From contig OX387192.1 of the NCBI GenBank assembly GCA_947561395.2, positions 6,236,221-6,300,220 of the forward strand: DNA of 64,000 nucleotides. Direction: 5' to 3'. The notes under the pieces were generated by a model. It made no database searches. It was given only the letters and a program-made list of their open reading frames with translations, and was not told the DNA's origin. The translations under genes and the position numbers were made by a program. Shown piece after piece: positions 1 through 64,000 of this stretch (positions are counted from its first letter, which is position 1; the number at the start of each line of letters is the position of its first letter). Source of the DNA: Buxus sempervirens. Taxonomy: Eukaryota > Streptophyta > Magnoliopsida > Buxales > Buxaceae.

Positions 1-2640
1 CTTGTAAACATAGGCCTAAATGAAACTTAACAAAGTGGTAAAGAGCAAAATAGAAAATATACAGAACACAACAAGATTTATATTATCCAGGCATAACTTG
101 ATCAAACAGAAATGATAGATAAATTAGGAGAGTGGTAATCAATTATATTTATCACGATGTTACCAATGGGCCAATGATTAGACAATAAGAAGTTAGCTTT
201 TGCAGGGTTTGTACATGAATGTCATTCTAAAATATCCTAAACAAGAGTAGCACGCACAGAGCCAGTTGAATTCTTTGTTTCACCATTATCATAGTTTTCT
301 TGCTTGTTTCGTTTTCATAATAATATTATGTTAAAACCATACAACCATCTGCTTGTTTTAGGAAACGAAACTCAGACATGTAAGCAAGTATATTTAAAAT
401 GCATAAAATGGAATGATTATGTGTCAAATACAGAAAATAAAGAGAGGGAAGAACAACACCAGCATTACTTTGGGGGTTCAACTACCAATACCAGATGTTG
501 AGTCATAAACTAACGAAACATTCAATGACTAAAAATAACTCAAATGGCTGACCCCCGAGGAGAAGTTCTAACAGGTCTTCTTATTTTACAAAAATAAAAA
601 AAAAACCCTTTTTTTTTATGAATGAGGTGACAAAAAATTATCAAAGCAACAAGATAGAAAAAATGCACCCAAAAAAAAAAAAAAGGAAAGAAAGGAAATA
701 TAAGATAAGGTCCAAAATTATTCACGAAAAACACAAATACCAACAACATTGGGATCACAGAAAAACACAGGACGCATGCCCATAATTTAACCTAGAATTG
801 GATCCATTGCACCTTCAGAGGTGCATGAGACAAAACCTACAACACTATGATTCAATCTAAAATCAACGCAAACAAATCAAAACATAAACATGCTGATATT
901 AAAAACCAAACCCAACATCAAATACTATTAAATAAAGAGAAAAAAAAGAAAAGAAAAGAAAAGGCTTACCAGATTTGAGACGCGCTATATTCACGCCCTA
1001 GATTATGCTCCTACCCTAGCCTTCGCTTATTCTTGTACTTTCCCTCCTCGAACTTGTCTTTCCTTCCTCCTCTATAAATTCAGAATCCTCTGCGACCAGA
1101 TTTGAGACGCTACAACGTGAGAGAGAAGGTTTCATAGAGAACGAGAAAGAGATGCTATAACAGATTTTCGCAAGAGAATGAGAGAGAGAAAAAGAGGAAT
1201 AGCAGAGGACTTAAATTGCAAAATTCCTCATTAAATTTGAGAGAAAGGCTGAATGGTAGAAAGATAGAGAAGAGGAAGGAATCACTTATAGCTTCCACAC
1301 AAAATCATGTTTGTTTCGTAGTGAGAATAGGATTGGGGCTTCGAAGATAATGACTATTACGGATGGTGATGATGAAAGGGCATAGAGGGATGTTGAAGGA
1401 GATCATCGATTTCTTTGAAAGGGCATAGGGTTTCCTTGTATGAAAAACTAATATCTATGCATACGAAGATCTCAATCTTTTAAAATAAACATATAAGTTT
1501 ACTAAAAATTTTATACAACTTAATACAAATAATCCAGAAACTCCATGTAAGAAATAAAATACTTTCCAATAGAAAAAGCATAAACTATTCTCAAAATTGA
1601 TTTTATTATTTAGAATTATAGCTTGAATATAATATATCTTAAAGAAAACAAAATATAAAATTGGAAAATATAGTTCAACTATGGTATACAAATTAATTTT
1701 AATTTTAAAAAATAATAAGCTTTTTTTAGTTTGTCTCTTTAGGTCCATAATAAAAAATTTATATATGACATTTGTCAAATGATAATCATATAAAAAGAAT
1801 CCCTAGCTACTAATATTTATCCATAAAACAATCTTAAAACAATAGGAAATATTCAAAATTCCATTTAAAATAATAATAATTTAACAAAACAAAAACTGTC
1901 TTAAATATTTTTCCTAATTTTACAAATCCAAAATAATAGACATAAATTTTTGAAGCAAAAATTATAAATCTATTAAAAACTATATAAAAATTTTATTACT
2001 TAAATCACTTTAATATCCTAAAAATCAATCCCAATAAAAACAATTGAGCATGCATGATAGTTTTAACCTAATAAAAATAATGAGAAACATCTACTTTCTT
2101 AAAATAAAAGCAAATAAATCTATTGAAGTTTTTTTTTATAAGTATTTATAAACAATTTTTTGAAAAACTTCACCAAAAAAAATAAACAATTTTTATTTTC
2201 AAAAACTAATGTTAATATATAACAATAACAATTTGTAAAAGTTTGCTTTTTCAATTTAATAATTCTAAAAAAAATTGCTTAAAATTAGAGAAAAAAACCA
2301 TGAAGGTCAAATTTTAACATGCAACACACGTTCACAATTGCTAGTTAAAATGAACATAGGAAGAAAAACAATCCGAACCATTCTAATTCTTTCAATTCGG
2401 ATTCTTTGATTTTGGGTAGACGCCAAATCAATTGGTACTCTTAAGTCCTAAAATTTTTTCCAAGCCCAAGCCAAATCTCTTACGGTTTATGAACCGCAGC
2501 AACCCACACTTGAGTACAGAAGAAAAAGGAAACAGAACCTGAATTGGGAAACATATTCATGAGTCGTTAAGTATTCCCATGGTCCACATCATTATTGTTT
2601 CTTTGTCATCTTCGATCAAAATCACACAATACCACCACTC
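1..2640. other. AT-rich intergenic DNA, no gene seen
   Basis: No convincing coding region is visible on either strand: the open frames are short, rich in F, I, K and N, and look like chance frames of AT-rich DNA. The stretch 1455-2300 is especially A/T-rich with homopolymer runs. A short phrase, CCAGATTTGAGACG, occurs twice (near 969 and 1096), next to CT/GA-rich tracts and a TATAAATT at about 1071. This could be an unrecognised transcription start or an old repeat, but nothing more can be supported. Confidence 0.6.
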
Positions 2641-2804
2641 CTGAATCTTAATACTTTCTCATGCGAAAATTGTCGCCCTGTGCTTTATTTTCTTATAATG
2701 GGAAGAAAGAACATGAAAAAGAAGGACAAGCTAAAGCCAACCTACTTCGCCAAATCCCAACCACTAAGATATCATCCATGTTGCATGTATTGGTGTCTTT
2801 TGAC

Positions 2805-2892
2805 TTCCCTATAACACATCAACTCCTCACAAGCCACAACAGTTTGTACCTTAAACTTCTTTCTTCATTCCTGATCCAAGTCTATTCTTCAC
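2805..2892 (+). promoter_or_regulatory. Putative TATA box and 5' UTR of the SSL gene
   Basis: A CTATAA element lies near 2811, about 80 bases before the start codon at 2893. It is followed by a CA-rich leader without an intervening ATG close to the start. The spacing fits a plant core promoter with a transcription start near 2840. This is inferred from sequence only. Confidence 0.35.
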
Positions 2893-4613
2893 ATGGAGAA
2901 GAAAAACCCATTCAAAGATGAGGTCCTGTTGCAGCATCCCCTTCTCCTCCTCCTGGTTCTAGTTGTGTCCCTACTTTACATGGACCCTTTTCATGCTGGT
3001 CCACTAGGAGGCCATGACTACAGACCTGTGAAGCACAATTGGGCACCATACAAGGAGGTCATGGAGAATTGGCCCCATGACAACCGGAGCCGTTTAGCGA
3101 CCGGAAAATTGGAGTTCGTAGACGAAGTTTATGGCCCCGAATCATTAGAGTTCGATAAGATGGGAAGAGGACCTTACGCAGGGCTGGCCGATGGCCGCGT
3201 CGTCCGTTGGATGGGTGAAACTGTTGGATGGGAGACATTTGCACTCGTTACACCGAGTTGGTGAGTTCAAACATGAGTAATAAGAAAAATTAAACATGCA
3301 CACATGCTATATGGTCTTAACTGATAATACATCCTTATTGTGCAAAAATGATTCTCAAATAGGTCAGCTGATCGGTGTGCGAACGGCATCGAGTCAACCA
3401 AGTCTAAGCAATCCAAGCTTGAGCAGAAGTGTGGCCGGCCCCTGGGACTAAGGTTTGACAGGGAGAGTGGTGCCTTGTATATAGCTGACTCTTACCATGG
3501 GCTCATGGTTGTTGGGCCAGAAGGAGGAGTTGCTACCCCTTTGGCAACCCATGTTGAAGGGAAGCCTATTCTCTTTGCAAATGACCTTGATATACACAGA
3601 AATGGTTCTATTTTCTTCACTGATACTAGCAAGAGATACAACAGATTGTGAGTATTGACTGTTATTAACTTTATTTTATTTTACCTTTCTTCTTGAACTG
3701 AGTGGCAAAGTGTTTGTTACAGGAACCATTTCCTCATTTTGTTGGAAGGAGAAGCCACTGGTAGGCTTCTTAGATATGACCCCACTACTAAAAAAACTCA
3801 TATTGTCTTAGATGGTCTGGCTTTTCCAAATGGAGTCCAGTTATCCAAGAACCAAAGCTTTCTCCTGTTCACAGAGACCACCAATTGCAGGTTCAGTTCT
3901 CTTCTCCAGATTCTCTCTCCAGCTTCTTGTTGGTATACATCACCCAAGCTCAATTTTGAGGACTTGTTATACCAAGAACAAAACATTTTTTTAAACCATT
4001 TGGAAAATGAACTTTTCAAATACTGATCTTGCAGAGCTTTGTCATTCATGAAATAGCGAAATTAGTTGTATAACATCCAGTGTCCTGTACTTTTATGCAT
4101 TGATCTCAGTATCTTTTTCTGCAACAATGAATAGAGACACATGCAAAAAAATTATGTATGCACATATGAAAACTCTTTTCCATGGTCTAAATTATGTTTA
4201 TGACATGTTACAGGGTAATGAGATATTGGCTAGAGGGATCTAAGGCCGGAAAAATGGAAGTTGTGGCAAATCTGCCGGGATTCCCCGACAATGTAAGACT
4301 CAATGAGAAAGGCCAGTTCTGGGTTGCGATTGATTGTTGCCGAACAGCAGCTCAAGAAGTCCTCTCTTCCTATCCATGGTTGAAAAGCTTATACTTCCGG
4401 CTGCCGCTGCGAATTAATTTCTTGGCAAGGTTGATGGGGATGAAGATGTATACAGTCATTTCCTTATTCAATCAGGAGGGTGAGATCTTGGAAGTTCTTG
4501 AAGATCGGAAGGGTGAAGTCATGAAACTCGTGAGCGAAGTGAAAGAGGTGAATGGAAAGCTATGGATTGGAACAGTGGCTCATAACCACATTGCAACTCT
4601 GCCTTATCCTTAA
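2893..4613 (+). CDS. Strictosidine synthase-like (SSL) protein, four exons
   Basis: Exons at 2893-3260, 3363-3647, 3723-3890 and 4214-4613 are joined by GT-AG introns and keep one frame for 406 codons plus stop. The N-terminus has a hydrophobic segment (about residues 15-30, L/V-rich), a signal anchor or signal peptide typical of this family. The body has family hallmarks: CGRPLGLRF, LYIADSYHGL, VVGPEGG, FANDLDIH, FFTDTS, LLRYDP, FPNGV, and the C-terminal block GFPDNVR..GQFWVAI. These belong to the six-bladed beta-propeller of the SSL / adipocyte plasma membrane-associated protein family. True strictosidine synthase condenses tryptamine and secologanin. Most SSL members do not, and are secretory-pathway or vacuolar hydrolase-like proteins of uncertain substrate. 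I infer a generic SSL here, not an alkaloid enzyme. The length is normal and no break is seen. The start was chosen because it precedes the hydrophobic segment and gives the family-typical N-terminus. Confidence 0.93.
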
Positions 4614-4813
4614 TTTGGTATGAGATTCCATTGTGCTGTATGGTCTTCTAATTTCCGTGTGCAGTTTTCTGATATTGGGACCGATTACTGACTTGCCATA
4701 TGCTAATCATATTGCCAAAGAAGGCTAAATCATAAACTAATCCAAACAAGTATGATTATTACTAATAGGTTTATAAGCTTTAATTAGCAATTTTAAAATT
4801 TATGATTTAGGAT
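4614..4813. other. 3' flank of the SSL gene
   Basis: AT-rich sequence follows the stop codon and would contain the 3' UTR. No standard AATAAA signal stands out, and nothing else was recognised before the MITE. Confidence 0.4.
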
Positions 4814-4816
4814 TCA

Positions 4817-5929
4817 GGCTCTGTTTGGTAACACTTTTGCTTTCTTGCTTTCAAAAGCAAGAAAGCAAAAAAGTATTTTTTTGCTTTTCAGAAGATTTTT
4901 TGCTTTTCAGAAGATCTTTTGTTGAAGTAAAGTTGTTTGGTAAACTTTTGCTTTGCTGCTAAAAAGCATGTTTAATAACTACAGTAGCATATAAATTGCT
5001 TTTATATATGATTATCATAAACAAATGATGCATTCTACTTAAAAATATACTTGACGTATATTGTAAAGGGTTGAGCAATAATCGGGTTAGTTCAAGTTGA
5101 ATTTGTTTATTGGTGGGTTGGGAAAACCCAAAACCAAACCCAACTCGCCAATAATTGGGTTCAACCCACCAATCCGATTAAAATTTTTTATTTTTTAATT
5201 TTAAAAAATACACCAATAGAAAATAATGTGAATTATTGATATAATTTAGGGTTAAACGAGCCATTATCAAGTTAAATGGGTCATCATCGAGTTAAACAGG
5301 TCAGGTTAAACAAGTCATTATCGGGTTAAACAGATCATTATTGGGTTAAACAGGTCATTATTGGGTTAAACAAGCCATTATCAGGTTAAACGGGTTGTTA
5401 TTGTGTTATCAAGTTAAACAAGTCATTACCAGGTTAAACGAGCCATTATTGTGTTAAACAGATCATTATCGGGTTGAATAAATCATTATCAGGTTAAGTG
5501 GGTTGTTATCAGATTAAACGGATCATTATTGTGTTAAACAGGTCATTATCAGGTTAAACAGATCATTATTGAACTAAATTCCAGTTGACCCGAATTCGAA
5601 TGGATTACTGAATCCCCAACGCGAAGCCAACCCAACTATTACACGGATCAACTCGAACTCGTTTATTCGGGTTAGATTGGATATGATGGGTTAATTTTTT
5701 CCCCGCTTCGTCTAGTTTTGTGTCGAGGGTTTTAGAAGCAAAAAAATAAATTTATAGTTAAAGTGAGAAGCAACATTTCTATGCTTCTTCTAAAAAGCAA
5801 CGAAATTGCTTTTTTGCTTCTTATAAATTGCTTCATATGTGCATAACCAAACGACACTTTTGTTTTCGAAAGTAATTTTTCGCTTTCAAAAACAAAAAAA
5901 CACTTCTAAAAAGCGTTACCAACGATACC
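4817..5929. mobile_element. MITE, PIF/Harbinger (Tourist)-like, 1.1 kb
   Basis: The left end GGCTCTGTTTGGTAAC and the reverse complement of the right end (GGTATCGTTGGTAACG) form an imperfect terminal inverted repeat that continues into TTTGCTTTC / GAAAG-type sequence on both sides. The trinucleotide TCA flanks both ends (4814-4816 and 5930-5932), consistent with the 3-bp TNA target duplications of PIF/Harbinger elements. There is no transposase frame, so it is non-autonomous. At 1.1 kb it is long for a MITE because of an internal repeat array. The superfamily call rests on TIR style and target length only. Confidence 0.6.
5235..5580 (+). repeat. Degenerate ~20-bp tandem array inside the MITE
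   Basis: About 15 diverged copies of a unit like GGGTTAAACAGGTCATTATT follow one another, with single-base variants (AGGTTAAAC, GTGTTAAAC, GGTTGTTATT). The divergence suggests an old array. Whether it was in the MITE at insertion or expanded later cannot be told. Confidence 0.8.
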
Positions 5930-6167
5930 TCAATTTATTTTCTTTTACAAAATCCTAAGGTCTAATCTTATTATGCAAATTGTAGGGTTTTAGATACTTA
6001 CCAGTAAAAGAATCTAAACCTGAAATATGCAACGGAATCAAAGGATCATGAATCGGATTACACCAATGTCTAGAAAATCTGATAAACAGAGTTTTCTTTG
6101 TTTTCCACAATGTAAATCTTTTCTTTTTCTAGTCAATGCATCTCACTATGCAGTTAGTAAAATAAGT

Positions 6168-6598
6168 CTAATATCTCGGTAAACCAAGCTCATGAAAAAT
6201 GATAAATCGGTTTGGAGTGTCACCTTCGTAGGCTTCATCAGTCACCCCATTTTCATTTGGATTGAGTGGAAGCGACAGGTTAAGGTCATCATCACCTGAA
6301 TCAGCATCCTCCGTTTTGAATTTTTCTGCGGCATCATCTTCCTCAATATCTCCCGCTTCTGAAGGAGGAGAGCCATAAATGGAATCAGTGATGAAGTATT
6401 CGTCGTATCTTCTGATTCATCCGTCATATCCCTTCTTCAACAAGGAATTCATCTTTGTGTGGGCCTTCAACAAAAAACATTAGTTCTTCTCTACCACGAA
6501 TTATGTCAGCCATAAGATCTTCCCTATCCGCGCACTCGACTTGAAAGAACCCGGGATCTTCCTCAGTGGAAGATTTGACTTCGCACACATCGTCCCTG
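6168..6598 (-). pseudogene. Coding-like exon or gene remnant, acidic, unrecognised
   Basis: Reading the - strand, a strong 3' splice site (a long T-rich tract ending in CAG) abuts 6598. It is followed by an acidic coding-like stretch with local motifs such as EEDPGFFQVECADRED and VEGPHKDEF. A second coding-like stretch in another frame has SPPSEAGDIEEDDAAEKF and ends near 6168 (..FHELGLPRY, then stop). The change of frame near 6430 means either a frameshift (pseudogene) or an intron I cannot place. I do not recognise the family. Low-complexity acidic composition can mislead, so this is tentative. Confidence 0.35.
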
Positions 6599-6654
6599 CT
6601 GAAAAAATAAAAATATCGAAATTTAGAAAGAGAGATAAAGAGAGAAAAAAATTA

Positions 6655-7060
6655 GCCGAAGTGTCCAGTAATTAAAAGGGAATTTCTTCTTTTGCAAGCC
6701 TGGACCGTCAATCATCACAACAATCCTTTTACTCCAGCGATTTCAAGCTGAAGTGCCTGGTGATGAAAGTAGTCACGATATGCTTACCTGGGAATGAATG
6801 GCAACTGATAGACTAATTCAAGCGAAAAAATTTCAATCAATCAGCTGGTCTATCAACTTTGAAATCCAAGCTCAGCAAAGTTGCACACTGAAAGCTTGGA
6901 CGGCCTGGATTATCCACTGAATGAGATGAAGAACTCATTCAGTGGGATTCTTACCTTGGACGGCCTGGATTAGGCCATCTGAATGAGATGACGAACTCAG
7001 CAAAAAGGGAATTCCCTCTTTTGTAAGCTTTGAATGAGATGACAAACTCTGTTCAAATTA
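6655..7060. repeat. Local short duplications downstream of L15
   Basis: Several phrases recur within 400 bp: GAATGAGATGA(C/A)(A/G)AACTC three times (about 6919-7045), TTGGACGGCCTGGATTA twice (about 6897 and 6956), and a block like AAAAGGGAATT..CTTTTG(C/T)AAGC twice (about 6675 and 7005). They look like slipped or overlapping tandem duplications, now diverged. No coding potential is seen. Confidence 0.6.
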
Positions 7061-7126
7061 ATCAAAATACATTACAAGAAATGAATACAGTGAGATTCTC
7101 TCAAAAATCATAGTTGACAATGTGAC

Positions 7127-10100
7127 TCAAGTAGAAGCAGTATCACTGGCCGCAGCTGCTGCAGCTCTTTTCTTAGCAAAGTACTCTTCAGCACGGGCAA
7201 GGTTTTTTGCAACTGCTGCATTGATCCACTTCTTTCGGCCAGGCAATAGTGTGAGCGAACAACCAGCAGCCTCAAGCTTCTCCTTTGCAGATGCTGAAAT
7301 AGCACGGGCCTTTATGTCTAGTTTCACATTCAATTCTCCATCTCCTAGAATCTGTAAGCAAGTGGTAAATGATCAGCAATATATCCAGAAACACAAACAC
7401 AAGGATCACTATGTTTCCAGGATTTTAAGTCACAAAAACAGTTATCCAGCTGTCTGTTCTTGCAGTTACAGTGCATCTCTAGTAAACATAAATACAAATT
7501 GACCAGTACGTGGCATGTAAGAGCTAAATCCTTCTGCTTAATCTCAAATTCTTTCCGACTGTTTAAATTCATAAAAATAAAGTTATTTGTTAGCAAAGCA
7601 AGTTTAACAATCACAGGATCAACCAAATAACCAATATTGAGAATGTCAAAGACAAATCCACCCTGATTCAGGATTTAAGCACCAATGGTTGTACTGCCTA
7701 TATAGGGTACATTGTCTGAGTGGAGACCAACACAATCCTTTATAAGCACAGGAAGTTTCACAATATGTGCCTTTTCCATTGAATTCCAATGATGTAAGAA
7801 TATCATAAGCCAAAGGCCACTACTGAGTTTTGCGAATTGTATTTTGATATGATTTGAGAATGTTTTTGCATTGAATGCCATCATATAATTGTAGCAGATA
7901 CAACATGTCATATTGGTGTTGAAATCTCTACCGTGTTGCTCAACGGTCAAAAAGGAGGGCTAGACCTCCTTCACAAAAAGCAGGTAATATTATTATTGTT
8001 CAATGCTTGTTGAATGAATGCATAAATAAGGGTCATCCTACATATGTTAACATATTTCTTATCCATAATTTATACGTGAACAAAATTTTTTAATATCATG
8101 CATCAGTTCAATCATTCTCTAATCCTTAACTACTAGGCAAAGTTGCTACACAGGCTAAATTTTGCCTCTGACAACCTCTATTACAATCAACGTAATTAGA
8201 ATCTTTTTATGCATATTAATCATTTTTGCAATTGTTATTATTATTGTTATTTTTGTAATTTTGCATCACATAGGTGACATTTTAAGCCTTGGTCTTTATA
8301 ACTATGATTTTTATGACATCCATCTTAGCTGGTTCCAATAAATTTTTTATAATTACAATATTATTTTTAAATTTATAGTCTTATATTTACTTTGAATTTT
8401 ATTTAGCAATTAAACTTTTAATTTATCCAAGAAACTAAATTGATCATTAAGTAAATATATGCAATCATCAATATGGTTGAAAAGACTAACAGAAGCTTTC
8501 AAACATATTCAGTTTTTCTCAAACTTAACCTTGTCCTTCACACCCCTTCCTTCATCCATCTAGCAATCTATATTTACATATATTTCATTTCCATGTAAAA
8601 CTGGTTCCTTCACAGTATGTCTTATTATTCCACCCAAACAGAGAGAAAAAACAAAAAAGACAACCATTTATGCTATTAGTACTTGTGCTTGCTCTGCTAT
8701 TCTGCTCAAGCTTGGCTGGAATCAATTAACCGTCACATGGCTGACCGGCAGCTAAAAAGGGAATAAAATTCAATTCCAACAAAAAATTGTATGTCGACTG
8801 GGATAATTCTAATTGTTTTTTCCAAAGCTAAGATATCCATGTGGGCAGTTCATCCCTTTCAAATATGTACAACCAAGAGGTGCACCATTCTCTTTCATAT
8901 GTATGTGTGTGTGCATGTGTATAAACACGTATGGCAAGTGAGTACATTTAATGAGTAAAATAAAGCCATACCTTTAGTGGAAGTCTCCTTTCTCTTCCTG
9001 ATGGATTGATCAAACCCTTCTTCTTTAAGGACTCCAACGACACCTCTTCTCCATCTTCAAATCCTGCTGCTGCTATGTCTTTTAAATTCACAGGGACAAA
9101 CTTGGGTAGTCCCGCATGCATTCCTTGTTGAACAAATAAAATGAAAATCAGCATTCATGACTCACAAAATAATGTACGCATTTATCAAATGGCCTGTTAT
9201 CAATGCATAGTTCTTCAACGTAACACATAAAAAACCATTATGTAGAACTACACAAATATAGGATGCACTTCAAGTTTAAAGAAGGAATCTGCAATTTTTT
9301 CTCTGCAAGTAGTTGCAAGATAATTCACTGTCTCACATGTTGTGTTGGTAAATTTTTCCAGCTCAAGAAAGTCTGAATCGTGTAATCCTCATTTTCAAAC
9401 GGTTGCTTTAAGACACATCCAAAAGGTCTGAAAAAGTATTTATGGGGGTGAGTTTTTGATATTTGCACCCTATCAAATTAAGGAACCATGGCAACAGCCC
9501 AAACTGATCATATACAAATTGTATAAATGAAACCAGTATTTCCGTTCTGTCCTGGAAAAAGTAAGCTAAATATTTCTCACAAATCTAACAAATAACAGTA
9601 TGGTAGACAGACATGAAAGCAAGATCTTAATACACACATATGAGAGATGCCCTTGTAATCTTACCATAAACCAACAATTATTGAATATGCTTATACCATG
9701 TTTTTTGAATTCTAGTAACATGATGAGCAATAATATCAAAGTATATCTATTTAAGCATAATAAAGGATATACGGAGCATAAAAAAAATCCAGGAAAGAAA
9801 AAACCTTTTTCTTGGTAAAATCTATCAAATTTATCTCAGAGGATCATCATAATACTTAATTGTAGTACTCTTAGAATTTTTTGGTTTATTATGAAAATCA
9901 AGCTCCATTTGATAACCATTTATCATTGCCAACCTCATCTCTAAATGGCAAGGCACATATTGTAGGCAATGATTTTTCACATACACACTTAAAAAAATAT
10001 CAATAAAATGCTGGAAACATACGAATTACAAATAAATCTACATTAAATTGATTTAGGTCTCAATGACATGGAGTATAACCTAACATTCAATTTCCATGTG

Positions 10101-10863
10101 CCAAGTATATGATGCATGTTCTCCAGAACCAGGTTCATTTCATACAAGTTCTTCTAAAACACATATTATTGTTTAATATTAAGTAGATGCCCTTAAATCA
10201 ACCAGCATCAACCAAAGCCAATATATGAATGAACCACATAAGAAACTGACTGTCCAATCTATAAACACAATATCGTAAAGAGGAAATCATAGTAATGGAG
10301 AAGCAAGAAATAAAGGAAGAGATACCTCCTGCAATCCCTCTCAATTTGGGAATGCGCCGATAAAGAGGCATCTGGCCACCTTCAAACCCTTTGCGAACAC
10401 CAGGGCCCGACCTCGACTTCTGACCTCTCATACCAAATCCACAACTATTACCTTGACCGGCAGAAATACCCCTTCCCTTCCTCTTACTCCTTTTTCTAGA
10501 GCCTGGTTGAGGACCTAGATTGTCGAGCCGAAACCGAACATCAGAAATTGGAGTAGCAACACCAGTAGCCGAATTAGCCTGACTAATAACAACTAGTGGC
10601 CCTCCTTTTCGGTTCTTAAGATGAAATTTGACTGATGGAAACTGAGATGAGGTTGTCTTAAGATTCCTCAAATCTCCCTGTAAAGAAGAAGAACAAGAGG
10701 AAGATGATAATGATGATAAGGAAATAGAGGGCAATGATTTCACGTTATTTGCTTTGGGTTTCGAGTTTGAGAATATTACCTTGAATAGTGAAGAAGAGTG
10801 ATGAAGGAATAGTGATCTGGTCGGTGTTACAGTCGGTATGTGAAGGGAGAGAATGGCAGCCAT
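7127..10863 (-). CDS. RPL15: Plastid 50S ribosomal protein L15 (nuclear-encoded), three exons
   Basis: On the - strand, exons at 10863-10326, 9123-8972 and 7351-7127 are joined by GT-AG introns (about 1.2 and 1.6 kb) and keep one frame for 304 codons plus stop. The first ~95 residues are rich in S, L and K and lack acidic residues, as expected of a chloroplast transit peptide. The mature part starts near [23 protein letters not shown] and has the L15 signatures [20 protein letters not shown] and [17 protein letters not shown]. Exon 2 has VNLKDI and [26 protein letters not shown]. Exon 3 has the universal L15 C-terminal part ending in an alanine-rich tail ([11 protein letters not shown]). L15 assembles late into the large subunit next to 23S rRNA; here it would act in plastid translation. 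The start at 10863 was chosen because it gives the transit peptide. No break is seen. Confidence 0.95.
7352..8971 (-). other. Intron 2 of plastid L15
   Basis: This AT-rich sequence has a donor GTATGG next to 8972 and an acceptor TTACAG next to 7351. A short CA/TG-rich tract lies near 8905. No nested gene or clear transposon was recognised. Confidence 0.85.
9124..10325 (-). other. Intron 1 of plastid L15
   Basis: The donor GTATCTC adjoins 10326 and the acceptor AACAAG adjoins 9123. The sequence is AT-rich, and I see no recognisable element in it. Confidence 0.85.
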
Positions 10864-11180
10864 GGTGACCGGAGGCCAAACCAAGCAGAGAACAGAGAGC
10901 TCACATGTAACTGATAGAGAAAAATGGATTTACAATTAAGGCCAGTAAATCCAAATAAAGAGGAATACTACTAGGAAGCGCAGGATCTTTTGACCAACCA
11001 TATTAAAGGTCTGATACGAACCTGGTCATGTTATCAAAGTTTTGTTATGTTTCCTTATAATGGCTTCAATTTTTTGAATTCTCACACTTTTTGAGTTCTT
11101 ACTATAAATGTGATATGTAAAGTGATAAAGTTTTAGGGTTTGCTAAACCATTTGATCTATATCATTTAGACCTAAGAGCT

Positions 11181-11315
11181 TGAGCCCTACTCCATTTTTT
11201 TTTTCGGTGGTACAATGGATTGAGGCACTGCTAGTGCATAGCCAGGATTTACACACTCTCACACACATTCCACTCAGGGTGGCAACTAGAAGAACTGCCT
11301 ACCTGAGCCCTACTC
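11181..11315 (-). mobile_element. Short retroposed insertion (SINE-like) with 12-bp target duplications
   Basis: The 12-mer TGAGCCCTACTC occurs at 11181-11192 and 11304-11315 and frames a 111-bp insert. The insert begins with a run of T on the + strand, which is a poly(A) tail on the - strand. Long target duplications plus a tail are the mark of LINE-type retroposition. I see no clear tRNA-type A and B boxes, so it may be a 5'-truncated SINE or a retroposed small RNA. Family unknown. Confidence 0.55.
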
Positions 11316-12682
11316 TTGATGGCTGCTTTTGCCACTTGTTTTTTGATATGCCAGGTTAGTCCTCTTGTATCAACAAATGCCTGGTAATCATTTTGTTGGT
11401 TATCTTTCACTGTTTCATTGCATAGTTAAGCTGATAATTTGTGACTTGAATGTGAACAAACCAAAATCTTATGAGAACAATTTGTAACTTGTAGCCGCAA
11501 AGTTAGCACAAAAATTGGGTTACAAGAAGATAGAACTTCAATGTTATTCAAAGTCCTATAGTTACTTCTATGAACAACAATGGGACTATATGGACCTTAT
11601 GAGAAGGTCTCCACTAAACTTGGTCTATAATTTGCACTATTTTATAGCTGGGAAAGCTATTGCCCCTTTTGAAGTTATCAAAGAAGCAGCAAATTATGGA
11701 TACAAGTTCATTCATGTTGAAAGAGATTCTCTTCTGAGTACATATATATCAATTAGAGACAAAACAAATCAGGTGTAAAAAAGGAAAAAGAAATGGAAGA
11801 ATTTTTTAGGTTTACAATAAATCGGTTTTAGCTCTAAAAACGATCTATCATTCCCAAAGTCTAAACTTCCAGACATCTAAAAAAATTAAAGAGAGAGAAA
11901 AAAAAATTGTAATCTCGGACAACAGAACAAAAATGTGACATATAACATCAACAACAACCAAACACAAAGCTCGTTCCTACACAAACACATCAAAGAAAGG
12001 AAAAACATAGATTTTTCCCACAAAATCGTCTCCAGACCTGGGATCGAACGAAAGAAGCAATAAATAACTAAGAACAAACATACCGAGAAAGGCTTCTTAC
12101 ATCAGCTACCTCCGTAGCTCCTCCAATCTTTAGCTCCTCCAAAGAAGAACCCAAAAAAAGAAAAGAGGGGTGGGGACTGGTCGGGTTTCCTTCCTTATCC
12201 TTCCCTGTAGGCTTATCCTTCCTTACTGTTGTTCACGTAAAAGCACACAGACACGGGCCCAATTAACAAAAACGGATCCGGCTACTATCATGCCAAAGGC
12301 CGCCACCGAGTTTTGGGAAATACTAGGCTACGCACGTGGAGGGCCTCTGTATTATTAAAAAAGGCAAATTAAAAACTTTTATAAAAAGGTATCAGAATTT
12401 GTTAAATTAATTTTCTTAATTGTTGTTACAATTGACTACGGTCGTTATCTTTTTTTTGAGGTTTTGCCCCTCAGGACTCACTCTGGTCTTTCCTTAATGA
12501 CCATCTGAAAGGTCCTTAAGATTGTTGTTATATGTTGGTTTTTTGTTTCAAGGTGTTTTTGTTTAGATCAAAGGTTCATGTTAACTTTAGTGTTGTAGTC
12601 TAGTCTTACTTGCAGAAATTTTTTGGATAGGGCTGCGCTGGATTCTGAGTCACAACCCCATGTGATGGCATGTGTTTACCAC
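11316..12682. other. Intergenic DNA, no gene supported
   Basis: One open stretch at 11515-11778 (+) resembles part of an RNase H fold only very loosely and has no catalytic motifs. The rest, including a purine-rich stretch near 11880-12160, shows no recognisable feature. Confidence 0.5.
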
Positions 12683-12973
12683 CAAGGTTCTGCGTTTCGG
12701 TGGGCCGAAACGGCAAAAAAATTAAAAAGGCAAAAAATGGGTAAAAATCGGTTTTTTTTGTGCCGGTGGAAATTTCGTTGGCACGCCGCTCCGTTTTGCA
12801 TATAAAAAAAAAATTTTTTTTCTGTTTCGTCCGTGCCACTCCGTGCCGGTGACAAATTGTCGAAATTTCGATGAGTCGCCGGCGATGCACCCTGAACGAT
12901 TTCCCCCGGTGAAACGCATCGCCGGGGGTCCCTGTACCGAAATTTCGGCGGCACGCCGAAATTGTAAACCTTG
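12683..12973. mobile_element. hAT-like MITE, 291 bp, with 8-bp target duplication
   Basis: The 8-mer TTTACCAC flanks the element at 12675-12682 and 12974-12981. The left end starts CAAGGTT..TTTCGG, and the reverse complement of the right end starts CAAGGTT..TTTCGG as well. An 8-bp duplication with CA(A)GG-type ends fits the hAT superfamily. The interior is unusually GC-rich for the neighbourhood, with CCGG/GCCGG dyads (about 12870-12960), and has no transposase frame. It is non-autonomous. Confidence 0.7.
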
Positions 12974-13132
12974 TTTACCACAGCCAACGGCCTCCCTTGC
13001 TAGGGGATTTTCAATCCACTTAGATGTGGACCCTTTTTTAGGCTTTTTCAATGGGCTTTCATTGGGAGGTATTGTTGGGAAAATTTCTTTTCTCTTGTGA
13101 CAATTGGATGACAAAGTATCATTAATTCTAAT

Positions 13133-14168
13133 TGTTTACACCCATCGTAGTCCGGCGGTAGGATGGAATACTATGTTGCTACAAGTATCCCTCAATTTAG
13201 GAAAGTGGGGTCCGTTAAGAAACCCACGATTACGTAGGAGGTTGGCCACAAGATAGGACCCTTTAAAAGAACATGGGAAGTGAGGTCCCCCACTTTCTAA
13301 TAACGTGGGTGGTTTGTGTAAGGTGGGGTTCAACTTCCTCAGAATGGGTAGTTGGGAGACTTTGTGTTCAAGCCAAACAGTGTATAAATAGGGACCTGCA
13401 GACAAGGGAAAGAAATCCTTCGATCAATACACAACTACATTAGCTATTCCGGTCTTCTCAAACTCTTTATTTGGTCTTCTCAAGCCACTATACTCTCATG
13501 CTATCCTCATAGCACGAAGTAGTCTATCCTCCTGTTGCTTCCAGTTGCAACAACACATGAAGATCCCCCTTACTCCTAGACAAAGCTAAGAAGATACGCC
13601 CTTCTCCATCACGACTAGGTATGATCTCACTTACCCCTTCAAGCAAGGCTAATTAAGGGCAGTCATTATGTGCACCGTGAAACCAGTAATCTTCAAGGCG
13701 GTCCTCGATCTCTTCTCTCTATACTACCGATCATAACTATAGGGAAACAGGTAGTAGGTACCAAGATTTTGTTGGTTTTCTTTTTACCTTTTTATTGATT
13801 CTCATCACCATCCATCTTTGAAACGGCCATCACCCCACATGGCCCATCCATCCTTGAAACGGCCGTCATCCCACACGGCTCTCAATTTCTGCAGATTTTA
13901 CATCAAATGGCCACCATCAATGTGGCCGTCGTCAAGATTGTTATAAAATTAAGGGAAGAACCTTGGAGGACAAACCCCAATCCTTTTAGTAATCGCCGGA
14001 TCAAAAGTCTTCCAATCTACAGGCGGCCGGGTCATATTTGAACCGCAACCTGTCTAGTTTTGTGTACGAATGGCGCCAGGGTCAAAAGTTTCTGACTACT
14101 TGCATCGGCACAAATGCTGGTACGCCCGCGCACTTACACGTCCCAGAGCCAAGTCGAAAATGATGGCA
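13133..14168 (+). repeat. Left LTR of the outer element
   Basis: It begins TGTTTACA and ends GGCA next to the non-coding interior. A TATAAATAG box at about 13384 precedes the presumed transcript start. It aligns over its whole length with the split right LTR. Confidence 0.85.
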
Positions 14169-15480
14169 ATATCTTTTTGATATGCCCGGTGGGACCCTAA
14201 AATTGGCAAATGCTTTAGACCGATTCCGAATTCATCGGTAATAAATTGGATCGATACCTACATTTATGGCTGATTTTGCAAAAGTGTCGTTTTGTCTTGT
14301 TTGCCAAAACTCCTGGGGGCACGTTGGCGATTTTGCAAAAGTTTTGTTTCGGCCATTTAAGACGCTTTATGGCCATTCGCCCGTAATTCTTAAAAATAAA
14401 CATTCATGGATTTTTTTGCCACGATTGGTCCAAGATTTTGACCAATTTCACAATCTTGGCCTACCATGATTGGTGAACACTTCATGGCCATTTGGCCATC
14501 ATCCATAAAGGAGGTATTCATGGCTTTTTTTTTGCCATGATTAGTCAAAGATTTTGACCAAGCCCACAATCTTTTGTGCTTTCCAATTTTTGCAAGCATA
14601 GCAATAACGGGTTCTAGCCAATGGTTGATGAGCCCACTGGAAAGCCAGCAATGTCTTGCAATTTCGGTTCTGAACGTCTAAATCTTGATTGTAGATTGGA
14701 CTACGGGCTCATTTATGACATCGCAAGTCAATTTCGTGGCCACTCGGCCATGATTCATCAAAAGAATTCATGGCCTTTTTGGTCGCGAATACTCAAATAA
14801 TAAAAAATGGTCATCGGCCGCATGTTTGTTTAAAAAGAAGGCCTCGTCGACCATGATTAATTAAACAATAAAAATCGGCCGCTTGTTTGTTTTAAAAGTA
14901 TGATTTTTCGGCCGTGATTATCTAAATAATAAAAAAATGGTCATGGCCGCGTGGTTATAGTAAAAGCAGTCCTTTTCAGTTTAAAAAGCACTGTGATTAC
15001 ACAAATAATTAAAAAATGATCGTCAGACCGAATGTTTGATTAAAAACAGGCCTTTTTGACCATGAATAGTCAAATAATTAAAAAAAATAGGCACATGGCC
15101 TCACTTTTCGTGAGAAAGGGTGAGACCAGTCATATTTTTTGTACAAAATGGTCATACCGGTAACGCCCTTGCTATTGAATTATTCGGTTGCATGGTCTTG
15201 GTCATGATTTTTCATGCCGAATGTACAAAAGGGGTCCATTTGGTTGTAATTTGGCATGGCGAATCCACAATTAGCCATAAAAATGGCTATACTCACCGTT
15301 TTATTTCGGTCAAAAATAAATACTCGGATTTTGACCGATTCTTATGTTAACACCTGAAACAAATGAGACCCATCTTAGCCTAATATGGCTAGTCCTCATA
15401 ACAGGTGTACACTTTCTCATCATGTCTTACTGCAGCGACGTAATGAGAAAGTGAGAAGTGGGGGGGGGGGGGGGGGGCAA
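14169..15480 (+). repeat. Interior of the outer element, with diverged ~65-75 bp repeats
   Basis: There is no open frame of note. From about 14270 to 15110 the phrase GGCC(A/G) with CATGATTA, AATAATAAAAAATGGTCAT and CGGCCGC..TTTGTTT recurs four or five times at 65-75 bp spacing, an old diverged tandem array. The end carries a polypurine tract with a long G run (about 15462-15477) directly before the right LTR. I could not assign a primer binding site with confidence. Confidence 0.65.
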
Positions 15481-15679
15481 TGTTTACACCCGCCGTAGCC
15501 CGGCAGTAATATGGAATACTATGTGGCTCCAAGTATCCCTCAATTTAGGGGACTGGGGTCCGTTAAGAAACCCACCATTACGTAGGAGGTTGGCCACAAG
15601 ATAGGACCCTGTAAAAGAACATGGGAAGTGAGGTCCCACATTTTCTAATAACGTGGGTGGTTTTTGTAAGGTGGGGTTC
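15481..15679 (+). repeat. Right LTR of the outer element, 5' part
   Basis: This stretch matches the first 199 bases of the left LTR and stops at GGTTC (15675-15679), where the inner element begins. The continuation is at 59532. Confidence 0.9.
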
Positions 15680-15770
15680 TGTAGACACCCCAAATTGCAC
15701 AAACAATCATCAAAAATCATTATCTCCTGGAAAGCCAGCACAGAATTTGAAGAAAATAAACTTTTATCTG

Positions 15771-15910
15771 TATCCGGATACTCAATCCGGATACAAATAC
15801 CCTTTCCCGTATCCGGATACTCATACCGGATACATGTCGGGCTTAGCGTATCCGGTACCATGTACCGGATATCTTAAAGCCCTTTGTTATCCGGTCTGAT
15901 ATATCGGATA
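15771..15910. repeat. Phased dyad array 1 (LTR): four 7-9-7 inverted repeats at 39-bp spacing
   Basis: Dyads TATCCGG-N9-CCGGATA start at 15771, 15810, 15849 and 15888, exactly 39 bp apart, with unrelated 16-bp spacers. The right arm of the fourth dyad has one mismatch here and is perfect in the LTR at 57257. The array sits about 160 bp upstream of the LTR TATA box. Function unknown; a protein-binding array or enhancer is an inference. Confidence 0.9.
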
Positions 15911-16059
15911 CCTTAAGTTTGCTCAAAATTAGGGTTTTCCGAGAGCTTTTCACTTTTACCATCATGTCCCTCATTAAATGAGGGGAAATCGCGGAAATAA
16001 CCTTAGGGTTTAGGTTGGAGGGGTTCTAGACATTAAGTTGTGTCTACCAATGACCTTAG

Positions 16060-16110
16060 CCCTTGCCTATAAATAGGAGCCTCCTCCTTGAGCAAAGGGG
16101 ACTCAACTCT
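16060..16110 (+). promoter_or_regulatory. LTR core promoter (TATA box)
   Basis: CCTATAAATAGG at 16066-16077 is a strong plant TATA box, which would place the start of the retroelement RNA near 16100. The same site recurs at 36606 and 57645. Confidence 0.75.
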
Positions 16111-17956
16111 TGTTTTGAATTCTCGCAAAGAAGAACTCCAAGAGAAAGAAGAAAACCGCTGTGGAATCGCCTCCAGAACTCAGGTAAGCCTCAACTTTTC
16201 TTTTTATTTTCTGTCTTTACATTCCTAGATCTAGATCTCTTCTTCTACCTTTCTGTAGTGTAAAGCCTTGTTTGTATGTGTGGAAATCCTTCCCCGGCTC
16301 AAAGTATCTCAAGACTCCCCTAGCCGTAAAACGTGAAGGTGGATCTAGGAGAAACGAGACTGGGGATTGACCCTAGTGCTAGAACCTATGTAGCATAAGG
16401 CCTTTTTGATTGATTGTAAACCGTTCCATATTCAAAGTACCCTTGATTATCTTAAAGAGAACAGAGGGAAACGATAATGGAACGGAACCCTAGGCTATGC
16501 TAGAACCTATTTTGTTGAATCTATATGCATGTGTATGGATCTTGCTTGGTTTTTTCACTTTTGCACACATATCACTATTTTGGCGGGATAGGCTCATATT
16601 TGGGGTTTATTGCATTTATTGTGATAAATCTCAAATAAATGGCCTCAATCAATTCTGGAATGCCTTTCGGATGATTTTGAAGTATTTGTGTTCATCTTAC
16701 ACGAATTTCATTTTTTATCAATTTTCGGATTTGGTTTTTACTCAAAAATGGCTTAGCTTGACAGCACCTGTACCCTTACTTCGGACGTCCGTAACTTCAT
16801 CATCTGGATGAATTTTGGGGCGATTCCAGAACCATGGGAAAGGTGAGGCTGTCTAGTTTATGTCCACCAAATTTCATAATTTTCTATCTAGCCGATTTTT
16901 GACACCTCTCTGTCGAAGTTAAGTGGACAGTTCAGGTCCAAGTACAGAACTTGTCACTTCGACGGACCGCCATGTGTTCGTTTTAAGTCCGATTCGAGCG
17001 GTTTTTATTTCTGAGTACTCCTTTTTGAGTCTATTTTCAAATCCAGTTGGTTTCATAATTTTTGGATTCCATTTGAATTATTGGTAGCCGATTTACTCAG
17101 AACTGCTCATTTGCATTTTTCTGGGTAAATCTGTGATCTTCGGGGCCTGTTCGGGAGACCACCCAAGGCACATCCGAAGGGATTTTTGTATGAGGCTAGT
17201 TTCTGTTGAAAGATGGCCATACAGAATTCAATCACACCAAATTTCGTGGATTTCTATGTAGTGGATTTTTCTAGACAATTTTCCAAAGTTGCCCACTTAC
17301 TACTTTTAAAAATCCCCAACAGCAACTTCAAAGGAGCATAACTCCTAGGATTTTTATCGGATTAACTTGAGATTTTGCATGAGCTCCTTATTTATCATAA
17401 TCTTTTAAATAGAGTTGGTTTGAATCAATTCAGAATTGGATTTGAATGATTTTAAGGCAAATGGCATACTTTTTACCGAATTTTCCGGATTTGATTTAAC
17501 TTGGTTTTATGCAACCTCTATTTTGATTTCCATCTTTTGAAATACTTCAGAAGTGATATTGACATAAGAGAAGATCTAAAATCCATTTGGATCTTCATGT
17601 GAAAATATCATACATTGTTCCTTTTTCAAGGTTTCTCATGATTTTTAGCAAGCTTTCTTACTTTGTTTTTTGCATGAATATACACTTGGCAACCACTTCG
17701 TGTGGATGAATGGGGGTGCCTAACACCTTCCCCCGTTCATAATCTAATCCCCTTACCCATCTCTGGATTTGATTTTCAAGTAGGGTTATTTTTATCCTAG
17801 AATGTTTCTTTTGGCTATTTTTGCCCACTTTTAAACTTTTGGTGTCCATTCTCACCCCAAAATCATGAATGGTGGCGACTCTCCCAATTTTTGCGTTGAG
17901 CCCGTGTGTTGACGGAGGGACGATCACTCCGGTGATTTTTTCCCATGTCTCACAAC

Positions 17957-17975
17957 TGGCGACTCTGCTGGGGAC
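17957..17975 (+). other. Primer binding site
   Basis: TGGCGACTCTGCTGGGGAC begins 2 bp after the LTR end. TGG opens the complement of a tRNA CCA tail, and TGGCGACTC..TGGGGAC resembles the Arg-tRNA site reported for Ogre/Tat elements. Confidence 0.75.
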
Positions 17976-19767
17976 GTGTGGATTTAAGCCATTTTGTTTG
18001 TTCATGCTTTTCTATACTTTTGGATGCTTGCTATTTTGATTACTCTATTTGGGCATATTGTTACATTTCAAATCAGATTGGTATGCTTTGGATAATGGCA
18101 TAAGCATGTTGCTTGATTTTTGTTGAAAAGAAAACCCATATTGTGATATGACTTGGCTATATTATGTGATAGCATGTGTTATTTTGGGGTTTGAAGGCCA
18201 TGAGCTAAAAAAAAAAAATACAATATTTGAAATCTGGAAATTTTATGTGTATTTTGGGTATTCAAGCATGTTTTGCCATGAATAAAGTTTTTTTGTGCTT
18301 AATGTTTGTATGATGCCATGCCTTTGATTTGGGGGTATAGGAAGACTTGATTTGAGCATGAAAGTAAAGGGAAAAAAATCTGGAAATTTAGTGCATATTT
18401 TGGGAGTTTTAAAGCATGCTTTTACCATCAAAACTTTTCTCGTATCATGTCAAGTAGTGCTAAATTTTTAGGCATCAACTTGGGGTAGAAATGGTATACT
18501 TTGAGCATGAAAAAGAGCATGAAATCTGGGATTTTAGGGAATGCTTTTGAGTTTCAAGCATGCTTACATGAGTTGATTGTTGTTTGCACAAATAACATGT
18601 TTTGTATACCACTTTTTGGGCATGTAATATTTTTGTGCATATTTGGTGCTTGCTTGCTTGTATTTAGCTTCATTATTTTGTCATATATGCCTTGGCTTGA
18701 AATTGAATGCATGGCTACGAAAAAGAGTGGCAAGGGGCTGGGACGTTGTGAATGATTACCACAATTTTAAAATTGCACTTGAGCACTTGAAACAATTTGC
18801 ACATCCTACCCTTTACCTATTAGGAAGTTGAACCATGAATGTGTGTAGCTTGGCGCACCGAGGTCGTGACTTCGGAAAGCGAAAGTGAAAACATTTACCT
18901 TAGAATTTGAGTCAATGATGTGATGACAATGGGATCTGTGATTCGATTCCGGGCATCACTAGACTTGAGTTCTAAGTTGCCAATTAAGCCAAAACCCAAA
19001 AACCATACGCTTGAAGGTGGAGAAACACGTTTTCGGCTAAAAGCACACAATTGCGTTTGGGGAATTGGGTGTAAATGTGGGAAGGCCGTTTGCATGTTTT
19101 ACAGGCCAAGGTATAATGTGAATACCATATTGAATGAAGGTAATACAAGGTGACAAGGTAAAACCATGTTCTTTTCATGAATTTGGGGATTTTGCAAATA
19201 TAATGTCCAAGCCCAATTTGGGGCAAGTTTTGAAGGTCAAATTAAGGTGAACATCAATTGGGAATGAAAAAAAATCAAATCTGGTGAAAAAATGAGTCAA
19301 AAAGGGCCATTTCGGCAATAACCGGCAACTCAGGCCGGTTAATAACAACCCTGTTCATATCCGGTATATATTTCCGGATAAAAAGGCATATGCGTGAATC
19401 CGGTTATGGTAACCGGATACAATAAGGCATATTATTATCCGGAATGTTATACCGGATACGTTCAAAAATGCACAAATTGGCTTTTCAGCCCAAGTTTTCA
19501 GAATAAAATGCCTAAAACACTGTGGATAATCCTTAGGCACCCCGAAAAGAACATAAGAACTGTTCCCAAAAATACAAAAAAAAAAAAAAAAGAAAAACAA
19601 AAAAAAAGAATAAAATAAAATATTCTTTCAGGATTTAACCTAAGTTTGAAAATCAAAGAGGAAACCAAGGTGTCATATTTTTTGACACCAACTCAACTCA
19701 AACATGTGTCAGTCAAACTCTGGAACTTGAAAACTAAGAAAATTCAGCAAATTTGAAGAAAAAAAAA
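17976..19767 (+). other. Non-coding leader of the inner element
   Basis: No long frame is present; the ORF1 seen upstream of gag in some Ogre elements is absent. Between about 18230 and 18560 loosely related phrases recur (AATCTGG(A/G)A.TTT, CATATTTTGGG, TTCAAGCATG, TTGAGCATGAAA), an old low-grade repeat. Dyad array 2 lies near the end. Confidence 0.7.
19319..19458. repeat. Phased dyad array 2 (leader): four dyads at 39-bp spacing
   Basis: Dyads start at 19319, 19358, 19397 and 19436, all exactly 39 bp apart. The first has arms TAACCGG and CCGGTTA: both arms changed together relative to the consensus, so the symmetry is kept. The third has one mismatched outer pair. Spacers differ from those of the other arrays. 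Confidence 0.9.
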
Positions 19768-21444
19768 CCTTTGGTTGGTTATTTTTATCAATCAAATCAA
19801 AAAAAGTGGGACACTTGGAAGCCCTAGAATATTCCATGAAAACCTTGGTTGGTTATTTTTATCAATCACATCAAAAAAAAATAAAAACCTTTGGTTGGTT
19901 ATTTTTATCAATCAAATCAAAAAAAGTGGGACACTTGGAAGCCCTAGAATATTCCATGAAAACCTTTGGTTGGTTATTTTTATCAATCACATCAAAAAAA
20001 AATGAAAACCTTTGGTTGGTTATTTTTATCAATCAAATCAAAACATTTGTGGGATACTTGGATAGAGTAGTCCAAGACACCTTTGGTTGGTTATTTTTAT
20101 CAATCAAATCAAAACATTTGTGGGATACTTGGATAGAGTAGTCCAAGACACCTTTGATTGGTTATTTTTATCAATCAAATCAAAACATTTGTGGGATACT
20201 TGGATAGAGTAGTCCAAGACACCTTTGATTGGTTATTTTTATCAATCAAATCAAAACATTTGTGGGATACTTGGATAGAGTAGTCCAAGACACCTTTGGT
20301 TGGTTATTTTTATCAATCAAATCAAAACATTTGTGGGATACTTGGAAGCCCTAGAATATTCCAAGACACCTTTGATTGGTTATTTTTATCAATCAAATCA
20401 AAACATTTGTGGGATACTTGGAAGCCCTAGAATATTCCAAGACACCTTTGATTGGTTATTTTTATCAATCAAATCAAAACATTTGTGGGATACTTGGATA
20501 GAGTAGTCCAAGACACCTTTGGTTGGTTATTTTTATCAATCAAATCAAAACATTTGTGGGATACTTGGAAGCCCTAGAATATTCCAAGACACCTTTGATT
20601 GGTTATTTTTATCAATCAAATCAAAACATTTGTGGGATACTTGGAAGCCCTAGAATATTCCAAGACACCTTTGATTGGTTATTTTTATCAATCAAATCAA
20701 AACATTTGTGGGATACTTGGATAGAGTAGTCCAAGACACCTTTGGTTGGTTATTTTTATCAATCAAATCAAAACATTTGTGGGATACTTGGAAGCCCTAG
20801 AATATTCCAAGACACCTTTGGTTGGTTATTTTTATCAATCAAATCAAAACATTTGTGGGATACTTGGAAGCCCTAGAATATTCCAAGACACCTTTGGTTG
20901 GTTATTTTTATCAATCAAATCAAAACATTTGTGGGATACTTGGATAGAGTAGTCCAAGATACCTTTGGTTGGTTATTTTTATCAATCAAATCAAAACATT
21001 TGTGGGATACTTGGATAGAGTAGTCCAAGACACCTTTGGTTGATTATTTTTATCAATAAAATCAAAACATTTGTGGGATACTTGGAAGCCCTAGAATATT
21101 CCAAGACACCTTTGGTTGGTTATTTTTATCAATCAAATCAAAACATTTGTGGGATACTTGGATAGAGTAGTCCAAGACACCTTTGGTTGATTATTTTTAT
21201 CAATCAAATCAAAACATTTGTGGGATACTTGGAAGCCCTAGAATATTCCAAGACACCTTTGGTTGGTTATTTTATCAATCAAATCAAAACATTTGTGGGA
21301 TACTTGGATAGAGTAGTCCAAGACATCTTTGGTTGGTTATTTTTATCAATCAAATCAAAAAAAAAAATGAAAACCTTGGTTGGTTATTTTTATCAATCAA
21401 ATCAAAAAAAAATTGGGACCCTTGGAAGCCCTAGAATATTCCAA
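19768..21444 (+). repeat. Minisatellite with higher-order structure, about 24 units
   Basis: Units share TTGGTTGGTTATTTTTATC-AATCAAATCAAAA and come in three types. One is 76 bp (with GAAGCCCTAGAATATTCC), one is 71 bp (with GATAGAGTAGTCC), and a short one of about 44 bp lies at the 5' end. In the middle they are ordered 76+76+71 as a 223-bp higher-order repeat, seen at 20300, 20523 and 20746. The open frames through it are by-products of the repeat and change frame from unit to unit, so it is not coding. Confidence 0.95.
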
Positions 21445-21642
21445 CTCAAAACAAAAAAAAAAACAAAAACAAAAACAAAAAATTTTTTTTCTGGCTGGTG
21501 TTCACCTAACCTACTGGTTTACATATATAGGGGTGTGACTCAAGTTAAGTGGAAGCTAACATGTTCTATTCATTTTTTTTCACAGGTACATTTACACTTA
21601 TTGGCAATCATTGCTCCCGTGACCAGATCCAAAGCAAGAACA

Positions 21643-23256
21643 ATGAATACTGAAGAGAACCAAGCCCAAGCTACCGTCCCTGCTCAGGACTTTACTCAAC
21701 TGCAGGAGCAAGTGGCCGGTCTGGCCAAAATGCTGGGGGACCTACTGGCGGCTCAGGCCCAACAGGCCCAAGCCCCGAACCAGGCATCTACTTCCCATCA
21801 GGCACCACCACCTCAGGCCTACATTCCGCCTCCGGTTCAGCCCATGCCTGAGCCCATTTCTGAACCAGTCCCTGAACCCATTCTGATCAGGGAAAATATG
21901 GCGGAGTCTGAGAAAGAGCTGAAGAAAGAAAAGGCCCGAGATGAGATGGAAAAGAAAATGCTGCTGAGGATAGAAAGAATCCAGGCAGAGCTGAAAGAGG
22001 TGAAGGGGGGAGGCAGCCATGCAGGCACCACCTTCGAGGACCTGTGCATGTACCCGGACGTCTGTCTACCGGCTAAGTTCAGGTGCCCGGATTTTGACAA
22101 GTTTGATGGCACGGGCTGCCCATTAAGCCATCTGAAACTATACTGCGGGGCCCTGTGCCAGTTTGGCCGGGACGATGGAATACTGATCCAGCTCTTCCAG
22201 AGGAGTTTGACCGGGTCGGCCCTTCGGTGGTTCGCTACAGTGGACCATGGAAGGATTAGAAGGTGGAAGGACTTGGCCGATGCTTTCTTGGACCAATACA
22301 AGTTCAACTCTGAGATCGTGCCGGACCGGTACGACATGATGAGGATGACCAAGGGGAAAGATGAACCGGTACGGCAGTACGCCAAGAGATGGAGAGAGGC
22401 CGCCTCCCAGGTCAGGCCACCTATGCAAGAGCCGGAGATGATCTCCACATTTATGGGCACACTGGGGCAGCCCTTTTACAACCATCTGGTGGGTCAGATC
22501 ACCACCAACTTTGCAGCCCTGGTACAGGTAGCGGACCGGATTGAGGAAGGGGTCAAGTCAGGAAGGCTGATAGACTACTCCACTCTGACTGGGCAGTCTG
22601 AGTCCTCGGCCTCCATGGCCCAGAAGAAAGGGACCGGATTCAAAAAGACGGGGGCCCGAAAAGAAGGGGAGGTGAACCTAGTCCAGGCTCCTCCAGCCAA
22701 GAAGCCACTTCACGTCAACATCTCGGCACCCCAACAGGCCCAGCAGGCCCAGCAGTCGTACCAAACCCCGATGAATGTCAACTTCTCTCCTTCTGTGCCA
22801 GCTAACACAAGGAGGACTTTTTCTAAGGAGGAGCGGGATGCCTGGTTCGCAGCAAGAAAGAACCGGGTTTTCACCCCTCTACCCATATCTCTTTCCCAGC
22901 TATTGCCAACCCTGCTAAAGGGTGAATACTTGACTCTGAAAGAGCCTAACCCGAATGCCACCAGAGGGAGAAATTTTGACACATCGGTCACCTGTGACTT
23001 CCACATGGGTGCACCGGGGCATTCTACAGATACTTGCTGGGTATTGAAGCATGCGGTCCAGGACCTGTTGGACCAGAAGGCCTTGGTGTTCAACACTGCT
23101 GCACCGGCCCCGTCCGGGAATGATATTGGGCAGAACCCTCTGCCTTACCACAATGGGGCAGGCCCATCCAACTCCATCACTGCCATATCCACCACCAGAA
23201 GGGCCTTTGACCCATCACAGCTCATAGCCCCTGTGGGGACCACAGTCCAGGTCTGA
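21643..23256 (+). CDS. Retroelement gag (inner element, first copy)
   Basis: The ATG at 21643 was chosen because the open frame upstream runs into the minisatellite and because a strong 3' splice site ends at 21585. The product is about 537 residues. It has a Q/P/A-rich N-terminus (about 1-90), a charged E/K-rich helical stretch (about 90-125) and the Retrotrans_gag capsid-type domain (about 146-305, with FRCPDFDKFDG, LTGSALRWF and PVRQYAKRW). A zinc-knuckle-like CDFHMGAPGHSTDTCW lies near 451, in the form usual for Tat gags. The family role is to form the particle that packages the element RNA. Looks whole. Confidence 0.9.
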   Translation: MNTEENQAQATVPAQDFTQLQEQVAGLAKMLGDLLAAQAQQAQAPNQASTSHQAPPPQAYIPPPVQPMPEPISEPVPEPILIRENMAESEKELKKEKARDEMEKKMLLRIERIQAELKEVKGGGSHAGTTFEDLCMYPDVCLPAKFRCPDFDKFDGTGCPLSHLKLYCGALCQFGRDDGILIQLFQRSLTGSALRWFATVDHGRIRRWKDLADAFLDQYKFNSEIVPDRYDMMRMTKGKDEPVRQYAKRWREAASQVRPPMQEPEMISTFMGTLGQPFYNHLVGQITTNFAALVQVADRIEEGVKSGRLIDYSTLTGQSESSASMAQKKGTGFKKTGARKEGEVNLVQAPPAKKPLHVNISAPQQAQQAQQSYQTPMNVNFSPSVPANTRRTFSKEERDAWFAARKNRVFTPLPISLSQLLPTLLKGEYLTLKEPNPNATRGRNFDTSVTCDFHMGAPGHSTDTCWVLKHAVQDLLDQKALVFNTAAPAPSGNDIGQNPLPYHNGAGPSNSITAISTTRRAFDPSQLIAPVGTTVQV

Positions 23257-23289
23257 TTCTTCCCCGAGGAGGAAAAAGAGGAGATCAAC

Positions 23290-25355
23290 ATGGTCTCCCA
23301 AAAAAATAATAATCTTGCTGCTGAGGACATAAGTTCCTCTCTAAACCGGGTCTCTTCACTCATGGCCCAGATGAATACTGCAAGACCCCCATTGGTCTTC
23401 AATTGCAGTCCACCCATTTATTCACCATCCAAGCCGTCTAAGGCTCCACTGGTCATCAATCTTGACCCCACCACTGCTTCCATCACTTCTTCTGTCCCCA
23501 CCAAATCCAAACTTCAACCCCTGGTTGTAAATGTGCAGCCAGCCCATACTATCCTTAAACCGGCCCATACATCCCGGTCCAAACTCCAGCCACTAGTGGT
23601 TGACATCCCTAAATTAGCCTATTCAGAGGCCGCTGTACCATGGAACTACAGCGAGGGAATCACGGCTACGGTTCCAGCGGTTAGAAACCCGAACCAGGAG
23701 GAGGTAAACCTCATGACGAGGTCAGGGAGATGTGCAGGGGGTGAAGAGAAAGAAAAAGAGACAGAAGTAGAAAAAGAAAAAATAGAAAAAGAAAATGAAG
23801 AAAAAAGAAAACAGAAGGGAAAAAATAAAGTGGGAGAAGACACCCCCCAGGGTGCAGAAAATGAGGCAGCAGACCTCATAAAAATCATCAAGAAAAGTGA
23901 ATTCAATCTTGTGGACCAGCTGAACAAGGTCCCGGCCCAGATTTCAATACTGGGCCTTTTGCTGAATTCCGAAAAGCATAGGGATGCATTGTTAAGGGTG
24001 CTGCAGAGTGCACACGTACCCCAGACAATTGATCCAGACCAGCTTGGTAAAATGGTTGGTCAAATCTTGTCACATAATGTGATAAGTTTCTCAGAGGGTG
24101 AGATCAGCCCAGGTGGGTGTTATCATGTGGACCCTTTGCACATCACTGTGCTTTGTAAGGGCTGCATGGTTGCACGGGTTTTAATTGACAACGGGTCAGC
24201 GTTAAACGTTTGCCCGTTAATCACTTTTACCAAACTGGGTCTGGACCAGTCGAGGATCAAACGGAATGGGCGGATAGTGAGGGCTTTTGATAGCTCCAAG
24301 ACCCACTCCCTAGGGGAGATTGAACTGCCGGTCACAATTGGGCCGAATATCTTTAACATCACATTTGAAGTGATGGATATACCCGCAGCTTTCAATCTGC
24401 TCCTAGGAAGGCCGTGGATACATTCGGCTAGGGCAATACCATCCACGCTCCACCAGAGGGTGAAATACATAAGAGGGCAAAGGGTGATAACAGTCCTAGC
24501 CGAAAACTTGGTGCCGCCCATTGTGTCACCTGATGTACCCTTGATCAATGTTGATCTAACTGTCGACAAGATTGCATTCCACTCATTTCAATTTGAGGCG
24601 GTAAATTACATACCTGGGGGGTGTGAGAAAAAGAAAGAAAAGGGGACCACTGCAGAAAGGATGGTCAAGAAAGTGATGGAGAAATACCACTTTCACCCAG
24701 GGAAAGGCCTGGGGATCAATCTGCAGGGGATGGTGGAGCCAATCACGGCTAAGAAACTGATCCCCAAGGTAGGGTTGGGCTTCAAGCCCAGAGGTTGGAG
24801 AAGAATGAAATACGAAGAAGGGGAGAGCAGAAGCAAAGGAAAACTCCTTCATTTAAGGGAAAGTTTCCCTAAACCCGCTTATATAATCCAAATTTCTCCT
24901 CCCATGGACCAGTCCAAGCCTCCATACCACAACCTCAACCCATTTCAGAAGCCTGTTGTTTCGGCCCTACAACCCTATAACTCATCTCCAATACTGGGAG
25001 CAGTGGATGGGCTTGGACCACAGCCCGAGCAGCAGGTTGACTTTTCTGAAGATGTTGGTGCATTCTTCGCCATGACTGAAGGCGAAAAGACAGGGGCAGA
25101 CATGGACCTGCCATTTATTGACTGGGCCGCAGTAAAGGTTCCAGACAAGGTCATTTCTGGATTGGGCCCCGCAGCAGAAAAGGGCAGTACCCACCCGGTG
25201 ATGATGGCATCCGATGCTGGGTTTGAAGAGCAGGCTTTCCCTATTTCCCCTGCTCCCCAAAATTTTGTACTGAACAATTGGGAGGAAACTCCCCTTACCT
25301 TTGAAGCAGCGTCTGTGTGGCAAACTGACGCGGCTTCCAAAAAAAAACTCCAATA
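23290..25355 (+). CDS. Retroelement protease region with G-patch-like segment (first copy)
   Basis: It starts at an ATG shortly after gag, in a different frame from it. The first ~150 residues are P/S/K-rich, then comes an E/K-rich stretch. The aspartic protease core has LIDNGSALNV (catalytic D near residue 300) and the flap/closing part FNLLLGRPWIH. Near residues 458-500 there is HPGKGLGINLQG..GLGFKP, a G-patch-like glycine motif as found beside the protease in some retroviruses and Tat-type elements. How gag, pro and pol are expressed together was not worked out; Ogre relatives are known to splice between pro and pol. Confidence 0.85.
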
Positions 25356-28300
25356 GTGGAATGCCATTTCCCTGAAGGTTCTAATGGGCCTTCGTCTTCA
25401 GGGGAATTATGTTTAGAAGGCCCACAAAAAAACCAAAAAGATTTTTCTATTTTTTCTAGGAAATTTAATTTTTTCAAAAAGGTCCACACCACTTATGAAC
25501 CATATAATCAGACCGAATTGGACCAGGTTGAATATGACTTCGACCTTGAGCTCGACTTTGATCTCATGGGGGTCGAAGAAGAGACCGAGGTCGAAGAAGA
25601 AGACGTTCCAAAAGAAATTGAATACCAATTGGAACGTCATGAAAAGGGGGTCCAACCTAATATTGAGGAGACCATATCCATAAATCTTGGGACCACAGAG
25701 GACCCAAAAATTGTGAAAATCGGGTCATGCTTGTCTGATGTGCAGAAAAATGAAATGTCACAATTCTTGGCAGATTACAAGGATGTGTTTGCTTGGTCAT
25801 ATCGGGACATGCCGGGGTTGGACACAGACATGGTGGTGCATAAGTTGCCAATTTTGCCAGGGGTTAAGCCGATTAAGCAGAAGCTGAGAAGATTGAAGCC
25901 GGAATGGACCTTGAAGGTCAAGGATGAAGTGGTCAAACAATTTCAAGCCGGATTTTTGGCAGTTTCTACATACCCAGAGTGGCTTGCAAACATAGTGCCA
26001 GTACCAAAGAAGGACGGGAAGGTCCGAATGTGCGTGGACTATAGAGACTTGAACAGGGCAAGCCCGAAGGACGATTTCCCGCTTCCACACATCGACATTC
26101 TGGTCGATAATACTGCGGTACATAGCTTGTTTTCCTTCATGGATGGTTTCTCAGGATATAATCAGATCAAGATGGCTAAGGAGGATCAAGAGAAAACAGC
26201 ATTTATCACACCTTGGGGTACGTTTCACTATACAGTCATGCCGTTTGGGCTTAAGAACGCTGGGGCAACATACCAGCGGGCCATGACTGCACTATTTCAT
26301 GACATGATCCATAAGGAGATGGAGGTCTATGTGGACGATATGATTGCCAAATCATGCAAAGAGGAGGACCACTTGATCAATCTGAAGAAAGTGTTTGATC
26401 GGCTCAGGAAGTACAGTCTACGGCTTAACCCAGCTAAATGCGTCTTTGGGGCTACATCAGGGAAGTTACTGGGGTTCATAGTAAGCCGAAGAGGAATTGA
26501 AATTGACCCGGCTAAAGCCAAGGCCATAATTGAAATGCCAGCACCCAGAACTGAGAAGGAGGTTCATGGCTTTCTTGGAAGGATTCAATACATAAGCCGG
26601 TTCATAGCACAGCTCACTGCTATCTGTGAACCAATTTTCAAACTTTTGAGGAAAGATAACCCGACGGTCTGGAATGAGGACTGCCAGCAGGCATTTGACA
26701 CAATAAAGAGGTATTTGCTGAACCCACCTGTGCTAGTGCCACCAACTCCAGGAAGACCACTGATACTGTACTTGTCAGTGTTGGAAACGTCAATGGGATG
26801 TGTCTTGGGGCAGCATGATGAGACTGGTAGAAAAGAAAGGGCAATTTACTATCTGAGTAAAAAATTCACGGAATATGAAGCCAAATACTCACCATTGGAG
26901 AAGACTTGTTGTGCTCTAGTGTGGGCCACTCAGAGGCTAAGGCATTATTTCCTTAGTCACTCCACACTATTAATATCCCGGATGGACCCTCTGAAATATT
27001 TATTTGAGAAACCGGCACTGACTGGCAGGACGGCAAAGTGGCAACTGCTACTGTCCGAATTTGACCTCACGTACATCACCCAGAAGGCGATCAAGGGTCA
27101 AGCCATAGCTGATCACCTGGCTGCACATCCTTTGCCAGAATATCAACCCTTGAAGACCAACTTCCCAGATGAGGCAATTCTGTACACTGAAGAGGAGGAC
27201 AGTGAGAGTTCTTGGCAAATGTTCTTCGATGGGGCCGCCAATATGAATGGGAACGGAATAGGGGCAGTCTTGGTTAAACCAGATGGTTCACATATCCCGA
27301 TTGCAGTAAAACTGAGATTCCAGTGCACCAATAACATAGCAGAATATGAGGCGTGCATAATTGGATTGCAAGCAGCCATGGATCATGGAGTAGAGGAACT
27401 TGACGTATATGGGGATTCGAGTCTTATCATCTTCCAAACAACTGGTGAGTGGAAAACCAAGGATCACAAATTGATCCCCTATCACCAGTACTTGGAAGAA
27501 ATAAGCACAAATTTCACTCGAATTTCCTTCAACTATATGCCAAGGGCCAAGAATCAGTTTGCGGATGCTCTAGCAACATTAGCTTCAATGGTCAGCATAC
27601 CAGAAGGAGTAGACATCAGACCGCTGGAAATTGAGGTCCGAGATGAACCGGCTTACTGTCTCGTTCTAGAGGGAGCACCAGAAGAAGAAACACCATGGTT
27701 TCAAGATATCAAGAATTTCTTGAACAATCGGAGTCTGCCAGAAAATGCCACTGCTACTGAGAAGAGGACAATACAGAGATTGGCTGGTCAATTTCTGCTA
27801 AGTGGTGGACATGTGTACAAGAGGTCACATAACGACATTCTGCTCAGATGTGTTGCCAAGGCTGAATCGGAAAGGCTGATTGAGACTGTACATGGAGGAG
27901 TCTGTGGGCCCCATATGAGTGGGCACATGCTGGCTAAGAAGATCCTGAGGCTGGGATACTACTGGACGACCATGGAGCGTGACTGCTGTATACATGTCAG
28001 GAGGTGCCATCAATGCCAAATCTATGCAGACAACAAGCATGCACCCCCAGGTGAGCTGCACAACATGACATCACCCTGGCCCTTCTCTATGTGGGGCATA
28101 GATGTTATTGGCATGATCTCCCCTAAGGCATCGAACGGACACAGATCCATCCTGGTGGCGATTGACTATTTCACTAAGTGGGTGGAAGCAGCCTCATATG
28201 CAAATATCACTAGCAACCATGTTATTAAATTTTTGAAGCACAACATTATTTGTCGCTATGGACTGCCAAGTGCCATAGTATCAGACAACGCTTCAAATAT

Positions 28301-28943
28301 TAAGAACAAGGACATGAAGAAAATGTGTGAGCAGTTTCAGATCACCCACCACAAGTCAGCTCCGTACAGGCCAAAGATGAATGGGGCAGTAGAAGCAGCA
28401 AACAAAAACATAAAGAAAATCATTCAGAAGATGGTAGTGAGCTACAAGGATTGGCATGAAATGCTGCCACTTGCTCTGCATGCATACAGAACCTCGATCC
28501 GGACTTCAACTGGGGCAACCCCATACTCCCTAGTCTATGGGATGGAAGCAGTCTTGCCCGTGGAAGTAGAGATCCCCTCACTCCGAGTGCTCATGGAAGC
28601 AGAGCTAGAAGAAGCCGAATGGGTCCAGTCGAGACATGATCAACTTAACCTGATAGAAGAAAAGCGGTTGAAAGCACTTTGCCATGGACAGTTGTACCAG
28701 AAGAGAATGGCCCGGGCCTACAATAAGAAGGTGAGGCCCAGAACTTTCCAAGAAGGAAACTTAGTGCTAAAGAAAATCTTACCATTTTTGGAAGACCCTC
28801 GTGGTAAGTTCAAACCCAATTGGGAGGGCCCATATGTCGTCAAGAAAGTCCTATCAGGGGGTGCACTCATCTTAGCAGAAATGGATGGGTCAGATTTTCC
28901 TGAGCCCATTAACTCTGATGCGGTAAAAATGTATTTTCCTTGA
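25356..28943 (+). CDS. Retroelement RT - RNase H - second RNase H - integrase (first copy)
   Basis: An acidic linker is followed by reverse transcriptase (VPKKDGKVRMCVDYRDLN near 216, MPFGLKNAGATYQRAM, catalytic YVDD at about 325-328). Next come a first RNase H fold (SMGCVLGQ..AIYYLSKKFTEYE) and a second one (MFFDGAANMNGNGIGAV, D near 625; NNIAEYEA; VYGDSSLI; NQFADALATLAS), the archaeal-type RNase H characteristic of the Tat clade. Integrase has an HHCC zinc module (near 846-885) and a DDE core with D916, D977 and E1013 (35 residues between the last two). No chromodomain is visible at the C-terminus, in keeping with a non-chromovirus. The first ATG is not certain because the linker may be joined to pro by the splicing known in the family. 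Looks whole. Confidence 0.93.
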   Translation: MECHFPEGSNGPSSSGELCLEGPQKNQKDFSIFSRKFNFFKKVHTTYEPYNQTELDQVEYDFDLELDFDLMGVEEETEVEEEDVPKEIEYQLERHEKGVQPNIEETISINLGTTEDPKIVKIGSCLSDVQKNEMSQFLADYKDVFAWSYRDMPGLDTDMVVHKLPILPGVKPIKQKLRRLKPEWTLKVKDEVVKQFQAGFLAVSTYPEWLANIVPVPKKDGKVRMCVDYRDLNRASPKDDFPLPHIDILVDNTAVHSLFSFMDGFSGYNQIKMAKEDQEKTAFITPWGTFHYTVMPFGLKNAGATYQRAMTALFHDMIHKEMEVYVDDMIAKSCKEEDHLINLKKVFDRLRKYSLRLNPAKCVFGATSGKLLGFIVSRRGIEIDPAKAKAIIEMPAPRTEKEVHGFLGRIQYISRFIAQLTAICEPIFKLLRKDNPTVWNEDCQQAFDTIKRYLLNPPVLVPPTPGRPLILYLSVLETSMGCVLGQHDETGRKERAIYYLSKKFTEYEAKYSPLEKTCCALVWATQRLRHYFLSHSTLLISRMDPLKYLFEKPALTGRTAKWQLLLSEFDLTYITQKAIKGQAIADHLAAHPLPEYQPLKTNFPDEAILYTEEEDSESSWQMFFDGAANMNGNGIGAVLVKPDGSHIPIAVKLRFQCTNNIAEYEACIIGLQAAMDHGVEELDVYGDSSLIIFQTTGEWKTKDHKLIPYHQYLEEISTNFTRISFNYMPRAKNQFADALATLASMVSIPEGVDIRPLEIEVRDEPAYCLVLEGAPEEETPWFQDIKNFLNNRSLPENATATEKRTIQRLAGQFLLSGGHVYKRSHNDILLRCVAKAESERLIETVHGGVCGPHMSGHMLAKKILRLGYYWTTMERDCCIHVRRCHQCQIYADNKHAPPGELHNMTSPWPFSMWGIDVIGMISPKASNGHRSILVAIDYFTKWVEAASYANITSNHVIKFLKHNIICRYGLPSAIVSDNASNIKNKDMKKMCEQFQITHHKSAPYRPKMNGAVEAANKNIKKIIQKMVVSYKDWHEMLPLALHAYRTSIRTSTGATPYSLVYGMEAVLPVEVEIPSLRVLMEAELEEAEWVQSRHDQLNLIEEKRLKALCHGQLYQKRMARAYNKKVRPRTFQEGNLVLKKILPFLEDPRGKFKPNWEGPYVVKKVLSGGALILAEMDGSDFPEPINSDAVKMYFP

Positions 28944-29879
28944 GTGAATATTTCTAGGAAATGATCCGAGGCCATTTTTCTTTATTTCCTTCAAAAATTT
29001 TAATCCCTAGTCTAGCCAAGTTGAGCCGGTTCGTTTCTTTGATCAACCTAAACCGGATTTACAGTCAAATTGGGGCAAAATCAATTGGGGCAAAAGTGAG
29101 GAAAGAAAAAGAAAAAGAGAGGAAAAGCAATGGAAATGGCAAATGAAAGCCAAGTGTGAAAAATGCAAAAAATGCAATTTGGGGAAAAAGGGTTAAATTC
29201 ATCATGACTCTAAGTCCGGTTGACCTATTTCCACACTTGAAAATTTTTTGGGCCTTTAATACCCTTTCTTTCATAAACTGAGCCTAGCTTTTATTTCGTC
29301 CTATTTTTAAGCCCTCGGTGATCTTAGCTTGTTCATTCAAATGTCAGAGTAAGATGGGTGATGACGGAATTCAGAAGCCGGCCCTAGTGAAAACCGTAAC
29401 TGGCGCTAGGGGCAATATTGGCAAAAAGGCAAAAAGAAAAAAATAAGAAAAATGAAAGAAAATCAGAGGTTGAGTTGATCATGGGGATCTGAGCTTCAAG
29501 CAAAGTCGGCATGAGCAGAATGGGGCAGTTTTGGCAGTTGGGGATGACTCTAAAGGTCCTAAGAGGGACGGTTCTGATCCCTCAGTATTTTGTGGACTAC
29601 CCTTTTCATTATTTAACCTGGTTTTAATTCCCTTAATTATAGGTGATTAAGTGCATGGACCAAATTTCAAAAAATACAAAAAAAAAATATAAAAAGGAAA
29701 AATTATACTTTGGCCAGTGATGAGAAATCAAATACTTTTCATAAAACCTTTGTTTTTACAAGCATCTGAGCATTCTGAGGCCAATAATATAAAAACTTTA
29801 TTTTGAATTAAATCCTTTGTATTTCCACTATTGGAGTTCAATTTGGTACAAAGGTATGGAAAATGTGCAGGAAATAAAG
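28944..29879. other. Non-coding spacer between pol and the antisense genes
   Basis: The pol stop is followed by A- and GA-rich DNA without a long frame. This convergent interval must contain the end of the antisense gene on the right and perhaps of a pol-side transcript. No clear signal was identified. Confidence 0.6.
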
Positions 29880-31597
29880 CTAGTCTCCTAGCCGTTCCTC
29901 AAGCTCCCGAATCCGAGCTGCCTGAGCTGCAATGACTCCTGAAGCCCCCTCTGCAGCGGGATCACTCAGGAAGGAAATGACCTCATCTGAAAGGGCCTGC
30001 TTGATCCTCATACTCCTGAGGCTAGCCAAAGTAGCTTGGTAATTCTGCCGGATCATACGGACCTCGAAGCAACGGGCCTGCCTTTGCTCCTCCAGCTTCT
30101 CTTCCGCGGCAATACGGCGTGAGGTCTGCTCCTCAAGCTGCCTCTCCAGATAAGCACTCTGTATCCTGAGCTCCTGGGCCTCCCGTACCCATATCTGCTG
30201 AAGCCGCTTATGAGAAACCCGCTCAGACTCTAGAATGTCCTCATAGGTGGGAGCCAAGACTACAGGAGGATCTTCGGGTACTGGGGCCTGAGTCTGTATC
30301 TGTTCCTTGATCCAGAAGAGATAATCCTTCACATGGGCTTCTGAGAAGACGGGACCATGCATAAAGCGGACATAAGACCACTCCTTCATCAACCAGGCAT
30401 TCAGCTTCATAGAAAGAGGCCCAAGACGATCCTCGTATCCATATGGGATGATAATCCCCTGGGTCGCTCGGAACTGACGAAGAACCCGCAGAGGAAGATA
30501 AAGCACTGCATGCCTCAGGCCAGCCAGAATCAGAAAGTTGCGGTCTCGGAAGCTAATCACTGTCTCCGCATTGGGCTGATAAGTACCAGGCCATCTCACC
30601 TAGTCATCCTGAAGCGAGCCCAAGAAAGTGAACCAGCCCTGTTTGCCCCCTGGAATATCGGGGCACCCCCTGTTGCTCATCAACAGAGGGACTTTCAGAC
30701 TCGGGAAGAAGTGTCGATTGATCTCTTCAATCTGGCTCAAATGATCAAGTAGCCAAAGCTGCAAAGGAAAAGAAAGGTGTCAGCACATTGTATATAAATA
30801 AAAAAAAAAAATAAAAAAAAAAGAAGAAGCAAAAAAGGCAAAAAGAAAGCCAAAAAGCAAGAAAAAAAGAAAAAAAAAATTTTTTTTACCTGCAGGATCT
30901 GGGCACATGCTAGGAAGCGTTTCGACTTCCTATTGTAGCAGTCGGTCAAGGCCTGATATATCCCAGCCAAAATCATAGGGGCCAACCTCTCCCGCTCCCT
31001 AACCTGGCATATCACGGAAATCAAGGCCAAGTCCACCTCGTCATCCTCCCGTGGGAAAAGCAACTGGTTGACCACTATCAGGGTCAACGCATTGAATCGG
31101 GCCTCCTTATCTTCTCCCCTCAAAAGCTTCTCAGTCAAAAAAGCCTTAGATAGGGTCAAAAGGGTGTCAGAATCCCCCAAGTCCTTCTTCCCTATGCCCA
31201 AAAAAGTAGAAGCTTCCTTCTTGTAACTGGGCCTAAGAGGTGGATTCACCACCTTCTCATCAAACCTCAGGCCCAGGATGGTTTCCACCTCTTCAATGGT
31301 TGGGGTCATCTCATGGGTCCCAAAACGGAACAAGTTGAGATCAGGAACCCAATGACCAATCATGGCCTCTATAATCTCCCACCTGAAGGGAACCTTGGGA
31401 ATGAGCAGGGTATGGCCTAGATTGGTAGTACCCCATCTCCTCTCCTCATCTAGGGACATAGAGTTAACCCACCTTGTGTAAAAGGAATCCACAGGGTTGT
31501 ACCTAGTGAGATTTGGGGGTTTTGATCTAAAAGGCTGTTTTGCAGGGGAGGCAGTGTGGACAGACAATAACGGGGCAGAAGATGATCCGGATTCCAT
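29880..31597 (-). CDS. Antisense gene II of the inner element (first copy): DUF7745/plant-mobile-domain-like, coiled-coil C-terminus
   Basis: It is read on the strand opposite to gag-pol. One coding block (31597-30890) has the motif run FRFGTHEMTPTIEEVETILG, typical of the plant mobile domain / DUF7745 superfamily, and ends at a CAG/GTAAA donor. After an A/T-rich intron the next region (30758-29880) begins after TTTGCAG and continues the same family (LRHAVLYLPLRVLRQF, IIIPYGYEDRL). It ends in a long R/E/Q-rich coiled coil (about the last 120 residues). About one apparent break is seen. A minus-strand TATAAATG lies at 31708-31715, with dyad array 3 just upstream. Host relatives of this superfamily are nuclear factors linked to silencing and genome stability; the role in the element is unknown. 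Confidence 0.75.
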
Positions 31598-31707
31598 TGG
31601 ATTTGACGGGAGCAAGCTAGAACTCAAGAGGAGGAAGCAAAAGGCGAAAAAGGGGGTTTCTAAACTCAAAAACTCGTAAAAAAATGCTCAAATCCCGAGG
31701 CAGGTTG

Positions 31708-31715
31708 CATTTATA
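31708..31715 (-). promoter_or_regulatory. Putative TATA box of antisense gene II
   Basis: The minus strand reads GCTATAAATGC, about 110 bases upstream of the start codon at 31597. Dyad array 3 begins 14 bp further upstream. Inferred from sequence and spacing. Confidence 0.5.
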
Positions 31716-31728
31716 GCATCTTTTAACA

Positions 31729-31867
31729 TATCCGGTAACTCAGACCGGATACAAAAGCTTTATACATATCCGGATAAGTATACCGGATACAAAGGATTCC
31801 ATGAATATCCGGTATCACATACCGGATACAAAGACAAATCAATGTATCCGGTATGTTAGACCGGATA
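31729..31867. repeat. Phased dyad array 3 (antisense promoter): four dyads at 38-39 bp spacing
   Basis: Perfect 7-9-7 dyads TATCCGG-N9-CCGGATA start at 31729, 31767, 31806 and 31845. Arms are identical and loops differ. The array abuts the TATA box of antisense gene II. Confidence 0.92.
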
Positions 31868-32083
31868 CCGAGAAAAAAATGCAAAAAAGGAGCTAAGGAT
31901 GAAAAAATCCGAATTTTTTTACCTGTTTTACCTGCTTACAAGTCATAATTGCATAGAATGGAGAGCAAAAGATGTGCAAGACATGATAGAGTGAATAAAA
32001 AGTTTTTTTCATATATATCTGAAAGTTTTTGTACAGGGATGATAAAAATACATGAAAATGAAAAATATAATCCTAATCTACTC

Positions 32084-34763
32084 CTATGCAGGATCATCCC
32101 CGCGTCCTCGGCCGCGTCCACCTCTACGGCGTCTCCCCCAAAGGGCTCGGCCTCTAGAGTATGCAAGAATCCGCTCGGCCGCATGGCGAGGATGCCGACC
32201 TACCACCTGCTGAAGATGATACTCCAAGCAATAATCCTCGAGATCTGGGGGAGGAGCAGGAGTAGAATCGGGGGAAGAAGCCTCGGGCTCAGTAGCAACC
32301 GGCCCAACTGGGCCCTCATCCAAAGCATCCTCTGCTCCCGCAGCTCCAGAAGGCCCAGCATCAGCAGCAGAGGGGCCAGGATCAGAAGTAGCTGAGTCCA
32401 CAGAAAAGAGAAAAATCAGGAGACTCAGATATAAGGAAGAGTAAAAGAGGAGAATGAAAAGAAGATCATACCAGGAATGTCTGCAGAAGGAGCAGGGGGA
32501 TCCGGCTCGTCAGGATCAGCAGCTGGGACATCCACAGGATCAGAGGCCCGAGCAGGAGATGGGTCAGGAATCAGGAAATCATGCTCAAAGAAGGCATCCT
32601 GATCATGGACCGGGCCCTGCACAAGTCAAACAAGCATATCAGAATAGCAGAAACAGGAAAATAATGAAAGAAATGAACATATGAGAAGGCCAGATACCTG
32701 TCTAGACTGGAGCTCAGCAACTAGGGCCTCCAGCTCCCTGATCCGGGCATCCCGCTGGGCCACGACCGCATCGTGCTCCGCGATCATATCATCGATCGCA
32801 GCCCGCTGGCTCTCGAACCGGTCCCGAATGGAGTTCAGCTCGTGTACCTGCCAATAAGAACGGAAGCATGGTCAGAAAGGCATAAGGAAGGAAAAGAGGA
32901 TAAAAATGGGAAGAGTACAAGGCTTACCGTGTCCTCATGGATCCGGATACGGATCCCGCAAATCTCTGTCACCCCGGCACGAGTGGGTCGATCCATCAAG
33001 CATCCAATAGACACCCTCTGGAACCACTCGTCATAATCTCCGGCTGCTGTGAGCCCCTCGGCATCCAGGAAGTGATCAAACTGATCCACATCGAAGCCAG
33101 GAAGGAGAGTATCGGGACCCACAGCAGGAGGAGGGACGGGGATGCGAAGTGCGCCAGTGTGCTGGTAGTACAGGCGCTCTCCCAAGTACATCACCCTACC
33201 AAGCCTCCCAAGGAAGCACTGGTAAGGCTGACGTCGGAGATCTCTCTCAAAAGCATCCTGTACTGCCATCTCACGGGCAACTCCGACATCCACGTCATCT
33301 GGACGGGATAGAATGAGCTGCAAAGAAGCAAAGTGGTCAGATACAGTCAAGATACAGGAAAGAAAATAAAAGAAAAAATAGAGGACTTACATCAGATCGG
33401 CGTGCACGGTCTAAGTGCACCCGAGCGGTATGAGGCTGGCTCCTATCGGCATCTCGAACCTGGGCCGACCATCGCAGGGCCACAGGGAAATCCGCAACCT
33501 CAGGAACCGGGGAGGGGCGGAAGAAGGTCATATAGGTGTACATGAACACCTAGCAAAAGAAAAATCAGTCAAGAAAAGATAAAGCCTAAAGAATTAAGCC
33601 AGACAGATGAATGCAATACCTGTAAAATCTGCCAGAAGAACCGGCTGCTGACTCCATCACCTCTAGGAGATGCTAAGCCTCGAACCGCTCGGCACAGCCC
33701 GGCCAAGATGGTCCCATAGATCAGCCGACCCCATGCTAGCTGGCGGGTCTGATAGAAATCTCTCAAGGCGTCCAAAAAGAGCGGACTGACACCGGTAGTA
33801 TCCTCCGGGAAGAAGCAGCTCCCCAACATCAGCAGGAATACATGTCGGAAAATCGGCGCAAAGGCTGCATCCTCCACAGAAACGGTCTCGTGCCTCCTCT
33901 CAAAATGGCGAGCCAGACTCTCCCGCAGCCAGCTAATGGAGAGCCGGCCACTCCTCCCATCCCAGGCAGTAGGTGGCAGGGCCTGATACCCCAAAAGGAG
34001 GCCAATATCCTCCGAAGAAGGCCGCTCCAAGACAATGGTCCGCCCCGTCAGAGGAATGCCCGTAATCATCACAAAATCAGAGGGGCGGATCCCCAGCTCC
34101 ACGTCTGGCAGATGGAATGACTGCGTCTCGGGGAAATATCTCTCCATCATGGCAAAAATAAGCGGACGGTCGGCTCTGAACGATGGAATACTGAGGAAGT
34201 GATCCAGGTGGCACCTCCCAAACTCCCGCCTGAGTGCCGGAGAAAGTGACCGTGCCAACTCGTTGAATCTCCCCCAGCTGCCGCGCAAGTGAGAAGAGTA
34301 GTAGGGAAGCGGCACATCCGCCCTGATGCACATGGAAGGATGGCTATCCAAGTCATGGAGAAGCTCTGTATCCTGAACAGAGGCCCTCAACTCCTCAGAG
34401 ACCCCGGCCAGAGCCACAGCAACCCCCTCCGGAGCCGTATCTCTGGCTCTGCCTCGGCCTCTGCCACGGCCTCTCTCGCCCTCAGGGGCCTGATCCTGAA
34501 CTCTGCCTCTGCCTCGGCCTCGACCCCGAGCCGGTGCAACCACGGGCTAAAATTCAAGAGAAAGGTGTGAAGGTTGTGTGGGAAAGAAGGATAGAAGAAA
34601 GAAAGAAAAATTTTTGGAAGCCTACCTCAGCGGAACTCTCTCTGGAGACATCTAGCGGCTCCGACAGAGTGGCGCTGGAACTCGCCTCTGTCCGAGCCCG
34701 CGAACTGGAGGGCTGATCAGCAGGGTCAACCTCCTCTCTAACTCGAGAACGACTCCTAGCCAT
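32084..34763 (-). CDS. Antisense gene I of the inner element (first copy): plant mobile domain protein, seven coding blocks
   Basis: Seven coding blocks on the - strand (34763-34626, 34546-33620, 33549-33391, 33317-32928, 32847-32698, 32616-32472, 32391-32084) are each bounded by GT/AG, with compatible phases; the first five have lengths divisible by three. The first block is S/R-rich. The second opens with an RG-rich repeat, then carries a plant mobile domain (FHLPDVELGIRPSDFVMITG, and RHVFLLMLGSCFFP..WGRLIYG). The fifth is a short coiled coil (AEHDAVVAQRDARIRELEALVAEL). The sixth and seventh are D/P/A-rich, ending in an RG-rich tail. This looks like a host-type gene carried by the retroelement. 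PMD proteins such as MAIN/MAIL1 act in transposon silencing; any counter-silencing role here is inference. Looks whole. Confidence 0.8.
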
Positions 34764-35089
34764 CTACACAGGGAAGTGTTTTATGAATTTCAGTTTAAAT
34801 TTATAAAATCTGGCTTTGCTTATAATTCGCGTTCAGATTACATAATTTTTCCAGATTATCGTGAATCATGTCTCGAGGGCATTTTATCGGTTTCAGTACA
34901 AGGTTTTCAAAAAAGTGTTTGGTATTTCTGATTAATTAATAATCTTGTGCCAAGTTACTTATCAGAAACTTTACCTTACTTTTGTCTAGGTTCACAGGAT
35001 TTCTATTATGTCTCGAAGGGAGACACTCATGGAGACAGGATAAAAGCAGAAGTGAAAATTGACAAACTGGGTCAAGAAGAAAGGGAAAA
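34764..35089. other. Upstream region of antisense gene I, cut by the duplication junction
   Basis: A minus-strand TATAAATTT lies near 34795-34803, and CCTGTGTAG directly before the start codon would also serve as a 3' splice site of a leader intron. In this copy the region stops at the junction (35087-35089), so its promoter may be shortened compared with the second copy, where the sequence runs on to 57256. Confidence 0.45.
35087..35089. other. Tandem-duplication junction with 3-bp microhomology
   Basis: Left of this point the sequence equals the second copy up to 55627. Right of it, it equals the outer element interior from 14547. The overlap shared by both parents is AAA only. The unit is 14550-35089 (20,540 bp) and its duplicate is 35090-55627 (20,538 bp). 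Confidence 0.95.
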
Positions 35090-36217
35090 GATTTTGACCA
35101 AGCCCACAATCTTTTGTGCTTTCCAATTTTTGCAAGCATAGCAATAACGGGTTCTAGCCAATGGTTGATGAGCCCACTGGAAAGCCAGCAATGTCTTGCA
35201 ATTTCGGTTCTGAACGTCTAAATCTTGATTGTAGATTGGACTACGGGCTCATTTATGACATCGCAAGTCAATTTCGTGGCCACTCGGCCATGATTCATCA
35301 AAAGAATTCATGGCCTTTTTGGTCGCGAATACTCAAATAATAAAAAATGGTCATCGGCCGCATGTTTGTTTAAAAAGAAGGCCTCGTCGACCATGATTAA
35401 TTAAACAATAAAAATCGGCCGCTTGTTTGTTTTAAAAGTATGATTTTTCGGCCGTGATTATCTAAATAATAAAAAAATGGTCATGGCCGCGTGGTTATAG
35501 TAAAAGCAGTCCTTTTCAGTTTAAAAAGCACTGTGATTACACAAATAATTAAAAAATGATCGTCAGACCGAATGTTTGATTAAAAACAGGCCTTTTTGAC
35601 CATGAATAGTCAAATAATTAAAAAAAATAGGCACATGGCCTCACTTTTCGTGAGAAAGGGTGAGACCAGTCATATTTTTTGTACAAAATGGTCATACCGG
35701 TAACGCCCTTGCTATTGAATTATTCGGTTGCATGGTCTTGGTCATGATTTTTCATGCCGAATGTACAAAAGGGGTCCATTTGGTTGTAATTTGGCATGGC
35801 GAATCCACAATTAGCCATAAAAATGGCTATACTCACCGTTTTATTTCGGTCAAAAATAAATACTCGGATTTTGACCGATTCTTATGTTAACACCTGAAAC
35901 AAATGAGACCCATCTTAGCCTAATATGGCTAGTCCTCATAACAGGTGTACACTTTCTCATCATGTCTTACTGCAGCGACGTAATGAGAAAGTGAGAAGTG
36001 GGGGGGGGGGGGGGGCAATGTTTACACCCGCCGTAGCCCGGCAGTAATATGGAATACTATGTGGCTCCAAGTATCCCTCAATTTAGGGGACTGGGGTCCG
36101 TTAAGAAACCCACCATTACGTAGGAGGTTGGCCACAAGATAGGACCCTGTAAAAGAACATGGGAAGTGAGGTCCCACATTTTCTAATAACGTGGGTGGTT
36201 TTTGTAAGGTGGGGTTC
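35090..36217 (+). repeat. Duplicated piece of the outer element (interior plus start of right LTR)
   Basis: It repeats 14550-15679 at an offset of 20,540 falling to 20,538 after the poly-G run, which is 2 bases shorter here. It includes the partial right LTR at 36019-36217. It did not arise by transposition. Confidence 0.95.
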
Positions 36218-38492
36218 TGTAGACACCCCAAATTGCACAAACAATCATCAAAAATCATTATCTCCTGGAAAGCCAGCACAGAATTTGAAGAAAATAAACT
36301 TTTATCTGTATCCGGATACTCAATCCGGATACAAATACCCTTTCCCGTATCCGGATACTCATACCGGATACATGTCGGGCTTAGCGTATCCGGTACCATG
36401 TACCGGATATCTTAAAGCCCTTTGTTATCCGGTCTGATATATCGGATACCTTAAGTTTGCTCAAAATTAGGGTTTTCCGAGAGCTTTTCACTTTTACCAT
36501 CATGTCCCTCATTAAATGAGGGGAAATCGCGGAAATAACCTTAGGGTTTAGGTTGGAGGGGTTCTAGACATTAAGTTGTGTCTACCAATGACCTTAGCCC
36601 TTGCCTATAAATAGGAGCCTCCTCCTTGAGCAAAGGGGACTCAACTCTTGTTTTGAATTCTCGCAAAGAAGAACTCCAAGAGAAAGAAGAAAACCGCTGT
36701 GGAATCGCCTCCAGAACTCAGGTAAGCCTCAACTTTTCTTTTTATTTTCTGTCTTTACATTCCTAGATCTAGATCTCTTCTTCTACCTTTCTGTAGTGTA
36801 AAGCCTTGTTTGTATGTGTGGAAATCCTTCCCCGGCTCAAAGTATCTCAAGACTCCCCTAGCCGTAAAACGTGAAGGTGGATCTAGGAGAAACGAGACTG
36901 GGGATTGACCCTAGTGCTAGAACCTATGTAGCATAAGGCCTTTTTGATTGATTGTAAACCGTTCCATATTCAAAGTACCCTTGATTATCTTAAAGAGAAC
37001 AGAGGGAAACGATAATGGAACGGAACCCTAGGCTATGCTAGAACCTATTTTGTTGAATCTATATGCATGTGTATGGATCTTGCTTGGTTTTTTCACTTTT
37101 GCACACATATCACTATTTTGGCGGGATAGGCTCATATTTGGGGTTTATTGCATTTATTGTGATAAATCTCAAATAAATGGCCTCAATCAATTCTGGAATG
37201 CCTTTCGGATGATTTTGAAGTATTTGTGTTCATCTTACACGAATTTCATTTTTTATCAATTTTCGGATTTGGTTTTTACTCAAAAATGGCTTAGCTTGAC
37301 AGCACCTGTACCCTTACTTCGGACGTCCGTAACTTCATCATCTGGATGAATTTTGGGGCGATTCCAGAACCATGGGAAAGGTGAGGCTGTCTAGTTTATG
37401 TCCACCAAATTTCATAATTTTCTATCTAGCCGATTTTTGACACCTCTCTGTCGAAGTTAAGTGGACAGTTCAGGTCCAAGTACAGAACTTGTCACTTCGA
37501 CGGACCGCCATGTGTTCGTTTTAAGTCCGATTCGAGCGGTTTTTATTTCTGAGTACTCCTTTTTGAGTCTATTTTCAAATCCAGTTGGTTTCATAATTTT
37601 TGGATTCCATTTGAATTATTGGTAGCCGATTTACTCAGAACTGCTCATTTGCATTTTTCTGGGTAAATCTGTGATCTTCGGGGCCTGTTCGGGAGACCAC
37701 CCAAGGCACATCCGAAGGGATTTTTGTATGAGGCTAGTTTCTGTTGAAAGATGGCCATACAGAATTCAATCACACCAAATTTCGTGGATTTCTATGTAGT
37801 GGATTTTTCTAGACAATTTTCCAAAGTTGCCCACTTACTACTTTTAAAAATCCCCAACAGCAACTTCAAAGGAGCATAACTCCTAGGATTTTTATCGGAT
37901 TAACTTGAGATTTTGCATGAGCTCCTTATTTATCATAATCTTTTAAATAGAGTTGGTTTGAATCAATTCAGAATTGGATTTGAATGATTTTAAGGCAAAT
38001 GGCATACTTTTTACCGAATTTTCCGGATTTGATTTAACTTGGTTTTATGCAACCTCTATTTTGATTTCCATCTTTTGAAATACTTCAGAAGTGATATTGA
38101 CATAAGAGAAGATCTAAAATCCATTTGGATCTTCATGTGAAAATATCATACATTGTTCCTTTTTCAAGGTTTCTCATGATTTTTAGCAAGCTTTCTTACT
38201 TTGTTTTTTGCATGAATATACACTTGGCAACCACTTCGTGTGGATGAATGGGGGTGCCTAACACCTTCCCCCGTTCATAATCTAATCCCCTTACCCATCT
38301 CTGGATTTGATTTTCAAGTAGGGTTATTTTTATCCTAGAATGTTTCTTTTGGCTATTTTTGCCCACTTTTAAACTTTTGGTGTCCATTCTCACCCCAAAA
38401 TCATGAATGGTGGCGACTCTCCCAATTTTTGCGTTGAGCCCGTGTGTTGACGGAGGGACGATCACTCCGGTGATTTTTTCCCATGTCTCACA
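36218..38492 (+). repeat. LTR of the inner element (second of three)
   Basis: Duplicate of the LTR at 15680. It includes dyad array 1 (36309-36448), the TATA box at 36606-36613 and the leader splice donor at about 36722. Confidence 0.95.
36309..36448. repeat. Phased dyad array 1, copy in second LTR
   Basis: Same four dyads at 39-bp spacing as at 15771, including the same mismatch in the fourth dyad. Confidence 0.9.
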
Positions 38493-38494
38493 AC

Positions 38495-38513
38495 TGGCGA
38501 CTCTGCTGGGGAC
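38495..38513 (+). other. Primer binding site, second copy
   Basis: Identical to 17957-17975, 2 bp after the LTR. Confidence 0.75.
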
Positions 38514-39856
38514 GTGTGGATTTAAGCCATTTTGTTTGTTCATGCTTTTCTATACTTTTGGATGCTTGCTATTTTGATTACTCTATTTGGGCATATTGTT
38601 ACATTTCAAATCAGATTGGTATGCTTTGGATAATGGCATAAGCATGTTGCTTGATTTTTGTTGAAAAGAAAACCCATATTGTGATATGACTTGGCTATAT
38701 TATGTGATAGCATGTGTTATTTTGGGGTTTGAAGGCCATGAGCTAAAAAAAAAAAATACAATATTTGAAATCTGGAAATTTTATGTGTATTTTGGGTATT
38801 CAAGCATGTTTTGCCATGAATAAAGTTTTTTTGTGCTTAATGTTTGTATGATGCCATGCCTTTGATTTGGGGGTATAGGAAGACTTGATTTGAGCATGAA
38901 AGTAAAGGGAAAAAAATCTGGAAATTTAGTGCATATTTTGGGAGTTTTAAAGCATGCTTTTACCATCAAAACTTTTCTCGTATCATGTCAAGTAGTGCTA
39001 AATTTTTAGGCATCAACTTGGGGTAGAAATGGTATACTTTGAGCATGAAAAAGAGCATGAAATCTGGGATTTTAGGGAATGCTTTTGAGTTTCAAGCATG
39101 CTTACATGAGTTGATTGTTGTTTGCACAAATAACATGTTTTGTATACCACTTTTTGGGCATGTAATATTTTTGTGCATATTTGGTGCTTGCTTGCTTGTA
39201 TTTAGCTTCATTATTTTGTCATATATGCCTTGGCTTGAAATTGAATGCATGGCTACGAAAAAGAGTGGCAAGGGGCTGGGACGTTGTGAATGATTACCAC
39301 AATTTTAAAATTGCACTTGAGCACTTGAAACAATTTGCACATCCTACCCTTTACCTATTAGGAAGTTGAACCATGAATGTGTGTAGCTTGGCGCACCGAG
39401 GTCGTGACTTCGGAAAGCGAAAGTGAAAACATTTACCTTAGAATTTGAGTCAATGATGTGATGACAATGGGATCTGTGATTCGATTCCGGGCATCACTAG
39501 ACTTGAGTTCTAAGTTGCCAATTAAGCCAAAACCCAAAAACCATACGCTTGAAGGTGGAGAAACACGTTTTCGGCTAAAAGCACACAATTGCGTTTGGGG
39601 AATTGGGTGTAAATGTGGGAAGGCCGTTTGCATGTTTTACAGGCCAAGGTATAATGTGAATACCATATTGAATGAAGGTAATACAAGGTGACAAGGTAAA
39701 ACCATGTTCTTTTCATGAATTTGGGGATTTTGCAAATATAATGTCCAAGCCCAATTTGGGGCAAGTTTTGAAGGTCAAATTAAGGTGAACATCAATTGGG
39801 AATGAAAAAAAATCAAATCTGGTGAAAAAATGAGTCAAAAAGGGCCATTTCGGCAA

Positions 39857-39996
39857 TAACCGGCAACTCAGGCCGGTTAATAACAACCCTGTTCATATCC
39901 GGTATATATTTCCGGATAAAAAGGCATATGCGTGAATCCGGTTATGGTAACCGGATACAATAAGGCATATTATTATCCGGAATGTTATACCGGATA
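39857..39996. repeat. Phased dyad array 2, second copy
   Basis: Four dyads at 39-bp spacing, identical to 19319-19458. Confidence 0.9.
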
Positions 39997-40305
39997 CGTT
40001 CAAAAATGCACAAATTGGCTTTTCAGCCCAAGTTTTCAGAATAAAATGCCTAAAACACTGTGGATAATCCTTAGGCACCCCGAAAAGAACATAAGAACTG
40101 TTCCCAAAAATACAAAAAAAAAAAAAAAAGAAAAACAAAAAAAAAGAATAAAATAAAATATTCTTTCAGGATTTAACCTAAGTTTGAAAATCAAAGAGGA
40201 AACCAAGGTGTCATATTTTTTGACACCAACTCAACTCAAACATGTGTCAGTCAAACTCTGGAACTTGAAAACTAAGAAAATTCAGCAAATTTGAAGAAAA
40301 AAAAA

Positions 40306-41982
40306 CCTTTGGTTGGTTATTTTTATCAATCAAATCAAAAAAAGTGGGACACTTGGAAGCCCTAGAATATTCCATGAAAACCTTGGTTGGTTATTTTTAT
40401 CAATCACATCAAAAAAAAATAAAAACCTTTGGTTGGTTATTTTTATCAATCAAATCAAAAAAAGTGGGACACTTGGAAGCCCTAGAATATTCCATGAAAA
40501 CCTTTGGTTGGTTATTTTTATCAATCACATCAAAAAAAAATGAAAACCTTTGGTTGGTTATTTTTATCAATCAAATCAAAACATTTGTGGGATACTTGGA
40601 TAGAGTAGTCCAAGACACCTTTGGTTGGTTATTTTTATCAATCAAATCAAAACATTTGTGGGATACTTGGATAGAGTAGTCCAAGACACCTTTGATTGGT
40701 TATTTTTATCAATCAAATCAAAACATTTGTGGGATACTTGGATAGAGTAGTCCAAGACACCTTTGATTGGTTATTTTTATCAATCAAATCAAAACATTTG
40801 TGGGATACTTGGATAGAGTAGTCCAAGACACCTTTGGTTGGTTATTTTTATCAATCAAATCAAAACATTTGTGGGATACTTGGAAGCCCTAGAATATTCC
40901 AAGACACCTTTGATTGGTTATTTTTATCAATCAAATCAAAACATTTGTGGGATACTTGGAAGCCCTAGAATATTCCAAGACACCTTTGATTGGTTATTTT
41001 TATCAATCAAATCAAAACATTTGTGGGATACTTGGATAGAGTAGTCCAAGACACCTTTGGTTGGTTATTTTTATCAATCAAATCAAAACATTTGTGGGAT
41101 ACTTGGAAGCCCTAGAATATTCCAAGACACCTTTGATTGGTTATTTTTATCAATCAAATCAAAACATTTGTGGGATACTTGGAAGCCCTAGAATATTCCA
41201 AGACACCTTTGATTGGTTATTTTTATCAATCAAATCAAAACATTTGTGGGATACTTGGATAGAGTAGTCCAAGACACCTTTGGTTGGTTATTTTTATCAA
41301 TCAAATCAAAACATTTGTGGGATACTTGGAAGCCCTAGAATATTCCAAGACACCTTTGGTTGGTTATTTTTATCAATCAAATCAAAACATTTGTGGGATA
41401 CTTGGAAGCCCTAGAATATTCCAAGACACCTTTGGTTGGTTATTTTTATCAATCAAATCAAAACATTTGTGGGATACTTGGATAGAGTAGTCCAAGATAC
41501 CTTTGGTTGGTTATTTTTATCAATCAAATCAAAACATTTGTGGGATACTTGGATAGAGTAGTCCAAGACACCTTTGGTTGATTATTTTTATCAATAAAAT
41601 CAAAACATTTGTGGGATACTTGGAAGCCCTAGAATATTCCAAGACACCTTTGGTTGGTTATTTTTATCAATCAAATCAAAACATTTGTGGGATACTTGGA
41701 TAGAGTAGTCCAAGACACCTTTGGTTGATTATTTTTATCAATCAAATCAAAACATTTGTGGGATACTTGGAAGCCCTAGAATATTCCAAGACACCTTTGG
41801 TTGGTTATTTTATCAATCAAATCAAAACATTTGTGGGATACTTGGATAGAGTAGTCCAAGACATCTTTGGTTGGTTATTTTTATCAATCAAATCAAAAAA
41901 AAAAATGAAAACCTTGGTTGGTTATTTTTATCAATCAAATCAAAAAAAAATTGGGACCCTTGGAAGCCCTAGAATATTCCAA
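40306..41982 (+). repeat. Minisatellite, second copy
   Basis: It has the same unit order as 19768-21444, with 223-bp higher-order repeats at 40838, 41061 and 41284. No difference in unit number from the first copy was seen, which is notable for a slippage-prone array and argues for a very recent duplication. Confidence 0.95.
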
Positions 41983-42180
41983 CTCAAAACAAAAAAAAAA
42001 ACAAAAACAAAAACAAAAAATTTTTTTTCTGGCTGGTGTTCACCTAACCTACTGGTTTACATATATAGGGGTGTGACTCAAGTTAAGTGGAAGCTAACAT
42101 GTTCTATTCATTTTTTTTCACAGGTACATTTACACTTATTGGCAATCATTGCTCCCGTGACCAGATCCAAAGCAAGAACA

Positions 42181-43794
42181 ATGAATACTGAAGAGAACCA
42201 AGCCCAAGCTACCGTCCCTGCTCAGGACTTTACTCAACTGCAGGAGCAAGTGGCCGGTCTGGCCAAAATGCTGGGGGACCTACTGGCGGCTCAGGCCCAA
42301 CAGGCCCAAGCCCCGAACCAGGCATCTACTTCCCATCAGGCACCACCACCTCAGGCCTACATTCCGCCTCCGGTTCAGCCCATGCCTGAGCCCATTTCTG
42401 AACCAGTCCCTGAACCCATTCTGATCAGGGAAAATATGGCGGAGTCTGAGAAAGAGCTGAAGAAAGAAAAGGCCCGAGATGAGATGGAAAAGAAAATGCT
42501 GCTGAGGATAGAAAGAATCCAGGCAGAGCTGAAAGAGGTGAAGGGGGGAGGCAGCCATGCAGGCACCACCTTCGAGGACCTGTGCATGTACCCGGACGTC
42601 TGTCTACCGGCTAAGTTCAGGTGCCCGGATTTTGACAAGTTTGATGGCACGGGCTGCCCATTAAGCCATCTGAAACTATACTGCGGGGCCCTGTGCCAGT
42701 TTGGCCGGGACGATGGAATACTGATCCAGCTCTTCCAGAGGAGTTTGACCGGGTCGGCCCTTCGGTGGTTCGCTACAGTGGACCATGGAAGGATTAGAAG
42801 GTGGAAGGACTTGGCCGATGCTTTCTTGGACCAATACAAGTTCAACTCTGAGATCGTGCCGGACCGGTACGACATGATGAGGATGACCAAGGGGAAAGAT
42901 GAACCGGTACGGCAGTACGCCAAGAGATGGAGAGAGGCCGCCTCCCAGGTCAGGCCACCTATGCAAGAGCCGGAGATGATCTCCACATTTATGGGCACAC
43001 TGGGGCAGCCCTTTTACAACCATCTGGTGGGTCAGATCACCACCAACTTTGCAGCCCTGGTACAGGTAGCGGACCGGATTGAGGAAGGGGTCAAGTCAGG
43101 AAGGCTGATAGACTACTCCACTCTGACTGGGCAGTCTGAGTCCTCGGCCTCCATGGCCCAGAAGAAAGGGACCGGATTCAAAAAGACGGGGGCCCGAAAA
43201 GAAGGGGAGGTGAACCTAGTCCAGGCTCCTCCAGCCAAGAAGCCACTTCACGTCAACATCTCGGCACCCCAACAGGCCCAGCAGGCCCAGCAGTCGTACC
43301 AAACCCCGATGAATGTCAACTTCTCTCCTTCTGTGCCAGCTAACACAAGGAGGACTTTTTCTAAGGAGGAGCGGGATGCCTGGTTCGCAGCAAGAAAGAA
43401 CCGGGTTTTCACCCCTCTACCCATATCTCTTTCCCAGCTATTGCCAACCCTGCTAAAGGGTGAATACTTGACTCTGAAAGAGCCTAACCCGAATGCCACC
43501 AGAGGGAGAAATTTTGACACATCGGTCACCTGTGACTTCCACATGGGTGCACCGGGGCATTCTACAGATACTTGCTGGGTATTGAAGCATGCGGTCCAGG
43601 ACCTGTTGGACCAGAAGGCCTTGGTGTTCAACACTGCTGCACCGGCCCCGTCCGGGAATGATATTGGGCAGAACCCTCTGCCTTACCACAATGGGGCAGG
43701 CCCATCCAACTCCATCACTGCCATATCCACCACCAGAAGGGCCTTTGACCCATCACAGCTCATAGCCCCTGTGGGGACCACAGTCCAGGTCTGA
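42181..43794 (+). CDS. Retroelement gag (second copy)
   Basis: The protein is the same as that of the first-copy gag at 21643. The predicted leader-intron acceptor ends at 42123, just upstream. Looks whole. Confidence 0.9.
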   Translation: MNTEENQAQATVPAQDFTQLQEQVAGLAKMLGDLLAAQAQQAQAPNQASTSHQAPPPQAYIPPPVQPMPEPISEPVPEPILIRENMAESEKELKKEKARDEMEKKMLLRIERIQAELKEVKGGGSHAGTTFEDLCMYPDVCLPAKFRCPDFDKFDGTGCPLSHLKLYCGALCQFGRDDGILIQLFQRSLTGSALRWFATVDHGRIRRWKDLADAFLDQYKFNSEIVPDRYDMMRMTKGKDEPVRQYAKRWREAASQVRPPMQEPEMISTFMGTLGQPFYNHLVGQITTNFAALVQVADRIEEGVKSGRLIDYSTLTGQSESSASMAQKKGTGFKKTGARKEGEVNLVQAPPAKKPLHVNISAPQQAQQAQQSYQTPMNVNFSPSVPANTRRTFSKEERDAWFAARKNRVFTPLPISLSQLLPTLLKGEYLTLKEPNPNATRGRNFDTSVTCDFHMGAPGHSTDTCWVLKHAVQDLLDQKALVFNTAAPAPSGNDIGQNPLPYHNGAGPSNSITAISTTRRAFDPSQLIAPVGTTVQV

Positions 43795-43827
43795 TTCTTC
43801 CCCGAGGAGGAAAAAGAGGAGATCAAC

Positions 43828-45893
43828 ATGGTCTCCCAAAAAAATAATAATCTTGCTGCTGAGGACATAAGTTCCTCTCTAAACCGGGTCTCTTCACTCA
43901 TGGCCCAGATGAATACTGCAAGACCCCCATTGGTCTTCAATTGCAGTCCACCCATTTATTCACCATCCAAGCCGTCTAAGGCTCCACTGGTCATCAATCT
44001 TGACCCCACCACTGCTTCCATCACTTCTTCTGTCCCCACCAAATCCAAACTTCAACCCCTGGTTGTAAATGTGCAGCCAGCCCATACTATCCTTAAACCG
44101 GCCCATACATCCCGGTCCAAACTCCAGCCACTAGTGGTTGACATCCCTAAATTAGCCTATTCAGAGGCCGCTGTACCATGGAACTACAGCGAGGGAATCA
44201 CGGCTACGGTTCCAGCGGTTAGAAACCCGAACCAGGAGGAGGTAAACCTCATGACGAGGTCAGGGAGATGTGCAGGGGGTGAAGAGAAAGAAAAAGAGAC
44301 AGAAGTAGAAAAAGAAAAAATAGAAAAAGAAAATGAAGAAAAAAGAAAACAGAAGGGAAAAAATAAAGTGGGAGAAGACACCCCCCAGGGTGCAGAAAAT
44401 GAGGCAGCAGACCTCATAAAAATCATCAAGAAAAGTGAATTCAATCTTGTGGACCAGCTGAACAAGGTCCCGGCCCAGATTTCAATACTGGGCCTTTTGC
44501 TGAATTCCGAAAAGCATAGGGATGCATTGTTAAGGGTGCTGCAGAGTGCACACGTACCCCAGACAATTGATCCAGACCAGCTTGGTAAAATGGTTGGTCA
44601 AATCTTGTCACATAATGTGATAAGTTTCTCAGAGGGTGAGATCAGCCCAGGTGGGTGTTATCATGTGGACCCTTTGCACATCACTGTGCTTTGTAAGGGC
44701 TGCATGGTTGCACGGGTTTTAATTGACAACGGGTCAGCGTTAAACGTTTGCCCGTTAATCACTTTTACCAAACTGGGTCTGGACCAGTCGAGGATCAAAC
44801 GGAATGGGCGGATAGTGAGGGCTTTTGATAGCTCCAAGACCCACTCCCTAGGGGAGATTGAACTGCCGGTCACAATTGGGCCGAATATCTTTAACATCAC
44901 ATTTGAAGTGATGGATATACCCGCAGCTTTCAATCTGCTCCTAGGAAGGCCGTGGATACATTCGGCTAGGGCAATACCATCCACGCTCCACCAGAGGGTG
45001 AAATACATAAGAGGGCAAAGGGTGATAACAGTCCTAGCCGAAAACTTGGTGCCGCCCATTGTGTCACCTGATGTACCCTTGATCAATGTTGATCTAACTG
45101 TCGACAAGATTGCATTCCACTCATTTCAATTTGAGGCGGTAAATTACATACCTGGGGGGTGTGAGAAAAAGAAAGAAAAGGGGACCACTGCAGAAAGGAT
45201 GGTCAAGAAAGTGATGGAGAAATACCACTTTCACCCAGGGAAAGGCCTGGGGATCAATCTGCAGGGGATGGTGGAGCCAATCACGGCTAAGAAACTGATC
45301 CCCAAGGTAGGGTTGGGCTTCAAGCCCAGAGGTTGGAGAAGAATGAAATACGAAGAAGGGGAGAGCAGAAGCAAAGGAAAACTCCTTCATTTAAGGGAAA
45401 GTTTCCCTAAACCCGCTTATATAATCCAAATTTCTCCTCCCATGGACCAGTCCAAGCCTCCATACCACAACCTCAACCCATTTCAGAAGCCTGTTGTTTC
45501 GGCCCTACAACCCTATAACTCATCTCCAATACTGGGAGCAGTGGATGGGCTTGGACCACAGCCCGAGCAGCAGGTTGACTTTTCTGAAGATGTTGGTGCA
45601 TTCTTCGCCATGACTGAAGGCGAAAAGACAGGGGCAGACATGGACCTGCCATTTATTGACTGGGCCGCAGTAAAGGTTCCAGACAAGGTCATTTCTGGAT
45701 TGGGCCCCGCAGCAGAAAAGGGCAGTACCCACCCGGTGATGATGGCATCCGATGCTGGGTTTGAAGAGCAGGCTTTCCCTATTTCCCCTGCTCCCCAAAA
45801 TTTTGTACTGAACAATTGGGAGGAAACTCCCCTTACCTTTGAAGCAGCGTCTGTGTGGCAAACTGACGCGGCTTCCAAAAAAAAACTCCAATA
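43828..45893 (+). CDS. Retroelement protease region (second copy)
   Basis: Same protein as at 23290: an aspartic protease core with DNGS, then a G-patch-like segment. Confidence 0.85.
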
Positions 45894-48800
45894 GTGGAAT
45901 GCCATTTCCCTGAAGGTTCTAATGGGCCTTCGTCTTCAGGGGAATTATGTTTAGAAGGCCCACAAAAAAACCAAAAAGATTTTTCTATTTTTTCTAGGAA
46001 ATTTAATTTTTTCAAAAAGGTCCACACCACTTATGAACCATATAATCAGACCGAATTGGACCAGGTTGAATATGACTTCGACCTTGAGCTCGACTTTGAT
46101 CTCATGGGGGTCGAAGAAGAGACCGAGGTCGAAGAAGAAGACGTTCCAAAAGAAATTGAATACCAATTGGAACGTCATGAAAAGGGGGTCCAACCTAATA
46201 TTGAGGAGACCATATCCATAAATCTTGGGACCACAGAGGACCCAAAAATTGTGAAAATCGGGTCATGCTTGTCTGATGTGCAGAAAAATGAAATGTCACA
46301 ATTCTTGGCAGATTACAAGGATGTGTTTGCTTGGTCATATCGGGACATGCCGGGGTTGGACACAGACATGGTGGTGCATAAGTTGCCAATTTTGCCAGGG
46401 GTTAAGCCGATTAAGCAGAAGCTGAGAAGATTGAAGCCGGAATGGACCTTGAAGGTCAAGGATGAAGTGGTCAAACAATTTCAAGCCGGATTTTTGGCAG
46501 TTTCTACATACCCAGAGTGGCTTGCAAACATAGTGCCAGTACCAAAGAAGGACGGGAAGGTCCGAATGTGCGTGGACTATAGAGACTTGAACAGGGCAAG
46601 CCCGAAGGACGATTTCCCGCTTCCACACATCGACATTCTGGTCGATAATACTGCGGTACATAGCTTGTTTTCCTTCATGGATGGTTTCTCAGGATATAAT
46701 CAGATCAAGATGGCTAAGGAGGATCAAGAGAAAACAGCATTTATCACACCTTGGGGTACGTTTCACTATACAGTCATGCCGTTTGGGCTTAAGAACGCTG
46801 GGGCAACATACCAGCGGGCCATGACTGCACTATTTCATGACATGATCCATAAGGAGATGGAGGTCTATGTGGACGATATGATTGCCAAATCATGCAAAGA
46901 GGAGGACCACTTGATCAATCTGAAGAAAGTGTTTGATCGGCTCAGGAAGTACAGTCTACGGCTTAACCCAGCTAAATGCGTCTTTGGGGCTACATCAGGG
47001 AAGTTACTGGGGTTCATAGTAAGCCGAAGAGGAATTGAAATTGACCCGGCTAAAGCCAAGGCCATAATTGAAATGCCAGCACCCAGAACTGAGAAGGAGG
47101 TTCATGGCTTTCTTGGAAGGATTCAATACATAAGCCGGTTCATAGCACAGCTCACTGCTATCTGTGAACCAATTTTCAAACTTTTGAGGAAAGATAACCC
47201 GACGGTCTGGAATGAGGACTGCCAGCAGGCATTTGACACAATAAAGAGGTATTTGCTGAACCCACCTGTGCTAGTGCCACCAACTCCAGGAAGACCACTG
47301 ATACTGTACTTGTCAGTGTTGGAAACGTCAATGGGATGTGTCTTGGGGCAGCATGATGAGACTGGTAGAAAAGAAAGGGCAATTTACTATCTGAGTAAAA
47401 AATTCACGGAATATGAAGCCAAATACTCACCATTGGAGAAGACTTGTTGTGCTCTAGTGTGGGCCACTCAGAGGCTAAGGCATTATTTCCTTAGTCACTC
47501 CACACTATTAATATCCCGGATGGACCCTCTGAAATATTTATTTGAGAAACCGGCACTGACTGGCAGGACGGCAAAGTGGCAACTGCTACTGTCCGAATTT
47601 GACCTCACGTACATCACCCAGAAGGCGATCAAGGGTCAAGCCATAGCTGATCACCTGGCTGCACATCCTTTGCCAGAATATCAACCCTTGAAGACCAACT
47701 TCCCAGATGAGGCAATTCTGTACACTGAAGAGGAGGACAGTGAGAGTTCTTGGCAAATGTTCTTCGATGGGGCCGCCAATATGAATGGGAACGGAATAGG
47801 GGCAGTCTTGGTTAAACCAGATGGTTCACATATCCCGATTGCAGTAAAACTGAGATTCCAGTGCACCAATAACATAGCAGAATATGAGGCGTGCATAATT
47901 GGATTGCAAGCAGCCATGGATCATGGAGTAGAGGAACTTGACGTATATGGGGATTCGAGTCTTATCATCTTCCAAACAACTGGTGAGTGGAAAACCAAGG
48001 ATCACAAATTGATCCCCTATCACCAGTACTTGGAAGAAATAAGCACAAATTTCACTCGAATTTCCTTCAACTATATGCCAAGGGCCAAGAATCAGTTTGC
48101 GGATGCTCTAGCAACATTAGCTTCAATGGTCAGCATACCAGAAGGAGTAGACATCAGACCGCTGGAAATTGAGGTCCGAGATGAACCGGCTTACTGTCTC
48201 GTTCTAGAGGGAGCACCAGAAGAAGAAACACCATGGTTTCAAGATATCAAGAATTTCTTGAACAATCGGAGTCTGCCAGAAAATGCCACTGCTACTGAGA
48301 AGAGGACAATACAGAGATTGGCTGGTCAATTTCTGCTAAGTGGTGGACATGTGTACAAGAGGTCACATAACGACATTCTGCTCAGATGTGTTGCCAAGGC
48401 TGAATCGGAAAGGCTGATTGAGACTGTACATGGAGGAGTCTGTGGGCCCCATATGAGTGGGCACATGCTGGCTAAGAAGATCCTGAGGCTGGGATACTAC
48501 TGGACGACCATGGAGCGTGACTGCTGTATACATGTCAGGAGGTGCCATCAATGCCAAATCTATGCAGACAACAAGCATGCACCCCCAGGTGAGCTGCACA
48601 ACATGACATCACCCTGGCCCTTCTCTATGTGGGGCATAGATGTTATTGGCATGATCTCCCCTAAGGCATCGAACGGACACAGATCCATCCTGGTGGCGAT
48701 TGACTATTTCACTAAGTGGGTGGAAGCAGCCTCATATGCAAATATCACTAGCAACCATGTTATTAAATTTTTGAAGCACAACATTATTTGTCGCTATGGA

Positions 48801-49481
48801 CTGCCAAGTGCCATAGTATCAGACAACGCTTCAAATATTAAGAACAAGGACATGAAGAAAATGTGTGAGCAGTTTCAGATCACCCACCACAAGTCAGCTC
48901 CGTACAGGCCAAAGATGAATGGGGCAGTAGAAGCAGCAAACAAAAACATAAAGAAAATCATTCAGAAGATGGTAGTGAGCTACAAGGATTGGCATGAAAT
49001 GCTGCCACTTGCTCTGCATGCATACAGAACCTCGATCCGGACTTCAACTGGGGCAACCCCATACTCCCTAGTCTATGGGATGGAAGCAGTCTTGCCCGTG
49101 GAAGTAGAGATCCCCTCACTCCGAGTGCTCATGGAAGCAGAGCTAGAAGAAGCCGAATGGGTCCAGTCGAGACATGATCAACTTAACCTGATAGAAGAAA
49201 AGCGGTTGAAAGCACTTTGCCATGGACAGTTGTACCAGAAGAGAATGGCCCGGGCCTACAATAAGAAGGTGAGGCCCAGAACTTTCCAAGAAGGAAACTT
49301 AGTGCTAAAGAAAATCTTACCATTTTTGGAAGACCCTCGTGGTAAGTTCAAACCCAATTGGGAGGGCCCATATGTCGTCAAGAAAGTCCTATCAGGGGGT
49401 GCACTCATCTTAGCAGAAATGGATGGGTCAGATTTTCCTGAGCCCATTAACTCTGATGCGGTAAAAATGTATTTTCCTTGA
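45894..49481 (+). CDS. Retroelement RT - RNase H - second RNase H - integrase (second copy)
   Basis: Same protein as at 25356, with YVDD and the D, D35E integrase triad present. This copy lies between two LTRs and is the one in a complete element. Confidence 0.93.
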   Translation: MECHFPEGSNGPSSSGELCLEGPQKNQKDFSIFSRKFNFFKKVHTTYEPYNQTELDQVEYDFDLELDFDLMGVEEETEVEEEDVPKEIEYQLERHEKGVQPNIEETISINLGTTEDPKIVKIGSCLSDVQKNEMSQFLADYKDVFAWSYRDMPGLDTDMVVHKLPILPGVKPIKQKLRRLKPEWTLKVKDEVVKQFQAGFLAVSTYPEWLANIVPVPKKDGKVRMCVDYRDLNRASPKDDFPLPHIDILVDNTAVHSLFSFMDGFSGYNQIKMAKEDQEKTAFITPWGTFHYTVMPFGLKNAGATYQRAMTALFHDMIHKEMEVYVDDMIAKSCKEEDHLINLKKVFDRLRKYSLRLNPAKCVFGATSGKLLGFIVSRRGIEIDPAKAKAIIEMPAPRTEKEVHGFLGRIQYISRFIAQLTAICEPIFKLLRKDNPTVWNEDCQQAFDTIKRYLLNPPVLVPPTPGRPLILYLSVLETSMGCVLGQHDETGRKERAIYYLSKKFTEYEAKYSPLEKTCCALVWATQRLRHYFLSHSTLLISRMDPLKYLFEKPALTGRTAKWQLLLSEFDLTYITQKAIKGQAIADHLAAHPLPEYQPLKTNFPDEAILYTEEEDSESSWQMFFDGAANMNGNGIGAVLVKPDGSHIPIAVKLRFQCTNNIAEYEACIIGLQAAMDHGVEELDVYGDSSLIIFQTTGEWKTKDHKLIPYHQYLEEISTNFTRISFNYMPRAKNQFADALATLASMVSIPEGVDIRPLEIEVRDEPAYCLVLEGAPEEETPWFQDIKNFLNNRSLPENATATEKRTIQRLAGQFLLSGGHVYKRSHNDILLRCVAKAESERLIETVHGGVCGPHMSGHMLAKKILRLGYYWTTMERDCCIHVRRCHQCQIYADNKHAPPGELHNMTSPWPFSMWGIDVIGMISPKASNGHRSILVAIDYFTKWVEAASYANITSNHVIKFLKHNIICRYGLPSAIVSDNASNIKNKDMKKMCEQFQITHHKSAPYRPKMNGAVEAANKNIKKIIQKMVVSYKDWHEMLPLALHAYRTSIRTSTGATPYSLVYGMEAVLPVEVEIPSLRVLMEAELEEAEWVQSRHDQLNLIEEKRLKALCHGQLYQKRMARAYNKKVRPRTFQEGNLVLKKILPFLEDPRGKFKPNWEGPYVVKKVLSGGALILAEMDGSDFPEPINSDAVKMYFP

Positions 49482-50417
49482 GTGAATATTTCTAGGAAAT
49501 GATCCGAGGCCATTTTTCTTTATTTCCTTCAAAAATTTTAATCCCTAGTCTAGCCAAGTTGAGCCGGTTCGTTTCTTTGATCAACCTAAACCGGATTTAC
49601 AGTCAAATTGGGGCAAAATCAATTGGGGCAAAAGTGAGGAAAGAAAAAGAAAAAGAGAGGAAAAGCAATGGAAATGGCAAATGAAAGCCAAGTGTGAAAA
49701 ATGCAAAAAATGCAATTTGGGGAAAAAGGGTTAAATTCATCATGACTCTAAGTCCGGTTGACCTATTTCCACACTTGAAAATTTTTTGGGCCTTTAATAC
49801 CCTTTCTTTCATAAACTGAGCCTAGCTTTTATTTCGTCCTATTTTTAAGCCCTCGGTGATCTTAGCTTGTTCATTCAAATGTCAGAGTAAGATGGGTGAT
49901 GACGGAATTCAGAAGCCGGCCCTAGTGAAAACCGTAACTGGCGCTAGGGGCAATATTGGCAAAAAGGCAAAAAGAAAAAAATAAGAAAAATGAAAGAAAA
50001 TCAGAGGTTGAGTTGATCATGGGGATCTGAGCTTCAAGCAAAGTCGGCATGAGCAGAATGGGGCAGTTTTGGCAGTTGGGGATGACTCTAAAGGTCCTAA
50101 GAGGGACGGTTCTGATCCCTCAGTATTTTGTGGACTACCCTTTTCATTATTTAACCTGGTTTTAATTCCCTTAATTATAGGTGATTAAGTGCATGGACCA
50201 AATTTCAAAAAATACAAAAAAAAAATATAAAAAGGAAAAATTATACTTTGGCCAGTGATGAGAAATCAAATACTTTTCATAAAACCTTTGTTTTTACAAG
50301 CATCTGAGCATTCTGAGGCCAATAATATAAAAACTTTATTTTGAATTAAATCCTTTGTATTTCCACTATTGGAGTTCAATTTGGTACAAAGGTATGGAAA
50401 ATGTGCAGGAAATAAAG

Positions 50418-52135
50418 CTAGTCTCCTAGCCGTTCCTCAAGCTCCCGAATCCGAGCTGCCTGAGCTGCAATGACTCCTGAAGCCCCCTCTGCAGCGGGAT
50501 CACTCAGGAAGGAAATGACCTCATCTGAAAGGGCCTGCTTGATCCTCATACTCCTGAGGCTAGCCAAAGTAGCTTGGTAATTCTGCCGGATCATACGGAC
50601 CTCGAAGCAACGGGCCTGCCTTTGCTCCTCCAGCTTCTCTTCCGCGGCAATACGGCGTGAGGTCTGCTCCTCAAGCTGCCTCTCCAGATAAGCACTCTGT
50701 ATCCTGAGCTCCTGGGCCTCCCGTACCCATATCTGCTGAAGCCGCTTATGAGAAACCCGCTCAGACTCTAGAATGTCCTCATAGGTGGGAGCCAAGACTA
50801 CAGGAGGATCTTCGGGTACTGGGGCCTGAGTCTGTATCTGTTCCTTGATCCAGAAGAGATAATCCTTCACATGGGCTTCTGAGAAGACGGGACCATGCAT
50901 AAAGCGGACATAAGACCACTCCTTCATCAACCAGGCATTCAGCTTCATAGAAAGAGGCCCAAGACGATCCTCGTATCCATATGGGATGATAATCCCCTGG
51001 GTCGCTCGGAACTGACGAAGAACCCGCAGAGGAAGATAAAGCACTGCATGCCTCAGGCCAGCCAGAATCAGAAAGTTGCGGTCTCGGAAGCTAATCACTG
51101 TCTCCGCATTGGGCTGATAAGTACCAGGCCATCTCACCTAGTCATCCTGAAGCGAGCCCAAGAAAGTGAACCAGCCCTGTTTGCCCCCTGGAATATCGGG
51201 GCACCCCCTGTTGCTCATCAACAGAGGGACTTTCAGACTCGGGAAGAAGTGTCGATTGATCTCTTCAATCTGGCTCAAATGATCAAGTAGCCAAAGCTGC
51301 AAAGGAAAAGAAAGGTGTCAGCACATTGTATATAAATAAAAAAAAAAAATAAAAAAAAAAGAAGAAGCAAAAAAGGCAAAAAGAAAGCCAAAAAGCAAGA
51401 AAAAAAGAAAAAAAAAATTTTTTTTACCTGCAGGATCTGGGCACATGCTAGGAAGCGTTTCGACTTCCTATTGTAGCAGTCGGTCAAGGCCTGATATATC
51501 CCAGCCAAAATCATAGGGGCCAACCTCTCCCGCTCCCTAACCTGGCATATCACGGAAATCAAGGCCAAGTCCACCTCGTCATCCTCCCGTGGGAAAAGCA
51601 ACTGGTTGACCACTATCAGGGTCAACGCATTGAATCGGGCCTCCTTATCTTCTCCCCTCAAAAGCTTCTCAGTCAAAAAAGCCTTAGATAGGGTCAAAAG
51701 GGTGTCAGAATCCCCCAAGTCCTTCTTCCCTATGCCCAAAAAAGTAGAAGCTTCCTTCTTGTAACTGGGCCTAAGAGGTGGATTCACCACCTTCTCATCA
51801 AACCTCAGGCCCAGGATGGTTTCCACCTCTTCAATGGTTGGGGTCATCTCATGGGTCCCAAAACGGAACAAGTTGAGATCAGGAACCCAATGACCAATCA
51901 TGGCCTCTATAATCTCCCACCTGAAGGGAACCTTGGGAATGAGCAGGGTATGGCCTAGATTGGTAGTACCCCATCTCCTCTCCTCATCTAGGGACATAGA
52001 GTTAACCCACCTTGTGTAAAAGGAATCCACAGGGTTGTACCTAGTGAGATTTGGGGGTTTTGATCTAAAAGGCTGTTTTGCAGGGGAGGCAGTGTGGACA
52101 GACAATAACGGGGCAGAAGATGATCCGGATTCCAT
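50418..52135 (-). CDS. Antisense gene II (second copy)
   Basis: Duplicate of 29880-31597, with coding blocks at 52135-51428 and 51296-50418. Its TATA box at 52246-52253 and dyad array 3 upstream are also duplicated. About one apparent break, as in the first copy. Confidence 0.75.
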
Positions 52136-52266
52136 TGGATTTGACGGGAGCAAGCTAGAACTCAAGAGGAGGAAGCAAAAGGCGAAAAAGGGGGTTTCTA
52201 AACTCAAAAACTCGTAAAAAAATGCTCAAATCCCGAGGCAGGTTGCATTTATAGCATCTTTTAACA

Positions 52267-52405
52267 TATCCGGTAACTCAGACCGGATACAAAAGCTTTA
52301 TACATATCCGGATAAGTATACCGGATACAAAGGATTCCATGAATATCCGGTATCACATACCGGATACAAAGACAAATCAATGTATCCGGTATGTTAGACC
52401 GGATA
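52267..52405. repeat. Phased dyad array 3, second copy
   Basis: Four perfect dyads as at 31729, directly upstream of the antisense gene II TATA box. Confidence 0.92.
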
Positions 52406-52621
52406 CCGAGAAAAAAATGCAAAAAAGGAGCTAAGGATGAAAAAATCCGAATTTTTTTACCTGTTTTACCTGCTTACAAGTCATAATTGCATAGAATGGA
52501 GAGCAAAAGATGTGCAAGACATGATAGAGTGAATAAAAAGTTTTTTTCATATATATCTGAAAGTTTTTGTACAGGGATGATAAAAATACATGAAAATGAA
52601 AAATATAATCCTAATCTACTC

Positions 52622-55301
52622 CTATGCAGGATCATCCCCGCGTCCTCGGCCGCGTCCACCTCTACGGCGTCTCCCCCAAAGGGCTCGGCCTCTAGAGTAT
52701 GCAAGAATCCGCTCGGCCGCATGGCGAGGATGCCGACCTACCACCTGCTGAAGATGATACTCCAAGCAATAATCCTCGAGATCTGGGGGAGGAGCAGGAG
52801 TAGAATCGGGGGAAGAAGCCTCGGGCTCAGTAGCAACCGGCCCAACTGGGCCCTCATCCAAAGCATCCTCTGCTCCCGCAGCTCCAGAAGGCCCAGCATC
52901 AGCAGCAGAGGGGCCAGGATCAGAAGTAGCTGAGTCCACAGAAAAGAGAAAAATCAGGAGACTCAGATATAAGGAAGAGTAAAAGAGGAGAATGAAAAGA
53001 AGATCATACCAGGAATGTCTGCAGAAGGAGCAGGGGGATCCGGCTCGTCAGGATCAGCAGCTGGGACATCCACAGGATCAGAGGCCCGAGCAGGAGATGG
53101 GTCAGGAATCAGGAAATCATGCTCAAAGAAGGCATCCTGATCATGGACCGGGCCCTGCACAAGTCAAACAAGCATATCAGAATAGCAGAAACAGGAAAAT
53201 AATGAAAGAAATGAACATATGAGAAGGCCAGATACCTGTCTAGACTGGAGCTCAGCAACTAGGGCCTCCAGCTCCCTGATCCGGGCATCCCGCTGGGCCA
53301 CGACCGCATCGTGCTCCGCGATCATATCATCGATCGCAGCCCGCTGGCTCTCGAACCGGTCCCGAATGGAGTTCAGCTCGTGTACCTGCCAATAAGAACG
53401 GAAGCATGGTCAGAAAGGCATAAGGAAGGAAAAGAGGATAAAAATGGGAAGAGTACAAGGCTTACCGTGTCCTCATGGATCCGGATACGGATCCCGCAAA
53501 TCTCTGTCACCCCGGCACGAGTGGGTCGATCCATCAAGCATCCAATAGACACCCTCTGGAACCACTCGTCATAATCTCCGGCTGCTGTGAGCCCCTCGGC
53601 ATCCAGGAAGTGATCAAACTGATCCACATCGAAGCCAGGAAGGAGAGTATCGGGACCCACAGCAGGAGGAGGGACGGGGATGCGAAGTGCGCCAGTGTGC
53701 TGGTAGTACAGGCGCTCTCCCAAGTACATCACCCTACCAAGCCTCCCAAGGAAGCACTGGTAAGGCTGACGTCGGAGATCTCTCTCAAAAGCATCCTGTA
53801 CTGCCATCTCACGGGCAACTCCGACATCCACGTCATCTGGACGGGATAGAATGAGCTGCAAAGAAGCAAAGTGGTCAGATACAGTCAAGATACAGGAAAG
53901 AAAATAAAAGAAAAAATAGAGGACTTACATCAGATCGGCGTGCACGGTCTAAGTGCACCCGAGCGGTATGAGGCTGGCTCCTATCGGCATCTCGAACCTG
54001 GGCCGACCATCGCAGGGCCACAGGGAAATCCGCAACCTCAGGAACCGGGGAGGGGCGGAAGAAGGTCATATAGGTGTACATGAACACCTAGCAAAAGAAA
54101 AATCAGTCAAGAAAAGATAAAGCCTAAAGAATTAAGCCAGACAGATGAATGCAATACCTGTAAAATCTGCCAGAAGAACCGGCTGCTGACTCCATCACCT
54201 CTAGGAGATGCTAAGCCTCGAACCGCTCGGCACAGCCCGGCCAAGATGGTCCCATAGATCAGCCGACCCCATGCTAGCTGGCGGGTCTGATAGAAATCTC
54301 TCAAGGCGTCCAAAAAGAGCGGACTGACACCGGTAGTATCCTCCGGGAAGAAGCAGCTCCCCAACATCAGCAGGAATACATGTCGGAAAATCGGCGCAAA
54401 GGCTGCATCCTCCACAGAAACGGTCTCGTGCCTCCTCTCAAAATGGCGAGCCAGACTCTCCCGCAGCCAGCTAATGGAGAGCCGGCCACTCCTCCCATCC
54501 CAGGCAGTAGGTGGCAGGGCCTGATATCCCAAAAGGAGGCCAATATCCTCCGAAGAAGGCCGCTCCAAGACAATGGTCCGCCCCGTCAGAGGAATGCCCG
54601 TAATCATCACAAAATCAGAGGGGCGGATCCCCAGCTCCACGTCTGGCAGATGGAATGACTGCGTCTCGGGGAAATATCTCTCCATCATGGCAAAAATAAG
54701 CGGACGGTCGGCTCTGAACGATGGAATACTGAGGAAGTGATCCAGGTGGCACCTCCCAAACTCCCGCCTGAGTGCCGGAGAAAGTGACCGTGCCAACTCG
54801 TTGAATCTCCCCCAGCTGCCGCGCAAGTGAGAAGAGTAGTAGGGAAGCGGCACATCCGCCCTGATGCACATGGAAGGATGGCTATCCAAGTCATGGAGAA
54901 GCTCTGTATCCTGAACAGAGGCCCTCAACTCCTCAGAGACCCCGGCCAGAGCCACAGCAACCCCCTCCGGAGCCGTATCTCTGGCTCTGCCTCGGCCTCT
55001 GCCACGGCCTCTCTCGCCCTCAGGGGCCTGATCCTGAACTCTGCCTCTGCCTCGGCCTCGACCCCGAGCCGGTGCAACCACGGGCTAAAATTCAAGAGAA
55101 AGGTGTGAAGGTTGTGTGGGAAAGAAGGATAGAAGAAAGAAAGAAAAATTTTTGGAAGCCTACCTCAGCGGAACTCTCTCTGGAGACATCTAGCGGCTCC
55201 GACAGAGTGGCGCTGGAACTCGCCTCTGTCCGAGCCCGCGAACTGGAGGGCTGATCAGCAGGGTCAACCTCCTCTCTAACTCGAGAACGACTCCTAGCCA
55301 T
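52622..55301 (-). CDS. Antisense gene I, plant mobile domain protein (second copy)
   Basis: The same seven coding blocks, shifted by 20,538. The only substitution seen between the two 20.5-kb units falls here (54527, C in the first copy and T here) and is synonymous in the plant mobile domain block. Unlike the first copy, its natural upstream region continues to the 3' LTR. Confidence 0.8.
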
Positions 55302-56608
55302 CTACACAGGGAAGTGTTTTATGAATTTCAGTTTAAATTTATAAAATCTGGCTTTGCTTATAATTCGCGTTCAGATTACATAATTTTTCCAGATTATCGT
55401 GAATCATGTCTCGAGGGCATTTTATCGGTTTCAGTACAAGGTTTTCAAAAAAGTGTTTGGTATTTCTGATTAATTAATAATCTTGTGCCAAGTTACTTAT
55501 CAGAAACTTTACCTTACTTTTGTCTAGGTTCACAGGATTTCTATTATGTCTCGAAGGGAGACACTCATGGAGACAGGATAAAAGCAGAAGTGAAAATTGA
55601 CAAACTGGGTCAAGAAGAAAGGGAAAATTTACAGCAGGGTATGGTGATGAACAATTCTAAATCAACTATGGGCAAAATCCGAAAGTCATGCCAATGAGGC
55701 ATAAAGCAAAAGATGTGATTTTGGGTAAACCATCCGAAAGTGTCGGATAATGCCATTCAAGAATTCAGAAGTAAAATTGCTACTAAATGATCAATATTGT
55801 GGAATTACTGGTCATGGATAAAGAAAAACAATAACAATATGACATATGAGGATTCACTTATCATGGAAGATCATGAAGTTGTTAAAAAGCAGCAATTCAG
55901 CAATCAAGCTATGCAGTGTTATCAACTACTACGAATTGAAGATCCTGTTTGCAAGCAGCAAAGCATCATGCAGTACAGAGCAATATGCCAAATTAAAGCA
56001 AGTTACATGGCATGGCCTTAAGACTAAAAATTCGGCATCTACCAGGCCAAAGACAGTTCAGCCAAGGATTCATTCACAAAGAAACATCCTGAAAATTGTA
56101 AGGTTATTCACTAAATCTTGCTTACATGGGGAATTAAGCAATCAACCACATCCAAGGCCAATCACAGAATTATCAGCAATCGGACAATCAAGATAAACAA
56201 GGAAATATTGAAGCTGCTGATTACTGGTTGGCTAAGCAATGAAGAAAAAACCTGATTGCAGGTAAAAGATCCGGTGTAGAACCGCCGGAAAATGATTGGA
56301 GAGTCGCCGGAATTAGGGAGCAATCCCCAAAGGTTGGAACGTCCAATGCCAAGCTGAGAAATCGCAAGGAGACAGGAGAAATCGAGCTAGGGCTCGACTA
56401 CTGCTATAAATGGGCAAATAGTGAAAGTGGCCGGAGCAAGGAGCAACCGCCGGCAGCAATAGAAGTCGCCGGAGCTACTGGAGATCGCCGGAAAAGCAAG
56501 ACGAGTCGTCGGGGACGAGGACGAGAGCTTGGGGCCGGTCTGAGTAATCGGAGCAAGAAGAAAGAAGAGGAAAAGTCGCGGTCGCGCGCGACTTAAGTAA
56601 ACCTGCGG

Positions 56609-56670
56609 GATCCGGATACTCAGGCCGGATACCCGTAGACCCTTGATTATCCGGATACACTTACCGGATA
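56609..56670. repeat. Phased dyad array 4: two dyads, 39 bp apart
   Basis: Dyads start at 56609 (first base varied: GATCCGG) and 56648, with the same 7-9-7 geometry and 39-bp step as the other arrays. It is cut short to two units by a GA-rich low-complexity tract. Confidence 0.8.
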
Positions 56671-57241
56671 CCAAAGAAAAAAATAGAAAAAAATAGAGAA
56701 AAAAACAGGGAAAAATAGAAAAAAAGAAGAAAAGAAAAAGAAAAGAAAAAAAAGAGAAAAAAAAAAGAAAAAAAGAAAAAAAGAAAAAAAGAGAGAAAAG
56801 AAAAAAGAGAGAAAAGAAAAAAAGAAGAAGAAAAAAAAAAGAAGAAGCAAACTTGTGCTATAATTCTTACTATTTTCTCAAAATCCTATTTTTGTTTTGA
56901 AATCCACCTCACAGCCACGAGAGCTCTGTGGAATTTAGGACAACCTTGGGAAATGTGCTGGTCAAAAGGATGATATCCACTCAATCTTCAACTTGGTTTG
57001 ATAAAAAATCAGTTTTTCAAAAAATCCTATTTTTGGGCTTAAAATCCACTTCACAGCCACAAAGGGCTCAGTGGAATTTAAGAACTCTTGGAGAGATGCC
57101 CCCTTAAAGTGAGGGCCTTTTTGGCAAATCTCCACTCAAAAATGGTTTTCTACAGAAATTGAATTAAACCGAGCAAATCATGCTCAAGGGAATGCAATTT
57201 GGGCTTGTCTACTCTTTGCAGCTCACTGCTTCGCAGCTCCC

Positions 57242-57256
57242 GCAAAGAGGGGCAGT
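57242..57256 (+). other. Polypurine tract of the inner element
   Basis: GCAAAGAGGGGCAGT lies directly before the 3' LTR start TGTAGACACC, as expected for the plus-strand primer. Confidence 0.7.
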
Positions 57257-59531
57257 TGTAGACACCCCAAATTGCACAAACAATCATCAAAAATCATTAT
57301 CTCCTGGAAAGCCAGCACAGAATTTGAAGAAAATAAACTTTTATCTGTATCCGGATACTCAATCCGGATACAAATACCCTTTCCCGTATCCGGATACTCA
57401 TACCGGATACATGTCGGGCTTAGCGTATCCGGTACCATGTACCGGATATCTTAAAGCCCTTTGTTATCCGGTCTGATATACCGGATACCTTAAGTTTGCT
57501 CAAAATTAGGGTTTTCCGAGAGCTTTTCACTTTTACCATCATGTCCCTCATTAAATGAGGGGAAATCGCGGAAATAACCGTAGGGTTTAGGTTGGAGGGG
57601 TTCTAGACATTAAGTTGTGTCTACCAATGACCTTAGCCCTTGCCTATAAATAGGAGCCTCCTCCTTGAGCAAAGGGGACTCAACTCTTGTTTTGAATTCT
57701 CGCAAAGAAGAACTCCAAGAGAAAGAAGAAAACCGCTGTGGAATCGCCTCCAGAACTCAGGTAAGCCTCAACTTTTCTTTTTATTTTCTGTCTTTACATT
57801 CCTAGATCTAGATCTCTTCTTCTACCTTTCTGTAGTGTAAAGCCTTGTTTGTATGTGTGGAAATCCTTCCCCGGCTCAAAGTATCTCAAGACTCCCCTAG
57901 CCGTAAAACGTGAAGGTGGATCTAGGAGAAACGAGACTGGGGATTGACCCTAGTGCTAGAACCTATGTAGCATAAGGCCTTTTTGATTGATTGTAAACCG
58001 TTCCATATTCAAAGTACCCTTGATTATCTTAAAGAGAACAGAGGGAAACGATAATGGAACGGAACCCTAGGCTATGCTAGAACCTATTTTGTTGAATCTA
58101 TATGCATGTGTATGGATCTTGCTTGGTTTTTTCACTTTTGCACACATATCACTATTTTGGCGGGATAGGCTCATATTTGGGGTTTATTGCATTTATTGTG
58201 ATAAATCTCAAATAAATGGCCTCAATCAATTCTGGAATGCCTTTCGGATGATTTTGAAGTATTTGTGTTCATCTTACACGAATTTCATTTTTTATCAATT
58301 TTCGGATTTGGTTTTTACTCAAAAATGGCTTAGCTTGACAGCACCTGTACCCTTACTTCGGACGTCCGTAACTTCATCATCCGGATGAATTTTGGGGCAA
58401 TTCCAGAACCATGGGAAAGGTGAGGCTGTCTAGTTTATGTCCACCAAATTTCATGATTTTCTATCTAGCCGATTTTTGACACCTCTCTGTCGAAGTTAAG
58501 TGGACAGTTCAGGTCCAAGTACAGAACTTGTCACTTCGACGGACCGCCATGTGTTCGTTTTAAGTCCGATTCGAGCGGTTTTTATTTCTGAGTACTCCTT
58601 TTTGAGTCTATTTTCAAATCCAGTTGGTTTCATAATTTTTGGATTCCATTTGAATTATTGGTAGCCGATTTACTCAGAACTGCTCATTTGCATTTTTCTG
58701 GGTAAATCTGTGATCTTCGGGGCCTGTTCGGGAGACCACCCAAGGCACATCCGAAGGGATTTTTGTATGAGGCTAGTTTCTGTTGAAAGATGGCCATACA
58801 GACTTCAATCACACCAAATTTCGTGGATTTCTATATAGTGGATTTTTCTAGACAATTTTCCAAAGTTGCCCACTTACTACTTTTAAAAATCCCCAACAGC
58901 AACTTCAAAGGAGCATAACTCCTAGGATTTTTATCGGATTAACTTGAGATTTTGCATGAGCTCCTTATTTATCATAATCTTTTAAATAGAGTTGGTTTGA
59001 ATCAATTCAGAATTGGATTTGAATGATTTTAAGGCAAATGGCATACTTTTTACCGAATTTTCCGGATTTGATTTAACTTGGTTTTATGCAACCTCTATTT
59101 TGATTTCCATCTTTTGAAATACTTCAGAAGTGATATTGACATAAGAGAAGATCTAAAATCCATTTGGATCTTCATGTGAAAATATCATACATTGTTCCTT
59201 TTTCAAGGTTTCTCATGATTTTTAGCAAGCTTTCTTACTTTGTTTTTTGCATGAATATACACTTGGCAACCACTTCGTGTGGATGAATGGGGGTGCCTAA
59301 CACCTTCCCCCGTTCATAATCTAATCCCCTTACCCATCTCTGGATTTGATTTTCAAGTAGGGTTATTTTTATCCTAGAATGTTTCTTTTGGCTATTTTTG
59401 CCCACTTTTAAACTTTTGGTGTCCATTCTCACCCCAAAATCATGAATGGTGGCGACTCTCCCAATTTTTGCGTTGAGCCCGTGTGTTGACGGAGGGACGA
59501 TCACTCCGGTGATTTTTTCCCATGTCTCACA
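57257..59531 (+). repeat. 3' LTR of the inner element (third of three)
   Basis: 2,275 bp from TGTAGACACC to CTCACA, followed by GGTTC and the rest of the outer LTR. It contains dyad array 1 (57348-57487), with the fourth dyad perfect here. It differs from the other two LTRs at about 7 sites. Confidence 0.95.
57348..57487. repeat. Phased dyad array 1, copy in the 3' LTR
   Basis: Four 7-9-7 dyads at 39-bp spacing, all with intact CCGG arms. Confidence 0.9.
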
Positions 59532-60373
59532 GGTTCAACTTCCTCAGAGTGGGTAGTTGGGAGACTTTGTGTTCAAGCCAAATAGTGTATAAATAGGGAC
59601 CTGCAGACAAGGGAAAGAGATCTTTCGATCAATACACAACTACATTAGCTATTCCGGTCTCCTCAAACCCTTTATTCGGTCTTCTTAGGCCACTATACTC
59701 TCATGCTATCCTCATAGCATGAAGTAGTCTATCCTCCTGTTGCTTCCAGTCGCAACAACACATGAAGATCCCCCTTACTCCTAGACAAGGCTAAGAAGAT
59801 ACGCCCTTCTCCATCACGACTAGGTACGATCTCACTTACCCCTTCAAGCAAGGCTAATTAAGGGCAGTCATTATGTGCACCGTGAAACCAGTAATCTTCA
59901 AGGCGGCCCTCGATCTCTTCTCTCTATACTACCGATCACAACTATAGGGAAACAGGTAGTAGGTACCGAGATTTTGTTGGTTTTCTTTTTACCTTTTTAT
60001 TGATTCTCATCACCATCCATCTTTGAAACGGCCATCACCCCACACGGCCCATCCATCCTTGAAACGGCCGTCATCCCACACGGCCCTCAATTTCTGCAGA
60101 TTTTACATCAAATGGCCACCATCAATGTGGTCGTCGCCAAGATTGTCATAAAATTGGGGGAAGAACCTTGGAGGACAAACCCCAATCCTTTTAGTAATCT
60201 CCGGATCAGAAGTCTTCCAATCTATAGGTGACGGGGTCGTATCTGAACTGCAACCCGTCTAGTTTTGTGTATGAACGACGCCGGGGTCAAAAGTTTCCAA
60301 CTCCTTGCATCGGCATAGATGTTGGCATGCTCACGCACTCACATGTCCTGGAGCCGAGCCGGAAATGATGGCA
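59532..60373 (+). repeat. Right LTR of the outer element, 3' part
   Basis: It begins with the second GGTTC of the target duplication (59532-59536), continues the outer LTR from the position where it stopped at 15679, and ends GGCA at 60373. A TATAAATAG box lies at about 59588. It differs from the left LTR at about 50 positions over 837 bp by eye, mostly transitions. Confidence 0.88.
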
Positions 60374-60396
60374 AAACTAATAAAACTCTTTTAAGT

Positions 60397-61300
60397 GTTA
60401 GTTGCTGGTAAGAGATGAAAAGATTCTTGAATTGGTTAAGTAAAGTCTGTACATGATGTTGTTTCTAGTTTGCTACTAACATGTTTAACAGTAACCTGTT
60501 GTAGCTGCAACTCTAACAGAATCCTTAGTTGAATACGAACTCTGTTAGAATTCTGTTAGGTTGTTAAAGTGGTTGTTGAGTTTGGTTCTCAGGTAGTTAC
60601 GAGGTTGGTGGATCCCTGATATAAAAGTGGATCTGGAGGATTCTAGAAGGGGATTGAACTAGTAAGTCTTTGGGAAGAAGAGGAGCTAGGAGATCTGGAA
60701 ACAAGGGAGTTGCTGTGGAGTTCTTCAAGGCTTGGAGAAAGACTTGAAGATATGAAAATTCAGATTTGGAGTAGATCTGAATTGGCATCCTAGACACACT
60801 CAAAAGGTGGTCGTGCAGTCTTAGAGCAGCCAAGATGGTTGGAGGATCAAGGGCTATAGATAGAGTGGTTGTGGAATCAACCTAGAGTGAGATTTACTTT
60901 TGATGTGAATTCTTGTAAATCTGAATTCTCTTGTATGATTCTTTTCATAGTAATTTGATTTTTCAGGCGTGGTCTCCCTGAAAAAGGACTTGAGGTTTTA
61001 CCTAGATGGAAATCTAGGGTTTCTTCTTAAAAATTGTGTGTCTCTCTACTGTTGTATTCTTTATTGCTGTGTTCATTGCTTGGTTACTAGTTTCATAGAG
61101 AAAAGGGGCCTGAAATTTAGAAATCTCAGGTATGGATTCGTCCATTTGTCTAAAATTTTTCTTTTAAGAAAGCTTTTGCAAGTATGCTTTGGGGTATGGC
61201 ATTCATGGTGCTTTGCTTGTTAATAAAGTATGACAATGTTTTGGATGTTCTTCAGCTTAGCTGGGTTGTAATCGAACTGAATGTACTTGTGTTTCTGACA
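60397..61300 (+). repeat. Possible old LTR (solo LTR, copia-like), boundaries uncertain
   Basis: The stretch opens with TGTTAG and has a TATAAAAG at about 60620, a leader-like region with TCTTGTATGATTC..TTTTTCAGGCGTGG, and a TTAATAAAG signal near 61220. It could end at CTGACA near 61300. This layout (TG.., TATA, poly(A) signal, ..CA) is LTR-like, but no second LTR and no target duplication were found. It could instead be an unrecognised non-coding transcript. Confidence 0.3.
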
Positions 61301-64000
61301 TCGGACAGAATAGCAATTATTCTGCAGGCTAGTTTGAATAGATGATGAACAGGGAAGAACACAAATAGTTTGCCCAAAAACATAGAGAAAACTTCTCTGA
61401 GATTCAACTGAATATTAATTAATTAAGTAATACTAAAATTAGTCCACAAGTCGGACTTTATAGCCAAAAATCGTCTATACTAGTAAGTTACTACAAACGG
61501 CAAAATCCCCTAAAGCATGCCTAAATGAAATATAGAATAAAATAAGCAACCTGTGAAAAATCTAGCCCAAATTGGGTTTAAAATCATTTCCTAATTGAAA
61601 AATGAAGTATTACCAGAAATAGCAACAAATAACTAAGAATAGTGATTTGGAGGAGAAAACAGCGGAATTTGAGGTCGAAAAAGATGCACATGGACTTCAG
61701 TCATGTACCACGGCGTGCGTGCCAGAAATATCTTTCCGAATTGGGGTCATATGTGCGATTCTGATAGCCGCAGCCAAAGTTATGGCCAAAATACTAAAAC
61801 GCACTCAAAATTGCCCCAATTAGAAAGATATCACCATCACTTCCTGCCTTTGCAATGATCTGCCAACCCAAGGTATTCCAGTGCCATCAATGTACAATCT
61901 GACAACTCAGCATCATCTGTCTCGGATCCCCCTGCATCATTAACTTTGTGTTTAAGTTGTATAGTGCTACAATTTTGATCAAGGAGATGTCGTAAAGTAA
62001 ACCATTGTCCTATTTGCCATCCAAGAGAAGGCCATCAATTAAACATATTGAGTGTAACAAAAGTTACAAACTTCGGGACCTACAAACTTTTGTTTCAAAC
62101 AGATGATCATAGAGGTTAATGAACTTAATTTTATTCATATAAGTCTTACACAATGAAACAAAGTATGCAGACTTTCAAGGATCAGATTGTCAAACCTCAA
62201 CCTGCGTTGCAGTGACTGCACATAGTTGTTATTCTCATCAAGCATCACTGCCCTTCCAATAATTTATAAGAATAATTAGACCAGCACTATCCTAAAGTGA
62301 AATCAGGACAACCGATATCAGAATATATATATATACATATTTTTTATGAAAAAAGGGAAAAGTAGAAGACAAGCTCATATGATAGTAAGGTGTCATCAGT
62401 AATACGTAGTTACTGCAATCAAATTTTATATAATACTAGAAGAAGTCCTTGGTTGATTTACAGGTACAATTTTTTAACATGATATAATTTTTGGCTTCGC
62501 ACATCTCATCCAAAACTTGCATCTTTATTTGTGTCAATGGATACACTAAAGTGACCTAATTTTTATTGATGACTGGAGCCCAAAAAAAACAAAAAACAAA
62601 ATATTAACAGATAATGGAAGTTGCACATTGCAGAAAGGGAAATAATAATTAGTTATTTGATGATAATGGAAGATCTTCGAGGCTGCATTTTATGAGATCA
62701 TTTATGAAAGTTTGATTCTACAGGTTGCTTTGTAAATTGCTTCATGGGACACCTGTTGCTCCGTAATTGCATTAAAAAACTTCTTGAATTAAATAATTAA
62801 ACTTCTTCACAAACTGAGTTTTTGCATCCTGTAAATTGTAAGCAACAAAGATGTGGTCGTGGATCCCACTCCTGCTCTTGAAAGGAACTGTTTCGACCTA
62901 ATTGGAATGGCATTACTCAAGCACTCTGTCACATAGAGACTTGTAGTCATTTTAATCTGTAGCAGCTAATGAAAATTGACAAACATGAATTATATAAGCA
63001 ACAGACAGAATGCGGGGGATACATGTATCCTCTAATCGGAGTAGTGAAAAGCAGTAGGATGCTCTCCTGATTATCAATGGCAAATGCTATATTGAACATA
63101 TCTACAATCACCACAATAAAAAATTTCAGCAGAGTAATTAATACCAGAAAAAATGTCCAATTGAGTAGATGTTTTCGATTAAATAATAAAGCAGCATTGG
63201 TTGTTTCTATAAGCAGCCATAGTGATTAATAGGACCTACTTGCTATCAAAATGGTCAATTTCCACTAACCATTGGTAAAAAAATCCTTTAAAACACACTG
63301 AACTTCAATGGTGGCATTGTTGGCAGCACAATAAATAGAGCTAGGTATAGCCGAGAGTTTTGCATCAAGAACTGATTTTTGTAAGCCAAGATTATACAAA
63401 CCAAAATGCTTTGAATAGAGAACAGGTAATCAAATATAGACCAATATATCAATACAAATAGGAAAAATTTTATGTAATGCCACATTTAGAACAAAAATAT
63501 TTTTTTTGAACCATAATAAATTCTCTGCCTTTTTTCTAGTTTAGACAATGAATAAGTTGTGAAAACCCAAACGAAATACCTAAAGAATACAAGGAGAAGA
63601 ACAAGCTTACATCCTAAAAATTTAGGCAAATTTTGTGAGAAAAAGAAGCAAGGCAGCATTGGAGTAATTCTAACATACAGGTAACATTGGAGCTCAGATT
63701 TTACCAAAAACTCTAGCTAATAGTGGAAGAAATGGAACTCCTCCAAAATCTAGTGTCCATATGAAGCAAGAGCTACCAAAACAAATGGTTGATATAGACT
63801 CCAATGAGAAAACCTGCAACACATTTTTGACATGGAAATGAGTAGGGATGGCAATGGTTTGATTTTGATTTGATGTTGAAGAAAACCAATACATGAAAAC
63901 TGAAACCGAAGATATTATACAACATAAGAAAGTAAACAGATGTTGCGGCCAGAATGTTGGAGTAGGACAAAAAAAATACTAAAAATATAGTCAAATAATG
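61301..64000. other. AT-rich DNA, no gene recognised
   Basis: Open frames are short and of low complexity. A less AT-rich stretch at about 61670-61930 may be a remnant of a mobile element but matches nothing I can name. A (TA)n microsatellite lies near 62325. Nothing else is supported. Confidence 0.55.

Follow-up and report, generated by a model that had tools for sequence, protein, structure and literature searches.

Phased TATCCGG dyad arrays in a Tat/Ogre-like retroelement of Buxus sempervirens as candidate sites of a dimeric DNA-binding protein

Four arrays of the dyad TATCCGG-N9-CCGGATA, repeated at a 39-bp step, lie in different non-coding parts of one retroelement within the 64,000-nucleotide stretch of DNA analysed here (the window), and judged by their sequence pattern they probably constitute DNA-binding sites of a symmetric protein, whichever partner is assumed. 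The arrays would be close-packed sites of a dimeric, sequence-specific DNA-binding protein and would represent one control module reused in several non-coding parts of the element. Protein binding, the dimeric state and the role of the arrays are what we infer from the site pattern laid out below.

Structure of the retroelement

The window contains one 23.3-kb Ty3/gypsy element that can be classed as Tat/Ogre-like, and a tandem duplication covers most of it. The main features are as follows.

14547-35086, then again 35087-55626: tandem duplication of 20.5 kb
15680..17954, plus strand: LTR copy 1, with the ends TGTAGACACC...GTCTCACA
36218-38492 and 57257-59531: further LTR copies
21166..23256, plus strand: gag ORF (Retrotrans_gag, 44.6 bits, cutoff 24.1)
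23257..25356, plus strand: G-patch ORF in the gag frame, with one stop codon between
25329..28943, plus strand: RT, RNase H, second RNase H (RVT_3) and integrase, by Pfam

The two copies of the duplication are distinguished by one base difference and a length change of 2 bases near 15476; the first two LTR copies are identical and the third shows seven differences from both. Downstream of the 5' LTR the sequence starts with ACTGGCGACTCTGCTGGGGAC. The classification follows from the Pfam order RVT_1, RT_RNaseH, RVT_3 and rve, in which RT precedes integrase and a second RNase H is present, dual RNase H being described as a trait of Tat in the available excerpt of PMC9289625. None of the four flanking ORFs of at least 130 aa gave a Pfam match above cutoff.

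Geometry and distribution of the arrays

15771-15910: LTR array, four dyads, steps 39, 39 and 39; copies at 36309-36448 and 57348-57487
19319-19458: leader array, four dyads, steps 39, 39 and 39; copy at 39857-39996
31729-31867: antisense-promoter array, four dyads, steps 38, 39 and 39; copy at 52267-52405
56609-56670: 3' array, two dyads, step 39; single copy

Allowing up to three mismatches, the dyad pattern occurs 32 times in the window against 1.27 expected (mean of 100 dinucleotide shuffles, the largest giving 5), which excludes chance and bears out the four positions named in an earlier note on this DNA, together with its description of 7-bp arms, a 9-bp loop, a 39-bp step with one of 38, and four, four, four and two dyads. 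Thirty of the matches are inside arrays, the other two being 32940 and its duplicate 53478 with three mismatches each. Owing to the 20.5-kb duplication, the LTR array is present three times, the leader and antisense arrays twice and the 3' array once, with 14 distinct dyads; every statistic below is drawn from these 14 dyads of one element. Throughout the 23.3-kb element, all 15 copies of TATCCGG and 23 of the 24 copies of CCGGATA reside within arrays, so that a single half-site is found elsewhere in it, and neither heptamer occurs in the window outside the element. When runs of three perfect phased dyads were sought (loops 0-20, steps 25-80), only the LTR and antisense arrays emerged, the LTR array in two further offset readings as well.

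The proposal that the dyads share one face of the DNA does not hold: 39 bp corresponds to 3.7 turns at 10.5 bp per turn rather than to whole helical turns, and the half-site centres alternate between 16 and 23 bp, so same-face phasing was rejected.

Conserved positions of the half-site

Alignment of the 28 half-sites from the 14 dyads, with the LTR array counted by its 3' LTR copy, revealed an almost invariant arm: A at position 2 and CCGG are found in 28/28, T at position 1 in 26/28 and T at position 3 in 26/28, while in the other two LTR copies the fourth dyad additionally has T in place of C in its right arm. Conservation extends symmetrically beyond the arm on both the outer and the inner side, which was absent from the first description of the arrays. 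Outer position -6 is a pyrimidine in 27/28 half-sites (7/8, 8/8, 8/8 and 4/4 by array; P=0.0002, corrected over 15 positions and 3 letter classes), position -1 is G in 17/28 and never C (p 0.0002 over 16 columns), and the 84 letters of the inner three positions, read in the half-site direction, comprise 10 C and no G. At the 38-bp step, too, each of the two half-sites flanking the spacer has the letter expected at -6.

On these grounds, each monomer would contact about 16 bp as its half-site (Y-N4-G-TATCCGG-HHH), and two such half-sites opposed across 3 bp would give a footprint of about 35 bp. Successive dimers, 39 bp apart, would leave about 4 bp free between them, and with a footprint of this implied size the step would amount to close packing.

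Pairing of the arms in genomic RNA, or cruciform hairpins, serving packaging, export or small-RNA production, would account for the symmetry in another way and is judged improbable. On either strand, the three arrays of 139-140 nt do fold far below shuffles (z -6.3 to -8.6), and small RNAs are drawn to palindrome clusters of Sirevirus LTRs according to the excerpt of PMC10760457, citing Bousios 2016. However, every TATCCGG is a possible partner of every CCGGATA, and in all four plus-strand folds some of the minimum-energy stems run across dyads, so folding was rejected as specific evidence because arms of different dyads pair; the two-dyad array, moreover, folds weakly (z -2.5 and -1.9). One paired arm change, TAACCGG/CCGGTTA, is compatible with a stem. 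The earlier note had taken it as a sign of selection, and the change is indeed present, but as one case (p=0.07) it does not bear that weight, nor does the anticipated excess of paired over single arm changes emerge, a single paired case being seen. Co-variation within the arms has little power to tell the readings apart, as the arm sequence is near-invariant, and this fixation of the arm goes beyond what mere pairing would ask for.

Outside the arms, the third dyad of all three arrays that have one carries three extra complementary pairs of differing sequence, with P 7e-5 for pooled letters; this value becomes 0.002 with columns kept, and inner pairing over all dyads reaches 21/42 against 16.5 (p=0.08), so the third dyad was not accepted as establishing a stem. 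At outer position -5, 7/14 dyads are complementary where 3.7 would be expected (p=0.046 without correction for the 8 positions compared). By contrast, the conserved outer positions show no co-variation between halves, with 6/14 complementary against 7.2 shuffled at -6 and 5/14 against 5.5 at -1, and for this reason a dimer on duplex DNA fits better than an RNA hairpin.

Relationship among the arrays

The arrays had been described as unrelated in both loops and spacers, which stands for the spacers only. Across arrays, 93/288 spacer letters are alike against 90.7 permuted (p=0.38), whereas loops of the same order agree in 90/162 letters against 68.5 (p=0.002), and ACTCA occupies the same loop place in 5 of the 14 dyads, including the first dyad of every array. 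With arms masked, the alignment of two of the six array pairs surpasses that of shuffled sequence (p 0.013 and 0.017), and the remaining four pairs give p 0.16-0.33. Loop likeness and masked alignments together suggest that the arrays are probably diverged copies; they may be of common ancestry by these sequence comparisons, and the dyads would on that account not be wholly independent. ACTCA itself breaks the dyad symmetry, and it orients all arrays alike on the plus strand, though two TATA boxes face opposite ways.

Shared descent is also what would be expected of a functionless old 39-bp tandem repeat whose symmetry is kept by a copying mechanism that perfects near-palindromes, an explanation to which the likeness of loops in the same register and the two aligned pairs lend some support. 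It is nevertheless regarded as very improbable. Arms and lengths persist while spacers stand at the permuted level; the signal at -6 lies outside the palindrome and is unmatched between halves; and CpG is kept in the array of a CpG-poor leader (o/e 0.31), that array having 9 CpG where the density of the remaining leader predicts 0.9. The suggestion of selection on symmetry and spacing thus gains support, since arms, 9-bp loops and 38/39-bp steps are retained beside spacers at the permuted level, and new symmetric positions have come to light.

Arrays and promoters

16068..16073, plus strand: sense-promoter TATA box within the LTR, assigned by sequence, TATAAATAG; copies at 36606 and 57645
31710..31715, minus strand: candidate TATA box of antisense gene A; copy at 52248-52253

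Two arrays are located upstream of TATA boxes, as had been claimed: the LTR array 157 bp upstream of TATAAATAG at 16068, and the antisense array 13 bp above the minus-strand TATAAA. Another minus-strand TATAAA lies within the first spacer of that array (52297-52302 in its second copy). The leader and 3' arrays are without a clear promoter. The latter precedes the first ATG inferred for antisense gene B by about 1.3 kb, and the nearest TATAAA motifs, at 56405 on the plus and 55338 on the minus strand, were not placed as its promoter. If sites for a dimer are what the arrays provide, their occupation would coordinate the activities of the LTR promoter and antisense gene A, and could possibly shield the LTR and antisense regions from methylation.

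Antisense genes and candidate partners

30740..31687, minus strand: first exon region of antisense gene A (PMD 51.3 bits, cutoff 34.9; DUF7745 63.7 bits, cutoff 26)
29883..30599, minus strand: later ORF, presumably part of antisense gene A, with a 93-residue predicted helix as candidate dimerisation coil
33572..34546, minus strand: PMD region of antisense gene B (51.4 bits, cutoff 34.9), RG-rich at its start
32838-33386 and 32087-32509, minus strand: probable later exons of antisense gene B, under a presumed exon joining

Two antisense ORFs match the plant mobile domain (PMD, PF10536) above the curated cutoff, while the later-exon ORFs of antisense gene B gave no Pfam match at E 0.1. The single-sequence structure model of the helix ORF has 53 of 239 residues at pLDDT >=90 (mean 60.5), and that of the PMD region was unusable (mean pLDDT 38.2); a sequence search of the PDB yielded no solved structure as a match, the single hit being at E 0.88, so that DNA binding by PMD stays putative. 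PMD matches and the predicted helix lend circumstantial support to an antisense-encoded protein as a plausible binder of the arrays, and one array stands directly above the candidate TATA box of a PMD gene. That the partner is an element-encoded antisense PMD protein is put forward tentatively, as a reading with rather less than even chances.

MAIN and MAIL1, which are PMD proteins, have a role in silencing in Arabidopsis. Their 'DOWN' motif was rejected as the array site, the MORC1 example in the excerpt of PMC9899485 being CATGCAGTTT. Gypsy-encoded PMD-A proteins form the clades A1 and A2, and the function of the domain was open as of 2017, as far as the excerpt of PMC5418596 goes; an element that combines PMD genes with a precise candidate target in repeated form would offer a simple binding test of this question. 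A more far-reaching scheme, unlikely as a whole, is drawn by analogy: the PMD protein would be a homodimeric, methylation-sensitive or anti-silencing DNA-binding factor coating the 140-bp arrays in the LTR and the antisense promoter, PMD-A would be to Tat/Ogre what VANC is to VANDAL, and host MAIN/MAIL1 might descend from such a self-recognition system.

Comparison with known systems

Of the published systems compared, the VANC target repeats of VANDAL elements and the palindromic repeated motifs (RMs) of Sirevirus LTRs come closest. Arabidopsis VANDAL elements share with the present element a short motif that recurs mainly in non-coding DNA of one element family, and does so in more than one part (PMC5735166, PMC10398659). 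Their binder is element-encoded and proven, whereas binding to the arrays is putative, and VANC targets additionally coincide with regions of CG methylation and silencing. The VANC21 motif YAGTATTAY has one orientation, in contrast to the dyads, and VANDAL is a MULE DNA transposon whose VANC bears DUF1985, as opposed to a retroelement with PMD (PMC5735166, PMC10398659). A Pfam scan of 10 ORF pieces turned up neither DUF1985 nor a MULE transposase.

The author of PMC11963269 suggests that antisense ORFs of Retand/Tat have a regulatory role as DNA binders, and no function of the antisense genes of such elements is given as determined in the excerpt of PMC7264820; those ORFs have TRP28 where PMD is found here, and a proposal of target sites was not found in the excerpts of the two papers. 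Foamy virus Tas offers a retroelement protein that binds the LTR promoter and an internal promoter (excerpt of PMC4929722), though in an animal retrovirus, binding to the arrays being hypothetical. Among the open-licence literature matches listed, no report of phased dyad arrays in Tat/Ogre elements was found, and of the titles listed for the exact motif none concerned retroelements.

The Sirevirus RMs are comparable in that several copies of a palindrome with a CCG/CGG core (12/13 listed elements) lie in the LTR above the TATA box and form CpG islands, as stated in the excerpt of PMC2829016; by this analogy, the match is one of apparent working only. Sireviruses are Ty1/copia elements, unlike the Ty3/gypsy element identified here by domain order; their RMs number at least 8, have 0-4 bp at the centre and show no fixed step in that excerpt, and their extra copies precede a sense env gene rather than an antisense gene or lying in the leader (PMC2829016). 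Taken with the Sirevirus boxes, CCG/CGG palindromes would seem to have arisen in both copia and gypsy lineages.

The other candidate partner is a host transcription factor, for which the arrays would be an ordinary LTR enhancer copied elsewhere in the element, unrelated lineages exploiting host factors through CCG/CGG palindromes. A host partner is a serious possibility that falls somewhat short of an even chance; it has the DNA-site part in common with the dimer-site explanation and differs in the partner. It is favoured by the LTR boxes of Sireviruses, by their repetition above env in env-bearing members, and by the citrus box AATCCGG-N4-CCGGATT, which is one base per arm from the TATCCGG dyad (excerpt of PMC2829016); the Sirevirus authors' search of PLACE, moreover, recovered mainly stress-factor sites. 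Against it, no host factor was identified for TATCCGG-N9-CCGGATA in this analysis, the Sirevirus centre of 0-4 bp (our reading of the table in PMC2829016) departs from the 9 bp of the dyads, and the Sirevirus authors were unable to name a common factor either.

LOB-domain factors are binders of CCGG. Nothing usable on them as binder of the arrays was present among the literature matches listed.

Searches for relatives

Queries with Pol and PMD against viral contigs returned no relative, and a relaxed phased pattern as well as each of two degenerate RT motifs gave 0 matches there. The single-dyad pattern was found in 107 stretches of the viral_contigs set, none of which resembled any of eight protein pieces of the element at E 1e-3 or the DNA of the window at E 1e-5. 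In genome_contigs, a dyad with the next arm matched three bacterial stretches against about 0.6 expected at even base use, which were taken as chance. One of the viral stretches, L050, carries dense TTATCCGG repeats with a spacing unlike that of the arrays.

The carrier element and its duplication

Pfam searches of 10 ORF pieces revealed gag, G-patch, RT, two RNase H and integrase domains in gypsy order, together with a plant mobile domain (PMD) in two antisense ORFs; dual RNase H is described as a trait of Tat, and PMD and G-patch as recurrent in plant gypsy elements (excerpts of PMC9289625). The assignment of the host as a plant rests on the domains of the element. Self-comparison uncovered three LTRs of 2275 bp each.

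15680-17954, LTR copy 1
36218-38492, LTR copy 2
57257-59531, LTR copy 3
36218-59531, full element, 23.3 kb

The first two LTR copies are identical, and copy 3 differs from both at 7 of 2275 places; the element is therefore young. A 5-bp target duplication, GGTTC, is found in its flanks, and a paralogous empty site is located at about 13321-13340; the element-free paralogue around it (13133-14169) shows the target GGTTC and matches 15481-15679 at 92.0% and 59532-60374 at 93.6%. Self-comparison also showed a 20.5-kb tandem duplication, in which 14547-35086 recurs as 35087-55626; the repeated stretch takes in the LTR, the greater part of the element and 1.1 kb of flanking DNA. As a single base and one 2-base length change near 15476 are the only differences between the tandem copies, a recent duplication and an assembly error are both possible.

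Dyad arrays and the extended half-site

In total, 32 matches to the dyad TATCCGG-N9-CCGGATA were obtained against 1.27 expected, 30 of them inside arrays, and removal of duplicate copies left 14 distinct dyads in four arrays of one element, on which all dyad statistics are based.

15771-15910, LTR array, four dyads
19319-19458, leader array, four dyads
31729-31867, antisense array, four dyads
56609-56670, 3' array, two dyads

The four-dyad arrays are 139-140 bp long, and nine of the ten steps between dyads measure 39 bp, the remaining one 38 bp. Within the element, the arrays hold 15/15 TATCCGG and 23/24 CCGGATA, and neither arm occurs in the rest of the window. Relatives of the element were found neither in viral contigs nor in the bacterial and archaeal genomes searched; one viral contig (L050:3480-3800) is densely populated by irregularly spaced TTATCCGG/CCGGATAA repeats, with no similarity to the element found.

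Conservation extends beyond the arms. At position -6, read outward from each arm, 27 of the 28 aligned half-sites have a pyrimidine (left 14/14, right 13/14; by array 7/8, 8/8, 8/8 and 4/4), a count of at least 27 being reached in 4 of 20000 shuffles of each spacer with the maximum taken across 15 positions and three classes of letters (P=0.0002). Position -1 is G in 17/28 and never C, and the first three loop letters in half-site direction include 0 G and 10 C among 84 (two-sided 0.002, uncorrected for test choice). These preferences suggest a half-site Y-N4-G-TATCCGG-HHH and a dyad footprint of about 35 bp, leaving about 4 bp between neighbouring dyads at the 39-bp step. The earlier note had suggested, as one option, dimer-binding sites on a DNA face; since 39 bp corresponds to 3.7 turns, we read the step as close packing instead.

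Origin of the arrays

Five of seven arm positions are conserved at 28/28 and two at 26/28 (counted with the 3' LTR copy), i.e. nearly fixed. Compared between arrays in register, spacers agree at 93/288 letters against 90.7 in permuted order (p=0.38), and loops at 90/162 against 68.5 (p=0.002). In the first dyad of each of the four arrays, and again in the second LTR dyad, ACTCA stands at an identical position. The loop likeness and this shared position contradict the earlier view that the loops are unrelated; the four arrays probably arose by copying, with order and strand retained, and diverged afterwards. After masking of the arms, better alignment than in shuffles was obtained for two of the six array pairs (p 0.013 and 0.017), the other four giving p 0.16-0.33. 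The ACTCA at the first-dyad centre (loops 15778-15786, 19326-19334, 31736-31744 and 56616-56624) is asymmetric and marks one orientation.

The leader is CpG-poor (o/e 0.31), and its array holds 9 CpG against 0.9 expected at the rate of the rest of the leader; the counts are 11 against 3.1 in the LTR array, 8 against 4.6 in the antisense array and 5 against 1.6 in the 3' array. The excess is partly built in because the motif contains CG; its persistence beside spacers without resemblance is not. A 71-bp repeat of about 18 copies (20008-21360; TRF also gives periods 147 and 223) extends out of the leader and over the beginning of the gag ORF.

Dimer binding or RNA pairing

A dimer reading each half on DNA would need no co-variation within a dyad, while an RNA stem formed by the arms would require it. 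The halves at -6 and -1 follow a common consensus without co-variation, being complementary in 6/14 (against 7.2) and 5/14 (against 5.5) dyads, a pattern that fits the dimer better than the stem; at -5, one of eight outer positions tested, the count is 7/14 against 3.7 (p=0.046 uncorrected), and inner pairing, within the loop, is slightly raised (21/42 against 16.5, p=0.08). Pairing is best supported by the third dyads of 3/3 arrays, which carry three more complementary pairs of differing sequence (P 7e-5 with pooled letters, 0.002 with columns kept), and by the one case of both arms changing together, in the leader array; the dimer model leaves both unexplained. RNA folds of the three long arrays are also strong on both strands (z -6.3 to -8.6), but the short array gives only z -2.5 and -1.9, and in all four plus-strand folds some stems connect arms of different dyads.

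Placement relative to candidate promoters

The statement that two arrays lie upstream of TATA boxes held in a search covering TATAAA and TATATAA: the LTR array ends 157 bp upstream of TATAAATAG, and the antisense array stands 13 bp above a minus-strand TATAAATGC, its first spacer containing a second minus-strand TATAAA. The antisense genes are as follows.

30740-31687, minus strand, first exon region of gene A, first ATG used in the main ORF region 31597
29883-30599, minus strand, putative later ORF of gene A
33572-34546, minus strand, PMD region of gene B

The leader array lies 1.36 kb downstream of the LTR, and the 3' array some 1.3 kb upstream of the first ATG inferred for gene B. Promoter placement is thus seen for two of the four arrays, and not clearly for the leader and 3' arrays. 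Just ahead of the 3' array, 56260-56600 is GC-rich with a plus-strand CTATAAATGG at 56404, a possible further promoter.

Known systems and candidate partners

In the excerpts of PMC2829016, palindromic LTR repeats of Sirevirus (Ty1/copia) have a CGG-CCG core in 12/13 cases and sit above the TATA box, with extra copies above env in env-bearing members; the citrus consensus AATCCGG-N4-CCGGATT differs from the arms described here by one base in each. This precedent places the arrays within a known type, as a variant of it, and makes binding by a host factor no less likely than binding by a self-encoded protein. VANC21 is described as binding YAGTATTAY in one-orientation arrays in non-coding parts of VANDAL21 (parts of PMC5735166 and PMC10398659), a similar layout with a different motif form and domain. 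Antisense ORFs of Retand have suggested DNA binding (parts of PMC11963269 and PMC7264820), and Tas of foamy virus binds both the LTR promoter and an internal promoter (part of PMC4929722).

Genes A and B score 51.3 and 51.4 bits for PMD (Pfam, cutoff 34.9), gene A also carrying DUF7745, and their PMD regions share 23% identity. Two clades, A1 and A2, are formed by Gypsy-encoded PMD, and captured PMD was suggested to serve MULE elements in anti-silencing (sections of PMC5418596). Genes dependent on MAIN/MAIL1 have a common promoter motif, which differs from the dyad motif (sections of PMC7156037 and PMC9899485); the passages covered show no PMD protein binding DNA directly. Modelling of the PMD region was unusable (mean pLDDT 38.2), and the later gene A ORF gave a predicted 93-residue helix, a candidate dimerisation coil, with 53/239 residues at pLDDT of at least 90 (single-sequence model, mean pLDDT 60.5, pTM 0.36). 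Directly before this ORF, both tandem copies have an in-frame stop (30600-30602), and this copy of gene A may be defective or otherwise spliced. In the flank, 5249-5569 contains about 16 copies of a degenerate 20-bp repeat, GGGTTAAACAAGTCATTATC.
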